Position numbers and translations under genes: made by a program. Source: Streptomyces sp. TLI_171 (GTDB lineage Bacteria; Actinomycetota; Actinomycetes; Streptomycetales; Streptomycetaceae). Taken from it: a DNA stretch of 64,000 bases. This document shows positions 1 to 64,000 of the stretch, piece after piece (position 1 is the first letter of the stretch; every line of letters begins with the position of its first letter). The notes below the pieces were generated by a model. That model made no database searches. It worked only from the letters and a program-made list of their open reading frames with translations, and was not told the DNA's origin. The stretch lies in NCBI RefSeq assembly GCF_003610255.1, contig NZ_RAPS01000001.1, positions 1,798,001 to 1,862,000 on the forward strand, written 5' to 3'.

Positions 1-1
1 G

Positions 2-481
<480 letters not shown>

Positions 482-497
482 CCCTGGCCGGCTGAGG

Positions 498-526
498 AGG
501 CCCGGCCCCCGCGGGGGGCCGGGCCT
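498..526. terminator. Bidirectional hairpin terminator between katG and the cluster
   Basis: A perfect 13-bp inverted repeat (AGGCCCGGCCCCC and its complement) around a 3-nt loop lies between two convergent stop codons (481 on plus, 534 on minus). It can serve both katG and the last gene of the minus-strand cluster. It also marks a natural right-hand boundary of that cluster in the direction of transcription. Confidence 0.8.
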
Positions 527-533
527 GTTCCGT

Positions 534-1346
534 TCAGTGCCGCAGTTCGAGGGTGCAGCACTTGACGGCGCCGCCGGCCCGGAGCAGTTCGGTGAGGTCG
601 ACGCCGATCGGGTTGAAGCCGCGGGCGCGCAGCTGCTCGGCGAGGCCGACGGCGGCCTCGGGAAGGATCACGTTGGCGCCGTCGGAGACCGCGTTGAGGC
701 CGAACACCTGGGCGTCCTGGGCGCCGGCGGTGATCGCGTCGGGGTAGAGGCGTTCCAGCACGGCCCGCGAGGCGGGGTCGAAGGCCGCCGGGTGGTACAT
801 GATCTCGGTGTCGCTGAGCACGGCGAGCGCGGTGTCCAGGTGGTAGTAGCGCGGGTCGACCAGGCGCAGGGTGACCACCTCGCGGCCGAGGAAGCGCTCG
901 GCCTCGGCGTGCGCGGCGGCCTCGGTGCGGAAGCCGGTGCCGGCCAGGATCCGCTCGCCCGCCACCAGCAGGTCGCCCTCGCCCTCGTTGACGTGCTCGG
1001 CGTCGCGGACCTGCGTCCAGCCGTGCGCGCGGAACCAGTCGGTGTAGGCGGGGCCCTCGGCGGTGCGCTCGGGGTACCGGAAGCGGGCGCCGAGCACCTT
1101 GCCGTCGACCACGGTGGCGCCGTTGGCGGCGAACACCATGTCGGGCAGGCCGGGCACCGGGTCGATCAGCTCCACGGTGTGGCCGAGGCGCAGGAACAGC
1201 GCGTGCAGCTGGTCCCACTGGGCGAGCGCGGTGCCGGTGTCGGTGGGTTTGGCCGGGTCCATCCACGGGTTGATCGAGTAGTCGACCGTGAAGTGGGCGG
1301 GCCGGCACATCAGGTAGTGGCGCGGTCGGGCGGTACGCGGCGACAC
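534..1346 (-). CDS. DDAH-like / amidinotransferase-superfamily hydrolase
   Basis: The 270-residue protein belongs to the dimethylarginine dimethylaminohydrolase branch of the guanidine-modifying superfamily, whose members cleave (methyl)arginine to citrulline. Visible family features are DMVFAANGA (about 69-77), the acidic NEGEGD motif (120-125), a catalytic His in YYHLDTA (H169) and a nucleophile Cys near the C-terminus in GGAVKCCT (C263). The GTG start is supported by GGAAGGA upstream. It is the last gene of the minus-strand cluster, 66 bases after the BBE flavoprotein and before the katG terminator. It could be a housekeeping ddaH. Its position suggests processing of an arginine-derived or guanidine-bearing intermediate, which is inference. 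Confidence 0.75.
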   Translation of the reverse strand: MSPRTARPRHYLMCRPAHFTVDYSINPWMDPAKPTDTGTALAQWDQLHALFLRLGHTVELIDPVPGLPDMVFAANGATVVDGKVLGARFRYPERTAEGPAYTDWFRAHGWTQVRDAEHVNEGEGDLLVAGERILAGTGFRTEAAAHAEAERFLGREVVTLRLVDPRYYHLDTALAVLSDTEIMYHPAAFDPASRAVLERLYPDAITAGAQDAQVFGLNAVSDGANVILPEAAVGLAEQLRARGFNPIGVDLTELLRAGGAVKCCTLELRH

Positions 1347-1412
1347 GGTGGTGTCCTTCCGGGCAGGGCAACGGAGCCGACGGTCGGTCGGCGGGGCTGC
1401 GGGGGTGAGGGT

Positions 1413-2768
1413 TCAACTGCCGATGGACTGCGGGAAGGTGAACAGTCCGTCCGGGTCGTGGCGGCGCTTGGTGGCGACCAGCCTCGGGTAGTTGGCACCG
1501 TAGTAGGCGGTGCGCCAGTCCCGCAGGTCCGGGTCGGTGAAGTTCAGGTAGGCGCCGTCGATCGCGTGCGGAACGACCAGGTGATCTAGTTCGGCCAGCC
1601 AGGCCAGGTTGGCCGCCGGGTCCTCGCCGGGCAGCCAGGAGGTGTCCAGGCTGACCAGGTACTCGGCGCTGCGGTGGACGAAGGCGGTGGCCTGCGGGTC
1701 GACCCGGTTGATCGCGCCGCCCCAGCCGAACAGGGCGAGGCCGCAGCCGTCCGGGTTGCCGCTGCCGGGCCAGGCCTCCAGGTGCGCCAGCACGGCGGCC
1801 ACGGCTTCGGGCGGCAGCGGCGCGGCGGCGAAGTGGGTGCGGACGGCGAACGCGCCGCCGCTGGTCTCGTGCTGCAGGTAGTCCATGGCGTCCCAGAAGT
1901 CCCGGTCGGCGAGGTCGGCGCGCAGCGGCTGCCCGGCGGCGAGCGCGGGGGCGAGCAGTTCGCGCAGTTCGGCGGCGGGGCCGAGGTGCAGGCCGATGGC
2001 GGAGACCACGGTGCGTCCGCCGGAGCGGGCGGCGCCCAGGCGCAGCGAGGTGCGGTCGGGGGCGGTGCGCATCAGGTGCTGGACGGCGTCGAACACGGCC
2101 GGGGCGTGGGCGGCGTCCCAGAGCAGCAGGCAGGTGCTGGCGGCGGGGGCCGGGGTGGCCTGGAAGGTGAGGTCGAGGTTGATGCCGAAGTTGCCGCCCC
2201 CGCCGCCGCGGCACGCCCAGTAGAGGTCCTCGTTCTGCTGGTCGTCGCAGTGGAGGACGGTGCCGGCGGCGGTGGCCAGGGTGGTGGCGCGCAGCGTGTC
2301 GGCGGTCAGGCCGAGGTGCCGGGAGGTGGCGGCGGAGCCGCCACCGAGGGCGAGGCCGGCGATGCCGACGCCGGCGCCGTTGCCGAGCGGCAGGGCCAGG
2401 CCGTGCGGGCGCAGCGCGGCGTACAGGGCGCCGGTGAGGGTGCCGCCGCCGACGGTGACCCGGCCGGTGGCGGGGTCGACGGTGATGGTGTCGAGGGCCC
2501 GCAGGTCGAGGACCAGGCCGGTGTTGACGGAGTGTCCGGCGTAGGAGTGGCCGCCGCCGCGGGGGACGATCGGGACGCCGCTGTCGCGGGCCCAGTCGAC
2601 GGCGCGGAGCACGTCGTCGCGGTCGGCGGCCTGCAGGACGGCGGCGGGGGCGCGGTGCGCCCAGCGTTCGTTGAAGGCGGCGGAGGAGTCGTGGAAGGCG
2701 GCGTCGCCGGGGTGCAGCAGCGGGCCGGTGGTGTGCTTGTCGAGCAGGGCCCAGTCGGGGGTGGTCAC
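1413..2768 (-). CDS. BBE-type FAD-dependent oxidoreductase
   Basis: A 451-residue flavoprotein of the berberine-bridge-enzyme/FAD_binding_4 (PCMH) family. The FAD-attaching His lies in PRGGGHSYAGHS near residue 70. The region GNGAGVGIAGLALGGG follows, and the typical BBE tail YYGANYPRL and DPDGLFTFPQSI ends the protein. The second covalent site (a Cys before VGxxG) is not seen, so the flavin is probably attached only through His. There is no secretion signal, so it should be cytosolic. The GTG start overlaps the upstream stop (GTGA), showing translational coupling to the small protein before it. Such enzymes oxidise alcohols, amines or C-C bonds in natural product pathways; the substrate here is unknown. 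Confidence 0.85.
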   Translation of the reverse strand: MTTPDWALLDKHTTGPLLHPGDAAFHDSSAAFNERWAHRAPAAVLQAADRDDVLRAVDWARDSGVPIVPRGGGHSYAGHSVNTGLVLDLRALDTITVDPATGRVTVGGGTLTGALYAALRPHGLALPLGNGAGVGIAGLALGGGSAATSRHLGLTADTLRATTLATAAGTVLHCDDQQNEDLYWACRGGGGGNFGINLDLTFQATPAPAASTCLLLWDAAHAPAVFDAVQHLMRTAPDRTSLRLGAARSGGRTVVSAIGLHLGPAAELRELLAPALAAGQPLRADLADRDFWDAMDYLQHETSGGAFAVRTHFAAAPLPPEAVAAVLAHLEAWPGSGNPDGCGLALFGWGGAINRVDPQATAFVHRSAEYLVSLDTSWLPGEDPAANLAWLAELDHLVVPHAIDGAYLNFTDPDLRDWRTAYYGANYPRLVATKRRHDPDGLFTFPQSIGS

Positions 2769-3103
2769 GGGGCGATCTCCTCGATGGTGGAGGTGCCGGC
2801 GGCGGGGTGCGGGCCGTAGCGCTCCCACTGCTCGTGCAGCCGGATCCGGCCGTCGGGGGTGAGGGCGGGGGTGTTGCGGGTGCGGCCGCAGACCACTTCG
2901 CCGTCGTCGAGGACGAAGGTGTAGCCCATGGCGAGGGTGCCGTCGGGCAGCCGGGTGCCGGCGGTCCAGCCGCGGCGGATCGCGCCGCCGGCGATCTCGC
3001 CCCAGACCAGGTCGCCCTGCTGGTGGTAGACGGCGACGGTGCGGCGGTCGCCGTCGGGGGCGTGGAAGCGCCGGCCCTCGTAGTCGAGCTGGCGGGGGTT
3101 CAC
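2765..3103 (-). CDS. Small beta-rich conserved protein, function unknown
   Basis: A 112-residue protein starting MNPRQLDYEGRRFHAPDG. It resembles a widespread actinobacterial family with the pattern GDLVWGEIAGGAIRRG and a C-terminal RLHEQWER, often given the doubtful name N-acetylglutamate synthase. The sequence suggests a calycin/MoaF-like antiparallel barrel; no catalytic residues can be assigned. The GTG start overlaps the stop of the cupin gene (GTGA), and its own stop overlaps the BBE gene start. The three genes therefore form one translationally coupled block. A role in binding or folding a small hydrophobic intermediate is only a guess. Confidence 0.6.
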   Translation of the reverse strand: MNPRQLDYEGRRFHAPDGDRRTVAVYHQQGDLVWGEIAGGAIRRGWTAGTRLPDGTLAMGYTFVLDDGEVVCGRTRNTPALTPDGRIRLHEQWERYGPHPAAGTSTIEEIAP

Positions 3104-3450
3104 GCCTGCCACCAGATCGCGTAGTAGGCGAAGTCCTGGTCGTGCGGGTTGGCCACGGCGTGGTCGGTGTCGGCGGGCAGCAGGACCAGGTCGCCGGCGG
3201 CGATGGGGTGGCTGCCGTCGGCGGTGCGGACCTCGCCGCGGCCGCTCATGCAGATGAACAGTTCGCGTTCGGTGTGCTGGTGGGTGTCGGTGAGGTCGCC
3301 GGGGCGCAGCACGCACCAGGCGCCGTGGAAGGGGGTGGTGAGTTCGCCCCAGGGGTGCAGCAGTCTCAGGTCGAGGCCGTGGGCGCGTTCGAGTCCGGCG
3401 GGTTCCTGACGGCGGATCACCAGGCCGGGCGGCAGGCCGGTTTCGGGCAT
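3100..3450 (-). CDS. Stand-alone single-domain cupin, candidate N-N bond-forming half of a hydrazine synthetase
   Basis: A 116-residue protein with both cupin motifs intact. Motif 1 has G51, H57, H59, E63 and G70; motif 2 has G86, P92, H97 and N101. The four metal ligands H57, H59, E63 and H97 are all present. In known hydrazine synthetases (s56-p1, triacsin pathways) a cupin domain is fused to a MetRS-like domain and rearranges the aminoacyl ester of an N-hydroxylated lysine to a hydrazine. The MetRS-like gene of this cluster (13410-14957) has no cupin, so this gene is the obvious partner. That link is inference, since small cupins have many other roles. It lies 38 bases after the regulator gene and is coupled to the next gene. 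Confidence 0.75.
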   Translation of the reverse strand: MPETGLPPGLVIRRQEPAGLERAHGLDLRLLHPWGELTTPFHGAWCVLRPGDLTDTHQHTERELFICMSGRGEVRTADGSHPIAAGDLVLLPADTDHAVANPHDQDFAYYAIWWQA

Positions 3451-3488
3451 GGCGGGGCTCCGTTCGGGTGCGTGGGCGTGGGGAGCCG

Positions 3489-4163
3489 TCAGCGGGCGGC
3501 GGCGTGGCCGAGACCGGCGTCGCGGGCGAGCACGATGGCCTGGGCGCGGTCGGCGACGCCGAGTTTGCCGAAGATTCCGGAGATCCGGTTGCTGACGGTC
3601 TTGGAGGCGAGGGCGAGTTCGCGGGCGATGACGGTGTTGGACCGGCCGGCGGCCAGGTGTTCGAGGACTTCCCGTTCCCGGTCGCTGAGTTGCGGGAACG
3701 GGTAGCTGCGCGGCCGCGGGCCGGCGCCGATCAGGGTGCCGAGCCGGGCGGCGATGGTGCGGTCGACGATGGCCTCGCCGTTGCCGACGGCGTGGATGCC
3801 GCGGACGATCTGGTCGGCGGTGGCGCGTTTGACCAGGTAGCCGCGGGCGCCGGCGTGGAAGGCGGCGGTCACCGCCCTGTCGTCGTCGAAGGCGCTGAAC
3901 ACCAGGACGCCGGTGTCGGGGGCGAGCCGCAGGATCTGACTGATCATCCGCATGCCGGAGCTGTCGTCCAGTTGCGGGTCGAGGACCAGGACGTCGGGCC
4001 GGTGCCGGGAGGTGGCCGCGAGCACCTCGCCGGTGGTGCCCGCCTCGCCGACCACCAGCGCGCCGCCGGAGGCCTCCACCATGGAGCGGACGCCCTGGCG
4101 GACGGCCGGCTGCGCGTCGGCGAGCAGCACGGTCAGCGGCGTGGAACTCCCGTGCTGGTTCAT
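3489..4163 (-). CDS. NarL/FixJ-type response regulator, likely cluster regulator
   Basis: A 224-residue protein with an N-terminal receiver domain (about 10-125) and a C-terminal LuxR-type helix-turn-helix (about 159-217, LSDREREVLEHLAAG). The phospho-acceptor is D62 in VLVLDPQL, the switch Ser is S90 and the conserved Lys is K112. One of the two acidic residues of the magnesium pocket is missing (D16-A17 instead of DD), so phosphorylation may be weak or absent. The start chosen is the ATG after GAGGGGACG; an in-frame start 22 codons upstream has no better site. No sensor kinase is adjacent. Its place between the two blocks of the cluster suggests a pathway-specific regulator. Confidence 0.85.
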   Translation of the reverse strand: MNQHGSSTPLTVLLADAQPAVRQGVRSMVEASGGALVVGEAGTTGEVLAATSRHRPDVLVLDPQLDDSSGMRMISQILRLAPDTGVLVFSAFDDDRAVTAAFHAGARGYLVKRATADQIVRGIHAVGNGEAIVDRTIAARLGTLIGAGPRPRSYPFPQLSDREREVLEHLAAGRSNTVIARELALASKTVSNRISGIFGKLGVADRAQAIVLARDAGLGHAAAR

Positions 4164-4292
4164 CGTCCCCTCGCGGCGTGTGGTGGTGCGGCAAAAGGCG
4201 GTGCGTGCGGCCGGGGACGTGGTGATCACCGGCGGTGACGATTCCGTTACCTCATCATGATCTGGTCAATCGCGCGGCTCAAGTGTGCAATG

Positions 4293-6053
4293 TCATACAG
4301 GAGTTGGCAGATGTGATGATTGCCCGGCCGGTTCCGGAGCAGGGACGCCGGTCAGTGCCAGGCCCTCCCGGGCGCGGCGCATGATCTCCTCCCGGCCGCG
4401 CCAGTGCGACCAGAACGCGCCGGTGTAGCCGAGGCCGCCCAGGCTGGTGAGGAACGGGTTGTCGGCGTAGTTGTTGTCGTGCTCGCTCATCCCCTCGACG
4501 GTGGGCAGCATCACCCGGTGGTGGTCGGCGGGGTCGATCATCGCCCACAGGTCGGCGACCGGTCCGTGCCAGCGCTCCTCCGGGTCGGCGGCCCGGGCCG
4601 GGTCGGGCAGCAGGCCGGGCGAGAACCAGCAGACCAGCCGGAAGTTGCCGTGCTCGTCGAACATGAACTGCCGCTCGTACTCGGCCGGGGAGGCGCACAT
4701 CCGCAGCGGCTTGAGCACGATCGGGCCGCCCGCGGTGTTGGACTGCAGGCCGGGGACGGTGCGCACGCCCGCGCACTGCTCGGCGATGTCGATGCCCATC
4801 GGGGTGTAGGGGAACAGCCGCAGGCCGAGCGAGAAGCCGGTGACGGTGGCGTCCAGCGCCATGAAGGCGTCCACGCAGGCGCGGACCGTCTCCATGGTCT
4901 CCCCCGGCATGCCGAACAGCGCCTCGACCATGGTGAGGATGCCGCGTTCGTGGCAGAGCCGGACCAGCCGCTCGGTGTCCTCGAAGGTGTAGTACGTGCC
5001 GCCCTTCTCGGTGACCTTCCAGCCGCTGAGCACCTCGGGGCGGATGTGGTCGCTGCCGACGTTGACGCCCCGGCAGCCGGCCGCGGCCAGCAGGTCGGCG
5101 AACTCCTCGTCGAACGGGCTGGGTTGGCAGTACACCCAGAGCCGCAGACCGTTCAGCGGGTTGTCCGGGTCGGCGTGCCGGCGGCGGACGATCTCCCGCA
5201 GCAGGTTCTTGGCGTGCGCGATCGACAGGTTGAACTCGCTGTCGGTGGTGTGCTGGTCCAGGATGCCCTGGGCCGCCAGCGACTCCATCTCGTCGACCAC
5301 CGAGGCGAGTTCGCGCTGCCCGTAACGGGTGCCCTTGGCGTCGGGCTCCACGCAGTGCGAGCAGCGGTAGGCGCAGCCGTTCTTGGTCAGGATGGAGCCG
5401 AGGCCGCCGCGCCGGTAGTACTCCAGGTTGTCGACCCGGCGCGGGACGCCGGAGCGCCGCCGGTACACCGACTGCCGGTCCACCTGCCACACCCGGGGCT
5501 CGAACTGACCGGTGGCGTCGACCTGCTGGGCCTGCCCGTGGCGGACGGTGAGCACCGCGGGCGGGACCCGGACGGCGCCGCGCTCGGTGTTGCGGATCAG
5601 TCCGGCGATGCCGGTGGTCTCGCGGCCCTCGGCGACCGCCTCGGCCAGCTCGCAGAGGATCTTCTCGCCGGGGCCCTTCACGCCGTAGTCGATGCCGAAG
5701 TACTCGACCAGCGCGAACGGCATGGTGGAGAAGCCGATGCCGCCGCCGACGATGGGCGCCTCGGTGTGCCGGCGGATCTCGGTGATGATCTCCCGGTGCT
5801 CACCGACGAACGGCCGCTGCTCGAAGGCGTACACGGTGTCGGTGTTGCGGACGGTCACCCCGACCAGCATCGGGTCGCGTTCCGCGAAGTACTCGTGCAG
5901 GCAGGTCTTCCAGTCGTCGCGGCGGAAGGTCAGGTCGAGCACCTCCACCTCGAAGTCGGCGTCCTCCAGCGCGGTGGTGAGGACGTCGAGGGCGTAGGGC
6001 GCGATCGGCGGATGCACCTTGTTGGGATTGACCAGTAGGACCAGTCTGCTCAT
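4293..6053 (-). CDS. Cobalamin-binding radical SAM enzyme
   Basis: A 586-residue class B type radical SAM protein. The N-terminus (about 1-140) fits a B12-binding Rossmann domain, with GGGIGFSTMP near 103-112 and no DxHxxG motif, as in many base-off cobalamin radical SAM enzymes. The iron-sulfur cluster motif CAYRCSHC provides C227, C231 and C234. The C-terminal 200 residues are extra. Such enzymes methylate unactivated carbon or phosphorus, or drive ring rearrangements, in antibiotic pathways. It follows the second ACAD-like gene by 40 bases with GGGAGGGAA before the ATG, so it is probably the last gene of the main operon. The substrate is unknown. Confidence 0.85.
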   Translation of the reverse strand: MSRLVLLVNPNKVHPPIAPYALDVLTTALEDADFEVEVLDLTFRRDDWKTCLHEYFAERDPMLVGVTVRNTDTVYAFEQRPFVGEHREIITEIRRHTEAPIVGGGIGFSTMPFALVEYFGIDYGVKGPGEKILCELAEAVAEGRETTGIAGLIRNTERGAVRVPPAVLTVRHGQAQQVDATGQFEPRVWQVDRQSVYRRRSGVPRRVDNLEYYRRGGLGSILTKNGCAYRCSHCVEPDAKGTRYGQRELASVVDEMESLAAQGILDQHTTDSEFNLSIAHAKNLLREIVRRRHADPDNPLNGLRLWVYCQPSPFDEEFADLLAAAGCRGVNVGSDHIRPEVLSGWKVTEKGGTYYTFEDTERLVRLCHERGILTMVEALFGMPGETMETVRACVDAFMALDATVTGFSLGLRLFPYTPMGIDIAEQCAGVRTVPGLQSNTAGGPIVLKPLRMCASPAEYERQFMFDEHGNFRLVCWFSPGLLPDPARAADPEERWHGPVADLWAMIDPADHHRVMLPTVEGMSEHDNNYADNPFLTSLGGLGYTGAFWSHWRGREEIMRRAREGLALTGVPAPEPAGQSSHLPTPV

Positions 6054-6093
6054 GGGTTCCCTCCCCTGGGTGAAGTGAATAACTGACGGTCGG

Positions 6094-7263
6094 TCAGACG
6101 ATGCCGAGGCTGATGCCGAACTCGGGGGTGCCGCCGACCAGGTAGGCCCCGGCGGACTGCAGGATCCGGTCCTGGGCGACCAGGTGCTGGGCCATCACGG
6201 TGGTGTCGCGCAGCCAGCGGTCCATCGGCGAGCTGCGGTTGATGGACCAGGTCTGCAGCAGGTCGTAGAGCCGGGCGACGATGTCCCGGGAGCTGCGGAA
6301 GGCGTGCAGCCAGGACAGCGGGGAGGCGGCCCGCTCGGTGGGCGTGAGGTCGTCCAGCGTGCCGCCCGCGGCGAGCACCTCCCACTGCCGGCGCATCGAG
6401 CCGTACACGCCCTCCCGGGCGGCGTTGAACTCGGCTTCGCAGCGCGCGAGTTCGGTCTGCACCCGCCAGCTGTCGGCCCAGGCCCGGCCGGCCATCCGGT
6501 CGTACCGGGTGGACGCCACCTCGCGGACGTGGTCGAGGGCGGCGCGGGCCACGCCGAGCGGGACGCCGCACATCGCGCGGGTGAAGGAGTCCGCCTGGGT
6601 GAGCGGGCTGGGCGCGCCGTGCGGGGTGGCGAAGGTGTAGGTGTGCTCCTCGGGCACGAACACCTCGGTCATGGTGTAGTCGCAACTGCCGCTGCCGCAC
6701 AGGCCGGTGGTGTCCCAGTTGTCGATCACCTCGACCTCGGAGCGCGGCACCAGGAACTGCCGGGAGTCGTGCCGGTGCTTGCTGCCGGGGGCGGCCCAGG
6801 GCTCGCCGCCGTCGAAGATGAAGGCGCCGGACGTCACCCAGTCGGCGTGCTTGATGCCGGAGCCGAACGACCAGCGGCCGCTGAGCCGGAAACCGCCGGG
6901 CACGCGCTCGGCCCGGCCGGAGGGCTGCAGCAGGCCCGCCACCACCAGGTCGAGGCGCGGGAAGACCTCCTTGGCCACCGCCTGGTCCAGGAAGTTGGCG
7001 TAGATGCCGGTGTTGGCGCCGATCACGGCGCACCAGGCGGCGGAGGCGTCGCCGTACGCGAGGGCCTCCACCACCTCGGTCTGCTCCATCGAGGTGAGCG
7101 CGGGGCCGCCCCACTCGCGGCCGAAGCACATGCCGAACACGCCGGTGGCGCGCAGCAGTTCGACCACCTCGGCGGGCAGGGTGCGGTTGGCCTCGATCGC
7201 GGGGGCGAGCTCGCGCAGCTGCGGCGCCAGTTCCCGGGCCCGCTTCAGGATCTCGGAGGACAT
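6094..7263 (-). CDS. Acyl-CoA-dehydrogenase-fold flavin monooxygenase, paralog A
   Basis: A 389-residue member of the ACAD fold that uses flavin to oxygenate or dehydrogenate non-CoA substrates (HpaB-C2/DszC-like group D monooxygenases). Visible signatures are the mid-domain GRWSFGSGIKHADW, the long helical C-terminus with YDLLQTWSINRSSPMDRWLRD and no catalytic Glu context of true fatty acyl-CoA dehydrogenases. It starts 4 bases after the stop of paralog B with GGAGAG as ribosome binding site. The two proteins are alike over their full length. In this cluster an N-oxygenation or hydrazine-to-azo oxidation would be logical; this is inference. No flavin reductase is encoded nearby, so reduced flavin must come from elsewhere if it is a two-component enzyme. 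Confidence 0.8.
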   Translation of the reverse strand: MSSEILKRARELAPQLRELAPAIEANRTLPAEVVELLRATGVFGMCFGREWGGPALTSMEQTEVVEALAYGDASAAWCAVIGANTGIYANFLDQAVAKEVFPRLDLVVAGLLQPSGRAERVPGGFRLSGRWSFGSGIKHADWVTSGAFIFDGGEPWAAPGSKHRHDSRQFLVPRSEVEVIDNWDTTGLCGSGSCDYTMTEVFVPEEHTYTFATPHGAPSPLTQADSFTRAMCGVPLGVARAALDHVREVASTRYDRMAGRAWADSWRVQTELARCEAEFNAAREGVYGSMRRQWEVLAAGGTLDDLTPTERAASPLSWLHAFRSSRDIVARLYDLLQTWSINRSSPMDRWLRDTTVMAQHLVAQDRILQSAGAYLVGGTPEFGISLGIV

Positions 7264-7267
7264 GTCG

Positions 7268-8479
7268 TCACTCTCCTTCGGTGGGGCTGGTGGTGAGTCC
7301 GAGGCTGATCCGGAACAGCGGGGGCCGGCCGAGCAGGTAGGCGCCGACCGACTCCAGGACCGCGTCCTGCGCGGTGAGGTTCTGGCACATCACCGCGGTG
7401 TCGCGCAGCCAGCGGTCCATCGGCTGGTCGCGGTTGATCGACCAGGTCTGCAGCAGGTCGTAGAGCCGGTTGACCACCCGCCGGGCGGTGCGGAAGGCGT
7501 GCAGCCAGGCCAGCGGCGAGGCGGCCCGCTCGGTCGGGGTGAGGTCGTCCAGCGTGCCGCCCGCGGCGAGCACCTCCCACTGGCGGCGCAGCGCCCCGTA
7601 CACGCCCTCCCGGGCGGCGTTGAACTCGGCCTCGCAGGAGGCGAGTTCGGTCTGCACCCGCCAGCTCTCGGCCCACGGTCGGCCGGCCATCCGGTCGTAG
7701 CGGGTGGCGGCGATCTCCCGGGCGTGGTCGAGGGCGGCGCGGGCCACGCCCAGCGGGACGCCGCACAGGGCCCGCATGAAGGAGTCCGGCTGGGCCAGCG
7801 GGCTCGGGGTGCCGCGGGTCTCGTAGAAGGTGAAGGTGTGCGTCTCGGGGACGAACACCTCGGTCATGGTGTAGTCGCAACTCCCGGTCCCGCGCAGGCC
7901 GGTGGTGTCCCAGTTCTCCACCACGTCGACCTCGGAGCGGGGCACCAGGAACTGCAGCGAGTCGTGGCTGTGCGCGCTGCCGGGGGCGGCCCAGGGTTCG
8001 CCGTCCTGGAAGACGAACGCGCCGGAGGTCACCCAGTCGCTGTGCTTGATGCCGGAGCCGAACGACCAGCGGCCGCTGAGCCGGTAGCCGCCGGGCACCC
8101 GCTCGGCGTGGCCGGCCGGGGCGAGCACGCCCGCGGTGATCAGGTCCAGGTCGGGGTAGACCTCCTTGACCACCGACTGGTCGAGGAAGTTGCCGATCAG
8201 GCCGCTGTTGGCGCCGATCACCCCGCACCAGGCGGCCGAGGCGTCGCCGTAGGCGAGGGCCTCGACCACGGCGAGCTGCTCCAGCGAGGTCAGTTCGGGT
8301 CCGCCCCACTCGCGGGCGAAGCACATCCGGAACACGCCGGTGTCCCGGAGCAGGTCGACGATCGCGGTGGGGAGGGTGCGGTTGGCCTCGATCTCGGCGG
8401 CCCGCTCGCGCAGCACCGGGGCCAGCGCGCGGGCCCGGCGCAGGATCTCGGCCGCGTCCAGCGGCGCGGCGGCGGTCAT
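7268..8479 (-). CDS. Acyl-CoA-dehydrogenase-fold flavin monooxygenase, paralog B
   Basis: A 403-residue close paralog of the next gene (paralog A), starting MTAAAPLDAAEILRRARALAP. The same signatures appear: GRWSFGSGIKHSDW, the TTGLRGTGSCDYTM block and DLLQTWSINRDQPMDRWLRD. The ATG overlaps the TGA of the preceding ATP-grasp gene (ATGA), so translation is coupled. Several DNA stretches are nearly identical between the paralogs, which points to a tandem duplication or gene conversion. Keeping both copies suggests two successive oxidations or a heteromeric enzyme. The substrate is unknown. Confidence 0.8.
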   Translation of the reverse strand: MTAAAPLDAAEILRRARALAPVLRERAAEIEANRTLPTAIVDLLRDTGVFRMCFAREWGGPELTSLEQLAVVEALAYGDASAAWCGVIGANSGLIGNFLDQSVVKEVYPDLDLITAGVLAPAGHAERVPGGYRLSGRWSFGSGIKHSDWVTSGAFVFQDGEPWAAPGSAHSHDSLQFLVPRSEVDVVENWDTTGLRGTGSCDYTMTEVFVPETHTFTFYETRGTPSPLAQPDSFMRALCGVPLGVARAALDHAREIAATRYDRMAGRPWAESWRVQTELASCEAEFNAAREGVYGALRRQWEVLAAGGTLDDLTPTERAASPLAWLHAFRTARRVVNRLYDLLQTWSINRDQPMDRWLRDTAVMCQNLTAQDAVLESVGAYLLGRPPLFRISLGLTTSPTEGE

Positions 8480-9804
8480 GCGTCCACGTCCAGCAGTCCG
8501 GCGGGCATCGCGAACGGGGCCGCGGGGTCGGCGGGTTCGACCTCGGAGGTCTCCAGCCGGACCAGGGCGGCGGCCGCGTCGAGCCGCTGCTCGCAGCCGG
8601 CCAGGGTGTCGGCCTCGCAGATCACGAAGGAGTGCCTGGCCAGGTAGCCGCCGGGGGGCAGCCGCAGCACGGTGCCGTCGGGGGCCATCGGCGCGGCGTG
8701 CACCAGGCCCGCCGCCTCGCCCGCCTTCGGCAGGGTCAACCCGTCCAGGCGGCAGTCCTGTTCGGGGTAGCCGAAGCGGATGCCGGCCACCGCGGTGCGG
8801 GTCGGGGCGATCTCCGGCCGGCGGCCCACGGCGACGTCGAACAGCACCTCGCCGGGCTCCAGTCCGGTGGCGATCCGGCCGAGCAGCGGGATCAGGTCGC
8901 CGCCGAGCCGGCCGTTGACCTCGACGATCAGCGGGCCGCGCGGGGTGAGCCGCAGTTCGGTGTGGGTGATGCCGTCCTCGACGCCGAGCGCCCGGTGCGC
9001 GTCGGCGAGCACGGCCAGCAGCTGCGGGTCGGCGAGCAGCGGGTCGGCGGCGTCGACGATGTGGCCGACCTCCTCGAAGTACGGCTCGTCGCTGCTGTAC
9101 TTGCGGGCCAGGAACAGCGGCAGGTACTCGCCCTTGTGGACGGCGCCGTCGACGCTGATCTCCGGGCCGCCCGCGTACTCCTCGACGATCACGCTGGCCC
9201 GGTAGGGGCCGGGATCGACCTCGCTGGCGGACAGCGCGGTGGTGAACGCGGCGTCCAGCTCGCTCTCGTCGGCGGCGAACACCACGCCGATGGAGGCGCC
9301 CATCGCCCGCGGCTTGAGGACCACGGGGTAGCCGATCCGGGCGGCCGCGGCGCGGGCCTCGGCGAGGTCGGTGGTGAGGGCGAAGCCCGGCTGGCGCTGG
9401 CCGGCGGCGGTGAGCACGCTGCGGGTGCGCTCCTTGTCGCGCACGCCGCGCACGCCGCGCTCGGACAGGCCGGGGACGCCGAGTTCGGCGGCCAGCAGGC
9501 CGGCGTCCAGCACCAGCGGCTCGTCCCAGCAGAGCAGGCCGACGATCTGCCGGCGGGCGGCGATCTCCCGGACGGTGGCGTTCATCACCGCGGTGTCGAA
9601 GACGTTGGCGACCACGATCTCGTCGAAGTACTCCTGCTGCCAGGTCGGCCGCAGGTTGTTGACCAGCAGCAGTTCCAGCCCGGCGGCGCGGGCGCGGCGG
9701 CTCATCGGGCCGACCAGGTACTCGCGGTACTCCTTCAGTCCGCTGCCGATCACCAGCAGCGTGCCGGCGCCTGTCACGGCGTCCCCTTCCTGACGCTGGG
9801 TCAT
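8476..9804 (-). CDS. ATP-grasp carboxylate-amine ligase (copy B)
   Basis: A 442-residue ATP-grasp enzyme that should join a carboxylate and an amine (or hydrazine) through an acyl phosphate. The nucleotide-binding Lys lies in YPVVLKPRAMGASIGV, the adenine loop in VIVEEYAGGPEISVD and the metal-binding site in HTELRLTPRGPLIVEVNGRL, with the canonical E-x-N. The ATG start overlaps the TGA of ATP-grasp A. It is long enough for the full L-amino-acid-ligase architecture, with a pre-ATP-grasp domain and a C-terminal lid. It probably links a hydrazine-containing acid or amino acid to another amino acid; the partners cannot be told from sequence. Confidence 0.85.
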   Translation of the reverse strand: MTQRQEGDAVTGAGTLLVIGSGLKEYREYLVGPMSRRARAAGLELLLVNNLRPTWQQEYFDEIVVANVFDTAVMNATVREIAARRQIVGLLCWDEPLVLDAGLLAAELGVPGLSERGVRGVRDKERTRSVLTAAGQRQPGFALTTDLAEARAAAARIGYPVVLKPRAMGASIGVVFAADESELDAAFTTALSASEVDPGPYRASVIVEEYAGGPEISVDGAVHKGEYLPLFLARKYSSDEPYFEEVGHIVDAADPLLADPQLLAVLADAHRALGVEDGITHTELRLTPRGPLIVEVNGRLGGDLIPLLGRIATGLEPGEVLFDVAVGRRPEIAPTRTAVAGIRFGYPEQDCRLDGLTLPKAGEAAGLVHAAPMAPDGTVLRLPPGGYLARHSFVICEADTLAGCEQRLDAAAALVRLETSEVEPADPAAPFAMPAGLLDVDA

Positions 9805-11084
9805 GCGATCTCCTCCTCGGTGCTGTCCAGTTCGATCCGGACCAGGGCGGCGGCCGCATCGGCCAGTCGGCGGGCCTCGGCGGGGGTGTCGGCCAGGGCG
9901 GTGACGATGCCGACCCGGTCCCAGGAGCTGCGCAGTCCCGCGGTGCGGTGCCCGGGGCCGATGCCGATCGCGGCCTGCTGGACGCCCTCGGCGGCGGCCG
10001 CCTGCTCCATGCCGTGCACCGCGGTGACGGTGCCGGGCCCGTCCGGGGCGAGGAAGCGGGCGGCGGTGGCCCGCTCGGCCCGCTCCGGCAGCGGGCCGAG
10101 CGGCGTCCCGCTCATCAACGCGAAGTACGAGCGCAGCAGTCGGACGGGGTAGGCGGCCTCGATCAGGTCCGGGATCGAGTCGCCGGGCAGCCGGCCCGCG
10201 CACTCCACCAGCACCGGGACGCCGTCCGCCAGGATCCACTCGCAGTGCAGCACCCCGTCGCCGAAACCGACCGCGGCGACCAGCCGCTCGGTCTCGGCGA
10301 CCAGCGACTTGCGCTGCTCCTCCGGCAGCTCGGCGGGGACGGTGTGGCCGGACTCGATCGGGTACGGGCCCGGGTAGAGCAGCTTGCCGGTGGTGTTGGC
10401 GAACACCGAGCGGCCGCCGGCGACCAGCAGCTCGACGCTGAACTCCGGTCCGCTGACGAACTGTTCGGCCAGCATGGCGAGCTCCATCGGGCGGTCCGGG
10501 ACGAACACGCCCTCGTCCTGGGCACAGCACTGCGCCCAGGCCTGCTCGACCTCGGCGGGCCCGTGCAGCACCCGGGTGCCCACCGAGGCCTGCCGGTTGG
10601 CGGGCTTCAGCACCACGGGGCCGGGGTTCCTGGTCATGAAATCGGTCAGCTCGGCGGCGCTGCGCACCGGCTCGGAGGCCGGGTTGGCGATCCCGGCGGC
10701 GGCCGCGACGGTCCGCAACTGGTGTTTGTCGCGCAGCAGTTGCGCGGAGCCGAGGCCGGCGCCCGGCAGGCCGTAGCGTTCCGCGAGCCGGGCCGCGAAC
10801 GGCACCGCGTACTCGACGGCGGGGATCACCGCGACCGGGTCGAGGTCGGGGTGGGCGGCGAAGAAGGCGTCCGCCCGGCCCGGAAGGTGGTACTCCCACT
10901 CGATCAACTCGCGCGCGAAGTCGATCTGTTGGAGGGCCTCGGCGAGGTGCCGCTTGCGGGCGACGTCCGGCTCCTCGACGTAGATCACCGAGTCGGCGGG
11001 CTGGAAGGCGGCGATGCCGGGCACCGCGAAGGCGACGTAGCCGACGATCAGCACCGGCCGTTCGGCGGGGACTTGACTGTTCAT
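9801..11084 (-). CDS. ATP-grasp carboxylate-amine ligase (copy A)
   Basis: A 427-residue ATP-grasp protein of the same broad family as copy B but clearly diverged. Visible are the ATP-binding GPVVLKPANRQASVGT, AEQFVSGPEFSVELLV and the metal-site region VLVECAGRLPGDSIPDL. In the last motif the usual Asn of E-x-N-x-R is Ala (ECAGR). This may weaken one magnesium contact or mark a changed role. The ATG overlaps the stop of the exporter gene. The N-terminus (LIVGYVAFAVPGIAAF) is the usual Rossmann-like pre-domain. Two such ligases suggest a product built from at least three amino-acid-like units. Confidence 0.85.
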   Translation of the reverse strand: MNSQVPAERPVLIVGYVAFAVPGIAAFQPADSVIYVEEPDVARKRHLAEALQQIDFARELIEWEYHLPGRADAFFAAHPDLDPVAVIPAVEYAVPFAARLAERYGLPGAGLGSAQLLRDKHQLRTVAAAAGIANPASEPVRSAAELTDFMTRNPGPVVLKPANRQASVGTRVLHGPAEVEQAWAQCCAQDEGVFVPDRPMELAMLAEQFVSGPEFSVELLVAGGRSVFANTTGKLLYPGPYPIESGHTVPAELPEEQRKSLVAETERLVAAVGFGDGVLHCEWILADGVPVLVECAGRLPGDSIPDLIEAAYPVRLLRSYFALMSGTPLGPLPERAERATAARFLAPDGPGTVTAVHGMEQAAAAEGVQQAAIGIGPGHRTAGLRSSWDRVGIVTALADTPAEARRLADAAAALVRIELDSTEEEIA

Positions 11085-12352
11085 ACGGTCTCTCCGACTG
11101 GGTCCGGATCGGGGTTCTTCGCGGCGGCGGCGCGCAGGGCGGCCCGGTGCTTGAGGCCGGCCACGGCCAGCACGCCGGCCAGGCCGTTGACCAGGGCCAT
11201 CAGCACCCAGAACCCGGCGTGCAGGTGGGTCCAGGCCCAGACGCCGAACAGCGGGCCGACCGCCGAGGCGAGGCCGGCCGCGGCCTGCATGGTGCCGAGG
11301 TAGCGGGCCTTCAACGCGTCCGGGAAGGTGGCCGGGTGGGCGAACATGCTGGGTCCGGCGATCATCAGGCCGCTGACCGCGAGCACCGCGCCGAACAGCA
11401 CGAACGCCCCGGAGTGCACGGCCAGGCCGTACACGGCGAGTCCGGCCGAGTTGACCAGGTGGCCGACGCCGACCGCCAGGTAGGTGGGGATGCGGGTGAT
11501 GTACGAGGTGATCTTCAGTTCGCAGGTGATCAGCACCAGCGAGGACGCGGTCAGCACCGCGCTGTACAGGCCGGTCGGGTAGCCGTCGTGGACGATCTCC
11601 AGCGGCAGCGAGATCGAGGACTGCACGTAGGCGACGGTGCCGAGCATCACGGCGGCCAGGTACGCCAGGTAGGCCCGGTCGCGGAGCATCGCGGCGTACG
11701 CGGCCCGGCCGCCGGAGCGGCGTTCGGCACTGTCCTGCGGCTGCTGTTCGGGCACCGCGTGCCTGGGCAGCAGCCGGTAGGCGAGCGCGGCGTAGACCAG
11801 GGTGGTGGCGCCGTCCAGCCAGAACAGCAGGTCCCAGTCGAGCAGGATCACGCCGGCGGCGATCAGCGGGGCGAGCGCCGCGCCGGTGTTCAGCGCGATC
11901 CGCATCATGGAGAAGCCCATCACCTGGTACCGCTCCGGCATCAGGTCGCTGAGCAGCACCGAGGCGGCGGGCCGGTAGGCCTGCGCGAACAGACCGGCCA
12001 GGGCGATCGCCACCAGGAGCGCGGCGAGCAGTCCGGGCCGGGCCAGCAGCGGCAGCACGGCGACCAGCGGCGCCGAGCCGGCCATCGCGGCCACGATCGT
12101 GGTGCGCGCCCCGAGCCGGTGGGTGATCTCCCCGCCGAGCACGGTGCCGAACACGGTGCCGAGGCTGTACGCGCCGAGGGCGAGTCCGGCGGTGCCGCCG
12201 GACAGGCCGCGGTGCGTCAGGTACAGCACCAGGAACGTCTGGACGAACGCGCCCAGTTGGTTCACCAGTACGCCGCCGAGCAGGTACCGGACGGTGGTGG
12301 GGGTGGCCCGAAGGGTGTCGAGGACACCGATCGCCGGGCTGTCGTCGGTCAT
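11081..12352 (-). CDS. MFS transporter, likely product exporter
   Basis: A 423-residue integral membrane protein with about 12 hydrophobic segments and the MFS loop motif around GGEITHRLGARTT. The middle loop after ARHAVPEQQPQDSAERR is cytoplasmic by charge. It sits inside the operon, coupled by ATGA overlaps on both sides, which favours export of, or self-protection from, the cluster product rather than nutrient uptake. The start ATG overlaps the TGA of the DAO-like gene. Confidence 0.85.
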   Translation of the reverse strand: MTDDSPAIGVLDTLRATPTTVRYLLGGVLVNQLGAFVQTFLVLYLTHRGLSGGTAGLALGAYSLGTVFGTVLGGEITHRLGARTTIVAAMAGSAPLVAVLPLLARPGLLAALLVAIALAGLFAQAYRPAASVLLSDLMPERYQVMGFSMMRIALNTGAALAPLIAAGVILLDWDLLFWLDGATTLVYAALAYRLLPRHAVPEQQPQDSAERRSGGRAAYAAMLRDRAYLAYLAAVMLGTVAYVQSSISLPLEIVHDGYPTGLYSAVLTASSLVLITCELKITSYITRIPTYLAVGVGHLVNSAGLAVYGLAVHSGAFVLFGAVLAVSGLMIAGPSMFAHPATFPDALKARYLGTMQAAAGLASAVGPLFGVWAWTHLHAGFWVLMALVNGLAGVLAVAGLKHRAALRAAAAKNPDPDPVGETV

Positions 12353-13413
12353 GCCGCCTCCTGGAGCGCCGCGGTGATCCGCTCCGCGACCAGCGGAGCG
12401 GTGGAGAACCCGCTGCCGCCGCACGCGGCCCGGGCCCACAGGCCCGGGGAGACCCGGGCCAGCAGCGGGCCGCCGGTGGCGGCGTCCGCGGTGTAGTGGC
12501 ATACCCGGACGCCGGCCAGCGGATAGCGGTCGAGGTCCGGCAGGATGCCCTCGGCCGCCAGCCGGTCCAGGTACGGCTGTTGGTCCTCGGCGCTGCTGTC
12601 GGTGTCGGTGACGGCGCGGCACACCGTGTCCGAGCTGAGCTTGAGCAGGGTGCCCGCGCCCGGGGGCAGCACCCAGCCGCGGCCCTCCCGGCCGAGGCCG
12701 CCCGCGGTGGGCGCCTCGTCCCAGCGGTCGCCGCCGGCCGGACGTCCCAGGTAGACCATGGTCTGCCGGTACAGGGTGACCTGACCGTCCGTCAGCTTCC
12801 GGGTCCACGGGCCGCCGGCCAGCAGGGTCAGGTCGCCGCGGACCACCTCGCCGTCGGCCAGCACGATCCGCCCGGAGCCGGCGAACACCGTCCGCACCGT
12901 GCGGTGCGGGCGCAGGTCCACGCCGGGCTGGGCGGCCAGCCAGCGGGCGGCGGCCCGCAGCACCCGGTCGGCCAGCAGCACGCCGCCGGTCCGCTCGCGG
13001 ACCGCCACCGTGCCGGACGGCCGGCCCAGCAGCGGGAGCCGGTCGTCCGGCGGCAGGTCGACCGGGATGCCGGCCTTGTCCGCCTCGGTGAGCAGTTCGC
13101 CGAGCCGGTGCTCGGGCCAGGCGGTGAGGACGCCGACCCGGCGGTACAGCTCGGCGCCGAACAGCCGCTCCAGGTCCTCCCAGTGGCGGTGGGCGACCAG
13201 CCGGCGGGCAGTGCCGTCGGGGTCACCGGGCAGCAGGGTGCGGATGGCGCGGTGCTGGTCGTGCGAGGTCGCGTCGGGGTTGGGCACCGGGCCGCGTTCC
13301 AGCACGGTGACCCGGTGCCCGGCCCGCGCGCAGGCGACGGCGGTCAGCAGCCCGGTGACACCGGCGCCGACCACCACCACGTGCGCGGCGGCGCCGGAAG
13401 GGCGGCTGTTCAC
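12349..13413 (-). CDS. DAO-fold FAD-dependent oxidase (hydrazine pathway type)
   Basis: A 354-residue flavoprotein with the N-terminal dinucleotide motif VVVVGAGVTGLLTAVACARAG and a conserved arginine-rich loop SHDQHRAIRTLLP. The C-terminal GGSGFSTAPLVAERI is typical of D-amino acid/glycine oxidase-like enzymes. The GTG start overlaps the TGA of the MetRS-like gene. In the s56-p1 and triacsin pathways a DAO-like oxidase cleaves the lysyl-hydrazine made by hydrazine synthetase, releasing hydrazinoacetic acid. The position directly after the MetRS-like gene matches that arrangement, so the same role is proposed here by analogy. Confidence 0.8.
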   Translation of the reverse strand: MNSRPSGAAAHVVVVGAGVTGLLTAVACARAGHRVTVLERGPVPNPDATSHDQHRAIRTLLPGDPDGTARRLVAHRHWEDLERLFGAELYRRVGVLTAWPEHRLGELLTEADKAGIPVDLPPDDRLPLLGRPSGTVAVRERTGGVLLADRVLRAAARWLAAQPGVDLRPHRTVRTVFAGSGRIVLADGEVVRGDLTLLAGGPWTRKLTDGQVTLYRQTMVYLGRPAGGDRWDEAPTAGGLGREGRGWVLPPGAGTLLKLSSDTVCRAVTDTDSSAEDQQPYLDRLAAEGILPDLDRYPLAGVRVCHYTADAATGGPLLARVSPGLWARAACGGSGFSTAPLVAERITAALQEAA

Positions 13414-14957
13414 CGTCCGCCGCCGTGCACGCGGGTGGCGAGCCTGGGCAGCGGCCGGGGGCGGACGGTGGTGGCGGACGGCTCGGCCGGGATCGCCTGG
13501 TCCGGCAGCGCCTCGGCGGCCAGGTCGACCAGCAGCGGGGCGGCGCAGCGCAGGAACAGGTCCAGCTCGTGCCAGAAGTCGCCGGCGTCCTGGTCGGTGA
13601 CCTCCCAGCGGTCGAGCCGGCCGAGCTGCTCGGTGAGGGTGAACGCGGCGGCGCTGAGGCTGAAGCGGCGCGGGCGCAGCGCGGCGGCGAAGCGCTCGGC
13701 GATCAGCTTGGCGGCGTGCCGGGAGCGGGCGCCGACCGGCAGCGGACCGCGGTCGAGGTACGCCTCGGCCTTCTCGGCGACCCGGTTCCACGGTTCGACC
13801 AGGCGCTGCCCGCAGACCCGGTCCATGGCGGCCCGGGTGAAGTTGGTGCGCTGGAAGTCCGGCCCGGTGGCGGCCAGGTAGTAGCGGACCAGGTCGCGGG
13901 GCACCTCGGCGGTCAGCTGACGTCCCGTCACCACGTGGCCGCGGCTGGTGGAGAACTTGTCGCTGTCGAGTTCGTAGAACTCGTTGGTGACGAAGTGCGC
14001 GGGAAGTGCCAGTCCGCCGAGGGCCAGCAGCATCGCGGTGCCGGCGAGCGCGAACGCGAAGCTGGCGTCGGAGCCGAAGAAGAACACCACTTCCGGGCCG
14101 GCCTCGGCGGCCCAGTGCCGCTCCTCGTCGCCGGGGACCTCGCCGCGGGCCTCGGCGGCCAGCGCGATGGCGTGCAGGCTCCACGCCACCGTCTCGGTGT
14201 CGGAGTACAGCACCTGGCCGGGGGTCTCGGCGAACGGGGCGGGGATGCCCCAGTCGATCGGCAGCGTGATCGGGTAGTCGGGCAGCCGTCGGGCCATCAA
14301 CTCCTCGACCAGCTGGGCGAGTCGGGGTCGCATGGTGGGCGCCAGCCGGGCGAAGTAGGAGGCCAGCGCGGCCCGGTGCTCCTCCAGCGGCAGGACCAGC
14401 ACCTCGCACTCGCGCAGCTCGACGGCGAGTTCGGGGTGCCGGGTGGAGCGCGGTTCGATCAGCTCGCCGGAGGCGATCCAGTGCCCGCAGTTCTCGCACA
14501 GCCCGGCGCAGCCCTCGGCCAGGCAGACGGGGCAGCCGCCGCGCACGTACGCGTCGGTGAGGAACTCCCCGGTGTCCGGCAGGTACGGGAACTTCACCTT
14601 GCGCAGCCGCAGGTGGCCTTCGCCGTGCAGCCGTTCGAACAGGGTGCGGACGGTCTTCAGGTACCGGTCGTCGAACCGGACGAAGCCGTCGGGGACGATG
14701 CCGGCCGCGGCGAGGGTCGCCTCGACCTGTTCGGCGGCGTGCAGCCGCAGCTCCTCGGGCTTTTCGCCGAGGCGGCGGGCGGTGGTGACGATGTAGTTCT
14801 GGGTGAAGTGCACGCCGGTGCCGAACAGGGTGTCGCGGGCGGTGGCGCGGGCGTACCGGGCGCACACGTCGGCGGACAGGAACGGGCCGGCCAGGTGGCC
14901 CAGGTGCAGGTCCCCGTTGGCGGTGGGTCCGGGGGCGACCACCAGCAGCGCGGCCAT
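13410..14957 (-). CDS. Methionyl-tRNA-synthetase-like enzyme, candidate aminoacyl-ester half of a split hydrazine synthetase
   Basis: A 515-residue class I aminoacyl-tRNA-synthetase homolog of MetRS type. The HIGH motif is HLGH (18-21), the KMSKS motif is KFSTS (334-338), and the zinc knuckle keeps CPVC (142-145) and CENC (154-157). No extra C-terminal tRNA-binding module is visible beyond the helical region. Its ATG overlaps the stop of the lysine/ornithine N-hydroxylase gene by one base, and the DAO-like gene follows with a GTGA overlap. In known hydrazine synthetases this domain activates glycine (or another amino acid) and esterifies the hydroxyl of N-hydroxylysine; a fused cupin then makes the N-N bond. 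Here the N-terminus begins directly at the catalytic fold, so no cupin is fused. A housekeeping MetRS inside this operon is unlikely. Confidence 0.85.
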   Translation of the reverse strand: MAALLVVAPGPTANGDLHLGHLAGPFLSADVCARYARATARDTLFGTGVHFTQNYIVTTARRLGEKPEELRLHAAEQVEATLAAAGIVPDGFVRFDDRYLKTVRTLFERLHGEGHLRLRKVKFPYLPDTGEFLTDAYVRGGCPVCLAEGCAGLCENCGHWIASGELIEPRSTRHPELAVELRECEVLVLPLEEHRAALASYFARLAPTMRPRLAQLVEELMARRLPDYPITLPIDWGIPAPFAETPGQVLYSDTETVAWSLHAIALAAEARGEVPGDEERHWAAEAGPEVVFFFGSDASFAFALAGTAMLLALGGLALPAHFVTNEFYELDSDKFSTSRGHVVTGRQLTAEVPRDLVRYYLAATGPDFQRTNFTRAAMDRVCGQRLVEPWNRVAEKAEAYLDRGPLPVGARSRHAAKLIAERFAAALRPRRFSLSAAAFTLTEQLGRLDRWEVTDQDAGDFWHELDLFLRCAAPLLVDLAAEALPDQAIPAEPSATTVRPRPLPRLATRVHGGGR

Positions 14958-16243
14958 CAGCGGGCGTCCGCGGTGACGGTGGTCAGGCCGTGCCGGTCGA
15001 GCAGGTCTCCGGTGATGTCGCGGGCCCGGTGGGCGAGCACGCTGATCAGCGAGTCGGCGATGCCGTGGGTGGCCTCGTTGACGCCCTGCAGGTAGAGCGC
15101 GGCGTCGGTGCCGGCCCCCAGGTCGACCCGGTAGTCCCGGCTGACGCTGACCTCGGCCAGCCCGGCCTTCTCGGTCAACTCCCGGACCAGCGAGGGCATC
15201 CGGCTGTCGTAGCCGGTGCCGAGCAGCACCAGGTCGCAGCGGTGCTCGGCGACCTTGCCGGTGCGGCGGTCGCGCAGCTCCAGCACCACCTCGCCGTCCT
15301 CCTCGCGGGCGGTGACCACCTCGGTCATCGCCCGCACCTCGGCGCGGCCGGTGCCGATCATCTTCTCCCGGTACAGCAGCATGTACAGCTCGTCCAGGAA
15401 CGGCGGGGCCAGGCCCGCGTAGTTGGTCAGTCGCATCTCGTCGAGCACCTGGGCGCGCATCTCGGCCGGGGCCTCGTAGAACTCGTCGACGAACGACGGG
15501 TAGAACAGCTCGTTGACGAACTTGCTGGTCTGGTAGTTCTGCAGGCCGATCGAGCGGACCAGCATGGTGACGGTGGAGTTCGGCAGCTTCTCGTACAGCG
15601 CCATGAACATCTCGGCGGCGCTCTGCGCCCCGCCGATCACCACGGTGCGCAGCGGGGCGTCCTTGTCGACGGCGCTGATCCGGCCGCGGAACCGGGAGCT
15701 GTGGATGACCTTCTCGGCGGGCAGGTCGGCGAACACGGCCGGGATGTGCATGTCGCGGCCCGCGCCGACCACCAGGTCGCGGCAGCGGATGGTGTCGCCG
15801 TCGGCGAGGGTGACCTGCCAGCCGATCAGCTTGCCGTTCTCGTCGTAGCGCGGCTCGGTGGCGGTCGCCTTGGCGTCGTAGCGGATCTGCACCTTCTCCA
15901 GCGACTTGGCCACCCACTGCAGGTAGTCGGAGAACTCCCAGCGGTGCGGGTGGAAGGTGCCCAGGTTGATGAACTGGTCCAGGCGGCCGTGCTGGTGCAG
16001 GAAGTTGAGGAACGAGAACCGGCTGCGCGGGTCGCGCAGGGTCACCAGGTCCTTCAGGAAGGACACCTGGCTGCGGGCCCACGGCATCAGCAGGTCGCGC
16101 TGCCACTTGATGTCCGGGGCCTGCTCCAACAGCAGGGTGCGCTCGGCCAGTTCGGCCGAACCGCTCTCCTCGATCGCGGCGGCGAGGGCCAGGTTCGCCG
16201 GGCCGGCTCCGATCGCCAGTACGCCCACCTCTAGGTCAGCCAC
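14957..16243 (-). CDS. Lysine/ornithine N-monooxygenase (PvdA/IucD family)
   Basis: A 428-residue flavin N-hydroxylase. The FAD motif is GAGPANL (12-18), the NADPH motif GGAQSAAEM (204-212) and the LGTGY motif 341-345. Residues matching the SidA substrate pocket can be seen: K64 in SFLKDLVTLRDP, N244 in KFVNELF and N274 in LTNYAG. It should hydroxylate the side-chain amine of L-lysine or L-ornithine. There are no NRPS or IucA/C siderophore genes nearby, which argues against siderophore synthesis and for a hydrazine pathway. The start is GTG after GAGGGGGAA. It is the first gene of the main operon, with its promoter expected between 16244 and 16440. Confidence 0.9.
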   Translation of the reverse strand: MADLEVGVLAIGAGPANLALAAAIEESGSAELAERTLLLEQAPDIKWQRDLLMPWARSQVSFLKDLVTLRDPRSRFSFLNFLHQHGRLDQFINLGTFHPHRWEFSDYLQWVAKSLEKVQIRYDAKATATEPRYDENGKLIGWQVTLADGDTIRCRDLVVGAGRDMHIPAVFADLPAEKVIHSSRFRGRISAVDKDAPLRTVVIGGAQSAAEMFMALYEKLPNSTVTMLVRSIGLQNYQTSKFVNELFYPSFVDEFYEAPAEMRAQVLDEMRLTNYAGLAPPFLDELYMLLYREKMIGTGRAEVRAMTEVVTAREEDGEVVLELRDRRTGKVAEHRCDLVLLGTGYDSRMPSLVRELTEKAGLAEVSVSRDYRVDLGAGTDAALYLQGVNEATHGIADSLISVLAHRARDITGDLLDRHGLTTVTADAR

Positions 16244-16321
16244 ACTTCCCCCTCGTGAACTCGGGTACCGCCAGGGCGAGTCGGTGCTCTCCTGACGCTT
16301 CGTCGGCGTTTCCTGATCGTT

Positions 16322-16363
16322 CTTGTCGCGCTCTTGTCGCGCTCCTGTCGAACTCTTGTCGCG
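16322..16363. repeat. Four direct repeats with an 11-bp period upstream of the cluster operon
   Basis: Three exact copies of CTTGTCGCG (16322, 16333, 16355) and one variant CCTGTCGAA (16344) follow each other at exactly 11 bases. The array lies about 80 bases before the GTG of the N-hydroxylase gene. An 11-bp period places all copies on the same face of the helix, as in operators of SARP-type activators. No SARP gene is present in the window, and no clear -10 box follows at the expected distance. The array is a good candidate regulator site for the operon. Confidence 0.5.
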
Positions 16364-16443
16364 CCGAGAAACCTAGGAAGCCGGCGTTCCCGGCCGGTAG
16401 GGCGGACTTCCCGGGCCCGGGGGAATTTCCGGACAGGCGTGCG

Positions 16444-16475
16444 AAGGGCCCCGGGGCTGCTGCCCCGGGGCCCTT
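16444..16475 (-). terminator. Strong hairpin terminator of the beta-propeller gene
   Basis: A perfect 14-bp inverted repeat (AAGGGCCCCGGGGC and its complement) with a TGCT loop begins 36 bases after the stop codon of the minus-strand propeller gene. It separates that gene from the biosynthetic operon transcribed in the same direction. The operon must therefore have its own promoter downstream of this hairpin. Confidence 0.85.
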
Positions 16476-16511
16476 CCCCTCCCGCTGTCCGCGCGCCGCC
16501 CGTTCCCGGCG

Positions 16512-17948
16512 CTACTTCCGGGCGATGCGCAGGACGCCGGTCTCGGTGCCCTGGTAGAGGGTGCCGTCCGGCGCGGTGGTGCCGGTCATCTGCAGCGGGT
16601 TGTACAGCAGGCCGATGCCGAAGGTGCTGCCCGCGAGCCTGGCGCCGGTCGCCGGGTCGATCACCGCGTGCGCGTAGCTCGCGAAGGTCTGCGCGCCCAC
16701 CGAGTCGGTCGGGCCGCTGACCGTGACCGTGTAGATCTTCCCGTCACCCACCGAGAGCCGGGGCAGCGCGGCCGACTTGACGTCGCTCTCCCAGACGGTG
16801 GAGCAGCCGACCCCGCTCCCGTCCAGGTCCACCCGGGCCAGCCCGCCCTGGTACGAGGCGGACGAGGGCACGCTGGCGGGGGCGCCCTCGGGCAGTGCCG
16901 GGTACGGGTAGCCGTAGGTGTTGGTGACGAACACGCTGCGGCCGGAGGCGATCACCGCGTCCTCGGTGCCGCTGGCCGCCCACTTGGTCAGCACCGGGAC
17001 GGAGCACACCGGAGCCGGACCGCCGTCGACCCGGTACACCAGCAGGTTCTCGTGCTGCGCGGCGTTGTCGGTCAGGGTCACGTACTCGGTGCCGTCGCCG
17101 GGCCCGAAGAAGCTCGGGGTGGCGCCGGTGCCCCAGCTCAGCTGTCCCGGCTTGCGGCCCGGGCCGCGGTCGTAGGCGGCCCGCCACTGCACCACGGGCG
17201 TGCCGTCCGCGGCCTGGCCCAGCAGGTACAGCGCGTGGTCGGTCGCCACGGCGGTGTGGCCCGGGACGGTGGAGATGCTGTTGGCGACGCCCTCGCCGGT
17301 GGCCAGCGTGCGGACCGCACCGGTGGCGGTGTCGGCGGTGCCGATCACCCCGCCGCCGGTGGCGAACCACACCTTGCCGTCCCAGCCCGGGCTGAGGCCC
17401 ACGACGTTGTCGCCGGACGGGATCGCACCGGCCAGCGAGGTGCTCTGGTCGACCGTCAACTTCCAGGACCCGTCGGTCCGGTGGTGGCCGATCCGGAGCA
17501 GGTTGTCGTTTCCGTCCACGGCCACCAGGGCGTCGTTCTGGTCCAGGTAGGCGTACACGCCGCCGAACAGCGCGCCCTTGGGCAGCTCCAGCGAGGCCAG
17601 GTCGGCGCCGTTCGCCGGGTTCAGCAGGTGCACGGTCGGGGTCTGCCCGAAGATCGTGGTGCACAGTGCCACCGGGTACCCGTCCCGACCGACCGTCACC
17701 GTCGGGCAGGCCGAAGCCAGCGCCGTCCGGCTCCAGTTGACCGCCCCGGTGCCCGGCCCGGGATAGGGCGTGGTGTCGCTGGACGCCGAGTCCCCGTGCA
17801 TCCCGGCGTTGCCGTTCGGCGCGGTCGCCGGATTCTGCGGCGGCAGGGGACCGAACCCGGTGGCGGCCACCGAGTCGGTGGTGCCGGCCACCCAGACGGC
17901 GGCCGCGGTGGTCAGGGCGAAGGCGGAGAGCAGCAGGCGTGAACGCAC
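16512..17948 (-). CDS. Secreted beta-propeller (PQQ-like repeat) protein
   Basis: A 478-residue protein with an N-terminal signal peptide (MRSRLLLSAFALTTAAAVWVA followed by SVAA) and an exported body made of repeated blade-like units. Examples are DGYPVALCTTIFGQ, DGKVWFATGGGVIGTAD and DGTLYQGTETGVLRIARK. It looks like a PQQ/BamB-type beta-propeller without a recognisable catalytic domain. Two Cys pairs may form disulfides. The GTG start was chosen because it places the signal peptide at the N-terminus. A longer ATG reading (to 18116) would add 56 mostly Arg/Ala residues before it. The function is unknown. Confidence 0.75.
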   Translation of the reverse strand: MRSRLLLSAFALTTAAAVWVAGTTDSVAATGFGPLPPQNPATAPNGNAGMHGDSASSDTTPYPGPGTGAVNWSRTALASACPTVTVGRDGYPVALCTTIFGQTPTVHLLNPANGADLASLELPKGALFGGVYAYLDQNDALVAVDGNDNLLRIGHHRTDGSWKLTVDQSTSLAGAIPSGDNVVGLSPGWDGKVWFATGGGVIGTADTATGAVRTLATGEGVANSISTVPGHTAVATDHALYLLGQAADGTPVVQWRAAYDRGPGRKPGQLSWGTGATPSFFGPGDGTEYVTLTDNAAQHENLLVYRVDGGPAPVCSVPVLTKWAASGTEDAVIASGRSVFVTNTYGYPYPALPEGAPASVPSSASYQGGLARVDLDGSGVGCSTVWESDVKSAALPRLSVGDGKIYTVTVSGPTDSVGAQTFASYAHAVIDPATGARLAGSTFGIGLLYNPLQMTGTTAPDGTLYQGTETGVLRIARK

Positions 17949-18336
17949 GGCGAGTCCTGTTCCGGAGAAGGAAGGGGTCAACGCCGAGCGACGCCACCGC
18001 TGATGGACACGACGAGCCGCTCGGCGGAGAGCATGAGCGGCCCTCGACACAGGCGAGAGGCACCAGCGGGCCGCGTCAGCCGACGCGGCGACAACCCGTC
18101 GTGGTGGCACGGCCATGGTCCACGTGGCGGCGGCTCACCAACAGGGTCATGCCAGGAACCCTAACGGCCCGCCCCCACCATCCGCTGCCCCCGTCCCACC
18201 CGTCGGACGCCCTGACCCACCGTCACCGGCCCGGCCGGTCGTGCTGAGGCCGGGGCGCGGCGGGCCGGTTCCCCGGGGGTGTCACCGGGCATGGCTGTGG
18301 GGTACCGGGGCGCCGGTCGGGACGAGAGGGGTTGTG
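17949..18336. other. Divergent intergenic region, 388 bp
   Basis: This region lies between the start of the secreted propeller gene (minus) and the GH13 gene (plus). It must hold both promoters. No convincing -35/-10 pair, operator or RNA structure was identified. The long ORF extensions on both strands through it have no ribosome binding sites and are probably GC-rich artefacts. Confidence 0.5.
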
Positions 18337-19902
18337 GTGGGCACGGAGTGGGTGCGGGACGCGGTGCTGTACCAGATCTATCCGCAGAGTTTCGCGGACG
18401 GGAACGGCGACGGGATCGGGGACTTCGCGGGCCTGACGGAGCGGCTGGAGTACCTCCAGTGGCTCGGGGTGGACGCGGTGTGGCTGAACCCGTGCTTCGC
18501 CTCGCCGTTCGGCGACGCGGGCTACGACGTGGCGGACTTCCTGACCACCGCGCCGCGGTACGGCGCGCCGGAGGACCTGGCGAAGTTCACGGACGCGGCG
18601 CGCCGGGTCGGGATCCGGGTGCTGCTGGACCTGGTGGCGGGCCACACCTCGGACCGGCACCCCTGGTTCGTCCGCTCGGCGTCCGACCCGGCCGACCACC
18701 GCTACGTCTGGGCGGACCGCCCGGCGCCCGGCTTCGTGGCCTCGCCCGGGAGCCGCCCGGGCTGGTACCGGCCGAACTTCTTCGACTTCCAGCCGGCCCT
18801 CAACTTCGGCTACGCGCGCACCGACCCGGCCGAGCCGTGGCGGCAGCCGGTGGACGCCGAGGGCCCGCGGGCGAACCGGGCGGCGCTCCGCGAGATCATG
18901 GCGCACTGGTTCGGCCTGGGCGTCTCGGGTTTCCGGGTCGACATGGCGTCCTCGCTGGTCAAGGACGACCCCGGGTTCGTGGAGACCGGCAGGCTGTGGC
19001 GCGGGACGCGGGCCTGGCTGGACGCCCACCACCCCGACCGGGTGATCCTCGCCGAGTGGGGCGACCCGGCGCGTTCGGTGCCGATGGGCTTCCACGGGGA
19101 CTTCTTCCTGCAGTTCGGCGGCCCCGACGACGGGGCTCCGCTGCGCTCGCTGTGGAACAACGGCGCGGGCACCGTGCACGAGCAGTGGCCGGTCGAGCCG
19201 TGCTACTTCGACGCGGAGGGCCGCGGTTCGATGCGCCGGTTCCTCGCCGAGTGGGAGCGCACCGAACGGGCGGCGGCGGGCCGGGGGTTCGCCTTCCTGC
19301 CGACCGCCAACCACGACTTCTCCCGGCTGGCGACCGGCCCGCGCACCCGTGGGCAACTGGCCGCCGCGTTCGCGTTCCAGCTGACCTGGCCGGCCGTCCC
19401 GGCGATCTACTACGGCGACGAGATCGGGATGCGTTTCGTGCCCGGGCTGCCGGACACTGAGGGCAGCGTGCTCGGCCCGCACTACAACCGGGCGGGCAGC
19501 CGGACGCCGATGCAGTGGGACGCGACGCCGGACGCCGGGTTCTCCTCGGCGCCCGCCGACCGGTTCTACCTGCCGCTGGACCCGTCGCCGGACCGCCCCG
19601 ACGTGGCCTCCCAGCGTGCCGACGAGTCCTCGCTGCTGCACCACGTGCGGCAGTTGATCGCGCTGCGCCGGGCGCACCCGGCGCTCGGACCGGACGCGCC
19701 GCTCGAACTGCTGCACTCCGGCTACCCGCTGGCGTACCTGCGCGGCGAGCGCCACCTGGTGGTGGTCAACCCGCGCCGGTCGCCCGCGAGCCTGCCCGTG
19801 GAGCGCGACCTGCCGGGCCGGCTGCTGTACGGGCAGGGCGTGTCGCTGACCCACTCGGTGCTGCGGGCGGAGGGCTTCTCGTACGGGATCTTCGTTCGCT
19901 GA
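18337..19902 (+). CDS. GH13 alpha-glycosidase (alpha-amylase family)
   Basis: A 521-residue cytoplasmic glycoside hydrolase or transglycosidase of family GH13. The four conserved regions are visible: DLVAGHTSD (98-106), GFRVDMASS with nucleophile D202, ILAEWG with acid/base E240, and TANHDF with H326 and D327. QSFADGNGDGIGDFAGL near the N-terminus is typical of oligo-1,6-glucosidase/trehalose-synthase-like enzymes. No signal peptide is present. The GTG start follows AGAGGG at a suitable distance; an adjacent GTG three bases earlier is possible. It probably acts on maltodextrins or a related alpha-glucoside. It is monocistronic and ends 7 bases before the convergent regulator gene. Confidence 0.88.
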   Translation: MGTEWVRDAVLYQIYPQSFADGNGDGIGDFAGLTERLEYLQWLGVDAVWLNPCFASPFGDAGYDVADFLTTAPRYGAPEDLAKFTDAARRVGIRVLLDLVAGHTSDRHPWFVRSASDPADHRYVWADRPAPGFVASPGSRPGWYRPNFFDFQPALNFGYARTDPAEPWRQPVDAEGPRANRAALREIMAHWFGLGVSGFRVDMASSLVKDDPGFVETGRLWRGTRAWLDAHHPDRVILAEWGDPARSVPMGFHGDFFLQFGGPDDGAPLRSLWNNGAGTVHEQWPVEPCYFDAEGRGSMRRFLAEWERTERAAAGRGFAFLPTANHDFSRLATGPRTRGQLAAAFAFQLTWPAVPAIYYGDEIGMRFVPGLPDTEGSVLGPHYNRAGSRTPMQWDATPDAGFSSAPADRFYLPLDPSPDRPDVASQRADESSLLHHVRQLIALRRAHPALGPDAPLELLHSGYPLAYLRGERHLVVVNPRRSPASLPVERDLPGRLLYGQGVSLTHSVLRAEGFSYGIFVR

Positions 19903-19909
19903 CGTCCCG

Positions 19910-20893
19910 TCAGGCGGTCGGGTCGCCGGCGCCGCAGAGGAGTTCGGCCGCGGCCGTGCGGCGGTAGAGCACGGTGCGGCCGGTGCGGTGCCGGGCGGCC
20001 AGGCCGGCGTCGTGCAACGCGGACAGGTGGTGCGAGACGGTGGCGGCGGACAGGCCGGTGCGGGCGGCGAGTTCGGTGGTGGTGGCCGGGGCGTCGAGTT
20101 CGGCCAGCAGGCGGGCCCGGGCGCGTCCGAGCACCCGGGCCAGGCCCTCGGGCACGGCGGGTGCCGCAGCCTCCCAGAGCGTGGCGACGCCGCGCGGCGG
20201 GTAGATCAGGCCGGGCTGCCACGGCGGGTTGGTCTGCGAGAACACGCCGGGCCAGGCGAACACGGTGGGCACCAGCACCAGTCCCCGTTCGCCGTCCAGC
20301 CGCCGGTGCGCGTCGACCCAGCGGTGGCCGATCCGCAGCAGGTCGCGCTCCCAGCTCACCTGCGGGTGCAGGTCGGCGAAGAGCCCGGCCGGGCCGCGTT
20401 CGGCCAACTGCCGTGCCCGGTACAGGACCTCGCCGTCGACCAGCCGTTCGACGCGCGGCCAGTGCGGGGCGATCGTCGCCTGCCAGTACGCCCGCAGCTC
20501 CGCGGCCAGCCGGGCCGTCCCGGCTTCCGGATCGCGCGCCAACTCGGCGACCGGCGGGGGAAGTTCGCCGCCCAGCGGGGCGAGGTCGCGGCGTACGGCG
20601 GCCGGGTCGAGGGCGGTCAGTTCGGCGAGCTGCTCGTCCAGGGTCGGGCTGCCGAGGACGGGCACCGGGGTGAGGAAGTCCGGGATGTAGGCGGTCGGCA
20701 GCCGGACCAGGGCGGACAGCAACTCCCAACCCACGCCCTCCAGTCGGCGTCGGGCCTGGCGGATCCACGGCAGGTGGACGGCGCTGCGGCCCGGGTCCTT
20801 GAGCACCTCCACGCTGGTGGTGAGCTCGCACAGCGGCGAGCGGGCGAACCGGGTGCGGGCCAGGTCCTGCGCGGAGAACTCCCAGACGAGCAC
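19910..20893 (-). CDS. DUF5937/ArsR-type winged-helix transcriptional regulator
   Basis: A 327-residue regulator with a long N-terminal DUF5937-like domain and a C-terminal ArsR-type helix-turn-helix. The latter is seen in TELAARTGLSAATVSHHLSALHDAGL and ends with RTGRTVLYRRT. No metal-binding Cys cluster is evident, so the ligand is probably not a metal. The GTG start has GAGGA upstream. It is divergent from an MFS transporter, with a palindromic operator candidate in the 82-bp gap. It most likely represses itself and that transporter. Confidence 0.85.
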   Translation of the reverse strand: MLVWEFSAQDLARTRFARSPLCELTTSVEVLKDPGRSAVHLPWIRQARRRLEGVGWELLSALVRLPTAYIPDFLTPVPVLGSPTLDEQLAELTALDPAAVRRDLAPLGGELPPPVAELARDPEAGTARLAAELRAYWQATIAPHWPRVERLVDGEVLYRARQLAERGPAGLFADLHPQVSWERDLLRIGHRWVDAHRRLDGERGLVLVPTVFAWPGVFSQTNPPWQPGLIYPPRGVATLWEAAAPAVPEGLARVLGRARARLLAELDAPATTTELAARTGLSAATVSHHLSALHDAGLAARHRTGRTVLYRRTAAAELLCGAGDPTA

Positions 20894-20919
20894 GGTCCTC
20901 CTCGGGGCGGGCGGCGAGG

Positions 20920-20937
20920 ATTCGACGCCGGTCGAAT
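20920..20937. promoter_or_regulatory. Palindromic operator candidate between regulator and MFS gene
   Basis: ATTCGAC-GCCG-GTCGAAT is a perfect 7-bp inverted repeat with a 4-bp spacer. It lies 27 bases upstream of the ArsR-type gene start and 39 bases upstream of the MFS start. Its AT-rich ends stand out in this very GC-rich DNA. It is the natural binding site for the dimeric regulator encoded next to it. Confidence 0.65.
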
Positions 20938-20975
20938 TCCTGGGCGGGGTCGATCATCGCAGGCAGCCTCGGGGC

Positions 20976-22262
20976 ATGACCACCCCGCTCCCCGTCCCGC
21001 TCCGGGAACGCCTCGGCCTGCCCGCCTCCGCGGGCCGGCACCGCCGCCTGATCGGCGCGCACCTGATCGACAGCCTGGGCACCGGCCTGGTGCTGGCGTT
21101 CACCCTGGTGTACTTCGCCCGCACCACCGACCTGTCGCTGACCTCGATCGGCGCGGCCGTCTCCACCGCGCGGCTGCTGGCCCTGCCGACGGCACTGGCG
21201 GTCGGCCCGCTGATCGACCGGCACGGCGCCCGGCCGGTCGCGGCGGCCGCGAACGCGCTCTCCGCGCTGGCGTACGGCGGCTTCCTGCTGGCCGACCGGG
21301 TCTGGCTGATCGTGCTGGTCTGCCTGCTGGCGCAGGTCGGCCAGGCCGGCTACTGGACGGCCAGCACCGGCCTGGTGGTGCTGGCCGCACCGGAGGGCGA
21401 GCGCACCCGCTGGTTCGCGCTGGTGCAGACGCTGCGCAACACCGGCCTGGGCCTCGGCGGGGCGCTCGGCGCGCTGCTGGTGGGCGGTGGCGGGGCGGGC
21501 GGGCTGCGGCTGCTGGTGTCGCTGAACGCGGCCTCCTACCTGGCGGCGGCGGTGCTGCTCGCCGTCTGGCGGCCGGGCCCGGCCGCCGCGGCGGCTCCCC
21601 CGGCCGCCACCGCTTCCGGTCGCGAGGCCGGCGGGTACCGGCTGGTGCTCGCGGACCGCCGGTACCTGCTGATGGTGACGGTGAACCTGTCCTTCGTGCT
21701 GGCCTCGATGGTGCTGAGCGTGCTGCTCGCCGTGCACGTCACCGCCGCCCTGCACCTGGACGCCTCGCTGGCCGGGGTGCTGCTGGTGCTCAACGGGCTG
21801 CAGGTGGTGCTCACCCAGAACCCGGTCTCCCGGCTGACCGAGCGTCACCGCCCCACCCGGACCGCCGCCGCCGGGGCGGTGCTCAACGCGCTCGCCTTCG
21901 CGGTGTTCGCCCTGCTGCCCGGCCTGCCGCGCTGGACGGTGCTGCCCGGACTGGTGCTGGCGATGCTGGTCTACAACGTCGCCGAGACGGTCGCCACGCC
22001 CGGCCGCGAGGAACTGAGCGTCGCCCTCGCCCACCCGGCCCGGCGCGGCCGCTACCTGGCGGTCAACCAGCTCTCCTGGAGCCTCGGCCAGGCCCTCTCC
22101 CCCGGCCTGCTGACCCTGCTGTTCGCGCACGGCCCGGCCTGGCCGTGGGTGTTCCTGCTGGCCGTCTCGCTGGCCGCCGTCCCCGGCCTGCTCCGGCTCG
22201 AACGGCCGACCGCCCCGGTTCCCGACATTACGTCGGAAACCGGGCCTGTTCCCGCGCGCTAA
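20976..22262 (+). CDS. MFS transporter
   Basis: A 428-residue membrane protein with about 12 transmembrane segments, starting MTTPLPVPLRERLGLP. The MFS loop motif appears as GPLIDRHGARPVAAA after the third segment. It is of the drug-efflux type and divergent from the ArsR-type regulator, which suggests inducible efflux. No ribosome binding site is evident before the ATG; the message may be nearly leaderless. hemC follows 38 bases after the stop codon and may be co-transcribed. Confidence 0.85.
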   Translation: MTTPLPVPLRERLGLPASAGRHRRLIGAHLIDSLGTGLVLAFTLVYFARTTDLSLTSIGAAVSTARLLALPTALAVGPLIDRHGARPVAAAANALSALAYGGFLLADRVWLIVLVCLLAQVGQAGYWTASTGLVVLAAPEGERTRWFALVQTLRNTGLGLGGALGALLVGGGGAGGLRLLVSLNAASYLAAAVLLAVWRPGPAAAAAPPAATASGREAGGYRLVLADRRYLLMVTVNLSFVLASMVLSVLLAVHVTAALHLDASLAGVLLVLNGLQVVLTQNPVSRLTERHRPTRTAAAGAVLNALAFAVFALLPGLPRWTVLPGLVLAMLVYNVAETVATPGREELSVALAHPARRGRYLAVNQLSWSLGQALSPGLLTLLFAHGPAWPWVFLLAVSLAAVPGLLRLERPTAPVPDITSETGPVPAR

Positions 22263-22300
22263 CATTCCGTCAGAGCGACACGCGGCGGCGGGAGTTGACG

Positions 22301-23227
22301 ATGATCGAACTGGTGGTGGGTTCCCGGGCCAGCCAGCTGGCACGCGCCCAGGTCAAGGAGTTCCTCGCCCCGCTGCGCGAGCGCCACCCCGACGTCGTCT
22401 TCCGGCACCGGGTGATCCTGGAGGACGGCGACCTCGACCGGAAGGCCACCCTGCGCGAGGTCTCCGAACGCGGCGGCGGCTCCGCCTTCTCCGCCAACCA
22501 GGCCGCGGCGCTGCTGAACCGCGAGGTCGACGTGATCGTCCACTCGCTCAAGGACCTCCCCACCGCCGACCCGGACGGCCTGGTCCTGCTGCCCCCTCCC
22601 ACCCGCGCCGACGTCCGCGACGCGCTGTGCGGCGCCGCACTCACCGCGCTCCCCACCGGCGCCCGGGTCGGCACCTCCGCGGCCCGCCGGATCGCCCAAC
22701 TGCTGTACGTCCGGCCCGACCTGGTGCCGCAGCGGATCCGCGGCAACGTCCCCACCCGGCTCGGCCGGCTGCGCACCCTGGACGCCGTCGTGCTCGCCTC
22801 CGCCGGTCTGCACCGGCTCGGCCGGGCCGAGGAGATCGCCGAGATCCTCCCCGTCGCGCAGTTCCCGCCCAGCCCCGGGCAGGGCGCGCTCGGCATCCAA
22901 ATCCGCGCCGACAACGCCAAGGCGCGCGAACTCCTGGCCGGCAGCGGCGACCCGACCACCGACGCGGAGGTCCGGGCGGAGCGCGCGATGCTCGCCGAGC
23001 TGCACGGCGGCTGCTCCGTCCCGGTCGGCGCGTACGCCACCACCGCCGACGGCATCCTCACCCTGCACGGCCAGGTCACCTCCGTCGACGGCACCCGGCA
23101 GATCGAGGCCACCCTGTCCGGCTCCCCCGCCGAACCCGAGAAGCTCGGCACCGCCGTGGCCGGGCTGCTGCTCGACCAGGACGCCGAGACGATCCTCGAA
23201 GGGGCCCGCGCCGCCGCCGCGCACTGA
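22301..23227 (+). CDS. hemC: Porphobilinogen deaminase (hydroxymethylbilane synthase), stand-alone copy
   Basis: A 308-residue HemC, the enzyme that polymerises four porphobilinogens to hydroxymethylbilane in tetrapyrrole synthesis. The N-terminal GSRASQLARAQV, the catalytic Asp in HSLKDLPT and the dipyrromethane cofactor Cys in HGGCSVPVGA are all present, so it should be active. Streptomycetes normally carry hemC beside hemA, hemD and hemB. No other heme gene is near here, so this is probably a second copy. GGGAG precedes the ATG. It follows the MFS gene and is followed by an SDR. Confidence 0.88.
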   Translation: MIELVVGSRASQLARAQVKEFLAPLRERHPDVVFRHRVILEDGDLDRKATLREVSERGGGSAFSANQAAALLNREVDVIVHSLKDLPTADPDGLVLLPPPTRADVRDALCGAALTALPTGARVGTSAARRIAQLLYVRPDLVPQRIRGNVPTRLGRLRTLDAVVLASAGLHRLGRAEEIAEILPVAQFPPSPGQGALGIQIRADNAKARELLAGSGDPTTDAEVRAERAMLAELHGGCSVPVGAYATTADGILTLHGQVTSVDGTRQIEATLSGSPAEPEKLGTAVAGLLLDQDAETILEGARAAAAH

Positions 23228-23298
23228 CTGCTGCCGGCCCGAACGCGGGGTCGGATTGCCGCCAGCCTGCGGCGGGCGTCCGGACGATGCTCGACGTC

Positions 23299-24048
23299 AT
23301 GAACAGCAACCGACTTGAAGGACGCGTCGCCCTGGTCACCGGCGGCAGCCGGGGCATCGGCGCCGCCGTCGCGCTCCGGCTCGCCGAGGACGGCTGCGAC
23401 GTCGCCCTCACCTACCGCGACAGCGCCGGCCGGGCCCGCGGGCTAGCCGAGCGGATCGAGGCGACCACCGGTCGGCGGGCGCTGGCGGTCCGGGCCGACG
23501 CCGCGAGCGACGAAGCGCTCACCGCCGCCGTCGAACAGACCGTCAAAACGCTCGGCCGGCTCGACATCCTGGTCAACAACGCGGCCGTCTTCCTCACCGG
23601 CCCGCTGGACGAACTCGACCGCACCCAGCTCGACACGACCCTCGCCGTCAACATCCGCGCCCCGTTCCTGCTCGCCCAGGCCGCCGCCGCGCACCTCCCG
23701 CAGGGCGGGCGGATCATCAACCTCGGCAGCAACGTCGCCGAACGCACCCCGTTCCCCGGCCTCACCCTGTACGCGATGAGCAAGTCCGCGCTGATCGGCC
23801 TCACCAAGGGGCTGGCCCGCGAACTCGGCCCCCGCGGCATCACCGTCAACCTCGTCCACCCCGGCCCCACCGACACCGACGCCAACCCCGCCGACGGCCC
23901 CGCCGCCGCCACCATCGCCTCCCTCACCGCCCTCGGCCGCTACGCCGACCCCACCGAGATCGCCGCCACCATCGCCCACCTCGCCGGCCCGGAAGCCGCC
24001 TACCTCACCGGCGCCCTGATCGCCGCCGACGGCGGCTTCACGGCCTGA
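23299..24048 (+). CDS. Short-chain dehydrogenase/reductase (FabG-like)
   Basis: A 249-residue classical SDR. The cofactor motif is TGGSRGIGAAVA near residue 15, followed by the structural NNAA and the catalytic Ser in NLGSN. The Tyr-Lys pair is YAMSKSA. The Arg-rich loop after the second strand suggests NADP(H). An alternative ATG lies 12 bases upstream; neither has a clear ribosome binding site. It lies 71 bases after hemC and may be transcribed with it. The substrate is unknown. Confidence 0.85.
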   Translation: MNSNRLEGRVALVTGGSRGIGAAVALRLAEDGCDVALTYRDSAGRARGLAERIEATTGRRALAVRADAASDEALTAAVEQTVKTLGRLDILVNNAAVFLTGPLDELDRTQLDTTLAVNIRAPFLLAQAAAAHLPQGGRIINLGSNVAERTPFPGLTLYAMSKSALIGLTKGLARELGPRGITVNLVHPGPTDTDANPADGPAAATIASLTALGRYADPTEIAATIAHLAGPEAAYLTGALIAADGGFTA

Positions 24049-24130
24049 CCCGCGCCCGGGGCGCCACCAGGCCCGACGGGGCCACAGCGGCGGACGCCGC
24101 GCAGGCGGCCCGACCCCGCTCCGGTCCCGG

Positions 24131-24949
24131 TCATGCCGCGGTCAGTCCGCCGTCCAGCAGCAGCACGCCCAGGGCGAGGGCCGATGCGAGGATCACCGCG
24201 AGGAACGGCAGGCGGCCACGCGGTGCGCACAGGGTTGCCACGACGGGCGGGGCGATGACGGCGAGCACCGGCCAGCCCGGGGCGAGCAGCAGCGCGGCGG
24301 CGGCCGCGGCCAGGACGGCCGCCGCCGCTGCCGCGCGCGGACCGAGGCGCTGCGGCAGGCCGCGGATCCCGGCGGCCCGGTCGGCGACCACGTCGGGCAG
24401 GACGTTGGCGAAGTGGGCGGCCACGCCGAGCAGGGCGCCCGCGCCGAGCACGTTCGCGGCGGGCCACGGCCGCCCCGGCAGGGCGAGGGTCACGAAGGCA
24501 GGCAGCAGCGCGAACGCCAGCGCGTACGGCGCCCAGGACCACACCGTGGACTTCAGCCGCACGTTGTACGCCCAGCCCGCCGCGACCGCGACCAGGTGCA
24601 CCGTCGCGGCCGCCGCCCCGCACGCCGCCGACAGCGCCACGCAGCACACCACCGCCCACGCCGTCGCCGTCCGGCCCTGACGCTCCGTCACCTCCGCGGC
24701 CGCGAACGGCTTGTCGGAGCGGCCGGCCGCCTCGTCCCGCTGTCGGTCGATCAGATCGTTGCTCCACCCGATCGACAGCTGCCCGGCCGCCACCGCACCC
24801 GTGGTCAGCACCGTCCCGACCACCCCGCGCCCGGCACTGACCGCCATCGCCCCGGCCAGCCCCGTCACCGCCCCCGCCGGCCCCGGATGGCAGGCCCGCA
24901 ACAACCCCCCGACCAGCCGCCCCCGACCCACCGCCACCACACCACTCAC
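24131..24949 (-). CDS. UbiA-family prenyltransferase
   Basis: A 272-residue membrane protein with 7-9 hydrophobic helices and both aspartate-rich motifs of the UbiA superfamily: NDLIDRQRDEAAGRSDKP and DVVADRAAG. It should transfer a polyprenyl chain to an aromatic acceptor or quinone. It is divergent from the type III PKS operon, whose phenolic or quinone product is a plausible acceptor. The GTG start used here places the first helix near the N-terminus; other in-frame GTG codons close by are possible. Enzymes of this type also act in menaquinone or chlorophyll-like pathways, so the link to the PKS is inference. Confidence 0.8.
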   Translation of the reverse strand: MSGVVAVGRGRLVGGLLRACHPGPAGAVTGLAGAMAVSAGRGVVGTVLTTGAVAAGQLSIGWSNDLIDRQRDEAAGRSDKPFAAAEVTERQGRTATAWAVVCCVALSAACGAAAATVHLVAVAAGWAYNVRLKSTVWSWAPYALAFALLPAFVTLALPGRPWPAANVLGAGALLGVAAHFANVLPDVVADRAAGIRGLPQRLGPRAAAAAAVLAAAAAALLLAPGWPVLAVIAPPVVATLCAPRGRLPFLAVILASALALGVLLLDGGLTAA

Positions 24950-25122
24950 ACCGCCCAGGCTAGGCCGCCGCCCCCCGTCCGACCGGATGGCCACGCCGCG
25001 GCGCGCCCGGGCAGGGCGGCGGCGTGGTGCCGAAAGGGCGTCAGCCCGGGGTCGGACCACGGGCGGCGGGTGTCCGACTCGCCCGGTGTGGGGGGATTGC
25101 CGGGTATCTGGGGTTCGGTACC

Positions 25123-25128
25123 TATGCT
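25123..25128 (+). promoter_or_regulatory. Possible -10 element (TATGCT) of the type III PKS operon
   Basis: TATGCT lies 8 bases before the in-frame GTG at 25136. Transcription would then begin at or next to that codon, giving a leaderless message, which is common in actinomycetes. There is no Shine-Dalgarno sequence before either possible start. No good -35 box is seen at the usual spacing. Confidence 0.35.
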
Positions 25129-25135
25129 GGGCCGG

Positions 25136-26194
25136 GTGACGCGGATCGCGGCAGTGAGCGGGGTACTCCCGGCGCACCGTTACCGGCAGCGGGAGTTGGC
25201 CGGGGCGGTGGCAGCGTTGCGCGCCGGGGCGGGGGGCCCCCGGGCGCTGGCGGAGCGGTTCTTCGCGGGGGCGGGGGTGGACTTCCGGCATCTGGCGTTC
25301 CCGCTGGAGCGGTACGGGGAGTTCGACGGGTTCGGGCGGGCCAATGACGGCTGGCTGGTGGCGGCTTCGGAGTTGGCGGAGCGGGCCGCGGTGCAGGCCC
25401 TGGACGCGGCGGGGGTGACCGCCGAGCAGGTGGACTTCGTCGTGTCGACGACGGTGACGGGGGTGGCCGCGCCGTCCCTGGAGGCCCGGTTGGCGGGGCG
25501 GCTCGGCCTGCGGCCGGACGTCCGGCGGGTACCGCTGTTCGGCCTGGGGTGTGCGGGCGGCGCGGCGGGGACGGCCACCGTGCACAACCTGTTGACGGGG
25601 CGTCCGGACGGGGTGGCGCTGCTGCTGGCGGCCGAGGTGTGTTCGCTGACGCTGCAGCGGGACGACACCTCGACGGCGAACCTGCTGGCCACGGCGCTGT
25701 TCGGGGACGGCGCGGGCGCGCTGCTCGCGGTCGGTGACGAGCATCCGGCGGCGGTCGGCGGCCCGGAGGTGGTGGCGACCCGGAGCCGGCTGTATCCGGG
25801 GACGGAGCGACTGCTCGGGTGGGAGGTCGGCGATTCGGGGTTCCGGATCCTGCTGGGCGCCGAACTCCCGGAGCTGGTGCGGCTGCACGTGGGCGAGGAG
25901 GTGGCCTCGTTCCTGGCGGCGCACGATCTGAAGCCGGGGGACGTGACGGCATGGGTCTGCCATCCCGGCGGGCCGCGGGTGTTGGACGCGCTGGGCGAGG
26001 AACTCGGGCTGCCGGCCGAGGCGTTGGCGCCGAGCCGGGAGTCGCTGGCGCGTTGCGGGAACCTGTCCTCGGCGTCGGTGCTGCACATCCTGCGCGATGT
26101 GGTGGCCCAAGGTCCGCCGCCGCCGGGCTCGTTCGGCCTGATGCTGGCGCTCGGGCCCGGTTTCGCCTCCGAACTCACCCTGCTGCGCTGGTAA
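25136..26194 (+). CDS. Type III polyketide synthase
   Basis: A 352-residue chalcone-synthase-fold enzyme with the full catalytic triad: C139 in LFGLGCAGG, H276 in WVCHPGGP and N309 in RCGNLSSAS. It should extend an acyl starter with malonyl-CoA and cyclise it to a resorcinol, pyrone or related phenol. The next two genes are an ICMT-like methyltransferase and an FAD monooxygenase. That order matches SrsA-SrsB-SrsC of Streptomyces griseus, which makes methylated phenolic lipids and quinones. The start may also be the ATG at 25124. The GTG at 25136 was preferred because it gives the usual N-terminus and sits at a leaderless distance from a -10 box. Confidence 0.9.
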   Translation: MTRIAAVSGVLPAHRYRQRELAGAVAALRAGAGGPRALAERFFAGAGVDFRHLAFPLERYGEFDGFGRANDGWLVAASELAERAAVQALDAAGVTAEQVDFVVSTTVTGVAAPSLEARLAGRLGLRPDVRRVPLFGLGCAGGAAGTATVHNLLTGRPDGVALLLAAEVCSLTLQRDDTSTANLLATALFGDGAGALLAVGDEHPAAVGGPEVVATRSRLYPGTERLLGWEVGDSGFRILLGAELPELVRLHVGEEVASFLAAHDLKPGDVTAWVCHPGGPRVLDALGEELGLPAEALAPSRESLARCGNLSSASVLHILRDVVAQGPPPPGSFGLMLALGPGFASELTLLRW

Positions 26195-26200
26195 TCGCCG

Positions 26201-26719
26201 ATGCTCGCCTACACCGTGTTGATCGTGCTGGTCGCCGTGGAGCGGCTGGCGGAGCTGGTGGTCGCCCGCCGGAACGCGGCCTGGAGTCTGGCCCGGGGCG
26301 GTGTGGAGTACGGGCAGCGGCACTATCCGCCGATGGTCGCGCTGCACACCGCGCTGCTGGCGGGCTGCCTGGTGGAGGTGTGGGGCGCCGACCGGCCGTT
26401 CCTGCCCGCGTTGGGCTGGCCGATGCTGGTGCTGGCGGTGGCCGCGCAGGGGCTGCGCTGGTGGTGCATCCGGGCCCTGGGGCCGCGCTGGAACACCCGG
26501 GTGATCGTGGTGCCGGGCCTGCCGCTGGTGGCGGGCGGGCCGTACCGGTGGCTGCGGCACCCCAACTACGTCGCGGTGGTGGTGGAGGGGTTCGCGCTGC
26601 CGCTGGTGCACACCGCGTGGGTGACGGCGCTCTGCTTCACGCTGCTGAACGCCTGGCTGCTGGTCACCCGGCTGCGCTGCGAGGAGCGGGCCCTGACGCT
26701 GTGTCGGGCCGCGGCGTGA
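26201..26719 (+). CDS. Isoprenylcysteine carboxyl methyltransferase-like membrane protein
   Basis: A 172-residue membrane protein of the ICMT family with about four hydrophobic helices. The conserved C-terminal motif is GGPYRWLRHPNYVAVVVEG followed by RCEERALT. In phenolic lipid operons, proteins of this family O-methylate the alkylresorcinol made by the type III PKS (SrsB role). It starts 6 bases after the PKS stop and overlaps the next gene by GTGA, so all three are co-expressed. SAM is the expected methyl donor. Confidence 0.85.
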   Translation: MLAYTVLIVLVAVERLAELVVARRNAAWSLARGGVEYGQRHYPPMVALHTALLAGCLVEVWGADRPFLPALGWPMLVLAVAAQGLRWWCIRALGPRWNTRVIVVPGLPLVAGGPYRWLRHPNYVAVVVEGFALPLVHTAWVTALCFTLLNAWLLVTRLRCEERALTLCRAAA

Positions 26720-27744
26720 TCGATCTGCTGGTGATCGGCGGCGGTCCGGCGGGGCTGGCCACCGCGATCCACGCGGCCCGGGCCGGCCTGTCCACCACGG
26801 TTCTGGAGCCGCGCCCCACCCCGGTGGACAAGGCGTGCGGCGAGGGTCTGATGCCCGGCGCGGTACGGGCACTGGACCGGTTGGGCGTCACCGTGGAGGG
26901 CCGCCCGTTCCACGGCATCCGCTACCTGCAGGCCGACGGCCCGCGCTCCGCCGAGGCCCGGTTCCGCGCCGGCCACGGCCTTGGTGTGCGGCGCACCGCC
27001 CTGCACGCCGCCCTCGCCGAGCGGGCCGAGCAGCTGGGGGTGCAGCGGCTGCCGGTGAAGGCGGGCGCGATCACCGGCGTGGAGCAGGGCCTCGCCGTCG
27101 GCGAGTTGATCTGTCGACATGTCGTCGCCGCGGACGGTCTGCACTCCCCGGTACGGCGCGCTCTCGGACTGCACCGCCCGGGCCCCGCGCGCCACCCGGC
27201 CCGGTACGGGCAGCGGCGGCACTTCGCGGTCCGCCCGTGGAGCGACCTGGTGGAGGTGTACTGGTCGCGGCACGCCGAGGCGTACGTGACCCCGGTCGCG
27301 GACGGGACGGTCGGGGTGGCGGTGCTCGGCACCGAGCGCCTCCCGTTCGATCAGCAACTGGGGCGCTTCCCACTGCTGCTGGAGCGCCTGGGGGATGCTC
27401 CGGGCGGCCCGGTCCGGGGTGCGGGCCCGCTGCGCCAGCGGGCGAGCGCCCGGGTGCACGGGCGGGTGCTGCTGGTCGGCGACGCCGCCGGGTACCTGGA
27501 CGCCCTCACCGGCGAGGGCATCGCCCTGGCGCTCGCCTCCGCCGAGGCCGCGGTCACGGCCCTCACCGCCGGCCGCCCGGACCGCTACGAGCCTGCCTGG
27601 CGTCGCGCCACCCGCAGCTACCGACTGCTCACCGCGGCCCTGTTGACCGCCCGCCACCACCCGGCCGTGGGCCCGCGGATCGTCCCCCTGGCCGCAGCGC
27701 TGCCGCCGGTCTTCCACGCCGCCGTCAATCTCCTGGCCCACTGA
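26716..27744 (+). CDS. FAD-dependent monooxygenase (geranylgeranyl-reductase/SrsC-like)
   Basis: A 342-residue flavoprotein with the dinucleotide motif VIGGGPAGLATAIHAARAG at the N-terminus. CGEGLMPGAVRAL and the FAD ribityl-binding GDAAGYLDALTGEGIALAL also appear. The best functional guess is hydroxylation of the phenolic lipid ring to a quinone precursor, as for SrsC. The family also contains geranylgeranyl reductases, which would fit the neighbouring prenyltransferase. Its GTG start overlaps the stop of the methyltransferase gene. Confidence 0.82.
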   Translation: MIDLLVIGGGPAGLATAIHAARAGLSTTVLEPRPTPVDKACGEGLMPGAVRALDRLGVTVEGRPFHGIRYLQADGPRSAEARFRAGHGLGVRRTALHAALAERAEQLGVQRLPVKAGAITGVEQGLAVGELICRHVVAADGLHSPVRRALGLHRPGPARHPARYGQRRHFAVRPWSDLVEVYWSRHAEAYVTPVADGTVGVAVLGTERLPFDQQLGRFPLLLERLGDAPGGPVRGAGPLRQRASARVHGRVLLVGDAAGYLDALTGEGIALALASAEAAVTALTAGRPDRYEPAWRRATRSYRLLTAALLTARHHPAVGPRIVPLAAALPPVFHAAVNLLAH

Positions 27745-27766
27745 CCCGCCCCGACCCGACCCGCCG

Positions 27767-29161
27767 TCAGCGTGCGGGTGCGCCGACGCGCTCGGTCAGG
27801 AGCATCGGCTGCGGGCCGGGTGAGAGGACGAGGCGGGGCGCCGGCCGGACCGGGGCCGCCGTTGCGGGCCGCAGTCGCCAGCGGCGCGCGATGCTCGCCA
27901 GCGCCAAGGTCGCCTCCACGGCGCCGAACCGGTCGCCCAGGCACTTGGTCGCTCCAGCGCCGAAGGGCAGGTACGCCTCGCGGGGCACGGCGTCGGCGGC
28001 GAACCGGTCCGGGTCGAAGCGGGTCGGGTCCGGGAAGAGCTCGGGGCGGCGCTGCAGGAGGTAGAGGCAGCAGACCACCAGGGCCCCGGCCGGGAGCCGG
28101 ACGCCGCCGAGTTCGGTCGGGCGGGTGGTGCTGCGGCTGATCGCCCAGGCGGGCGGCCGCAGCCGCAGGGTCTCGTCGATCACCCGGGCGGCGTACGGGA
28201 GTTGGGGAAGGTCGTCCCAGCCGGCGGCGGCCGTACCCGCGCCGAGGGCGTCCAGCTCGGCGTGCAACTTCCGTTCCACTTCCGGATGTTCGGCGACCAG
28301 GCGGAGGGCCCAGGCCAACGCCGAGGAGGTGGTCTCGGCGCCCGCGAGCACCAGGGTGGCGACCTGGTCGGCGAGTTCGCGTTCGTCGAGCGGCTGCCCG
28401 TCCTCGTCCCGGGCGGCGATCAGCAGCGAGAGCACGTCGCCGCGGTCGATGCCGCGGGCCCGGTAGTCGGCGATGATCTCGGCCACGCCCGTGTGCCAGG
28501 CGTGGAGAGCCTGCCGGTAGGTGCGGCGCGAGCGGGTCGGCAGCAGGTCCGCGCCGGGCAGCACCACGCGCAGGTAGAGGCCGCGCAGCAGCACGTCCAG
28601 CGCGTCGCGCAGCCGCTCGGCGGCGGGCGCGTCCAGCGCGGAGGAGAACAGGGTGCGGACGGCGACGGCGGTGGTGAGCCGGAAGGCCTGGCGGGTGACG
28701 TCGACGGTCTGCCCGGGCCGCCAGTGCGCGGCGAGTTGCTCGATCTCGGCGGTCATCGCCGCCGCGTAGTGCGGCAACAGGGCGCGCCGGAAGGCGGGTT
28801 GCACGATCCGGCGGAGCCGCCGGTGGTCGGCGTGCGGGCAGGAGGCGAGCCCGTTGCCGAGGAAGGCGCGGATCTTCCCGTAGAGCGGCCCGGTGCGGTC
28901 GAACGTGGCGCGGTCGGTGAGTACGCGGTGTGTCGACTCCGGTCCGCTGACCACGTACAGCTCGCGCGGACCGACCCGGATCCGGACCGGGTCGCCGTGC
29001 GCGGGGAGGGTGTCGAGGAAGGCGAGCGGGCGGGACAGCATCGCCGGCAGGTGGCCGAGCAGCGGCAGACCGCCGGGCACGGTGACGGCAGCAGCGGGAC
29101 GGGCGAGCGGATCCGGGCGCACCGGCCCGGCGGTCGGCGAGGACTCCCGGCTTGCGCACAC
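27767..29161 (-). CDS. Cytochrome P450
   Basis: A 464-residue soluble P450. The I-helix oxygen-activation motif is AGAETTS, the ExxR motif is ETLRLRPPAW and the heme loop is PFGAGATKCLGDRFG with the axial Cys. The N-terminus is Pro-rich without a membrane anchor. The sequence style recalls terpenoid oxygenases such as pentalenene oxygenase. It is convergent with the PKS operon and divergent from the Nudix-like/cyclase-like operon, so it could act on either product. Redox partners are not encoded beside it. Confidence 0.9.
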   Translation of the reverse strand: MCASRESSPTAGPVRPDPLARPAAAVTVPGGLPLLGHLPAMLSRPLAFLDTLPAHGDPVRIRVGPRELYVVSGPESTHRVLTDRATFDRTGPLYGKIRAFLGNGLASCPHADHRRLRRIVQPAFRRALLPHYAAAMTAEIEQLAAHWRPGQTVDVTRQAFRLTTAVAVRTLFSSALDAPAAERLRDALDVLLRGLYLRVVLPGADLLPTRSRRTYRQALHAWHTGVAEIIADYRARGIDRGDVLSLLIAARDEDGQPLDERELADQVATLVLAGAETTSSALAWALRLVAEHPEVERKLHAELDALGAGTAAAGWDDLPQLPYAARVIDETLRLRPPAWAISRSTTRPTELGGVRLPAGALVVCCLYLLQRRPELFPDPTRFDPDRFAADAVPREAYLPFGAGATKCLGDRFGAVEATLALASIARRWRLRPATAAPVRPAPRLVLSPGPQPMLLTERVGAPAR

Positions 29162-29230
29162 GATTGCCTACGATACGTCACGGATCAACCACGATGTGCA
29201 ACAATCGTGCCGCATCCGGACGGTGATTCA

Positions 29231-29800
29231 GTGTCAGAGCGCGTTCCGAGCTCTGCCGCTCGCCCGGTTCCGGCCCTGCGACAGACGGGACTGCCCGTGC
29301 ACGCCTCCCCCGCGCCGGCGGACGACTCCGCCATCGCCGCGCCTCCCGGCCGGCTCCGCGTCGTGGACGCCGACGCCGGGCCGGTCGCCCCGCGCGGCGG
29401 GCCGGCCCCGAGCGCGCTGCTTCGGCGCCGGTCGGCGACGGTCTGCGTGGATCCGGCCGGTCGGGTGCTGCTGTACCGGCGCGCCGAGCGGGCCCGCGCC
29501 TACCCCGGGTGGTTCGACGTGCTGGCGGGCGCCGGGGTCCGCTCCGGGGAGTGCCGCCGGGCGGTGGAGTCCGCTTTCCCCGGGGCGGACTTGGCGGAGT
29601 GGTACCGCCGGGCGGACGACCCGTCCGGGGCGGGCCTCCTGGTGGTGCACCGGCTGCTCACCGACCGGCCGCCGCGGCCCGACCCGCGCGAGGTCGCCTG
29701 GTGCGGGTTCGTCGAGCCCGCGGAGCTGCTGGCCGGGAGTCACCGGCCGCTGGTCCCGGCCGGATTGGACGCCGTCCGCCGTCTCTTCCCCACCGGCTGA
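29231..29800 (+). CDS. Nudix-like protein with a degenerate catalytic box
   Basis: A 189-residue protein whose second half looks like a Nudix fold: SATVCVDPAGRVLLYRRAERARAYPGWFDVLAGAGVRSGE. In an active Nudix enzyme (or type 1 IPP isomerase) this is followed by RE-x2-EE-x-G. Here the sequence is CRRAVESAFPGADL and the catalytic glutamates are missing. The first 80 residues are low-complexity and Pro/Ala-rich, so the true start may lie further downstream than the GTG used. It directly precedes the squalene-cyclase-like gene (34-bp gap), probably as an operon. It may be a non-catalytic partner or a decaying enzyme. Confidence 0.65.
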   Translation: MSERVPSSAARPVPALRQTGLPVHASPAPADDSAIAAPPGRLRVVDADAGPVAPRGGPAPSALLRRRSATVCVDPAGRVLLYRRAERARAYPGWFDVLAGAGVRSGECRRAVESAFPGADLAEWYRRADDPSGAGLLVVHRLLTDRPPRPDPREVAWCGFVEPAELLAGSHRPLVPAGLDAVRRLFPTG

Positions 29801-29834
29801 CCTCTCGCTCCCGAACGGAAAGAGCGCACCCGCC

Positions 29835-31535
29835 ATGGCGATCGACTCCCCCGGCCCTGCCGGTCCCGGCCCACTGGCCACCGCCCGCGCCGGGCTGGCT
29901 TCCCGGCTCACCGCCGCCGTCGGGCCCGACGGGCTGCTGCACGCCCCGTGCGCGGGGCGGCTGTTGGAGACCGCCTTGGCCCTGCACCTGCTGACCGTCA
30001 CCGACACCGCACCCGCCCTGCGCGAGCGGCTGACCCGGTGGCTGCGACGCGGCCTGGCCCGGGGCGGCTCCGATCCGGCGCCGCGGGCGGGCTCCGCGCC
30101 CCGCCCGGACCGGACGCCCGGGGCCGACCCGACGCTCCGGGCCGACCCGGTGCAGCTGGCCGCCGCCCGCGCGGCGCTCGGCGAGCCGGTCGACGGGGCG
30201 TACGCGGTGGCTCAACTCCTGGTCGGATTCGAGCAGTCCGCCTCGGCCCGGACGCGGCTGACCCTCCGCATCCTGCTGGCCGAGCTCGGCGCCGGGCCGT
30301 TCCCCGCGCTGCCGGGCGGTTCGACCGCCTTCGACTCCGACGGCCGACCCGACTGCCAGGCCAGGGAGTTCGCCGCGCTGAGGGTGCTGCACGCGGCCGG
30401 CACCGGGACGGCCCGCCCGCTCGCCGAGGCCGACCGGCGCGCGCTGGCCGCGGCCGCCGAGCCGGGGCCGCCGCCGTACGCCAACCACCTGGTCCGACTG
30501 CTGGCCCTGCTGGCGCTGCGCCACCACCCCGAACACCTGCCGGCCGTCCGGGCCAGGGCCGCCGAGCTGGGCCGAGACCTGGCCCCGGACGGCGGACTCC
30601 CGTTCGTGACCGGCCTGGACGTCCTCGCCACCGCCACCGGCGGTGTCGCGCTGGCGGCCGCCGGTACTCCGACGGCCGCCCTGCGTCCGCTCGCCCGGGC
30701 ACTGGCGCGCCGTCAGAACGAGGACGGCGGGTGGGCGTTCACCCGGGGCGGCGCGGCGTCCGAGGTCGACAGCACGGCGTACGCCGTGGAGTTCCTGCGC
30801 GCCGTCACCGACCGGGTCCGCTCCGAGCCGCTGTCGGTGGCGCTCGCCGCGGGCGAGCAGTACCTGCTGGGGTGCCGGAACCAGGACGGCGGCTTCCGCG
30901 CCGCCGGGACCGGCGGCGGTTCCGAACCGGCCGTGACCGCGGGCGCGGTGAACGCGCTGGCCGGGAGCCCGGAGCACCGGCCGGTGGTGCGGGAGGCGGT
31001 CGGGTTCCTGGCCGAGCGGCAGCTCGCCGCTCGCGGCTTCGAGCGGTGCCGGAGCCTCGGCGAGGGCATGGCGATCTTCCGCTCGGTGCTCGCCTACGAG
31101 ACGCTGGAGCGCTTCGGGCCCGGCGGCGATCCGGTCGCCGTCACCGCGCTCGCCGCCCAGGCCCGCGCGCACGCCCTGGGGCGGCTGCTGGACACCCAGC
31201 GCCCCGACGGCGGCTGGGGGCACGCCCCGGGCGACCCGTCCGATCCGATCTCCACCGGCTACGCGCTGATCGCGCTCGGCCGCCACCCGGCCGGCCGCGG
31301 CCCGGCCCGCCGCGCCCTGCGCCACCTGCTGGCGCACCGGCGGCCCGACGGCTCCGTCCCGTCCCGCCCGGACCGGGCCGACCCGGGTCCGCTGGCGCAC
31401 GACGTGCCGCTGCTCGCCGACATCACCGCCCTGACGGCCCTGGGGCACGCCGCCCGGCTGTTCCCCGCCGACCTCCCGGCCCCCCGCGAGCACTCCCCGC
31501 AGCCGGGCCACCACGCCCTGTCGTACACCATCTGA
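29835..31535 (+). CDS. Squalene/terpene cyclase-like repeat protein lacking DxDD
   Basis: A 566-residue protein of the class II terpene cyclase/prenyltransferase repeat (alpha6-alpha6 barrel) type. QW-like repeats are visible as RRQNEDGGWAF (292-302), CRNQDGGFRA (347-356) and DTQRPDGGWGHA near 455. The catalytic DxDD acid of class II cyclases is replaced by EVDSTA (310-315). Either the protein uses another acid or it is not a protonating cyclase. The neighbouring P450 and Nudix-like genes are consistent with a terpenoid pathway. A linker of about 30 residues rich in Pro/Arg/Asp (79-105) separates an N-terminal segment. The substrate is unknown. Confidence 0.7.
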   Translation: MAIDSPGPAGPGPLATARAGLASRLTAAVGPDGLLHAPCAGRLLETALALHLLTVTDTAPALRERLTRWLRRGLARGGSDPAPRAGSAPRPDRTPGADPTLRADPVQLAAARAALGEPVDGAYAVAQLLVGFEQSASARTRLTLRILLAELGAGPFPALPGGSTAFDSDGRPDCQAREFAALRVLHAAGTGTARPLAEADRRALAAAAEPGPPPYANHLVRLLALLALRHHPEHLPAVRARAAELGRDLAPDGGLPFVTGLDVLATATGGVALAAAGTPTAALRPLARALARRQNEDGGWAFTRGGAASEVDSTAYAVEFLRAVTDRVRSEPLSVALAAGEQYLLGCRNQDGGFRAAGTGGGSEPAVTAGAVNALAGSPEHRPVVREAVGFLAERQLAARGFERCRSLGEGMAIFRSVLAYETLERFGPGGDPVAVTALAAQARAHALGRLLDTQRPDGGWGHAPGDPSDPISTGYALIALGRHPAGRGPARRALRHLLAHRRPDGSVPSRPDRADPGPLAHDVPLLADITALTALGHAARLFPADLPAPREHSPQPGHHALSYTI

Positions 31536-31579
31536 CCTGCACCGATGCCGGTCGGTCCGGGGCGCGGGACACTGGGGTT

Positions 31580-31858
31580 ATGAGCGAGTCCGGAGACATA
31601 TTCCACCCGCCGGTCGTGGTCCGCCCGCCGACCCGCGGGACGCGGCCGTACCGCCGGGTGGAGATCTACGGGCGGACGGTGGGGCGGGCGACCGCACCGG
31701 AGGACGTGGCCGAGTTCATCCGGCGCGCGGGCGTCGACGAGCCCGACCTGGACGACCCCGACCTGGTGGCCTGGCGCGGCGGCGACCGCACCGTGTGGGC
31801 CCACGAGCCGGGCACCGCGGAGGCGGATGCCGAGGAGCCGGAGGACGCCCCGTCGTAG
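31580..31858 (+). CDS. Small conserved hypothetical protein
   Basis: A 92-residue acidic protein starting MSESGDIFHPPVVVRPPTRG and ending in an Asp/Glu-rich tail. It has no Cys, no membrane segment and no recognised domain. Similar short proteins occur widely in streptomycetes as single genes. It stands alone 44 bases after the cyclase-like gene. The 170 bp after it hold no gene. Confidence 0.6.
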   Translation: MSESGDIFHPPVVVRPPTRGTRPYRRVEIYGRTVGRATAPEDVAEFIRRAGVDEPDLDDPDLVAWRGGDRTVWAHEPGTAEADAEEPEDAPS

Positions 31859-32029
31859 CGGGCTCCGCGCGGGCGCCGGACGCGCTGTCGGTGCGGGCCG
31901 GTGGGCCGTCCAGGGCAATGGGTTACCCCCTGTTGCGGAGCGGGCCCGCTCTGGAGTGGCCGGTTGGCGGGCGGCGGGAGTGGATGGGGGCAGCCGCCCT
32001 CCCCGCTGCGCCGACTCCCAGGAGCCGTG

Positions 32030-32878
32030 ATGCCCCGTACCCGCCGTGCCGCCGCCGCCGCGGTACTTTCCCTGTCCGCCCTCTCGGCCGCGGGCTGCGC
32101 GGCGGACCCGGGCCCGAGCGCCCCGCCCGCCGCCGGCTCCTCGCCGTCGGCCGCCACGCCGAGCAGCGCGAGCAGCCCGCCGGTGTCCGGGTTCGCGACC
32201 TCGGTCGGCACCAAGGTGTCGCTGGCCAACTCGGGCCGGCTCGGTCCGATCCTGGTGGACGCGCAGGGCCGCACGCTGTACCTGTACGGCGCCGACAACT
32301 CGGTGCACGCCAGCTGCCTGGACGAGTGCGCCAAGGCCTGGCCGCCGGTGACCACCCCGGGCTTCCCGCTGGCCGGCCCCGGCGTGGACGACGGGCTGCT
32401 GGGCGCGGCCGCCCTGCCGGACGGCACGGCGCAGGTGCTCTACAAGGGCCACCCGCTGTACCACTACACGGGCGACCGCGGCCCGGGCGAGGCCGCCGGG
32501 CACACCGTGGCGGACGCCCGCGGCACCTTCTACGCGGTGACCTCGCTGGGCGACCCGGTGGGCGTGGACATCGCCACCCTGCGCGGCGCGGGCGGCGCCG
32601 TTCCCGGCGCGTCGGCGAGCCCGGGCGCCTCCGCGAGCCCGGGCACCGACCCCGCCGGCCCGCTGATCCCCGCCGCCCCGGCCGGGTCCGCGACGCCGCC
32701 CGCGCCCGCCGCCGGCACCCCCGTCGCCCCGGCCACCCCCGCCGCTCCCGCGACGCCTGCCGCGCCCGCCGGCCCGGCCGACACGGGCGGCGGTGGCGGT
32801 GGCGGTGGCGCGCCGGCCGATCCGGTCGAGCCGGCGGACGGCGGCGCGGGCGGCGACGACGGTTCGCAGGACTACTGA
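32030..32878 (+). CDS. COG4315-type lipoprotein with Ala/Pro-rich tail
   Basis: A 282-residue secreted lipoprotein with a signal peptide and lipobox LSAAGC. Two copies of the secreted repeat of COG4315 (Lipoprotein_15) follow: GPILVDAQGRTLYLYGAD with CLDECAKAWPP, and AQVLYKGHPLYHYTGD. The paired Cys in the first repeat is conserved in the family. The last 100 residues are an Ala/Pro/Gly linker that could span the cell wall. AGGAG precedes the ATG. It is followed two bases later by a DUF6529 membrane protein, suggesting one envelope complex. A possible redox role is speculative. A second family member is at 45306-45881. Confidence 0.85.
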   Translation: MPRTRRAAAAAVLSLSALSAAGCAADPGPSAPPAAGSSPSAATPSSASSPPVSGFATSVGTKVSLANSGRLGPILVDAQGRTLYLYGADNSVHASCLDECAKAWPPVTTPGFPLAGPGVDDGLLGAAALPDGTAQVLYKGHPLYHYTGDRGPGEAAGHTVADARGTFYAVTSLGDPVGVDIATLRGAGGAVPGASASPGASASPGTDPAGPLIPAAPAGSATPPAPAAGTPVAPATPAAPATPAAPAGPADTGGGGGGGGAPADPVEPADGGAGGDDGSQDY

Positions 32879-32879
32879 G

Positions 32880-33422
32880 GTGCCCCGGTCGCGCTCCGCC
32901 GCACCATTGCTGCTGGCGATGCTGGCGCCGGTGGCGATCTCGCTCGGGCTGCTCTGGTTCGGGTGGGAGCACCTGCCCGACCCGGGGCGCTCGCTGTTCG
33001 GGGCGTCCGGCGAGGACGCGCTGCGGCTGAAGTCCTGGCTCGGCTCGGCGCTGTTCGGGCTGGCGCTGGCCCAGCTGGTGCTGGCGCTGGCGATGTACCG
33101 CGGCAGCGGGCAGCCGGCCCGCCGGGTGCGGACCTGGCACCGGGTGGGCGGCTGGCTGGCGTTCGCGCTGTCGCTGCCGATCGCCCAGCACTGCCTGCTG
33201 GCGTACGGGGTGCAGTTCACCGGCTGGCGGGTCGGCCTGCACTCAACCGCCGGCTGCTTCCTGTACGGGGCGTTCGCGGCGAAGGTGCTGCTGGTGCGGC
33301 ACGGGCGGCTGCCCGGCTGGGTGCTGCCGGTGGCGGGCGGGGCGCTGTTCTGCGCGATCGGGGTGCTGTGGTGGACGGCGGCGCTGTGGTTCCTGAACGG
33401 GTACGCCGTGCCCGGCTTCTGA
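32880..33422 (+). CDS. DUF6529-like membrane protein
   Basis: A 180-residue integral membrane protein with five hydrophobic segments and conserved His residues on or near helices (RTWHRVGGW, AQHCLLAYG, LHSTAGC). The spacing of His residues recalls di-heme cytochrome b561-like proteins, but heme binding is only inferred. Together with the COG4315 lipoprotein one base-pair step upstream it may form a membrane electron-transfer or cell-envelope unit. The GTG start follows GAG immediately after the previous stop. Confidence 0.75.
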   Translation: MPRSRSAAPLLLAMLAPVAISLGLLWFGWEHLPDPGRSLFGASGEDALRLKSWLGSALFGLALAQLVLALAMYRGSGQPARRVRTWHRVGGWLAFALSLPIAQHCLLAYGVQFTGWRVGLHSTAGCFLYGAFAAKVLLVRHGRLPGWVLPVAGGALFCAIGVLWWTAALWFLNGYAVPGF

Positions 33423-33592
33423 CGGTGCGACGGGGTCGCTGCGCGCCCCGGACGGCCCGGGCGCTGCGGTGGTGGGCGACCCCGTCCCGGTGTTCGAGTG
33501 GAGGCACTCGCGGTGGCCGCCCCTCGCCTCCGCGCGGCCGGGGCGGGCGCCCGCCTGGGCGTCCGAGCAGGATCCCCCCGGCGCCGGCACCC

Positions 33593-33661
33593 GTCCTGCA
33601 GTACTGGCGCAACGTCGACCGGGCCCTCGGCGACCGGGTCTCCGCCGTCGTGTCCCGCTGA
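33593..33661 (+). pseudogene. Remnant of a catalase 3' end
   Basis: The stretch VLQYWRNVDRALGDRVSAVVSR followed by TGA looks like the C-terminal end of monofunctional catalases (YWRNVDKDLGDR-type ending). Nothing upstream resembles the rest of a catalase, so only about 23 codons survive. The surrounding 33423-33779 region holds no intact gene and appears to be decayed sequence between the DUF6529 gene and the acyl-CoA operon. Confidence 0.45.
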
Positions 33662-33779
33662 CGCGCCGTCGGCCGCCGACTCCCGCCCGCCCGGGCGCCG
33701 GTTTCCGGGCGGGCGGAGTGCTGTGCGCCGCCCGGCCGTGCTGCCCGCCTCGTTGACAAGCGGGGGCTCGCGGATGATC

Positions 33780-33798
33780 CTAAGCAAGCGCTTAGTCA
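33780..33798. promoter_or_regulatory. TetR operator, copy 1 (in front of the APH-like/ACAD operon)
   Basis: CTAAGCAAGCGCTTAGTCA contains the inverted repeat CTAAGC-N4-GCTTAG. The same 19 bases occur in reverse orientation at 39148-39166 beside a TetR-type gene. It lies 27 bases before the start of the APH-like gene, where a repressor would block transcription. TTGACA at 33754-33759 lies about 20 bases upstream of the site and may be the -35 box. Confidence 0.8.
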
Positions 33799-33824
33799 GC
33801 CCGATTCTCTGCGAGGTGCCCCCG

Positions 33825-34844
33825 ATGACCACCGCTGCTCCGCCCGGACTGGACCTGGACCGGCTGCGCGCCCACCTGGACCGCGCCCTGCCCGCGCCGA
33901 CGGCGGGGCCGCTGACCGCCCGGCTGTTCGAGGGCGGGCGGTCGAACCTGACCTACCTGGTGGAGGACGGCGTCTCGCGCTGGGTGCTTCGCCGGCCGCC
34001 GCTCGGGCACGTGCTGGCGACCGCGCACGACATGGGCCGCGAGTACCGGGTGCTCGGGGCGCTGGCCGGGACGGCCGTGCCGGTGCCGCGGCCGGTGCTG
34101 CTGGTCGAGGACACCGAGGTGATCGGCGCGCCCTGCTACCTGATGGAGTACGTCGAGGGCACCGCGCACCGGGACGCCAAGGCGCTGGCCGCCCTCGGCG
34201 AGCAGCGGGTGCACGGGCTCGGCGTGCGGTTGGTGGAGACCCTGGTGGCGCTGCACGCGGTGGACCCGGAGGCGGTCGGGCTGGCCGGATTCGGCCGCCC
34301 CGAAGGTTTCCTGGAGCGGCAACTCCGGCGTTGGGGAAAGCAGTTGGACGCCTCGCGGAGCCGCGAGGTGCCGGGCGTGGACGAGCTGCACCGGCGCCTC
34401 GCCGAGACGCTGCCCGACTCGCCCGCCCCCGCGCTGGTGCACGGCGACTACCGGCTCGACAACGTGCTGGTGGCCGAGGACGACCGGATCGCGGCGGTGC
34501 TGGACTGGGAGATGTCCACCGTCGGCGACCCGCTCACCGACCTGGGCCTGCTGGTGATGTACACCGAACTGGCCCGCCGCTTCGACGGCGTGCTGCCGGG
34601 CGCGGCCCTCGCCCCCGGGTTCCCGTCCACGGACGAGCTGGTGCGCCGCTACGCGGACGCCTCCGGGCGGGACGTGTCGGGGCTCGGCTGGTACGTCGCC
34701 TTCGCCTCGTTCAAGTTGGCGGTGGTGCTGGAGGGCATCCACTACCGGTACACCCGGGGCGGCACGGTCGGCGCGGGCTTCGACCGGGTCGGTGAACTGG
34801 TGCCGCTGTTCGTGGAGTTCGGACTCGGATCGCTGGAGGGCTGA
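33825..34844 (+). CDS. Aminoglycoside-phosphotransferase-fold protein (ACAD10/11-type kinase)
   Basis: A 339-residue APH/choline-kinase-fold protein with the catalytic loop LVHGDYRLDNVLV and the metal-binding LDWEMSTVGDPLTDLG. This subgroup is fused to an acyl-CoA dehydrogenase in animal ACAD10/11 and is separate but adjacent in actinobacteria, exactly as here. It probably phosphorylates a 4-hydroxyacyl-CoA so that the ACAD partner can remove the group; that function is known for the mammalian proteins and inferred here. It is not an antibiotic-resistance gene by context. GAGG precedes the ATG and the TetR operator lies just upstream. Confidence 0.85.
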   Translation: MTTAAPPGLDLDRLRAHLDRALPAPTAGPLTARLFEGGRSNLTYLVEDGVSRWVLRRPPLGHVLATAHDMGREYRVLGALAGTAVPVPRPVLLVEDTEVIGAPCYLMEYVEGTAHRDAKALAALGEQRVHGLGVRLVETLVALHAVDPEAVGLAGFGRPEGFLERQLRRWGKQLDASRSREVPGVDELHRRLAETLPDSPAPALVHGDYRLDNVLVAEDDRIAAVLDWEMSTVGDPLTDLGLLVMYTELARRFDGVLPGAALAPGFPSTDELVRRYADASGRDVSGLGWYVAFASFKLAVVLEGIHYRYTRGGTVGAGFDRVGELVPLFVEFGLGSLEG

Positions 34845-34847
34845 GGG

Positions 34848-36077
34848 ATGGATTTCGGTTACGACGCCAGGACGGTCGAGCTGCTCGGCGAACTCGGCGC
34901 GTTCATGGACGAGTTCGTCTACCCGGCGGAGCCGGTGCTGGCCGAGCAGTTGGACGACCCGAAGCGCGAGCCGTGGCAGATCCCGCCCGTGGTGGGCGAG
35001 TTGCGGGCGGCGGCGAAGGCCCGCGGCCTGTGGAACCTGTTCTTCACAGACAGCCACGGCCTGCCGGGCGAGCCGGGCGCCGGCCTCACCAACCTGCAGT
35101 ACGCGCCGCTGGCCGAACTCACCGGCCGCTCCGTCCTGCTGGCCCCCGCCGCGGTCAACTGCGCGGCCCCCGACACCGGCAACATGGAACTGCTCGCCCA
35201 GTTCGGCTCCACCGAGCAGCGCGAGCGCTGGCTGCGGCCACTGCTGGACGGCTCGATCCGCTCGGCGTTCGCGATGACCGAGCCGGAGGTGGCCTCCTCG
35301 GACGCCACCAACATCACCACCCGGATCATCCGGGACGGCGACGAGTACGTGGTCAGCGGCCGCAAGTGGTACATCACCGGCGCGATGAACCCGGACTGCA
35401 AGGTGTTCATCGTGATGGGCAAGACCGACCCGTCCGCGGAGGTGCACCGCCAGCAGTCGATGATCCTGGTGCCGCGCGACACCCCCGGCGTCCGGGTCCT
35501 GCGCGGCATGCGGGTGTTCGGCTACCAGGACGCCGACCACGGCGGCCACGCCGAGATCCTGTTCGACGACGTCCGGGTCCCGGCAGCCAATCTGATCGGC
35601 GAGGAGGGCGCGGGCTTCGCGATCGCCCAGGCCCGCCTCGGCCCGGGCCGGATCCACCACTGCATGCGCGCCATCGGCATCGCCGAACGCGCCCTGGAGC
35701 TGACCTGCCGCCGGGTCAACTCCCGGGTGGCGTTCGGCCGTCCGCTCGCCGAGCAGGGCGTGGTGCAGGACTGGATCGCCGAGGCCCGGGTCCGCATCGA
35801 GCAGGCCCGCCTGCTGGTCCTGAAGACCGCCTGGCTGATGGACACCGTCGGCAACCGGGGCGCCCACACCGAGATCCAGGCCATCAAGATCGCCGTCCCG
35901 TCCACCGTCGAGTGGATCCTCGACAAGGCCGTCCAGGCGCACGGCGCGGCCGGCGTCAGCCAGGACACCGTCCTGGCCCAACTCTGGGCCGGCAACCGCA
36001 CGCTGCGCCTCGCGGACGGCCCGGACGAGGTGCACAAGCGCTCGCTGGCGCGGCGGGAGTTGAAGAAGTACCGCTGA
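34848..36077 (+). CDS. Acyl-CoA dehydrogenase (ACAD11-like)
   Basis: A 409-residue flavoprotein with the ACAD signatures FAMTEPEVASSDATNI, the substrate loop GRKWYITGA and the C-terminal QAHGAAGVSQDTVLA. The last element resembles ACAD10/11 rather than classical medium-chain enzymes. It starts 3 bases after the APH-like gene, and GGAGGG serves as ribosome binding site. The pair should act in breakdown of hydroxylated or branched acyl-CoA. It is controlled by the TetR operator upstream of the operon. Confidence 0.92.
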   Translation: MDFGYDARTVELLGELGAFMDEFVYPAEPVLAEQLDDPKREPWQIPPVVGELRAAAKARGLWNLFFTDSHGLPGEPGAGLTNLQYAPLAELTGRSVLLAPAAVNCAAPDTGNMELLAQFGSTEQRERWLRPLLDGSIRSAFAMTEPEVASSDATNITTRIIRDGDEYVVSGRKWYITGAMNPDCKVFIVMGKTDPSAEVHRQQSMILVPRDTPGVRVLRGMRVFGYQDADHGGHAEILFDDVRVPAANLIGEEGAGFAIAQARLGPGRIHHCMRAIGIAERALELTCRRVNSRVAFGRPLAEQGVVQDWIAEARVRIEQARLLVLKTAWLMDTVGNRGAHTEIQAIKIAVPSTVEWILDKAVQAHGAAGVSQDTVLAQLWAGNRTLRLADGPDEVHKRSLARRELKKYR

Positions 36078-36089
36078 GGACCTGCGGGT

Positions 36090-36458
36090 TCACAGCGGCT
36101 GGGATGCGAGGTCGAGATCGGTGCGGCGCCAGCTGCCGACGGCGTCGACCGGCGGATGGCCCTCGCCGTACTGCCCGGTGAGGGCCGCCCGGGCCCGCAG
36201 CCGCAGGGTCACCGCCTCGGCACCCCGACCGAGCGCCCGCAGGACGATCGCGAGATCGGCCTGCGCGGCGAGCGTGTCGGGGTGGTCCGCGCCGAGCGGG
36301 CGAGTGAGCCCGGCGACGGCGGACCGCCCGTACTGGAGCGCGCCGGCCGGGGCGCCGGAACGGCGTTGGTAGGAACCCGGGTTGCTCGCGCACACCACGG
36401 TGGGGAGGTGGGTGTCGCCGAACAGCCGCCGGTAGCTGTGGTGGACGTCGGAGGCCAC
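36090..36458 (-). pseudogene. Fragment of a TPR (FxSxA-system type) protein gene
   Basis: The 122-residue ORF keeps tetratricopeptide-like units typical of large streptomycete TPR/NB-ARC proteins. Examples are LFGDTHLPTVVCASNPGSYQ and RPLGADHPDTLAAQADLAIVLRALG followed by YGEGHPP. Those proteins have many such repeats after an NTPase domain. Here only about two and a half repeats remain, and the sequence before the ATG does not continue the pattern. It is most likely the remnant of a deleted gene. Confidence 0.65.
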
Positions 36459-36504
36459 GAGACCGGCGGCCGCCGGGTCGCCGGTAGGGTCCAGGTCGGC
36501 GGCC

Positions 36505-36544
36505 GGTCGCGGTCAGCTTCGCACAGCTTCGGCCGACCGCGACC
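36505..36544 (-). terminator. Inverted repeat downstream of the quinone oxidoreductase gene
   Basis: GGTCGCGGTC and GACCGCGACC form a 10-bp stem around a 20-base loop, 34 bases after the stop codon of the minus-strand operon. It probably acts as a terminator. No U-tract follows, as is usual in this GC-rich group. Confidence 0.5.
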
Positions 36545-36578
36545 CGGCGGCCGCCGGTCCCGAACTCCCGTTCCGTCC

Positions 36579-37547
36579 CTACGGCATGACGGCGATTCGG
36601 CCGGTGCTGTCGCCGGTGGCGACGCGGTGAACGGCGTCGGCGGCGGCCGCCAGCGGGACGCGTTCGGAGACCAGCGGGCGGATCTGCCCGGCGGCGGCGA
36701 GGGCGGTGAGGGCGGCGTGGCAGTCGCGGACGGCGTCCGGGTCCTTGGCCACGTACAGGCCCCAGTGCAGGCCGAGCACCGCGTAGTTCTTCACCAGGGC
36801 GTGGCCCAGCGCCGGAGCGGGGATCTCGCCGGAGGCGAAGCCGACCACCACGATCCGGCCCTCGAAGGCGATGCACTTGGTGGAGCCGGTGTAGGCGGCG
36901 CCGCCGACCGGGTCGAAGACCACGTCGGCGCCGCGCCCGCCGGTGGCGGCCTTGACCGCGGCGACGAAGTCCTCGGCCTTCCGGTCGATCACCAGGTCGG
37001 CGCCCAACTGCCGCGCCACCCCAGCCTTTTCGCTGCCACCGACCACGGCGATCACGAACGCCCCGGCGGCCTTGCCGAGTTGGACGGCGGCGCTGCCGAC
37101 GCCTCCGGCCGCGGCGTGCACCAACAGGGTCTCGCCGGGGGCGAGGCGGGCGCGCCGGTGCAGCGCGAACCAGCCGGTCTGGTAGGCGATGTGCAGCGCG
37201 GCGGCCTCCGCGTCGTCCAGACTCTCGGGGGCCGGGAGCGCGGTGGCGGCGTCCAGCAGGGCGTACTCGGCGAACGCGCCGGCGGGCAACTGGGCGGTGC
37301 CGATCAGGCGTTCGCCGGTCCGCGGGCCCTCGGCCACCACGCCGCAGAGTTCCACGCCGGGGGTGAACGGCAGCGGCGGGCGCACCTGGTAGAGCCCGGC
37401 GGCCATCAGCGCGTCGGGGAAGTTGACGGCCGCCGCCCGGACCTCGACCAGCAGCTGTCCCGGGCCGGGCACCGGCCGGTCGGCGTCCTCGACCGGCTTC
37501 ATCACGTCCAGCGGCGCGCCGAGTTCGGCGATCTGCCAGGCTCTCAT
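36579..37547 (-). CDS. Zinc-independent NADPH:quinone oxidoreductase (MDR family)
   Basis: A 322-residue medium-chain dehydrogenase/reductase. The cofactor motif is HAAAGGVGSAAVQLGKAAGA and the pattern VNFPDALMAAGLYQ is typical of the quinone oxidoreductase/crotonyl-reductase side. No structural zinc Cys cluster is present. The ATG overlaps the stop of the upstream SDR (ATGA). It is the third gene of the minus-strand operon controlled by TetR operator copy 2. It could reduce enoyl thioesters or quinones formed during acyl-CoA breakdown. Confidence 0.88.
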   Translation of the reverse strand: MRAWQIAELGAPLDVMKPVEDADRPVPGPGQLLVEVRAAAVNFPDALMAAGLYQVRPPLPFTPGVELCGVVAEGPRTGERLIGTAQLPAGAFAEYALLDAATALPAPESLDDAEAAALHIAYQTGWFALHRRARLAPGETLLVHAAAGGVGSAAVQLGKAAGAFVIAVVGGSEKAGVARQLGADLVIDRKAEDFVAAVKAATGGRGADVVFDPVGGAAYTGSTKCIAFEGRIVVVGFASGEIPAPALGHALVKNYAVLGLHWGLYVAKDPDAVRDCHAALTALAAAGQIRPLVSERVPLAAAADAVHRVATGDSTGRIAVMP

Positions 37548-38356
37548 CGGGTCTCCTGTCGGGCCTCGATCTGCTGCTGGAGCCGGTTCATGCCGTGCAG
37601 CCAGCGGTCGGGGGTGGTGGCGCGGGCCGCGTAGTACTCGGCGACCTCGGGGTGCGGCAGGATCAGGAACTCCCCCGCGGCCATGCCGCGCAGGGCGCGT
37701 TCGGCGACCTCGGCGGGTTCGATCGCGGTGGGCGCGAGCAGCACCTGCCCGTGCTCGCCGGTGCCGTCCAGCATCCTGGTCCGCACACCCTGCGGGCAGA
37801 GCGCGTGGACCTGCACGCCGCGGTGCCGGTAGGTGGCGGACAGCCATTCGGCGAACGCCAGCGCGCCGTGCTTGGTGACGGCGTAGGGGGCGGAGCCGAG
37901 CATGGTGAGCAGTCCGGCGGCGGAGACGGTGGCGAGGAAACGGCCGGTGCCGCGCTCCAACCAGTCCGGGAGCAGCAGTCGGCTCGCCCGGACGTGGCTG
38001 AGCACGTTGACCTGCCAGGCCTGTTCCCAGGCCTCGGGCGGGGCGTCGGGTCCGCCGGTGGTGGCGACGCCCGCGTTGGCGCAGTACAGGTCGACGGCGC
38101 CGAGGTGGGCGCGGGCGGCGGTGACCAGTTCGGTGACCCCGTCGTCGCTCGCCGCGTCGCCGGGGACGGCGTGCGCCCCGATCTCGTCGGCCACCGCGCG
38201 GGCGGCGTCGCCGTCCAGGTCGTTGACCACCACCCGGGCGCCGGCGGCGGCCAGCGCCCGGGCCAGCGCCTCGCCGATCCCGTGCCCGGCTCCGGTGACG
38301 ACGGCGCCGACCCCGGCGAACGCGTCGCCGACGATCGCGTCCTGACGGTCCGTCAC
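37544..38356 (-). CDS. Short-chain dehydrogenase/reductase
   Basis: A 270-residue SDR with cofactor motif TGAGHGIGEALARAL, acidic VVNDLDGDA (NAD preference), NAGVA, and the active-site YAVTKHG. The C-terminus is extended (EYYAARATTPDRWLHGMNRLQQQIEA), as in steroid or long-chain acyl dehydrogenases of actinobacteria. The GTG start overlaps the stop of the upstream SDR gene. It probably oxidises a 3-hydroxyacyl-CoA or similar alcohol. Confidence 0.88.
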   Translation of the reverse strand: MTDRQDAIVGDAFAGVGAVVTGAGHGIGEALARALAAAGARVVVNDLDGDAARAVADEIGAHAVPGDAASDDGVTELVTAARAHLGAVDLYCANAGVATTGGPDAPPEAWEQAWQVNVLSHVRASRLLLPDWLERGTGRFLATVSAAGLLTMLGSAPYAVTKHGALAFAEWLSATYRHRGVQVHALCPQGVRTRMLDGTGEHGQVLLAPTAIEPAEVAERALRGMAAGEFLILPHPEVAEYYAARATTPDRWLHGMNRLQQQIEARQETR

Positions 38357-39108
38357 AGTCTGCCGCCGAGGGTGACGCCGCCGTCGACCACCAGGGTCTG
38401 GCCGGTGATCCAGCCGGCGTCCTCGGAGAGCAGGAAGGCGACCGCGCCGGCCACGTCCTCGGGCAGGCCGAGGCGGCCGAGCGGGTAGGCCCGGGCCACC
38501 TTCTCCTCGCGGCCCTCGTACAGCGCCTCGGCGAACTTGGTCTTAACCACGGCGGGGGCGACCGCGTTGACCCGGATGTCGGGGCCGAGTTCGGAGGCGA
38601 GCTCCGTGGTGAGGCGGATCAGCGCGGCCTTGGAGACGCCGTACATGCCGATGCCGTTGGAGGCGCGGATGCCCGCGATGGAGGCGACGTTGACCACGGC
38701 GCCGCCGTGCTCGGCCATCCAGGCGGCGTGCGCGCGGCGGGTCCAGGCCAGTGGGGCGAGCACGTTGACGGCGAGGATCTTGGCGGCGGCGGCGGGGTCG
38801 GTCTCCAGGACCGGGCCGTAGACCGGGTTGATGCCGGTGTTGTTGACCAGGAGGTCGAGGCGGCCGAAGGTCTCCAGGACCTTGGCAACGGTCTCCTCCT
38901 GGTGCGCGGCGTCGTCGGACTTCCCGGCGACGGCCAGGGCGTGGTCGGGGCCGCCGAGTTCGCGCACCGCCTCGTCCAGGGTCTCCCGGGTGCGGGCGGT
39001 GATGCAGACCTTCGCCCCGCGCTGGACCAGTTCGCGCGCGATGCCGAGCCCGATACCGCGGCTCGCCCCGGTGACCACGGCCACCTTGCCCTTGAACGAC
39101 ACTGTCAT
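38353..39108 (-). CDS. Short-chain dehydrogenase/reductase (FabG-like)
   Basis: A 251-residue classical SDR: VTGASRGIGLGIAREL, NNTGIN, the catalytic Ser in NVASIAG and the YGVSKAA pair. It ends with the typical GQTLVVDGGVTLGGRL. The start MTVSFKGKVAV has AGAGG upstream; an in-frame ATG 13 codons earlier would place the start inside the operator region and is less likely. It is the first gene of the minus-strand operon and is divergent from the TetR gene. Confidence 0.88.
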   Translation of the reverse strand: MTVSFKGKVAVVTGASRGIGLGIARELVQRGAKVCITARTRETLDEAVRELGGPDHALAVAGKSDDAAHQEETVAKVLETFGRLDLLVNNTGINPVYGPVLETDPAAAAKILAVNVLAPLAWTRRAHAAWMAEHGGAVVNVASIAGIRASNGIGMYGVSKAALIRLTTELASELGPDIRVNAVAPAVVKTKFAEALYEGREEKVARAYPLGRLGLPEDVAGAVAFLLSEDAGWITGQTLVVDGGVTLGGRL

Positions 39109-39147
39109 CGCCGTACCTCTCCGTGCGGACATCCTGGACGCCGTCAT

Positions 39148-39166
39148 TGACTAAGCGCTTGCTTAG
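39148..39166. promoter_or_regulatory. TetR operator, copy 2 (between SDR operon and tetR)
   Basis: TGACTAAGCGCTTGCTTAG is the exact reverse complement of the 19 bases at 33780-33798. It lies 39 bases upstream of the SDR start and 74 bases upstream of the TetR gene. One regulator can thus control itself, the SDR-SDR-oxidoreductase operon and the APH-like/ACAD operon. Confidence 0.85.
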
Positions 39167-39240
39167 CATCTTGGGGACGGGCGAGACTGTCAACAGCCCG
39201 GCCCGCCGACCGGCGCCGAACCGTCTGCGAGGATTGCCCC

Positions 39241-39864
39241 ATGACCGACCCAGCGACCGCCGCACTCTGGCCCGGGGAGCGCACCGAGGCCGCCCGGCGA
39301 CTGCTGCTGGCCGCCGTGGACTCCTTCGCCCGCCGCGGCTACCACGCCACCACCACCCGGGACATCGCCACCGCCGCCGGGATGAGCCCGGCCGCGCTGT
39401 ACATCCACTACCCGTCGAAGGCCGCGCTGCTCGCGGAGATCTCCCGGGCCGGCCACCAGGCCACCCTGGACCTGGTCGAGCAGGCCGAGGCGTCCTCGAC
39501 CGACCCGGTGGCGCAGATGCGCGCCCTCGCGGAGTCCTTCACCACCTGGCACGCCCGCGGCCACACGGTCGGGCGGATCGTCAACCACGAGCTGCACGCG
39601 TTGCCCGAGGAGGACTTCGCGGCCGTCGCCGAGCTGCGGATCCGGATCGAGGAGACGGTGCTGCGGATCATCGCCGCGGGCGCGTCGGAAGGCGCTTTCC
39701 AGGTGCCCGACCAGCGCACCGCGGCCCGCGCCGTGACCTCGCTCGGCATCGACGTCGCGCGCTGGTACACCGAGCGCAGCAGCGAGTCCCCCGAGGAGTT
39801 GGGGCGGCGCTACGGACAGCTGGTGCTGCGGATGCTGGGCGCCGAGACACCGTCGTCCCCCTGA
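39241..39864 (+). CDS. TetR-family repressor of the acyl-CoA regulon
   Basis: A 207-residue TetR regulator. The N-terminal helix-turn-helix is FARRGYHATTTRDIATAAGMSPAALYIHYPSKAALLAEI (about residues 28-66). The C-terminal ligand domain is of the fatty-acid/acyl-CoA-responsive type by context. GAGGA precedes the ATG. Two identical operator copies mark its targets on both sides of the 33.8-39.1 kb block. An acyl-CoA from the degraded substrate is the likely inducer. Confidence 0.9.
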   Translation: MTDPATAALWPGERTEAARRLLLAAVDSFARRGYHATTTRDIATAAGMSPAALYIHYPSKAALLAEISRAGHQATLDLVEQAEASSTDPVAQMRALAESFTTWHARGHTVGRIVNHELHALPEEDFAAVAELRIRIEETVLRIIAAGASEGAFQVPDQRTAARAVTSLGIDVARWYTERSSESPEELGRRYGQLVLRMLGAETPSSP

Positions 39865-39910
39865 CGCCTCCCCCGCCGGACGCGTGCTGGACGTTCAGCC
39901 CTCTTGCTGA

Positions 39911-39929
39911 TTAGGTTAGGCTTACCTAA
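39911..39929 (+). promoter_or_regulatory. Iron box (DmdR/IdeR operator)
   Basis: TTAGGTTAGGCTTACCTAA matches the streptomycete iron box at all but one position. It lies 18 bases before the GTG of the HugZ-like gene and just upstream of its AAGGAGG. Iron-loaded DmdR1 should repress this gene, so it is expressed when iron is scarce. Confidence 0.9.
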
Positions 39930-39947
39930 TCAAGAAGGAGGCTCTCT

Positions 39948-40778
39948 GTGCTGCCTCAGCCCGCCCGCCGCTCGTCCGCCCCGACCGCCGCCGAACGCGC
40001 CCGCACCCTGCTGGAGTTCGCCTCCTCGGCCGTCCTGGACATCCGCGGCGCCGACCTCGCCGCCCGCCCCGGTTTGCCCTCGCAGGTCGCGTGCGCGCCG
40101 CGCCCCGACGGCTCGGTGGCCGTCCTGGTCGGCCGCGAGTCGGCACTGCACCGGATCACCGCCCTGGCCCGCGGCCCGCTCACCGCCGAACTCGACTGCG
40201 TGGACGTCGCGCCCGTCGCCGTCCCGCACCGCATCCGCGGCCGGCTCCAGATCCAGGGCCTGCTCACCAGCGCCCCCGGCGAGACCCCGGCCGCGTTCTT
40301 CCCCCGTGCCGGGCACGCCGCCCGGCACGACGGCGGCGTCCTGCTGCGGCTGGAGCCGGACCACCTGGCGCTCGACGACCTGTGGGGCGCCGAGTGCTGC
40401 GTCGACCCGGACGAGACCGCTGCCGCCGAACCCGACCCGGTCGCCGCCGAGGAGCCCGCACTGCTGCAGCACCTCGCCGCCGCCCACGCCGACCAACTGC
40501 TGGTGCTCGGCTCGCAGGCGCTGGACCGCCCGGTCGCCCCGCCCGGCTGGGACACCGCCACCGACCGGCTGCGCGAGGTCCGCCCGGTCGCCCTGGACCG
40601 GCGCGGCCTGCGGGTGCGCCTGCTGGGCGTCGATCCCGGCACCGTGCTGGACGCCCGCTTCGAGTTCCACCGCCCGGTCGGCCACTCCGACGACCTGCCG
40701 GAGGCCCTGCACCGGCTGTTCGCGCACGCAGCCGCCCCGACCCTGCGCAGCGCAACCGCCTTCCACCCGGAGGGCTGA
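39948..40778 (+). CDS. HugZ-like heme/iron-utilisation protein (DUF2470)
   Basis: A 276-residue cytosolic protein with an N-terminal split-barrel (pyridoxamine-oxidase-like) region and a C-terminal DUF2470 domain (about 165-265, HLAAAHADQLLVLGSQ to FEFHRPVGHSDDLPEALHRLF). This is the architecture of HugZ-type heme oxygenases. With the iron box in front, a role in heme degradation or iron mobilisation under iron limitation is likely. The heme-contact His residues of true HugZ cannot be confirmed by eye. The GTG start is set by AAGGAGG 6 bases upstream. Confidence 0.8.
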   Translation: MLPQPARRSSAPTAAERARTLLEFASSAVLDIRGADLAARPGLPSQVACAPRPDGSVAVLVGRESALHRITALARGPLTAELDCVDVAPVAVPHRIRGRLQIQGLLTSAPGETPAAFFPRAGHAARHDGGVLLRLEPDHLALDDLWGAECCVDPDETAAAEPDPVAAEEPALLQHLAAAHADQLLVLGSQALDRPVAPPGWDTATDRLREVRPVALDRRGLRVRLLGVDPGTVLDARFEFHRPVGHSDDLPEALHRLFAHAAAPTLRSATAFHPEG

Positions 40779-40804
40779 CGGACCGTCGGGCAGCGGAGGT
40801 GGGG

Positions 40805-41575
40805 TCAGAGCACCGGGCCGAGCACCGAGAACCGCCCGCCCTCGGCGTCCGCCAGCCGGGCCACCCGCCCGTACGGGGAGTCGACGGGCCCGTCCAGCAC
40901 CCGGCCGCCGAGCGCACCGGCCTGCCGGACGGCGGCATCGGTGTCGGCCACCGAGAAGAACACCTCCCAGTGCGGCGCCAGGTCCTTGGCGGCGCGCAGC
41001 GCGGCGACGCTGCGGTCATCGGAGCGCAGCACCACCCGCTCGTGCTCGAACCGGACCTCGAAGCGCCGCGGGTCGCGGCCGTCCCAGCGGAACACCTCGC
41101 CGTAGAACAGCGCGGCGGCGAACGGGTCGGCGGTGCGCAGCTCGATCCAGACCGGCGCGCCGGGGTCGGACATCCAGGTGTCGTCGCCCGGCTCGCCCTC
41201 CCAGATGCCGAAGGTCGCACCGAACGGGTCGGCGGCCAGGGCGACCCGGCCGGCGTCGAAGGCCAGCGGGCCGACCGCGAGGGTGCCGCCGCGCTCGCGG
41301 ACGCCGTCGGCCGCACGGTCGGCGCTCTCGATGCCGAAGTAGGTGGTCCAGGCGACCGGACGCTCCCAGTCGGAGCCCAGTTCGCTGAGCCCGGCGACCT
41401 CGACGCCGTCGACCACCGCGCGCAGGTACGGGCCCCAGCGGTCCGGTCCCGGCACGAACTCCCAGCCCAGCAGCGGCCCGTAGAAGGCCTGCGCCGCCGT
41501 CAGGTCGTGCGCCGTCAGGCTGACCCAGCACGGCACCGCGGGCACGCAGCGCACCGTGGCCGTTCGCTCCACCAT
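40805..41575 (-). CDS. Tandem glyoxalase/VOC-domain protein
   Basis: A 256-residue protein with two VOC (glyoxalase/bleomycin-resistance) domains. Each begins with a pattern such as CWVSLTAHDLTAAQAFYGPLLGWEF and PVWIELRTADPFAAALFYGEVFRWD. Each ends with a DPFGATFGIWEGEPG- or EGGRFSVLGP-like strand. Such proteins bind a metal and may detoxify or isomerise small molecules; the substrate is unknown. The start MVERTATVRC follows GGGAG; a longer form without a good site is possible. It is convergent with the HugZ-like gene. Confidence 0.85.
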   Translation of the reverse strand: MVERTATVRCVPAVPCWVSLTAHDLTAAQAFYGPLLGWEFVPGPDRWGPYLRAVVDGVEVAGLSELGSDWERPVAWTTYFGIESADRAADGVRERGGTLAVGPLAFDAGRVALAADPFGATFGIWEGEPGDDTWMSDPGAPVWIELRTADPFAAALFYGEVFRWDGRDPRRFEVRFEHERVVLRSDDRSVAALRAAKDLAPHWEVFFSVADTDAAVRQAGALGGRVLDGPVDSPYGRVARLADAEGGRFSVLGPVL

Positions 41576-41819
41576 CCCGCGGGCTCCCTTCGCTGCTCCG
41601 CCGGCCGGACGGCCGGGCCCGCCCCAGCCTAGGCCGACGGCCACGCCGGATCGTGGTCCGCCTCGCGGAGGGCCGCCACCGATCGCGCCCGGAGGGGTGC
41701 GCGGTCAGCCTCGTGGGCGAATCCCGGCCGGAGCGGGGCGGTGATCGGCGCGGGTCCCCCGGTCGGACGCGTGGCGGTGCCATGGTCTGGGGAGCCGGGA
41801 GGCGGGAAGGAGACAGCAC

Positions 41820-43025
41820 ATGGACACCGGAATCGTGATCGTCGGGGCGAGCCTGGCCGGGGCCAAGGCAGCCGAGGCACTGCGGACGGAGGGCTACCGG
41901 GGGCCGGTCACCCTGGTCGGCGACGAGGCCGAGCGGCCGTACGAGCGGCCGCCGCTCTCCAAGGGGTACCTGCTCGGCAAGGAGGAGCGGGAGAAGATCT
42001 ACGTCCACCCGGCCGACTGGTACGAACAGCACGACGTGACCCTGCGGCTGGGCACCGCGGCCTCCGCGATCGACCCGGCCGGACACACCGTCACCCTGCA
42101 GGGCGGCGAGCAACTGCCGTTCTCCAAACTGCTGCTGACCACCGGTTCGGCGCCGCGCCGGCTGCCCGTGCCGGGCGGCGACGGGGATTTCGTGCAGACC
42201 CTGCGGCGGGTCGGCGACAGCGACCGGCTGCGGGCGGCGTTCCGCCCCGGCGCCCGGGTGGTGATCGTCGGCGCGGGCTGGATCGGCCTGGAGGCGGCGG
42301 CCGCGGCCCGCACCGCCGGCGCGGAGGTCACCGTACTGGAGGCCGCCGAGCTGCCGCTGCTGCGGGTCCTCGGCCGGGAGGTCGCCCAGGTCTTCGCCGA
42401 CCTGCACCGGGAGCACGGCGTCGACCTGCGGTTCGGCGCGAAGGTCGAGGAGCTGCGGGCGGACGGGGTGCGGCTCGGCGACGGCAGCACCGTCCCCGCG
42501 GACCTGCTGCTGGTCGGCGTCGGCATCACCCCGAACACGGCGCTCGCCGAGCACGCCGGGCTGACCGTCGACAACGGCGTCCGCACCGACCAGCACCTGG
42601 CCACCTCGCACCCCGACGTGTTCGCGGCGGGCGATGTGGCAAACGCTTTCCATCCGCTGTTCGGAAAGCCGATCCGGGTCGAGCACTGGGCGAACGCGCT
42701 CAACCAGCCGGCCGTCGCGGCGGCCTCCATGCTCGGCAAGGCCGCGGTGTACGACCGGGTGCCGTACTTCTTCACCGACCAGTACGACCTCGGCATGGAG
42801 TACACCGGCTACGCGGAGCCCGACGGCTACGACCGGGTGGTGTTCCGCGGCGACGTCGCCGGGCGGGAGTTCATCGCGTTCTGGCTGTCCGGCGGGAAGG
42901 TGCTGGCGGGCATGAACGTCAACGTCTGGGACGTCACCGACCCGATCCGCGAACTCGTCCGCTCCGGGCGGGCCGTGGATCCGGACCGGCTGGCCGACCC
43001 GGCGGTGCCGCTCGACCGGCTCTGA
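41820..43025 (+). CDS. FAD-dependent ferredoxin/rubredoxin reductase
   Basis: A 401-residue pyridine nucleotide-disulfide oxidoreductase of the ferredoxin reductase type. The FAD motif is IVIVGASLAGAKAAEALR, the NAD(P) motif RVVIVGAGWIGLEAAAAA and the second FAD motif VFAAGDVANAF. A C-terminal Reductase_C-like domain follows. It lacks the redox CxxC, as expected for the group that serves P450 and dioxygenase systems. It could supply electrons to the P450 of this region, but no ferredoxin is adjacent. GAAGGAG precedes the ATG by a suitable distance. Confidence 0.9.
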   Translation: MDTGIVIVGASLAGAKAAEALRTEGYRGPVTLVGDEAERPYERPPLSKGYLLGKEEREKIYVHPADWYEQHDVTLRLGTAASAIDPAGHTVTLQGGEQLPFSKLLLTTGSAPRRLPVPGGDGDFVQTLRRVGDSDRLRAAFRPGARVVIVGAGWIGLEAAAAARTAGAEVTVLEAAELPLLRVLGREVAQVFADLHREHGVDLRFGAKVEELRADGVRLGDGSTVPADLLLVGVGITPNTALAEHAGLTVDNGVRTDQHLATSHPDVFAAGDVANAFHPLFGKPIRVEHWANALNQPAVAAASMLGKAAVYDRVPYFFTDQYDLGMEYTGYAEPDGYDRVVFRGDVAGREFIAFWLSGGKVLAGMNVNVWDVTDPIRELVRSGRAVDPDRLADPAVPLDRL

Positions 43026-43057
43026 CCGGCGGCGCTGCCACGGGCCGTCCTACCTCC

Positions 43058-43330
43058 CTACATCAGCGGGGTGGCCGGGTCGCCGCGGCCGGGCCGGGCG
43101 ACCTCCTCGTGCGCCTTGCTGAGCAGTTGCATGGCGAGGTCGTTGAGGGCGCGGGCCCCGGCGACCTCCTCGCCGACCCGCAGTTGCGGGCTGTCGTCGT
43201 GATGCCGGGTGGAGAAGCCGTGCCCGCGCAGCTCCGTCCCGTCGGCGAGGCGGACCAGCGCGGCGGCCTTGGTGCGGTCGCCGTCCTCCGCGAACTCCAT
43301 CTCGACATGCCATCCGACCAGCGTCCTCAT
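43058..43330 (-). CDS. DUF1876 small protein
   Basis: A 90-residue protein (MRTLVGWHVEMEFAEDGDRT) of the DUF1876 family, a dsRNA-binding-like fold common and often multi-copy in actinobacteria. The family pattern ELRGHGFSTRHHDDSPQLRVGEEVAGARAL is clear. The ATG after GGAGGT is preferred to the GTG nine bases upstream, which would overlap that site. It has no operon partner and no known function. Confidence 0.85.
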   Translation of the reverse strand: MRTLVGWHVEMEFAEDGDRTKAAALVRLADGTELRGHGFSTRHHDDSPQLRVGEEVAGARALNDLAMQLLSKAHEEVARPGRGDPATPLM

Positions 43331-43426
43331 GGCCGCCACCTCCCGGGTGCGTGCGGGGTCTTCGGGCCGGTCCTTCCAGAGTGCGCAGACCCGGCCGGAC
43401 CGGCGAGACGGGTCTGCGGTCCCCGG

Positions 43427-43687
43427 TCAGCAGCGGGCCAGGCCGAGGGCCTCGGGGTCGACCGGCGGCCGGTCGGACGTGCGCTCGGCGCCGGACCGGG
43501 CTGCGGACTCGGCGGCGGTCAGGCCGTCGGTGGCGGGCTCGTCGGCGGGCGGCCCGTCGGGGGACGGCTCGCAGTCCTCGTGGCCGGTGTCGGTGTGCAC
43601 CACCCACATCGGGTGGTGCGGGTCGTCGCTGTGCATGATCTGCTGCGGGCGGCCGCAGCGGGGACAGAGCAGGGGTATCTGGTGCAT
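43427..43687 (-). CDS. Small protein with a CPxCG zinc-ribbon half
   Basis: An 86-residue protein starting MHQIPLLCPRCGRPQQIMHSDDP with one CPRCG knuckle and no clear second one, followed by an acidic Pro-rich tail ending LGLARC. The GGACGG-like upstream sequence is weak, so the start is tentative. It may be a small metal-binding adaptor; nothing nearby suggests a role. Confidence 0.5.
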   Translation of the reverse strand: MHQIPLLCPRCGRPQQIMHSDDPHHPMWVVHTDTGHEDCEPSPDGPPADEPATDGLTAAESAARSGAERTSDRPPVDPEALGLARC

Positions 43688-43760
43688 CACGACCGTCCAC
43701 GCGCCCCGTGACGGCCGGCGCCCGGGCCCACGTGGCCTCCTCACCTCCAGTGTGCCGCGC

Positions 43761-44546
43761 TCACCCGCGGACGGGCACGGTGACCAGCACGGCCTGCCCC
43801 GCCCGGACCTCGAACCGGGCCAGCGCCGACGGCGCCAGCCCGGCGCCGCCCTCGGTGCGCAGCTCGGTGGTGGCGCCGTAGCCGGTGGCCGGGACGGTCC
43901 AGCTGGTGACGGTCTGCCGGCTGCCGTCGGCGCCCACCGCGATCAGCTCGCAGGTCTGCGGCCCCGGCACGTGGCCGAGGTCGAGGGTGACCCGGCTGCC
44001 CCACTCGGCCGGGTCCACGCCGACCGTCGCGGACACCCCGGTGGCCGGGTCGGTGGCACTGAACTGCTGCGCGACGGAGGTGACTTGCGAGGTCTCCAGG
44101 ACCGCCCAGGTGACTGCGGGGCCGCCCAGCACGAGGACCGCCGCGACCGCCGCCAGCACCAGCCGCCGCACCCGGCCGCGCCGCCGCTCGGCCGCCACCT
44201 GCCCGGCCAGCCGGTCGAGCAGTGCCGGCTCCGCGGGCTCCGAGGCGGTACCGAACGGATCGGCGCGGTCGGCGAGTTCGGCCCTCCCGGTGGCGCCGGC
44301 GAATGCGGCGCCGTCGGCCGTGCCTGCGCCGTCGGCGTCGGCCGCCGTGTCGGCCGTGTCGGCGAGTTCGGCGAGCAGCGCGGTGGTCGGGGCGAGTCGG
44401 GCGGCCTCGGCGGCGCAGCGCGGGCAGTGGGCCAGGTGGTCGGCGAACCGGGGTTCGCGCTCGGGTTCGAGGACGCCCAGCAGATGGGCGGCCAGGTCGA
44501 GGTGCGGGTCCTCGGGGGGTTCGCCGGTGCGGCGGGGGATGGTCAT
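43761..44546 (-). CDS. Anti-sigma factor with zinc finger and one transmembrane helix
   Basis: A 261-residue single-pass membrane protein. The cytoplasmic N-terminus has the ZAS motif HLAHCPRCAAE (HxxxCxxC), an Ala/Asp-rich linker follows, then a helix VRRLVLAAVAAVLVLGG. The C-terminal domain is extracytoplasmic and RskA-like (anti-sigma-K type), ending FEVRAGQAVLVTVPVRG. The ATG overlaps the sigma factor stop (ATGA), so the two are made together. It should hold the sigma factor at the membrane until a surface signal triggers release. Confidence 0.88.
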   Translation of the reverse strand: MTIPRRTGEPPEDPHLDLAAHLLGVLEPEREPRFADHLAHCPRCAAEAARLAPTTALLAELADTADTAADADGAGTADGAAFAGATGRAELADRADPFGTASEPAEPALLDRLAGQVAAERRRGRVRRLVLAAVAAVLVLGGPAVTWAVLETSQVTSVAQQFSATDPATGVSATVGVDPAEWGSRVTLDLGHVPGPQTCELIAVGADGSRQTVTSWTVPATGYGATTELRTEGGAGLAPSALARFEVRAGQAVLVTVPVRG

Positions 44547-45124
44547 GGGGTCACGCCCCGTTCCTCCAGGGCGAGTCGGAGGGCTCGCAGCGCGTAGTGC
44601 AGGCGGGACCGGACGGTGCCGGCCGGCACGCCCAGCACGGGGGCGGCCTCGGTGGGGGTGCGGCCGCGCAGGTACGTCTCGGTGATGGTGCGGCGGTGCG
44701 CCTCGGACAGCGAGTCGAGGGCGTCGGTGATCGTCATCAGCCGCAGCGTGCGGTCGAGTTCGTCCTCGGCGGGGAGCCGTTCGAGGACGCTGTCCGGGAC
44801 TTCGCGAGGGCGGGCGAGGTCGCCGCGGTGGCCGTCGACGACGATCCGGCGGGCGACGGTGGCGAGCCAGGGCCGGAGGCTGCCGTGCTCGGTGTCCAGC
44901 CGGTCGAGGTGCCGCCAGGCGCGGACCAGGGTCTCCTGGACGACGTCCTCGGCCCGCTGCCGGTCGCCGCCGACCAGGTGCAGCACCATGCCGTACAGCG
45001 GCCCGGCGTGCTCCCGGTACAGGGCCCGCATCAGGCGGTCCTCGGCGGCCGGGCGCCCGCCGCGCGGTCCGGCGGGGCCGGTCGGGGGCCCGGTGGGGCC
45101 GGTGCTGCGGGGGTGCTCGGCCAC
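44543..45124 (-). CDS. ECF sigma factor (SigK/SigL-like)
   Basis: A 193-residue ECF sigma factor with region 2 (ALYREHAGPLYGMVLHLVGGDRQRAEDVVQETLVRAW) and region 4 (LSEAHRRTITETYLRGRTPTEAAPVLGVPAGTVRSRLHYALRAL). The GTG start is tentative because the N-terminal 30 residues are Gly/Pro-rich. It is coupled to the anti-sigma gene. The COG4315 lipoprotein gene upstream on the same strand is a likely target. Confidence 0.9.
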   Translation of the reverse strand: MAEHPRSTGPTGPPTGPAGPRGGRPAAEDRLMRALYREHAGPLYGMVLHLVGGDRQRAEDVVQETLVRAWRHLDRLDTEHGSLRPWLATVARRIVVDGHRGDLARPREVPDSVLERLPAEDELDRTLRLMTITDALDSLSEAHRRTITETYLRGRTPTEAAPVLGVPAGTVRSRLHYALRALRLALEERGVTP

Positions 45125-45305
45125 GGCGCCATCCTCGCGCGGGCGCCGGTGCGGGGCGATCGGGCGCGGCCGCCGCAGTGCGGGCTGCGCGGCGCGGGCC
45201 CTCCACGGGTTCTCAAGTCCGGGTCGGCTCGTGTCGATAACCGTGTCGGGGGTGCGGCGCGGGCGCCCGCGCCGCACCCCCTCCGGTCCGCTGGCCATGT
45301 CCGGC

Positions 45306-45881
45306 TCAGTAGCCGTAGCCGCCGGACGGGGTCGACGGGTTGGACGGGCTCGACGGGGTGGGGCTGCCACCGCTGCCGGGCATCGCCTTGTCGCCGGTCG
45401 GGGTGGCGGCGAACCAGGTGCCGTCCACGCCCTGGCCCTTGGTGTCGCCGGGCTTGGTGTCCGGCGCGTAGCGGTACAACGGCCAGCCGTTGAGCGTGAG
45501 TTGGTGACTGCCGTCGGCACGGGTGACGGTGGAGACGAGTTTGCCGTCGATGCCCTTGAGGGTGGGGCTGCCGCTGCCGTTGGCGAGTTCCGGTGGCCAG
45601 AGCGAGGCGCAGGAGTCGTTGCAGTGGGACGCCGACGGCATGTTGGTGTCCTGGTCGAAGCGGTACAGGGTGTTGCCCTGCCCGTCGGTGACCAGGGTGC
45701 CGAGGGTGGTGTTGTGCGCGGTCATCAGCGTGCCCTGGCTCTGCGCCGTGTTGCTGCCGGTGTGCCCGGCCGAGTAGCCGCCGCCGCTGCCGCAGCCGGC
45801 GATCAGGGCGCCGGCGGCGAGCGCTCCGGCGGCGAGCAGGGTGAGGCGTCCGGTGGTCGTGGTGCGGCCGGTGGTGGTCAT
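45306..45881 (-). CDS. COG4315-type lipoprotein
   Basis: A 191-residue secreted lipoprotein with lipobox LIAGC after a hydrophobic signal. One pair of Lipoprotein_15 repeats follows: LGTLVTDGQGNTLYRFDQD with HCNDSCASLWPP, then LTLNGWPLYRYAPDT. The tail is Ser/Pro/Gly-rich. It lies 181 bases upstream of the ECF sigma gene on the same strand. Such lipoproteins are often linked to SigK/RskA-type systems, so it is probably part of that regulon. The exact role in the envelope is unknown. Confidence 0.88.
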   Translation of the reverse strand: MTTTGRTTTTGRLTLLAAGALAAGALIAGCGSGGGYSAGHTGSNTAQSQGTLMTAHNTTLGTLVTDGQGNTLYRFDQDTNMPSASHCNDSCASLWPPELANGSGSPTLKGIDGKLVSTVTRADGSHQLTLNGWPLYRYAPDTKPGDTKGQGVDGTWFAATPTGDKAMPGSGGSPTPSSPSNPSTPSGGYGY

Positions 45882-45973
45882 CGGGTGTTCTCCCGTCCGG
45901 GAGGGTGCGGGCGGCCGGACGGCCGGGTTCGCGGTGCCCGGTGCTCGGCCGGTTCGTTCGGTTCACCCGGGGG

Positions 45974-46000
45974 TACGTGCGCCGCGCCGTCGGCGTTCAA
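45974..46000 (-). promoter_or_regulatory. Possible ECF promoter of the lipoprotein gene
   Basis: On the minus strand TTGAAC is followed after 17 bases by CGTA, which fits the GAAC/CGTA pattern of many ECF-type promoters. It is about 93 bases upstream of the lipoprotein ATG. The match is short and GC-rich DNA gives such hits by chance. Confidence 0.35.
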
Positions 46001-46108
46001 TGCCCGCGGCTGTCGGAATAGTTCTGCTGGTGGCGGGGTTGTGCCGGGCGAGGGCCCCGGGTGGGGCCCGGTCCGAGGGCACCCGGCTGCGGAAGGCAGG
46101 TGGCGACG

Positions 46109-46489
46109 ATGAGCACGGTGGAACTGACCAAGGACAACTTCGACGAGGTGGTCCAGGCCGAGGACGGCAAGGGGTTCGTCCTGATCGACTTCTGGGCGGC
46201 CTGGTGCGGTCCTTGCCGCCAGTTCGCGCCGGTCTTCGAGCGGGCCTCCGAGAAGCACCCGGACATCACCTTCGCGAAGGTCGACACCGAGGCGCAGCAG
46301 GAGCTCGCCGCGGCGTTCGACATCAGCTCGATTCCCACGCTGGCGATCATCCGCGAGGGCGTCCTGGTCTTCGCCCAGCCCGGCGCGCTGCCCGAGCCGG
46401 TCCTCGAGGACCTGATCGGTCAGGCCCGCAAGCTGGACATGACCGAGGTCCACGCGGGCGTCGCCGCCCAGAAGGCCAGCCAGAACTAG
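46109..46489 (+). CDS. trxA: Thioredoxin
   Basis: A 126-residue thioredoxin with the redox motif FWAAWCGPCRQFAPVFE and the cis-Pro loop SSIPTLAIIREG. The size and lack of signal indicate a cytoplasmic protein-disulfide reductase. AGGTGG precedes the ATG. No thioredoxin reductase gene is adjacent, so this is a secondary thioredoxin. The strong hairpin after the stop ends the transcript. Confidence 0.92.
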   Translation: MSTVELTKDNFDEVVQAEDGKGFVLIDFWAAWCGPCRQFAPVFERASEKHPDITFAKVDTEAQQELAAAFDISSIPTLAIIREGVLVFAQPGALPEPVLEDLIGQARKLDMTEVHAGVAAQKASQN

Positions 46490-46590
46490 CCTTCCCCCCA
46501 ACGCAGTTCCAGGGGCGCCGGGAGATCCACTCCCCCGGCGCCCCACTGCTGTGCCCGCCACGGCGGGCACCCCGTGACGCACCCCATGAC

Positions 46591-46622
46591 GAAGGCCCGC
46601 CGGTGGTTTCCGGCGGGCCTTC
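46591..46622. terminator. Bidirectional terminator between thioredoxin and pirin genes
   Basis: A perfect 13-bp inverted repeat (GAAGGCCCGCCGG and its complement) with a 6-base loop TGGTTT sits between the convergent stops at 46489 and 46635. It can stop transcription from both sides. Confidence 0.85.
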
Positions 46623-46634
46623 GGGGCGGGTGGG

Positions 46635-47390
46635 TCAGTCGAGGGCGACGTTCATCTCCCACTGGAGGAGTTCGGCGCCCTCGGGCCCGGCGGTGACGCG
46701 CTGGCCCTCGGCGGCGGTGATGCGCAGGGCGTCGCCCTGGTGGAGGAGGCCGGCGCCTTCGACGGCGGCTTCGCCGCGGGCGACGTAGAGGTGGACGAAG
46801 GGGGCGGTGGCGAGTTCGAGGGTCTCGCCGGGGCGGACCCGGGAGACGTGCAGGGCGGCGTGCTTCTGGCGGATGCCGATCGCGCGCTGGTTGGCGTGCT
46901 TGCTCATGCCGGACGCGAGGGTGGTCCAACCGCCCTGGTCGAGCTGGTCGTTGATGTCGAGCTGCTCGTAGCCGGGGGCGATGCCGGCGGCGTCCGGGAT
47001 GGTCCACATCTGGATGAAGTGGACCGGGTTCTGGTGCTCGGGCTCGCCGGTGAGCGTCCAGGAGTCGTTCTTCTCGCTGTGCAGGATGCCGCTGCCGGCG
47101 CTCATCCGCTGGGCGAGGCCGGGGTAGATGACGCCGTTGTGGCCCTCGGAGTCCTGGTGGACCAGGCCGCCGTCGAGCACCCAGGTGATGATCTCCATGT
47201 CCCGGTGCGGGTGGGTGTCGAAGCCGGTGCCGGGGGCGACGGTGTCATCGTTGGAGACCAGCAGCAGGCCGAAGTGGGTGTTGGCCGGGTCCCAGTGGCG
47301 GGAGAACGAGAAGGAGTGCTTGGAGTCCAGCCAGCCGGCGCGGGTGTGGAAGCGCTCGTCGGCGCGGCGCAGGTCGATCGTGGATGCCAT
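46635..47390 (-). CDS. Pirin-like bicupin
   Basis: A 251-residue pirin-family protein (YhhW-type). The metal site residues are visible in THPHRDMEIITWVLDGG and in GSGILHSEKN. Bacterial pirins can act as quercetinases or as partners of metabolic enzymes. GGAGGACCCG precedes the ATG. It is divergent from the BNR-propeller gene and ends at the shared terminator. Confidence 0.88.
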   Translation of the reverse strand: MASTIDLRRADERFHTRAGWLDSKHSFSFSRHWDPANTHFGLLLVSNDDTVAPGTGFDTHPHRDMEIITWVLDGGLVHQDSEGHNGVIYPGLAQRMSAGSGILHSEKNDSWTLTGEPEHQNPVHFIQMWTIPDAAGIAPGYEQLDINDQLDQGGWTTLASGMSKHANQRAIGIRQKHAALHVSRVRPGETLELATAPFVHLYVARGEAAVEGAGLLHQGDALRITAAEGQRVTAGPEGAELLQWEMNVALD

Positions 47391-47546
47391 CGGGTCCTCC
47401 TCCGTCGGATGCTTTTGTTGAATCATAAACCATTGCGGGGGGCGAAGCATTCCGGGCGGGCGCGGCGCGCTGGCGTGCGTGTGTCAGTGGCCCGGAGCAC
47501 ACTGCTGCGAGACCGCGCACCAACCGAGCTCCGGATGGGTTCAACG

Positions 47547-48641
47547 ATGAGCGATGTACGGGATGTCCTGCTGGCCGTCGGCACGCAGAAGGGCCTGTTC
47601 CTGGGCCGCAGTTCGGACCGCGAGAAGTGGGAGTTCAGCGGCCCGCACTTCCAGATGAACGCGATCTACTCGGTCGGCATCGACCGCCGCGGCGGGCGCA
47701 CCAGGCTGCTGGTCGGGGCGGACAGCAGCCACTGGGGCCCCTCGGTGTGGTGGTCCGACGACCTGGGCGCCAGCTGGCAGGAGCCCTCGCAGCCGGCGGT
47801 GCGCTTCCCGGAGCGGACGGGCACCTCGCTGGAGCGGGTGTGGCAGCTGCAGCCGGCCGGCGAGGAGGCCCCGGGCGTGGTGTACGCGGGCACCGAGCCG
47901 GCCGCGCTGTTCCGCTCCACCGACGGCGGCGAGAGCTTCACCATGATCGACGCGCTGTGGGACCACCCGCAGCGCGAGCACTGGGGGGCGGGCTTCGGCG
48001 GCCAGGGCATGCACACGATCATCACCGATCCGCGCGACCCGGAGACGCTGCTCGCCGCGGTCTCCTCCGGCGGCGCGTACCGCACCACCGACGGCGGCCT
48101 CAGCTGGGCGCCGGCCAACGCCGGCATCCGCACCGACTTCCTGCCGGAGCGGTTCCCCGAGTTCGGCCAGTGCGTGCACAAGATCGCCCGGGACGCGGGC
48201 GACCCCGACCGCCTGTACCTGCAGAACCACGGCGGGGTGTACCGCAGCGACGACGGCGGGCGGACCTGGAAGTCCATCGCCGACGGCCTGCCCGCCGACT
48301 TCGGCTTCGGCATCGCCGCGCACCCGCACACCGCGGGCACCGCGTACCTGTTCCCGCTGGACGCCGACTACGCGCGGCTGCCGGTCGACCGCCGCTGCCG
48401 GGTCTTCCGCACCACCGACGCCGGCGAGACCTGGCAGCCGCTGGACTCCGGCCTGCCGAAGGAACAGCACTACGGCGTGGTGCTGCGCGACGCGCTCTGC
48501 ACCGACGACGCGGACCCGGCCGGCGTGTACTTCGGCAACCGCAACGGCGAGGTGTACGGCTCGCCGGACGGCGGCGAGCATTGGTCGCTGCTGACCTCGC
48601 ACCTGCCGGACGTGCTGTGCGTGCGGGCCGCCGCGCTCTGA
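47547..48641 (+). CDS. BNR/VPS10-type beta-propeller protein
   Basis: A 364-residue cytoplasmic beta-propeller with repeated Asp-box/BNR units (WWSDDLGASWQE, RSTDGGESFTM, RTTDGGLSWAP, RSDDGGRTWKS, RTTDAGETWQP, SPDGGEHWSLL). These occur in sialidases and VPS10 domains, but the catalytic residues of sialidases are absent. No signal peptide was seen. An alternative ATG lies four codons upstream. Similar single-gene proteins are widespread in actinobacteria; the function is unknown. Confidence 0.85.
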   Translation: MSDVRDVLLAVGTQKGLFLGRSSDREKWEFSGPHFQMNAIYSVGIDRRGGRTRLLVGADSSHWGPSVWWSDDLGASWQEPSQPAVRFPERTGTSLERVWQLQPAGEEAPGVVYAGTEPAALFRSTDGGESFTMIDALWDHPQREHWGAGFGGQGMHTIITDPRDPETLLAAVSSGGAYRTTDGGLSWAPANAGIRTDFLPERFPEFGQCVHKIARDAGDPDRLYLQNHGGVYRSDDGGRTWKSIADGLPADFGFGIAAHPHTAGTAYLFPLDADYARLPVDRRCRVFRTTDAGETWQPLDSGLPKEQHYGVVLRDALCTDDADPAGVYFGNRNGEVYGSPDGGEHWSLLTSHLPDVLCVRAAAL

Positions 48642-48666
48642 CGCCCGGACGCACGCTGCTGACGGG

Positions 48667-49131
48667 TCAGGAGTCGGCGGCCCGCAGGCGGTCGCTGACG
48701 GTGCCCAAGCTGTCGGCCAGGGCGGCCAGTTGCTCCGGGGTGAGCACGTCGATCAGTGCTTCGCGCACGGCGGCGACGTGCCCCGGGGCGGCCTGCCGCA
48801 GGACCTGCCAGCCCTGGTCGGTGATCTCGGCGAACACGCCGCGCACATCGCTCGGACAGGAGCGGCGGCCGACCAGTCCGGCCTTCTCCAGCTGGGTGAC
48901 CTGGTAGGTGAGGCCGCTCTTGGAGGTGATCAGCCGGTCGGCCAGGTCGGTCATCCGCAGCGAGCCGCCCGGGGCGGCGGACAGCTGCACCAGGATCTCG
49001 TACTGGGTGTGGGAGAGCCCCGCGTCCTCCTTGAGCTGGCGCTCCAGACGGCGGGCCACCAGGTTGGTGGCCGCGACGAACCCGCGCCAGGCGGCCATCT
49101 CGGTCTCGTTCAGCCAGCGGGGATCGTCCAT
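48667..49131 (-). CDS. MarR-family regulator
   Basis: A 154-residue MarR protein (MDDPRWLNETEMAAWRGFVAA) with the winged helix SLRMTDLADRLITSKSGLTYQVTQLEKAGLVGRRSCPSD and dimerisation helices at both ends. It is divergent from an extradiol dioxygenase gene, with two palindromic sites between them. No conserved N-terminal Cys of OhrR type is present, so a phenolic ligand is more likely than peroxide. Confidence 0.9.
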   Translation of the reverse strand: MDDPRWLNETEMAAWRGFVAATNLVARRLERQLKEDAGLSHTQYEILVQLSAAPGGSLRMTDLADRLITSKSGLTYQVTQLEKAGLVGRRSCPSDVRGVFAEITDQGWQVLRQAAPGHVAAVREALIDVLTPEQLAALADSLGTVSDRLRAADS

Positions 49132-49152
49132 GCCCCGCATCCTACTCCGGTT

Positions 49153-49166
49153 GTTCAAATTCGAAC
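49153..49166. promoter_or_regulatory. MarR operator candidate, near-perfect palindrome
   Basis: GTTCAAATTCGAAC differs by one base from the perfect palindrome at 49192. The centres are 39 bases apart, close to four helical turns. It lies 21 bases upstream of the MarR start and may serve autoregulation. Confidence 0.75.
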
Positions 49167-49191
49167 TCGGGTGTACCGTCGGCAGCGCACG

Positions 49192-49205
49192 GTTCAAATT
49201 TGAAC
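49192..49205. promoter_or_regulatory. MarR operator candidate, perfect palindrome
   Basis: GTTCAAATTTGAAC is a perfect 14-bp palindrome, AT-rich in very GC-rich DNA. It lies 49 bases upstream of the dioxygenase start and is probably the main site for the MarR regulator encoded on the other side. Confidence 0.82.
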
Positions 49206-49254
49206 TATGCGGGGCCGGACGGACCGGACGGACCACGACCAGGAGGACGGAACG

Positions 49255-50037
49255 ATGAGCACCGCCACCCCCGAGCGCATGCCCGCGCTCTACCTCTCGC
49301 ACGGCGCGCCCCCGCTCGCCGACGACCCGATCTGGCCCGGCCAGCTCGCCGCCTGGTCCGCCGACCTGCCCCGGCCCAAGGCCATCCTGATGGTCTCCGC
49401 GCACTGGGAGGAGGCCCCGCTGGCGATCGGCGCGGTGCGGCCGCTCCCGCTGGTGTACGACTTCTGGGGCTTCCCCGAGCACTACTACCAGGTGCGGTAC
49501 GCCGCCCCCGGAGCGCCCGAACTCGCGGAATCCGTTCGCAAGTTGCTGCGCACCGCGGGCACCCCCGTACAGGACGTGCCGGACCGCGGGCTGGACCACG
49601 GCGCATACGTCCCGCTGGTCGAGATGTACCCCGACGCTGACATCCCCGTCCTGCAGATCTCGCTGCCCACCCTGGACCCGCAGCGGCTGCTGGAGATCGG
49701 CCGCAAGCTCGCCCCGCTGCGCGACGAGGGCGTGCTGATCGTCGGCTCCGGCTTCTTCACCCACAACCTGCGCGCCCTCTCCCCCGACGGCCGGATCACC
49801 TCCGTGATGGCCGAGTTCGACGACTGGGGCCGCCGCGCCCTGGAAGCCCGCGACCTCGACGCCCTGCTCGACTTCGAGCACAAGGCCCCCGCCGGCCGCC
49901 TCGCCCACCCCCGCACCGAGCACTTCGCCCCGCTCTTCGTCACCCTCGGCGCCGGCGAGGCCGACCTCGGCGAGCAGCGCACCGTCATCGACGGCTTCTG
50001 GATGGGCCTCGCCAAGCGCTCCGTCCAGCTCGGCTGA
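49255..50037 (+). CDS. DODA/LigB-type extradiol ring-cleavage dioxygenase
   Basis: A 260-residue class III extradiol dioxygenase of the 4,5-DOPA/YgiD type. Metal ligands are expected in LYLSHGAPPL and SAHWEE, and the catalytic loop in GLDHGAYVPL; the second-sphere His is seen in FFTHNLRAL. It should open a catechol ring using non-heme iron or zinc. AGGAGG precedes the ATG. Its expression is probably controlled by the divergent MarR regulator in response to a phenolic compound. Confidence 0.9.
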   Translation: MSTATPERMPALYLSHGAPPLADDPIWPGQLAAWSADLPRPKAILMVSAHWEEAPLAIGAVRPLPLVYDFWGFPEHYYQVRYAAPGAPELAESVRKLLRTAGTPVQDVPDRGLDHGAYVPLVEMYPDADIPVLQISLPTLDPQRLLEIGRKLAPLRDEGVLIVGSGFFTHNLRALSPDGRITSVMAEFDDWGRRALEARDLDALLDFEHKAPAGRLAHPRTEHFAPLFVTLGAGEADLGEQRTVIDGFWMGLAKRSVQLG

Positions 50038-50156
50038 CCCGGCCGCCGGGCTTCCCGGGGCCGGACCGGCGGAAGGTTTTGCCCACGCTTGCCCGAGCAA
50101 TTCGGAAGACTTCGCTCCGACCGCGCCCGACCCGAACGGCGCGGCACGGGGGAGAG

Positions 50157-50618
50157 ATGAACGACATCCGCACCGAGCGGGCCGCGCCGCACCGACCGCC
50201 CGACGGCGCCGTCCGGCGGGCCGGCCCGGCCTGCCCGCTCCGGGCCCGCTACTCGCTGGCCGCCGTCGTCGCCGGCTGGGCCTGCACCGTGCCGGTCCTC
50301 CCGGCCGACAGGACGGTGACCGAGCTGGCACGGCACTGCCTGGACGGGCCAGGGATGCCGCGGTACGTGCTGCTGCTGGCCGTGAGCGGGCTGGCGCTGA
50401 GCGCGATCGGAACGCTCTGGGGGCTGGTCCAGCTGTTCGTGGCCATGCGCCGTCGAGGGCCCCGCCCGGGCCCCGGGCACCCGGTGCTGTGGCTGGTGAT
50501 GCCGGTGGCCGCGCTCGGGCTGGCGGTCCAGGTGGTGGCCGAGCGGACCGCGTCGGACGAGTTCGGGCCGCAACGGAGCCCTTGCGCGGGCGCGCCGTGG
50601 CCGGCGGGGCATCAGTAG
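50157..50618 (+). CDS. Small membrane protein, function unknown
   Basis: A 153-residue protein with three hydrophobic segments (SLAAVVAGWACTVPVLPA, YVLLLAVSGLALSAIGTLWGLVQLFVAM, VLWLVMPVAALGLAVQVVA). A GGGGGAGAG site lies directly before the ATG. The N-terminus is basic and Pro-rich. No domain is recognised. Its end overlaps the convergent reductase gene by 7 bases. Confidence 0.6.
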   Translation: MNDIRTERAAPHRPPDGAVRRAGPACPLRARYSLAAVVAGWACTVPVLPADRTVTELARHCLDGPGMPRYVLLLAVSGLALSAIGTLWGLVQLFVAMRRRGPRPGPGHPVLWLVMPVAALGLAVQVVAERTASDEFGPQRSPCAGAPWPAGHQ

Positions 50619-51253
50619 CCGCAGGTGAAGCGCTCGCCGTGGTGGGCGGGCTGTTCCAGTTCGTCCACCAGAGCGGTGGCCAGGTCCGGCAGCGAGATGC
50701 TGGACAGGCCGTCCGGGGTGGTGACCAGGTCGTCCGCGCCGGTCCGGTAGTGGCCGGTGCGCTCGCCCGGGAGCAGGCTCTGCGGCGGGCTCAGCACCGT
50801 CCAGTCCAGGTCGCGGACGGTGCGCAGGTAGTCGAGGGCCCGGCCGTGCGCGCGCATCAGCTCGAACTGGCGCGGCGTCACGGCCGGGTCGTCCCACAGC
50901 AGGGTGTCGGTCGAGGTGCTCAGACTCCCGGCGTTCCCCACCACCAGCAGGCGGGGGGCGGCGTCCGCGAGGCGGCGGAGCCCCGCGACCAGGGCGTGCG
51001 CGGCGGGCTCGATCAGCCGGCCGCGGCCGGGGCCGTCCCCGCCGCCGACGGCACTGACCAGCACCTGCTGGCCGTCCGCGACCCGCGCCACGTCCGCCGG
51101 GTCCAGCACGTCACCGCGCTCCACGCTGATCGCCAGCCCCTGGTAGTCCTCCGGCCGCCGCACCACTGCCGTCACCCGGTGCCCCCTGGCCAGCGCCTCG
51201 GTCACCACGCACCGACCGATCTCGCCGTTCGCCCCGATGACCGCGACCCGCAT
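50612..51253 (-). CDS. NAD(P)-binding NmrA/SDR-a-type reductase
   Basis: A 213-residue Rossmann-fold protein (MRVAVIGANGEIGRCVVTEALARGH) of the atypical SDR/BVR-B group that includes flavin reductases and NmrA-like redox sensors. It lacks the YxxxK pair of classical SDRs. The ATG is the start that places the GxxGxxG motif at the N-terminus. It might supply reduced flavin, but no partner is adjacent. Confidence 0.85.
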   Translation of the reverse strand: MRVAVIGANGEIGRCVVTEALARGHRVTAVVRRPEDYQGLAISVERGDVLDPADVARVADGQQVLVSAVGGGDGPGRGRLIEPAAHALVAGLRRLADAAPRLLVVGNAGSLSTSTDTLLWDDPAVTPRQFELMRAHGRALDYLRTVRDLDWTVLSPPQSLLPGERTGHYRTGADDLVTTPDGLSSISLPDLATALVDELEQPAHHGERFTCGY

Positions 51254-51479
51254 ACCCGACCGTCCTCGCTCTCCGCAGCACCCACCTGACGTTTCATCAG
51301 ACCATGTGAACGGCCTGCCGCCGGGGAACGGCACCACCGAACAGAACCCGCTGCGCGGAGCAAGGGGGCGAGCGGGGGGTGGCGCGGCTGGGTGATGGTG
51401 GTCACCAGGGGTGCGCGGGGGGTCGCGGGGACGGGGCGGTGGGGGTAGGACTGGGGGTGACAGCGGAGAGGGGTGGCGG

Positions 51480-52259
51480 GTGGACGGGTTGGTGCTGGAT
51501 CTGCTGGCGGAGGGGTCCGAACTGGACGGGCTGGTGGGCGGGTTGGATGCTCGGGGGCTGGCGGTGGCGACTCCGGCGGCGGGGTGGACGATCGCGCATC
51601 AGCTGTCGCACTTGGCGTGGACGGACCGGTGGACGCTGCTCGCCGCGCGCGACCCGGAGGGCTTCGCCGCGGCGCTCGGCCGGGAGTTCTCGGACGGCCT
51701 CGGCGCGGTGGACCGGGGCGCGGCGGAGGGGGCCGGGGAGGCGCCGGAGTCGTTGCTGGGGCGGTGGCGCAAGGGGCGGGCGGAGGTGGCGCGGGTGCTG
51801 GCCGAGGTGCCGGCGGAGGTCCGGCTGCCGTGGTTCGGTCCGCCGATGAAGGCCCGGTCGATGCTGACGGCCCGGTTGATGGAGACCTGGGCGCACGGCC
51901 AGGACGTGGCGGACGCGCTGGGCGTGGACCGGGTCCCGACCGAGCGCCTGCGGCACATCGCGCACCTGGGCGTCCGTACGGTCGGCTTCGCCTTCGCGGC
52001 GCACGGCCGGCCCGCCCCCGAGACCCCGTTCCGGTTCGAACTCCGCTCCCCCGTCGGCGAGTTGTGGTCCTGGGGCGCGGAGGACGCGACCGACCGGGTG
52101 ACCGGCCCGGTGCTGGACTTCTGCCTGCTGGTGACCCAGCGCCGGCACCGCGACGACCTCGCGCTGACCGCCGAGGGCGAGCACGCCCGCGCCTGGCTGC
52201 CGATCGCCCAGGTCTTCGCGGGGCCGCCCGGGGAGGGCCGCAAGCCGTTGCGGGGCTGA
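51480..52259 (+). CDS. TIGR03084-type DinB/mycothiol-dependent isomerase-like protein
   Basis: A 259-residue protein of the DinB/MDMPI metalloenzyme superfamily (TIGR03084 group). Typical elements are WTIAHQLSHLAWTDRW with a metal-ligand His, METWAHGQDVADALG with a second His, and DFCLLVTQRRHRDD with a third. These enzymes use mycothiol or another thiol; the reaction is unknown here. The GTG start follows GGAGAGG. It is convergent with dnaE2. Confidence 0.85.
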   Translation: MDGLVLDLLAEGSELDGLVGGLDARGLAVATPAAGWTIAHQLSHLAWTDRWTLLAARDPEGFAAALGREFSDGLGAVDRGAAEGAGEAPESLLGRWRKGRAEVARVLAEVPAEVRLPWFGPPMKARSMLTARLMETWAHGQDVADALGVDRVPTERLRHIAHLGVRTVGFAFAAHGRPAPETPFRFELRSPVGELWSWGAEDATDRVTGPVLDFCLLVTQRRHRDDLALTAEGEHARAWLPIAQVFAGPPGEGRKPLRG

Positions 52260-52268
52260 GGTCGCGCG

Positions 52269-55200
52269 TCAGATCCCGAGCCGTAGCGGGGCGATCCGGG
52301 TGGCGATCAGGTTGGTCGCGCCGTGGGTGCGTTCGACGTGGCCGTGGATGAGCAGGCCGGCGCGTTCCAGGACGGTGCGACGGTGGGCTTCCCAGACGGG
52401 GCGGTTGCAGATGACGTTGATCAGGCCGGTCTCGTCCTCCAGGCTGAGGAAGAGCACGCCGCCCGCGGTGGGCGGGCGTTGGCGGTGGGTGACCAGGGCG
52501 CCGACCACGACGGGGGTGCCGGGCGGGACGTCCTGGAGTTGGGCGGCGGTGAGGGCGCCGGTGCGGTTCAGGGCGTCGCGCAGGTGCTGGACGGGGTGGC
52601 TGGTGGCGGAGCTGCCGGTGGCCCAGAGGTCGGCGATGGTCTCCTCGATCGGGGTCATGGGGGGCAGCGGCGGGGCGTCGCCGCCGGGGAGGGTGCCGGG
52701 CAGCGAGTCGGGGTCGGTGGCGGCGTACAGGCCGGCGGACCAGAGGGCCTGACGGCGGCTCAGCCCGAAGCAGGAGAAGGCGCCGGCGGTGGCGAGGGCC
52801 TCCATGATCGGGCGGGGCAGGGCGGTGCGGCGGGCGAAGTCCTCCAGGTCGGTGTAGGGGCGTCCGGCGACCACGGCCTCGGCCTGGGCCTGGCCGAGGC
52901 CGCGCACCGAGGTGAGGCCCAGCCGGATCGCGGCCTGCGGCTTCCCGGCGGTGTGCGGCGGCGGGTAGGACGGCTGCAGGGAGGGTTCCAGGGTGGGGCC
53001 GGGGGCGCTGACGGCCACGTCGACGGCGCGGACCCGGACGCCGTGCCGGCGGACGTCGGTGATCAGGCTGAGCGGGGAGTAGAAGCCCATCGGCTGATTG
53101 GCGAGCAGTGCGCAGGTGAACGCCGCCGGGTGGTGGTACTTGAGCCAGGAGCTGGCCCACACCAGGTAGGCGAAGCTGATGGCGTGCGACTCGGGGAAGC
53201 CGTAGTTGGAGAAGGCCTCGATCTTGGCGTAGACGTCCTCGGCGGTCTCGGCCGGGATGCCGCGTTCGGCCATGCCCTCCAGCAGTCGGGTGCGCAGTAC
53301 GGCGACGCGTTCCAGGGAGCGTTTGGCGCCCATCGCCTGGCGCAGCCGGTCGGCCTCGTCGGGGCTGAACCCTGCGCAGTCGATGGCGAGTTGCATCATC
53401 TGCTCCTGGAACAGCGGGACGCCGAGGGTCTTCCGGAGGGCACGTTCCATGCTGGGGTGCGGGATGTCGGCCGGTTCGACGCCGTCGCGGCGGCGCAGGT
53501 AGGGGTGGACGGAGCCGCCCTGGATCGGGCCGGGCCGGATCAGCGCGACCTCGACGACCAGGTCGTAGAAGTCACGGGGCTTGAGCCGGGGCAGGGTGGC
53601 CATCTGGGCGCGCGACTCGACCTGGAAGACGCCGACGGTGTCGGCCCGGCACAGCATGGTGTACACGTCGGCGTCGTGCTGGGGGATGGTGGCGAGGTCG
53701 AGGCGTTCGCCGTAGTGCTGTTCGATCAGGTCGCAGCTGTCGTGCAGGGCGGCGAGCATGCCGAGGCCCAGCAGGTCGATCTTGACCAGTCCGGCGCCGG
53801 CGGTCGAGTCCTTGTCCCACTGCAGGACGGAGCGGCCGGGCATCCGGGCCCACTCGGTGGGGCAGATCTCGCCGACGGGCTCCCGGGTGAGCACCATGCC
53901 GCCCGAGTGGATGCCCAAGTGACGTGGCAGACCGTGCAGTTGGCTGCCGATTTCGAGGACGTCGGCGGGGATGACGGCGTCCTCCTGGACTGTGCCGCGG
54001 AACTCGACCTGCCGGGTGAAGGCGTCGACCTGCTCGGCCGGGTAGCCGAGCGCGCGGGCGGCGTCGCGCAGCGCGAGCCGGGGCCGGTAGGTGATGACGT
54101 TGGCGACCTGGGCGGCGTGCGCGCGGCCGTAGCGCTGGTAGACGTACTGGATGACCTCCTCGCGGCGGCGGTTCTCGATGTCCAGGTCGATGTCGGGCGG
54201 GCCGTCGCGGGCCACGCTGAGAAAGCGTTCGAACAACAGGCCGTAGGCGACGGGGTCGACGGCGGTGATGCCGAGGGCGTAGCAGACCGCGGAGTTGGCG
54301 GCGGAGCCACGGCCCTGGCACCAGATGTTCTCGCGGCGGCAGAAGTCGACGATGTCGTGGACGATCAGGAAGTAGCCGGCCAGTTCACGGGTCTCGATCA
54401 CCTCCAGCTCGCGGGCGAGCTGGAGGCGGGCCGGCTCGTTGTCGGCGCCGAAGCGCCGCGGTCCGGCCTCGGCGACCAGGGCGCGCAGGTGGCTGCTCTC
54501 GGTGCGGCCGTCGGGGACCGGGAAGCCGGGCAGCTGCGGGTCGAGGGTGGCGAAGTCGAAGGCGCAGGCCCGGGCGAGTTCGACGGTGGCCTGCTGGACG
54601 CCGGGGAAGCGCCGCAGCCGGCGCTGCATCTCCCGGCCGGAGCGCAGGTGCGCGGTGCCGGCGGCCATCGTGTAGGGGGCGGCCTGCTCCAGGGTGCGGC
54701 GTTCGTGCAGGGCGGCCAGGGTCTGGGCGAGCCGGCCCTGGGCGGGCGCGGCGTGGTGCACGTTGTTGCTGGCGATCGGCGGCAGGCCGGTGCGGGCGGC
54801 GAGCGCGGCCAGCGCGTCGTTGCGCCGGTCGTCGCCGGGCAGCCGGTGGTCGACCAGTTCGACGTACACGTTCTCCGGGCCGAACGCCTCGGCGAGGGAC
54901 CGGAGTTGCTGTTCGGCGGCGTCCTCGCCCGCGGTGTCGAGGGCGTGCCGGACCCGGCCCCGGCGGCAGCCGGAGAGCACCGCCCAGTGGCCGTGGTGGG
55001 CGTCGGCGAGTTCCTCGAAGGCGTAGCGCGGGTTGTTCTTGGCCCCGCCGCGCAGTTGGGCGGCGCTGATCGTCGCGGACAGCCGCCGGTAGCCCTCCGG
55101 GTCGCGGGCCAGCACCAGCAGGTGGTCGTCCGGGCCGACGGTGAGCTCGGCGCCGAACACGGTGCGCAGGCCGGTGCCCTTGGCTGCCTCGGCCAGCCGG

Positions 55201-55469
55201 ACCGCCCCGTAGAACCCGTCGTGGTCGGTGACGGCGAGCGTCTCGATGCCCAACCGGACGGCCTCGTCGACGAGTTGCTCCGGATCGCTGGCGCCGTCGA
55301 GGAAGCTGAACGCCGAGTGGACGTGCAACTCGGCCCACGGGACGGCGCCTTGCGGCGGGGCGGGCCGCGGCGGCTGCTCGGGTTCCTCGGCGGGCTGCGG
55401 AGTGCCGGCGCCGGACATCCGGCGCTGCAGCTCCGTCCAGGGGAGCGAGGGGTGGCTGGTGAATCCCAT
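52269..55469 (-). CDS. dnaE2: Error-prone DNA polymerase III alpha subunit DnaE2 (ImuC)
   Basis: A 1066-residue C-family polymerase. The PHP domain starts ELHVHSAFSFLDGASDPEQL, and the polymerase core has the catalytic acids in GPPDIDLDIENRRREEV. The C-terminus has an OB-fold (TPVVVGALVTHRQRPPTAGGVLFLSLEDETGLINVI). It is shorter than DnaE1 and has the DnaE2/ImuC layout. It works with ImuA' and ImuB, encoded just upstream, in damage-induced mutagenesis. The gap to imuB is 88 bases, with no extra LexA box seen there. Confidence 0.95.
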   Translation of the reverse strand: MGFTSHPSLPWTELQRRMSGAGTPQPAEEPEQPPRPAPPQGAVPWAELHVHSAFSFLDGASDPEQLVDEAVRLGIETLAVTDHDGFYGAVRLAEAAKGTGLRTVFGAELTVGPDDHLLVLARDPEGYRRLSATISAAQLRGGAKNNPRYAFEELADAHHGHWAVLSGCRRGRVRHALDTAGEDAAEQQLRSLAEAFGPENVYVELVDHRLPGDDRRNDALAALAARTGLPPIASNNVHHAAPAQGRLAQTLAALHERRTLEQAAPYTMAAGTAHLRSGREMQRRLRRFPGVQQATVELARACAFDFATLDPQLPGFPVPDGRTESSHLRALVAEAGPRRFGADNEPARLQLARELEVIETRELAGYFLIVHDIVDFCRRENIWCQGRGSAANSAVCYALGITAVDPVAYGLLFERFLSVARDGPPDIDLDIENRRREEVIQYVYQRYGRAHAAQVANVITYRPRLALRDAARALGYPAEQVDAFTRQVEFRGTVQEDAVIPADVLEIGSQLHGLPRHLGIHSGGMVLTREPVGEICPTEWARMPGRSVLQWDKDSTAGAGLVKIDLLGLGMLAALHDSCDLIEQHYGERLDLATIPQHDADVYTMLCRADTVGVFQVESRAQMATLPRLKPRDFYDLVVEVALIRPGPIQGGSVHPYLRRRDGVEPADIPHPSMERALRKTLGVPLFQEQMMQLAIDCAGFSPDEADRLRQAMGAKRSLERVAVLRTRLLEGMAERGIPAETAEDVYAKIEAFSNYGFPESHAISFAYLVWASSWLKYHHPAAFTCALLANQPMGFYSPLSLITDVRRHGVRVRAVDVAVSAPGPTLEPSLQPSYPPPHTAGKPQAAIRLGLTSVRGLGQAQAEAVVAGRPYTDLEDFARRTALPRPIMEALATAGAFSCFGLSRRQALWSAGLYAATDPDSLPGTLPGGDAPPLPPMTPIEETIADLWATGSSATSHPVQHLRDALNRTGALTAAQLQDVPPGTPVVVGALVTHRQRPPTAGGVLFLSLEDETGLINVICNRPVWEAHRRTVLERAGLLIHGHVERTHGATNLIATRIAPLRLGI

Positions 55470-55557
55470 CGCGGGTGGTGCTCCGGTCTCGGCTCTCGGG
55501 GTGGCGTTCGGTGCGGGTTCCGGTGCTCCCCCCGGTGCACTGGTCGGTCAACTCCGG

Positions 55558-57594
55558 TCAGTCATAGGCTCCTTCGACGTACCACTGGCCGCCCTCCACG
55601 GTGAGCAGCAGGGCCCGGCCGCCGGTCACGGCGACCTGGAACCTGGCCCGGCGGCGGGCGGTGCGCTGGTCCCACCAGCGCTCGACGGCCGGCCAGGGGC
55701 CGGTCCAGCCGATCACCTGCAGGGTGCGGCCGTGCAGTTCGACCCGGTCCGGCGGGGCGGACACCTCGGCCCGGCCGTCCACCGTGACGGGCTGCCCGTC
55801 GCGGTCGAGGACCAGCACCGGGACGGGGTCCTGCGGCACCACGGACGGCGCCGGGTCGGCGACCCGGCCCGGCCAGGGGCCGTCGGCCTGCTCCTGGCGG
55901 AGCCCGCCCTCGTGGGTGCCGGCCTCGTCCCAGGGCAGCCGGGTGCGCTGCTCGCCCGGGCCGCGGCCGCCCGCGGGCGCGCCGCGCCGCAGCCCGGCGT
56001 AGCCCAGCAGCGACTGCACCCGGGCCACCGCCCGCTCCACCCGGTCCTCCGCGACCGCCTCGCCCCACAGTGCCAACTGCCGTCCGCGGTCCGGGAACAG
56101 GCCGTCGGGGACCAGGCGCAGCGCGGTGAAGCCGCCGTCCGCGGGGGTGAACGCGCCGGTGGACTGCCAGGCGTTCAGCTGCCAGCGGACCCGCTCGGCG
56201 AGCGCCGCCGCGGACAGCCGCCCCTCGTGCTGCCACAGCCGGGCCACCGTGCGGCCGCCCTCGGTGGACACCTCCACCGCGACCCGCTGGCAGGCCAGCC
56301 CGATCTCGGCCAGCCGGGTGTGCAGGCGCTCCGCGAGGGCCCGGCCGACGAACACCAGCGGCTCCGCCAACTCCTCCGGCGGGTCGAAGAGTTGCTCGAC
56401 CGCCAGCTCCAGTCCCTGGTCCTTCGGGGCGAGCGGGCGCGGGTCCAGTCCGCGGGCCTGCCGGTGCGCGGCGCTGCCGACCGGGCCGAAGCGGTTGGCC
56501 ACCGAGTCGGCCGCCAGTTCCGCGAACGCGCCGACCGTTCCGATGCCGAGCCGGTGCAGCAGCTCCGCCAGCTCCGGCTCGCCGAGCGCGGACACGGGGT
56601 ACGGCGCGAGGAACTCCGGGGTCCGCCCGGGCGGCACCAGCAGCTCGGCGCGGGCCGCGAGCACGGCGGCGAACAGGCCGTCGGCGACCCCGAGCAGGCC
56701 GCGCGGGGGCGGCGCGACGGGCGGCGGGGCGACGGGGGCCGGCGGTGGGGCGGCGGCGGCCGGCGGCGGGGCGACGGGGGCCGGCGGTGGGGCGGCGGCG
56801 GCCGGCGGCGGGGCGGCGGCGGCCTTCGGCGCGGGCGCGGGCCCGGGGGCGGGCTCGGGGGCGGACGCGGGCTCGGGTGATGCGGTCCGGGGTGCCGGGG
56901 TGACCAGGGCGAGCGGGGCGGGGCCGCTCGGCGGTGCGGGTGCGGCGGAGTCGCCGTCGATCACGGTCAGCGCGGGGCGGGCACCGGTGTCCGGCTCCGT
57001 GAACACCTCGTCCACCCACGCCGGCTCGGCCTCCGCCCCGGCGTCGGTCAGCGCGTCCGCGGGGCGGTCCGGCGCGGCGGGCGCGGTGACCGGCCAGGTC
57101 AGTTCCAGGACGGCGGCCACCGCGTCCCGGATGCCGGCGGTCAGCGCCTCCTCGCCGCCGAAGTACCGGGCCGGGCCCTTCACCGGGATCGCGCACAGGC
57201 CGGGCCGGAGCACCTCCACCCGCGGGGTGAACGCCTCCACCGCGGCGACCACCGGCTCGAAGCGGCGCGCCTCCGCCTCCTCGTCCCGGTCGCGCAGCCG
57301 CAGCTCCGGGCAGAACCGCTGGGCCAGCCGCAGCGGCTGTCCGCGGCGCACGCCGGCGGCCCGGGCCGCGTCCGAGGAGGCCAGCACCCGGCCGTCCTCG
57401 ACCACCGCCACCGCACCCGGATCACCGCCGGCCGGCGCGGTCGCCACCAGCGGCCAGTCCGGGCACCACACCACCAGCACCCGCTGCGCGGCGGGCCCCC
57501 ACCCGGTCGGCCCCCCGGCCCGCGGGGTACCCCACAGCGGGCCGTCGCCCTTCGCGGGCGGCGCCGGCTTGCGGATCGGATTGGGGTGCTTCAT
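55558..57594 (-). CDS. imuB: ImuB, inactive Y-family polymerase homolog
   Basis: A 678-residue protein of the ImuB family, the adaptor of the ImuA'-ImuB-DnaE2 mutasome. The N-terminus has QRVLVVWCPDWPLVA and the palm-like ASSDAARAAGVRRGQPL, but the catalytic acidic pair of true Y-family polymerases is absent. An insertion of about 110 residues rich in Ala/Pro (PPPAPVAPPPAAAA repeats) splits the protein in the middle. The N-terminal 30 residues are repeated upstream in a separate ORF. The ATG overlaps the stop of that ORF. Regulation comes from LexA boxes in front of the first gene of the operon. Confidence 0.88.
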   Translation of the reverse strand: MKHPNPIRKPAPPAKGDGPLWGTPRAGGPTGWGPAAQRVLVVWCPDWPLVATAPAGGDPGAVAVVEDGRVLASSDAARAAGVRRGQPLRLAQRFCPELRLRDRDEEAEARRFEPVVAAVEAFTPRVEVLRPGLCAIPVKGPARYFGGEEALTAGIRDAVAAVLELTWPVTAPAAPDRPADALTDAGAEAEPAWVDEVFTEPDTGARPALTVIDGDSAAPAPPSGPAPLALVTPAPRTASPEPASAPEPAPGPAPAPKAAAAPPPAAAAPPPAPVAPPPAAAAPPPAPVAPPPVAPPPRGLLGVADGLFAAVLAARAELLVPPGRTPEFLAPYPVSALGEPELAELLHRLGIGTVGAFAELAADSVANRFGPVGSAAHRQARGLDPRPLAPKDQGLELAVEQLFDPPEELAEPLVFVGRALAERLHTRLAEIGLACQRVAVEVSTEGGRTVARLWQHEGRLSAAALAERVRWQLNAWQSTGAFTPADGGFTALRLVPDGLFPDRGRQLALWGEAVAEDRVERAVARVQSLLGYAGLRRGAPAGGRGPGEQRTRLPWDEAGTHEGGLRQEQADGPWPGRVADPAPSVVPQDPVPVLVLDRDGQPVTVDGRAEVSAPPDRVELHGRTLQVIGWTGPWPAVERWWDQRTARRRARFQVAVTGGRALLLTVEGGQWYVEGAYD
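56722..56805 (-). repeat. 42-bp tandem repeat inside imuB
   Basis: Two near-identical 42-bp units encode PPPAPVAPPPAAAA on the minus strand, inside the Ala/Pro-rich linker of ImuB. The unit length is a multiple of three, so copy number changes would keep the frame. It is a flexible linker and a possible site of length variation between strains. Confidence 0.7.
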
Positions 57595-57857
57595 GCGCTG
57601 GACACTCGATGGATAGGAGGAACCGATGGGAAGTCAGGGCTGCTCACCCCGGGGGCCCGCCCGCCCGTCGGCACCCGGCCGTCGCCCCTCGCGGGCGATG
57701 CCGGTCGACGAGTCGGGTGGGGGTGCTTCATGCGTTGGACCCTAGGTGGGTGGGCGGAGGCACGGCTGCTCACCCCGGGGGCCCGCCCGCCCGTCGGCAC
57801 CCGGCCGTCGCCCCTCGCGGGCGATGCCGGTCGACGAGTCGGGTGGGGGTGCTTCAT
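57591..57857 (-). CDS. Upstream ORF made of duplicated ImuB N-termini
   Basis: An 88-codon ORF between imuA' and imuB. It holds two tandem copies of a sequence starting MKHPHPTRRPASPARGDGR that resembles the ImuB N-terminus (MKHPNPIRKPAPPAKGDG). Its TGA overlaps the imuB ATG (ATGA), so it could be translated and coupled to imuB. It has no known domain. It may be a chance product of DNA duplication or a leader that controls imuB translation. Confidence 0.45.
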   Translation of the reverse strand: MKHPHPTRRPASPARGDGRVPTGGRAPGVSSRASAHPPRVQRMKHPHPTRRPASPARGDGRVPTGGRAPGVSSPDFPSVPPIHRVSSA

Positions 57858-57890
57858 GCGCTGGACCCTCGGTGGGTGGGCGGAACCGAT
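57639..57890. repeat. Tandem 126-bp duplication of the imuB start region
   Basis: Two nearly identical 126-bp units (57639-57764 and 57765-57890) carry the sequence around the imuB start codon. The imuB start region itself (about 57550-57612) is a third, more diverged copy. The unit is a multiple of three, which keeps the upstream ORF open. This accounts for most of the 320-bp gap between imuA' and imuB. Confidence 0.85.
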
Positions 57891-57914
57891 GGGCGGTCGG
57901 GGCGGGGGCGGGGG

Positions 57915-58685
57915 TCAGATCGCCTCCAGGGCCGGGCGGGTGAGGGGGGTCTCGGCGGTGTCGACGGGGCGGACGGCGCCGTGCGCGTCGGGGAGCCAGA
58001 GGCGGGTGCTGCGGGGGCGGGTGGCGGTGCCGCGGCCCTCGGCGACGGCCTCCACCTGGCGGCCGGTGAGCTGGCCGTGGCCGTCGCCGAGGCCGAACCA
58101 GCGGCCGGCCCGGACGCTGAGCCGCTGGGTGGCGCCGGGCCAGGGGCCGGCCACCAGCAGGGCGCAGCGACCGCGGCGCAGCACCGCGGTGAGGCGGGCG
58201 GCCAGGGCAGGGGCGACCGGGCCGGCGGGGCGCAGCAGGATCAGGCCGACGGCGCCGGCCAGCGCGGCGACCACGTCGGGCCAGTGCGGTCCGGGGTGGT
58301 CGGCGAGCAGCAGGCGGCGCAGGTCGTAGCCGTAGCCGGCGGCGGCGGCCAGGCCGAGTTCGGGGAGGCCGACGGCGGCGGCCCAGGCGCTCTCGTCGGT
58401 GCGCTCGGTGAACGCGCCGGCGCCGAGGGCGAGCAGTAGCCCGGTGTCGCCGGTGACGGAGATCGCGGTACCGGGTCGCAGCCCGCCGCCGGGCAGCAGC
58501 GGGGCGAGCGCGGGGAGCACGGGCAGCAGCTCGGGTTCGGCCCCCGGGCCGTCCTGCCGGGCGGGGGCGGGGGCGGTGCCGGGCCGCAGGGGCACCACTG
58601 TTCGAACAGGTGTCGCCGACCGAACGAGAGGATTCGGGGCGAAAGCACCCGTTCCGGACGGGGTGAGCGAGGCTGGTTCGAACAT
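57915..58685 (-). CDS. ImuA'-like protein of the damage-induced mutasome
   Basis: A 256-residue protein at the position and with the features of actinobacterial ImuA' (RecA-like fold without a proper Walker A). It has GGGLRPGTAISVTGDTGLLLALGAG followed by LILLRPAGPVAPALAARL. ImuA' helps ImuB and DnaE2 carry out mutagenic synthesis across lesions. The start MFEPASLTP is preferred because a LexA box lies only 17 bases upstream; a longer form would read through that operator. Confidence 0.82.
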   Translation of the reverse strand: MFEPASLTPSGTGAFAPNPLVRSATPVRTVVPLRPGTAPAPARQDGPGAEPELLPVLPALAPLLPGGGLRPGTAISVTGDTGLLLALGAGAFTERTDESAWAAAVGLPELGLAAAAGYGYDLRRLLLADHPGPHWPDVVAALAGAVGLILLRPAGPVAPALAARLTAVLRRGRCALLVAGPWPGATQRLSVRAGRWFGLGDGHGQLTGRQVEAVAEGRGTATRPRSTRLWLPDAHGAVRPVDTAETPLTRPALEAI

Positions 58686-58702
58686 GTGCACGAGTTCAGC
58701 AT

Positions 58703-58716
58703 CGAACACTCGTTCG
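58703..58716. promoter_or_regulatory. LexA (SOS) box upstream of imuA'
   Basis: CGAACACTCGTTCG is a palindromic CGAAC-N4-GTTCG site of the actinobacterial LexA type. It lies 17 bases before the start of imuA', so the mutasome operon should be switched on by DNA damage. Confidence 0.85.
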
Positions 58717-58751
58717 CAATAATTCAAGTCCGAGAATCTGACTGAGCTGCA

Positions 58752-58765
58752 GAAACACCCGTTCG
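58752..58765. promoter_or_regulatory. Second LexA box between imuA' and the AlkB-like gene
   Basis: On the minus strand CGAACGGGTGTTTC fits the Gram-positive SOS consensus CGAACRNRYGTTYC at every position. It lies 66 bases upstream of imuA' and 35 bases after the stop of the AlkB-like gene. With the box at 58703 it gives the mutasome operon a double operator. Confidence 0.82.
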
Positions 58766-58799
58766 GCGACACTCGGTGACACCGGCGGCCGGAATGCGC

Positions 58800-59438
58800 T
58801 CAGCGCACGCCGCGCGGACGGAACTGGATGCTGATCCGGGGCCCGACCGCCCTGGTGCTCTTCGGGATGGCGTGCTCCCAGGTGCGCTGGCAGGAGCCGC
58901 CCATCACCAGCAGGTCGCCGTGGCCCAGGGAGCGGCGCACCGTCGGCCCGCCGCCGCCCGCCGGGCGCAGCAGCAGCGGCCGGGCCTGGCCGACCGAGAG
59001 GATGGCGACCATGGTGTCCTCGCGGTCGCCGCGGCCGATCCGGTCGCCGTGCCAGGCGACGCTGTCCCGGCCGTCCCGGTAGAGGCACAGCCCCGCGGTG
59101 GCGAACGGCTCGCCGAGCTCCGGCCCGTAGTGGGCGCTGAGCGCGTCGCGGGCTGCGCCCAGCACCGGGTCCGGGAGCTCGGCGTCCTCCCGGTAGAACG
59201 CCAGCAGCCGGGGCACGTCCACCACCCGCTCGTACATCTCGCGCCGCCCGGCCTGCCAGGGCACCCCGGCGATCAGCCGTTCGAACAGCGCGTCGGCGCC
59301 GCTCAGCCAGCCGGGCAGCACGTCGATCCACGCGCCGTGCCCGAGCACCGTCCGTTCGATTCCGGTCAGCGGGCCGAGCACGGGCTCCGCCTCCGGGCCG
59401 TCGGCGTCGAACAGCGAACCCTGCAGCTGGTAGCTCAT
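58800..59438 (-). CDS. AlkB-like Fe(II)/2-oxoglutarate dioxygenase
   Basis: A 212-residue AlkB-family protein for direct reversal of alkylated bases. The iron ligands appear in SVAWHGDRIGRGD (HxD) and in CQRTWEHAIPK, and the 2-oxoglutarate Arg in GPRISIQFRPRG. The start MSYQLQGSLFDADG gives the usual N-terminus. It lies directly upstream of the imuA'-imuB-dnaE2 operon on the same strand, and its promoter region holds a LexA-like half-conserved site. Together they form a DNA-damage island. Confidence 0.9.
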   Translation of the reverse strand: MSYQLQGSLFDADGPEAEPVLGPLTGIERTVLGHGAWIDVLPGWLSGADALFERLIAGVPWQAGRREMYERVVDVPRLLAFYREDAELPDPVLGAARDALSAHYGPELGEPFATAGLCLYRDGRDSVAWHGDRIGRGDREDTMVAILSVGQARPLLLRPAGGGGPTVRRSLGHGDLLVMGGSCQRTWEHAIPKSTRAVGPRISIQFRPRGVR

Positions 59439-59459
59439 GGCGCCAGCGTACGCTTCATT

Positions 59460-59473
59460 CGAACACTCGTGCG
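59460..59473. promoter_or_regulatory. Weak LexA-like box upstream of the AlkB-like gene
   Basis: CGAACACTCGTGCG is the same as the box at 58703 except for one base in the right half-site. It lies 21 bases before the AlkB-like start. A weaker LexA site is plausible here. Confidence 0.55.
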
Positions 59474-59559
59474 AGACTGTGGGCTCCGGCCTTTCTGATC
59501 CAGGGGTGTCCGGGCTCGGCTCGGGCTCAGAGCTGTTCGAACTGGACGGAAGCCCGGCG

Positions 59560-59904
59560 ACCGGCGAGACCAGGTTGACCACGTCGGCGGCGGCGGAGGC
59601 GCGCAGCAGCGGCAGGTGCCGGGTCACCGTCCAGCTAGCGGGCGCCGTTGTTGAACAGCACGTCGACCCGGTCGGGGCTGGCGGCGACCGCCGCGGTGAA
59701 CGCCCGGACCGAGGCAGGGTCGGCCAGGCCGAGGGGCTCCGCGGGCGCCCCGCTGTCAGCGGCGGCCTCCGGCGAGCGCGCGGCAGCAGTGCCCGGGCGC
59801 CGAGACGGGCCCCCCGCAGCGCGAGGACCCGGCCGGTGCCGCGCCCGGCCCCGGTGATCACGAACGGGCGGTCGGTGAAGTCCGTCGCGGTGCCCCTCCG
59901 TCAA
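59560..59904 (-). pseudogene. Frameshifted SDR remnant
   Basis: Pieces of a short-chain dehydrogenase appear in different minus-strand frames: VITGAGRGTGRVLALRGARLGA (cofactor motif) in one, LGLADPASVRAFTAAVAASPDRVDVLFNNGAR in another, then TRHLPLLRASAAADVVNLVSPVAG. At least two frame changes are needed to join them. The catalytic YxxxK region is missing. The rest of the gene seems to be deleted near the AlkB-like promoter. Confidence 0.75.
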
Positions 59905-59944
59905 CTCCGTGTGCTGACGGCGGGCTCAGGAGCGGAGGCGGACC

Positions 59945-60404
59945 ATGACCAGGTGGGGGGGGCGAGCTCGACGTGCCGTGCGAGGACTGCGGGGCGACCG
60001 CGCGGCGGAGCGTCGGGCAGCACGTCCGGGACGGTCGGCTGGGCTGGGACGCCGAGTTCTGGTGCCCGGCCTGCGGAACGGCGATGTGTCTGGGCTTCGG
60101 CACCCGGGGCGCGCCGCGCTGGGTCCGCGACCCGCTGATCGATCGGCACGGGACGGTGCGGCTGCGGCTGGCCGCTCCGGCGGCGGACCGCGTCGCGGCG
60201 CTCCGAACGGTGCGCGCGGTCCGGGACCTGCCGCTCCCCCGATCCCTGGCGCTGGTCCGGCAGTTGACCGACGCCGGCCTGCCGGGCACGCCGGCGGAGG
60301 CGGAGTGACTGCGCGGGCTGCTGTCCGAGAACGGGGTGACCACCGAGCCGGCACCCGGCGGAGCGCCGGCGGACGCCGACTGGCCCTGGACGCCGGACTC
60401 CTGA
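59945..60404 (+). pseudogene. Zinc-ribbon/L7-L12-like protein gene with nonsense codon and 5' G-tract frameshift
   Basis: The main frame (GTG at 59973 to TGA at 60306) codes for 111 residues with CEDCG and CPACG (a zinc ribbon) and a C-terminal part like ribosomal L7/L12 (ALRTVRAVRDLPLPRSLALVRQLTDAG). After the TGA the same frame continues for 31 codons, LRGLLSENGVTTEPAP to WPWTPDS, and completes the expected helix. The TGA sits where a Trp (TGG) would fit. Upstream, ATG at 59945 is out of frame by one base because of a run of eight G; seven would join it as MTRWGGELDVPCEDCG. The gene is therefore probably broken, or the assembly has an error in the G-run. Confidence 0.65.
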
Positions 60405-60479
60405 CGGACGGTCAGCTCTCCCTGTCCGGACCGCCGGGTTCGGTCGGTGTTGCCGGGTGGTCCCGATCGGTCGGCGGGC

Positions 60480-61814
60480 TCAGTCGGCGGGCTGGGACGG
60501 CCTCTGCGGGCGGGTGCGGCTGAATTCGCCTGTGCCGACTCGGCCGGCGAGGGTGTCTTCCGGGCCGGACAGGAGGGAGCCGTAGCCGGTGGCGGCCCAC
60601 AGGCTGCGCTCGGCGGGCACCTCGAAGTACGGGACGGTGCGGCCCTGGTCGCGGACTGCCAGCACCTGCGGCGATCGGCGGGTCCTGAGCGCCTGTCCGC
60701 AGTCCTCGCAGACGGCGACGTCCACGCGTTCGCGGCGGCCGAGCGGACGCCAGGTGGTGCGGCGGGCGGCGGCGCCGTGCCGGGGGTCGAAGAAGCAGAG
60801 CGGCAGGCGCGGGTCGGTGGCGAGGGCGGCTCGCCCCTCGGCGACCAGTGCGAGCACGCCGGCCAGGTCCGGGATGCCGTCCGCGGCGTCCAGCACCCGG
60901 CCGGCCGCGTCGTAGGCGTCCAGGGCGCGGGTCAGGCCGGGGGTGGTGGCGCCGTCGGCGGCGTCCACGGCCTCGCCGAGGGCGAGCACTTCGGCGGCGG
61001 CCTGCCGGCGCAGCCCGGCCTCGTCGGCGGCCCGGTCGGCGGCGAACACCGCGTCGGGGAAGGTGAAGGCGGTGTGCCGGGGCCTGCGCCGGCGGACCAG
61101 GAGCACGGAGCCGACGGCCACCGCGAGCACCAGCACGGCGGCCACCGCGAACAGGCCCGGCCGGCTGCCGCCGGAGCCCGGGCCGGCCGGCTCCCCGTCG
61201 GTGTGCGGGCGGGCCGCGTACTCCTTCTCGATCCGGTCGGTCTCCGCCTTGTACACCGCGGTGCCGTTGCCGGACTTGATCAGCTCGACGGCCTTGGAGA
61301 CCCGCGCGGCCAGGCCCGCGTCGTCGAGTTCCTTCAGGAAGCCGACGGCGTTGGCGGCGTCGCGGGTCTGGTGGGTGTCGGTGGGGTACTCGAAGCCGTC
61401 CAGGTACTTCCCGTACGAGGCGGTGGTGATCAGGATCAGCTCCGGCAGGCCGAGGCGTTCCTTGAGCACCGCGGCGAGCGTCCGGGACTGGCCGTCGAAG
61501 GCGTCGCCCTTGGCCAGCGGCACCAGCGCGACCTTGATCGGCAGGCCGGTGGCGGCGATCTGCTCGGCCAGCGCCTGCTGCTGGGCGGCGTTCACGGCGG
61601 TGGCGTAGGACGGGTCGACGTACACCGGGCCGGTGGACAGCGCCTGGGCGATCTCGCTCCCGGAGGGGCCGGCGGACGGGGTGGCGGCCCGGGCCGGGGC
61701 GCCCGCGCCGAGCAGGGCGGCGCACGCCAGCAGCAGGGCGGTGCAGGCCGACAGCAGGGCGGTCCGCAGTCGGGGCGCGGCGGGGTGACGCGCGGTCAGG
61801 TGGTCACTGGACAC
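60480..61814 (-). CDS. Secreted/membrane repeat-domain protein, short paralog
   Basis: A 444-residue protein with an N-terminal signal (LLSACTALLLACAALLGAGAPARAA) and an outside domain beginning ALSTGPVYVDPSYATAV. One transmembrane helix follows (LFAVAAVLVLAVAVGSVLLV), then a cytoplasmic part with CEDCG and a tail rich in Arg. The outside domain is related to the two repeats of the next protein upstream (GPIYQDPSGPTV and NPVYVSADLP). The GTG start overlaps the stop of that gene by 11 bases. No enzyme motif is recognised; the fold may resemble TPM-type domains. Confidence 0.7.
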   Translation of the reverse strand: MSSDHLTARHPAAPRLRTALLSACTALLLACAALLGAGAPARAATPSAGPSGSEIAQALSTGPVYVDPSYATAVNAAQQQALAEQIAATGLPIKVALVPLAKGDAFDGQSRTLAAVLKERLGLPELILITTASYGKYLDGFEYPTDTHQTRDAANAVGFLKELDDAGLAARVSKAVELIKSGNGTAVYKAETDRIEKEYAARPHTDGEPAGPGSGGSRPGLFAVAAVLVLAVAVGSVLLVRRRRPRHTAFTFPDAVFAADRAADEAGLRRQAAAEVLALGEAVDAADGATTPGLTRALDAYDAAGRVLDAADGIPDLAGVLALVAEGRAALATDPRLPLCFFDPRHGAAARRTTWRPLGRRERVDVAVCEDCGQALRTRRSPQVLAVRDQGRTVPYFEVPAERSLWAATGYGSLLSGPEDTLAGRVGTGEFSRTRPQRPSQPAD

Positions 61815-64000
61815 TGGCGGACTCCCTGGCCCGGAGGATGAGTGGGTCGAGCCCTTCGAGGGCGGCGGGCAGGACGTCTCCGGCCTCGCTCCAGACGGCC
61901 GGGGCGCGGCCGTCGGCGGTGGGCAGGTGCAGCAGCCGTCCGGCGGTCTCGTGTTCGCGCACGACCCGGTCGGCGGTGCCGCGTCCGGCCGGACTGCGCC
62001 GCAGGCCTTCCCGGCAGGCGGGGCAGAGCTGCGCGGACCTGGGACCGATGCCGACGGTCGCGAACCAGGCAGGAACCCTGCCGCCGGTGGCTCCGCCGTG
62101 CAGCGGGTCGAGCCGGCACAGCTGCGGGTGGGGGCGTCCCCGGAGGGCGTCGATTCCGGCCCGGGCCAGCACCACGGCCGCGGCCAGGTCGCCCGGTTCG
62201 ACCCGGGCGGCGCGCCCCTCGGAGTCCCCGAGCAGGAGCTGGGCGGCGTCCAGGCAGTCCCAGGCGCGGGTGCGGCCGGGGGCATCCTGGTCGGCAGCGC
62301 CCAGCCGCACGGTGAGGGCCCGCAGGTCCTCGGTCGCCCAGCCGCGCAGTTGACGCACCGTGGGCCGGGTGGCGGACGGCCAGACCGCGGTGTCCGAGGG
62401 CGGCGCGGACCGGTCGGGGGCGGCCCGGCGCGCCCGCCGGGCGTGCACGGTGGCCCGGACGGCGGCGAGCACGCCCCAGGCGAGCAGCAGTACCAGGCCG
62501 AGCAGCAGGAACCCGATCGCGATGCCGGGACCGAAGTCGTTGCTGAACAGCGCGGGCAGCCGGTTGTCGCGCACCGGCGGCAGTTCGGTCTCGCCGTTCT
62601 CGCCGCTCGCCCCCGCGGTGGGTTCGGCGGCGGCCACCGCGTCCAGGGCGCGGTTCAGCCGGGACGGGATCTGCAGGTCGTCGCTGTCCCCGGAGCGGTC
62701 CGGGTAGGCGACGTCGGTCGACAGGCGGTGGAACCGGCGCTCCACGTCGGTGCCGGTGCCGAACGCCTCCAGGTAGAGGTACCCCTGCAGCGGGTCGATC
62801 TGCACGTACACGCCGGCCCGGCCGGTGCGCGCGTGCACCCGGGAGAGCAGGATCTCGCTGTCGCGCTCGCTCTCGTCCTCGCTGAGCGAGGGCGTCGCCA
62901 GCAGGTACACCGGGGTCTTGATGGCGGCGAGCCGGCCCTGAACGGCCGTCAGGTCGGCGCCGGTCAGCACGGTCGGGCCGGACGGGTCCTGGTAGATCGG
63001 CCCGGCGGCGAGCGCGGCGGCGGCCTCCTCCACGCGGGCGTCCAGATCGCCCTGGGTGACGTCGAGACGGACGCTGTCGACGGTCTGCGGGAAGACGGTG
63101 GGCGCGGCGAACACCACGCCGAGCACGGCGGCCACCGTCGCCACCAGGGTCACCGGCAGCACGCCCGGCCGGCGCGCCGGCCGGGCAGCGCGGGCCTTCT
63201 GCCCGTTCTGTGACTGCTTGCCCGGTGACGGCTTGTTCTGCGATGGCCTGTTCTGCGGTCGTTTCTTCAGGACCACGGCGGGCCTGCGGCCCGGGGCGTT
63301 GCGCGGCGGGGCCGCCGGCCGGCCGCGGCGGGAGGCCAGCCGCAGGCCGAGGGCCAGCACCAGACCGGGGATCACCACGACGGCCAGGCCGAGCAGCAGG
63401 TTCTGGTTCTGCCGGTCGGTGGAGTCGATGTACAGGTCGGGTCGGCCGCCGTCGTGGTAGGAGTCGTACGCGCTCTCGGCCTTGGCGGCGGCCTGCTCCT
63501 TGCCTTCGGCGAGCGTCTCGGCGAAGGCGCGGAACTCGTCGAGCGGCCCGGCGCCGTACGGGGTGCGGTAGGAGGCGTACCGGCGGGCGTCGTCGACCGG
63601 GGCGTCGGTGCCGAACCCGGCGGCGGTGATCCGGCCGTAGTCGCCGATCAGCACGTACACGCCGTTCTCGCCGAGCCGGTCGTGGACCAGGGCGAGCAGC
63701 GCCTCGTCGCCCTCGGGCAGCGCCAGCACGTAGGTGCGGACTCCGGTGCGGGCGGCGAGCGCGGCGATGTCGGGGGCGAGCGAGCGCGGCAGCGTCCGGG
63801 GCAGGTCCGCGGAGACGTAGACCGGGTTCTTCCGCAGTTCGGCGGCGAGGCGCTCGGACTGCGAGGCGTCGGCGGCGAGTTGGCCGGCCGGCCCGGCGGT
63901 CGCGGCCGGAGTCGGGTTCGCGCTCGGATCGGCCGCGGCGGCCGTGGGGGCTGCTCCCAGCAGGGCGGTGCCGGCCAGGAGTGCGGCGGCGACGACGGTG
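61804..64000 (-). CDS. Secreted/membrane repeat-domain protein, long paralog (5' end outside window)
   Basis: At least 731 residues are visible and the start codon lies beyond position 64000. The visible N-terminus has the end of a signal peptide (LLAGTALLGAAPTAAAA). A first outside domain (KNPVYVSADLPRTLPRSLAPDI) is followed by a helix (LLLGLAVVVIPGLVLALGLRLA), a basic Lys/Gln/Pro loop and a second helix. A second copy of the domain (AGPIYQDPSGPTVLTGADL), a third helix (IAIGFLLLGLVLLLAWGVLAAV) and a cytoplasmic domain with CRLDPLHGGATGGR and CPACREGLRR come next. The cytoplasmic end resembles that of the short paralog (CFFDPRHGAAARR). The two proteins probably work together in the envelope; the function is unknown. 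Confidence 0.75.
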   Translation of the reverse strand, partial: TVVAAALLAGTALLGAAPTAAAADPSANPTPAATAGPAGQLAADASQSERLAAELRKNPVYVSADLPRTLPRSLAPDIAALAARTGVRTYVLALPEGDEALLALVHDRLGENGVYVLIGDYGRITAAGFGTDAPVDDARRYASYRTPYGAGPLDEFRAFAETLAEGKEQAAAKAESAYDSYHDGGRPDLYIDSTDRQNQNLLLGLAVVVIPGLVLALGLRLASRRGRPAAPPRNAPGRRPAVVLKKRPQNRPSQNKPSPGKQSQNGQKARAARPARRPGVLPVTLVATVAAVLGVVFAAPTVFPQTVDSVRLDVTQGDLDARVEEAAAALAAGPIYQDPSGPTVLTGADLTAVQGRLAAIKTPVYLLATPSLSEDESERDSEILLSRVHARTGRAGVYVQIDPLQGYLYLEAFGTGTDVERRFHRLSTDVAYPDRSGDSDDLQIPSRLNRALDAVAAAEPTAGASGENGETELPPVRDNRLPALFSNDFGPGIAIGFLLLGLVLLLAWGVLAAVRATVHARRARRAAPDRSAPPSDTAVWPSATRPTVRQLRGWATEDLRALTVRLGAADQDAPGRTRAWDCLDAAQLLLGDSEGRAARVEPGDLAAAVVLARAGIDALRGRPHPQLCRLDPLHGGATGGRVPAWFATVGIGPRSAQLCPACREGLRRSPAGRGTADRVVREHETAGRLLHLPTADGRAPAVWSEAGDVLPAALEGLDPLILRARESASVQ

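What the first reader, a model, noticed from the sequence alone, without database searches (positions are those of the whole stretch)
534..16243. Orphan biosynthetic cluster with the hallmarks of hydrazine (N-N bond) formation
A lysine/ornithine N-hydroxylase, a MetRS-like protein and a DAO-like oxidase are encoded back to back with overlapping stops and starts. They sit in one operon with two ATP-grasp ligases, two ACAD-fold flavoenzymes, a cobalamin radical SAM enzyme and an exporter. Hydroxylase, MetRS-like domain and DAO-like oxidase are the enzymes that make hydrazinoacetic acid in the s56-p1 and triacsin pathways. The tailoring set (ATP-grasp pair, B12 radical SAM, BBE, DDAH-like) does not match any hydrazine, azoxy or pyrazole cluster known to me. 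The product may be a new hydrazide, azo or azoxy amino acid or peptide.
Basis: partly seen in the sequence, partly recalled or inferred. Interest (0 to 1): 0.93.

Follow-up and report, generated by a model that had tools for sequence, protein, structure and literature searches.

The report
Hydrazine gene cluster with tryptophan methylase
A soil actinobacterium carries a compact 14-gene cluster that joins genes of a known type of nitrogen-nitrogen bond-forming pathway to a close relative of a tryptophan-methylating enzyme of known crystal structure, and it is predicted to make a still unknown peptide that would contain both an N-N bond and 2-methyltryptophan.

Summary
In detail: 14 minus-strand genes (534-16243), mostly overlapping by 1-4 bases. 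The hydrazine reading is supported and sharpened. The MetRS-like protein matches PyrN, the characterised pyrazomycin hydrazine synthetase domain, better than any solved tRNA-charging MetRS (sequence and fold). The 'cobalamin radical SAM enzyme' is a TsrM-family tryptophan C2-methyltransferase, 92% identical to the crystallised TsrM (6wte/6wtf); that PDB sequence is identical, 575 of 575, to the protein of a sister copy of this cluster. In 394 genomes of the family, 23 of 28 TsrM homologues lie 7.8-11.1 kb from such a MetRS-like gene. The two 'ACADs' look like two-component flavin monooxygenases. A further gene, present in 78 of 121 related stretches, encodes a predicted avidin-fold protein. 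Best reading: a split hydrazine synthetase plus amino-acid ligases would make an oxidised N-N peptide containing 2-methyltryptophan. Product, substrates and reaction order are untested. New variant of a known kind.

The parts
14957..16243 (-). SidA/PvdA-type flavin N-hydroxylase (NOH), 428 aa, GTG start; likely makes the N-hydroxylated ornithine or lysine
   Evidence: Pfam PF13434 295 bits; best solved relatives PvdA ornithine 5-monooxygenase 267 bits, MbtG 217, KtzI 207; tree
13410..14957 (-). MetRS-like half of a split hydrazine synthetase, 515 aa; TGATG overlap with NOH
12349..13413 (-). DAO-family FAD oxidase (Spb39/Tri27/Apy10 role inferred), 354 aa
   Evidence: PF01266 104.5 bits; a DAO-family gene directly beside MetRS-like in 85 of 121 stretches
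11081..12352 (-). MFS exporter, 423 aa
   Evidence: PF07690 110 bits
9801..11084 (-). ATP-grasp ligase 1 (LAL_C2 type), 427 aa; has E-C-A-G-R-L-P-G where ATP-grasp 2 has E-V-N-G-R-L-G-G
   Evidence: PF13535 and PF18603; motif
8476..9804 (-). ATP-grasp ligase 2, 442 aa, E-V-N-x-R motif
   Evidence: PF13535 64 bits; E-[VI]-N-G-R-L-G-G in 35 of 35 such proteins of TsrM-type stretches
7268..8479 (-). ACAD-fold flavoenzyme 1, likely two-component flavin monooxygenase, 403 aa
   Evidence: HsaA model 144.5 bits, under its cut-off of 450; best PDB Rv3094c 161 bits, XiaF also matched
6094..7263 (-). ACAD-fold flavoenzyme 2, 389 aa
   Evidence: HsaA model 137.4 bits, under its cut-off of 450
4293..6053 (-). 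Cobalamin radical-SAM tryptophan 2-C-methyltransferase (TsrM family), 586 aa
   Evidence: TIGR04428 1085 bits against cut-off 500; 540 of 586 aligned columns identical to 6wte; R69, E273, Y308 and CX3CX2C kept
3489..4163 (-). LuxR-type response regulator, 224 aa
   Evidence: PF00072 and PF00196
3100..3450 (-). Cupin, predicted N-N-forming half of the hydrazine synthetase, 116 aa; H57, H59, E63, H97 at the RHS1 metal positions
   Evidence: A2 profile reaches RHS1 (5uqp) at 1.5e-12; relatives sit between NOH and MetRS-like in related loci
2765..3103 (-). Predicted avidin-fold protein recurring in hydrazine clusters, 112 aa (PF26421 in the precomputed annotation of 12 of 12 homologues)
1413..2768 (-). 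BBE/EncM-like FAD oxidase, 451 aa
   Evidence: PF01565 and PF08031; best PDB 9p1o 225 bits, EncM 181 bits
534..1346 (-). Dimethylargininase / arginine dihydrolase-like hydrolase, 270 aa; possibly arginine-derived precursor supply
   Evidence: NF045659 456 bits against cut-off 300; best PDB AgrE/ArgZ 173 bits; second copy in genome 63% identical

Best explanation
This is a hydrazine-type biosynthetic cluster whose encoded split hydrazine synthetase (a MetRS-like protein plus a separate cupin) likely forms an N-N bond, and whose two ATP-grasp ligases would join the resulting hydrazine to 2-methyltryptophan, the predicted product of its TsrM-family methylase. Inferred route: the dimethylargininase/dihydrolase may supply an arginine-derived precursor; the N-hydroxylase makes an N-hydroxy-ornithine or -lysine; the MetRS-like protein adenylates a second amino acid (not methionine) and transfers it to the hydroxylamine oxygen; the cupin rearranges this ester to the N-N bond; the DAO-like oxidase cuts one C-N bond to free a hydrazino acid; the methylase makes 2-methyltryptophan; the ligases build a di- or tripeptide or hydrazide; the two flavin monooxygenases and the BBE-like oxidase oxidise the indole or the hydrazine; the MFS protein exports the product; the avidin-fold protein may bind a reactive intermediate. 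Shown here: gene content, order, family assignments, conservation, and identity of the crystallised TsrM to a sister cluster's protein. Inferred: each reaction and its order, both amino acid substrates, and the product.
Against: No chemistry was tested. The cupin has His where RHS1 has Asp63, and the RHS1 variant D63A was inactive (PMC8664883); the cupin gene lies about 10 kb from the MetRS-like gene. The adenylation pocket differs from most relatives (Asp at the position of E. coli Trp253), so the substrate cannot be read off. ATP-grasp 1 has Ala where ATP-grasp 2 has Asn in the metal-site motif, so it may be altered or inactive. No flavin reductase gene lies among the 14. NOH family does not settle ornithine against lysine. 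The dimethylargininase was not found in 4 of 7 extended TsrM-type stretches. Five of 28 TsrM homologues are not near such a MetRS-like gene. That the ligases use 2-methyltryptophan rests on co-location alone.
Confidence: 0.7

Rival explanations
1. The MetRS-like protein itself activates tryptophan or 2-methyltryptophan, so that the N-N bond is made on the indole amino acid and the released building block is an alpha-hydrazino-2-methyltryptophan.
For: Positions that hold methionine in E. coli MetRS (positions recalled) carry smaller or polar residues (Trp253 to Asp, Trp305 to Gly, Leu13 to Gly); relatives accepting tyrosine are known (PMC8664883, section 12 read); the TsrM gene and the MetRS-like clade are inherited together.
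Against: The neighbouring group without TsrM has a similar pocket with Asn instead of Asp, so the change does not track methylation exactly; no tryptophan-using hydrazine synthetase is named in the passages read.
Confidence: 0.2
2. The pathway makes hydrazinoacetic acid from glycine, as in s56-p1, triacsin and azaserine, and the flavin enzymes oxidise it to a diazo, azo or azoxy warhead attached to 2-methyltryptophan.
For: NOH, MetRS-like, cupin and DAO are the hydrazinoacetic acid set (PMC11705231, section read); the azaserine cluster also has an ATP-grasp, an isocitrate lyase-like and an MFS gene (PMC10445470, passages read), and PEP mutase/isocitrate lyase-like genes occur in 31 of 84 related loci without TsrM; a gene family whose one scanned member is an O6-alkylguanine-DNA alkyltransferase occurs in 5 of 121 related loci, which would fit a DNA-alkylating product.
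Against: No carrier protein or AMP-binding enzyme of the triacsin/azaserine kind among the 14 proteins; the azaserine authors doubt that their ATP-grasp takes part (PMC10445470, passage); the pocket Trp kept in most other relatives is replaced here; neither the alkyltransferase nor the PEP mutase-like gene is in this cluster.
Confidence: 0.3
3. The cluster makes a hydroxamate or O-acyl-hydroxylamine metallophore or an ordinary hydroxylated dipeptide and forms no N-N bond.
For: NOH is of the siderophore enzyme family and its best solved relative is PvdA.
Against: The genome's strongest N-hydroxylase match is a separate, distant gene; MetRS-like and cupin resemble the N-N-forming type; no NRPS or IucA-like domain among the 14 proteins.
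Confidence: 0.06

Closest known systems
Spb38-40 (s56-p1), Tri26-28 (triacsin), AzsL-N (azaserine) hydrazinoacetic acid pathways
   Same: N-hydroxylase, MetRS-like plus cupin, DAO-like oxidase
   Different: MetRS-like and cupin are separate genes here, about 10 kb apart; no carrier-protein or NRPS domain among the 14; TsrM, two ACAD-fold enzymes and two ATP-grasps added
PyrN/PyrM (pyrazomycin) and RHS1 of Rhodococcus jostii
   Same: Best sequence and fold match of the MetRS-like protein is PyrN; cupin has the RHS1 metal-site spacing; RHS1 is also stand-alone
   Different: PyrN uses glutamate; one metal ligand differs from RHS1; no saccharopine dehydrogenase-like partner among the 14
Apy9-11 (actinopyridazinone)
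   Same: Hydrazine synthetase with a DAO-like enzyme that frees a hydrazino amino acid
   Different: Apy11 uses diaminobutyrate and Apy9 alanine; substrates unknown here
TsrM (thiostrepton tryptophan C2-methyltransferase)
   Same: 92% identical to the crystallised TsrM; R69, E273 and the cluster motif kept
   Different: Thiostrepton is a RiPP; no YcaO or dehydratase domain among the 14 proteins here, and the crystallised protein is identical to one from a sister of this hydrazine cluster
Afn8/Afn9/Afn18 (albofungin)
   Same: Split MetRS-like, cupin and N6-lysine hydroxylase
   Different: Polyketide and asparagine-synthetase-like hydrazine transferase there, ATP-grasp ligases here

Membership tests
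Cupin/MetRS-like hydrazine synthetase pathway | SidA/KtzI-type amino acid N-hydroxylase in the cluster | tested here: met
   PF13434 295 bits
Cupin/MetRS-like hydrazine synthetase pathway | MetRS-like protein closer to a characterised hydrazine synthetase than to tRNA-charging MetRS | tested here: met
   PyrN domain best; 100/100 split from three tRNA-type MetRS; PyrN itself was not a row of the tree
Cupin/MetRS-like hydrazine synthetase pathway | Cupin keeps the invariant Glu (RHS1 E69) | tested here: met
   E63 on E69 in the alignment to 5uqp; invariant in 15 of 15 rows
Cupin/MetRS-like hydrazine synthetase pathway | Zinc ligand set of RHS1 (D63, H65, E69, H103) | tested here: inconclusive
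   three of four identical, His57 in place of Asp63 (His in 15 of 15 rows); metal content not testable
Cupin/MetRS-like hydrazine synthetase pathway | N-N bond formation by the two proteins | not testable with these tools
   needs purified proteins
Hydrazinoacetic acid (glycine-using) branch | Glycine as second substrate | tested here: inconclusive
   pocket residues unlike most relatives; no specificity code at hand
Triacsin/azaserine type cluster | Carrier protein and AMP-binding loading enzyme | tested here: not met
   no such Pfam domain in the 14 proteins
TsrM tryptophan 2-C-methyltransferase | Score over the curated equivalog cut-off and catalytic residues | tested here: met
   1085 against 500 bits; R69, E273, Y308, CX3CX2C; Y308 as a key residue is recalled; activity not tested
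Thiopeptide cluster | YcaO and lantibiotic dehydratase genes | tested here: not met
   neither domain among the 14 proteins, while a TsrM homologue at L179 sits with both and TfuA; precursor peptides were not searched for
Siderophore biosynthesis cluster | NOH grouping with the genome's other N-hydroxylase, which I take for the siderophore enzyme | tested here: inconclusive
   it does not group, but that row has a very long branch, it was the only such row, and its siderophore role was not checked
Avidin-like proteins (for 2765-3103) | Eight-stranded avidin barrel | tested here: met
Avidin-like proteins (for 2765-3103) | Biotin-binding residues | not tested
   -

The most novel reading that the evidence does not exclude
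The cluster makes the first known class of indole hydrazino peptides: the split hydrazine synthetase builds the N-N bond on, or next to, 2-methyltryptophan, and the conserved avidin-fold protein is a dedicated carrier that holds the reactive hydrazine between enzymes. The enzyme that became the structural model for TsrM would then be a hydrazine-pathway enzyme, not a thiopeptide one.
Probability: 0.25. Interest if true: 0.87.

Novelty: new variant of a known kind. Interest (0 to 1): 0.74.

Why it matters
It places a structurally solved methylase in an unexpected pathway and gives it a likely natural role. It predicts a product class (N-N bond plus 2-methyltryptophan, built by amino-acid ligases rather than NRPS) that I did not see in the listings of my ten paper searches (open-licence papers only). 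It also points to an avidin-fold protein in 78 of 121 related stretches for which I found no assigned role. The genome that encodes the exact crystallised protein is held as a single contig (G167), so the question is directly testable.

Tried and rejected
Siderophore reading: not favoured. tRNA-charging MetRS: rejected. DDAH-like gene as a chance housekeeping neighbour: not favoured, since a second copy lies elsewhere in the genome and such genes recur in 49 of 121 related stretches; but NCBIfam calls it dimethylargininase while the best solved relative is an arginine dihydrolase, so its reaction stays open. Substrate from the MetRS-like pocket: read from the alignment, no conclusion. ACADs as hydrazine dehydrogenases of the Tri22/AzsF kind: not favoured, because their relatives are flavin monooxygenases, but Tri22/AzsF sequences were not compared. 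The Matsuda 2024 paper on related pairs, including one from Kitasatospora gansuensis, is not held, so I do not know whether that pair belongs to this cluster type. TsrM plus hydrazine: 0 papers; 2-methyltryptophan plus hydrazine plus biosynthesis: 0. Rows dropped: proteins of 440 aa or less from the pocket alignment, 54 of the 94 rows kept by hand for the MetRS tree, N-hydroxylases of 380 aa or less from the NOH tree.
Full report
What is there. Fourteen genes on the minus strand fill 534-16243: N-hydroxylase (NOH), MetRS-like, DAO-like oxidase, MFS, two ATP-grasp ligases, two ACAD-fold flavoenzymes, a B12 radical-SAM enzyme, a LuxR-type response regulator, a cupin, a 112-residue protein, a BBE-like oxidase and a dimethylargininase-like hydrolase. 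Starts and stops overlap by 1 or 4 bases at NOH/MetRS-like, MetRS-like/DAO, DAO/MFS, MFS/ATP-grasp 1, ATP-grasp 1/2, ATP-grasp 2/ACAD1 and small/BBE and, by coordinates, cupin/small.

Where it lies. The window is part of an 8.46 Mb genome.

The missing cupin. Zhao et al. (PMC8664883; abstract and two result sections read) show that MetRS-like and cupin can be stand-alone proteins and that RHS1 binds zinc by Asp63, His65, Glu69 and His103; alanine variants of all four were inactive. The window's cupin has H57, H59, E63 and H97 at these positions (profile match to 5uqp, 1.5e-12; alignment A2), so three are the same and one is His for Asp. In four related loci the cupin gene sits between NOH and MetRS-like (L054, L055, L057, L058; 43-45% identity), so the distant cupin here is best read as its relocated relative. 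Seven of seven extended TsrM-type loci keep the order regulator, cupin, small, BBE after the methylase (seven chosen, others not extended).

The methylase. The B12 radical-SAM protein scores 1085 bits against TIGR04428, tryptophan 2-C-methyltransferase (cut-off 500), and 540 of 586 aligned columns are identical to PDB 6wte. R69, E273 and Y308 and the CX3CX2C motif are kept; R69 and E273 are discussed in PMC8992657 (passages read), Y308 is recalled. The 575-residue PDB sequence is identical, 575 of 575, to the protein of locus L037, from an unnamed same-genus genome whose 20 kb stretch carries all 14 genes. The species name Kitasatospora setae for that structure is recalled. So the crystallised TsrM is the protein of a sister of this cluster. 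In 394 genomes of the family, 28 have a TsrM homologue (E up to 1e-100) and 59 a MetRS-like gene (E up to 1e-60); 23 of the 28 lie on one contig with the MetRS-like gene, 7.8-11.1 kb apart. Of the other five, the one scanned (L179) lies with YcaO, TfuA, a lantibiotic dehydratase and a P450, a RiPP-like setting; the other four were not scanned.

Relatives. In 121 stretches with a called MetRS-like gene (some genomes occur both unnamed and named), 37 also hold the TsrM gene; all 37 have NOH, DAO, ATP-grasp and ACAD genes, 36 an MFS gene; regulator 24, cupin 18, small 16, BBE 12, DDAH-like 11, many stretches ending before these genes. The 84 without TsrM have NOH in 81, ATP-grasp in 78, cupin in 76, small in 62, DAO in 56, MFS in 42, DDAH-like in 38, BBE in 37, ACAD in 28 and a flavin reductase in 22 (families). 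In the tree the TsrM-bearing rows form one clade, 13 of 13 (100/99), beside a weakly joined group of 14 with none in their stretches. Named carriers with TsrM include Kitasatospora, Actinacidiphila, Lentzea, Kutzneria, Actinokineospora and a Streptomyces; the group without it includes Streptomyces scabiei, S. ipomoeae, Nocardia, Saccharothrix and Micromonospora. Plasmid copies with ATP-grasp genes occur in Deinococcus ficus and Pantoea ananatis (I did not look there for the small protein).

Mechanism. The most likely route is given in the best explanation. Chemistry of the first steps follows PMC11705231 (hydrazine synthetase and azoxy sections read, other passages) and PMC8664883. It is inferred, not shown, that the ligases use 2-methyltryptophan and that the product has an N-N bond. 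ATP-grasp 1 has Ala where ATP-grasp 2 has Asn in the metal-site motif (19 of 36 such proteins of TsrM-type stretches show this motif; the pattern missed the other 17).

Known or new. The parts belong to known families; I saw this combination in none of the listings of my ten searches, which cover open-licence papers only. Other papers used: PMC10445470 (passages), PMC13274452 (abstract and passages), PMC12154687 (abstract and outline). The paper most likely to touch this cluster type (Matsuda 2024) is not held.

Noticed in passing
L183 (own genome C1:817001-825000), 3387-5718: The genome's second dimethylargininase-like gene is followed by an iron-containing redox enzyme of the haem-oxygenase-like family (PF14518) and a flavin reductase-like gene, a set reminiscent of N-oxygenase pathways.
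   Followed up: partly
own genome C1:3004206 and C1:4545929 (L164, L165): Besides the cluster protein, the genome encodes two other strong MetRS-family matches that look like tRNA-charging enzymes.
   Followed up: no
L059, L060, L101, L102, L135: Five related hydrazine loci share a gene family whose scanned member (L102) is an O6-alkylguanine-DNA alkyltransferase, possible self-protection against a DNA-alkylating product.
   Followed up: partly
L089, L093, L094, L052: Several TsrM-type clusters have two N-hydroxylase genes; in L089 and L052 the two copies are each other's nearest relatives, as after duplication or gene conversion.
   Followed up: partly
PDB 4rd7 and 4mv2: Two solved cupins (4rd7; plu4264, 4mv2) match the profile of the cluster's cupin family far better than RHS1 does (2.8e-57 and 1.3e-41 against 1.5e-12).
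   Followed up: no
L178, L179: TsrM homologues away from hydrazine genes; L179 sits with YcaO, TfuA and lantibiotic dehydratase genes; L178 has a similar run of gene sizes.
   Followed up: partly
L147:1926-2429: A gene family whose scanned member is YbaK-like (52 bits, under the cut-off of 153) recurs in 12 related loci, perhaps protection against mischarging by an amino acid analogue.
   Followed up: no
L028/L056 and L045: In two same-genus genomes the MetRS-like gene is interrupted or shortened, so some copies of the cluster may be decaying or misassembled.
   Followed up: no
L105, L106, L110, L113: Streptomyces including S. scabiei 87.22 carry a related cluster without TsrM but with CopC/CopD-like and PEP mutase-like family genes (one member of each family scanned).
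   Followed up: no
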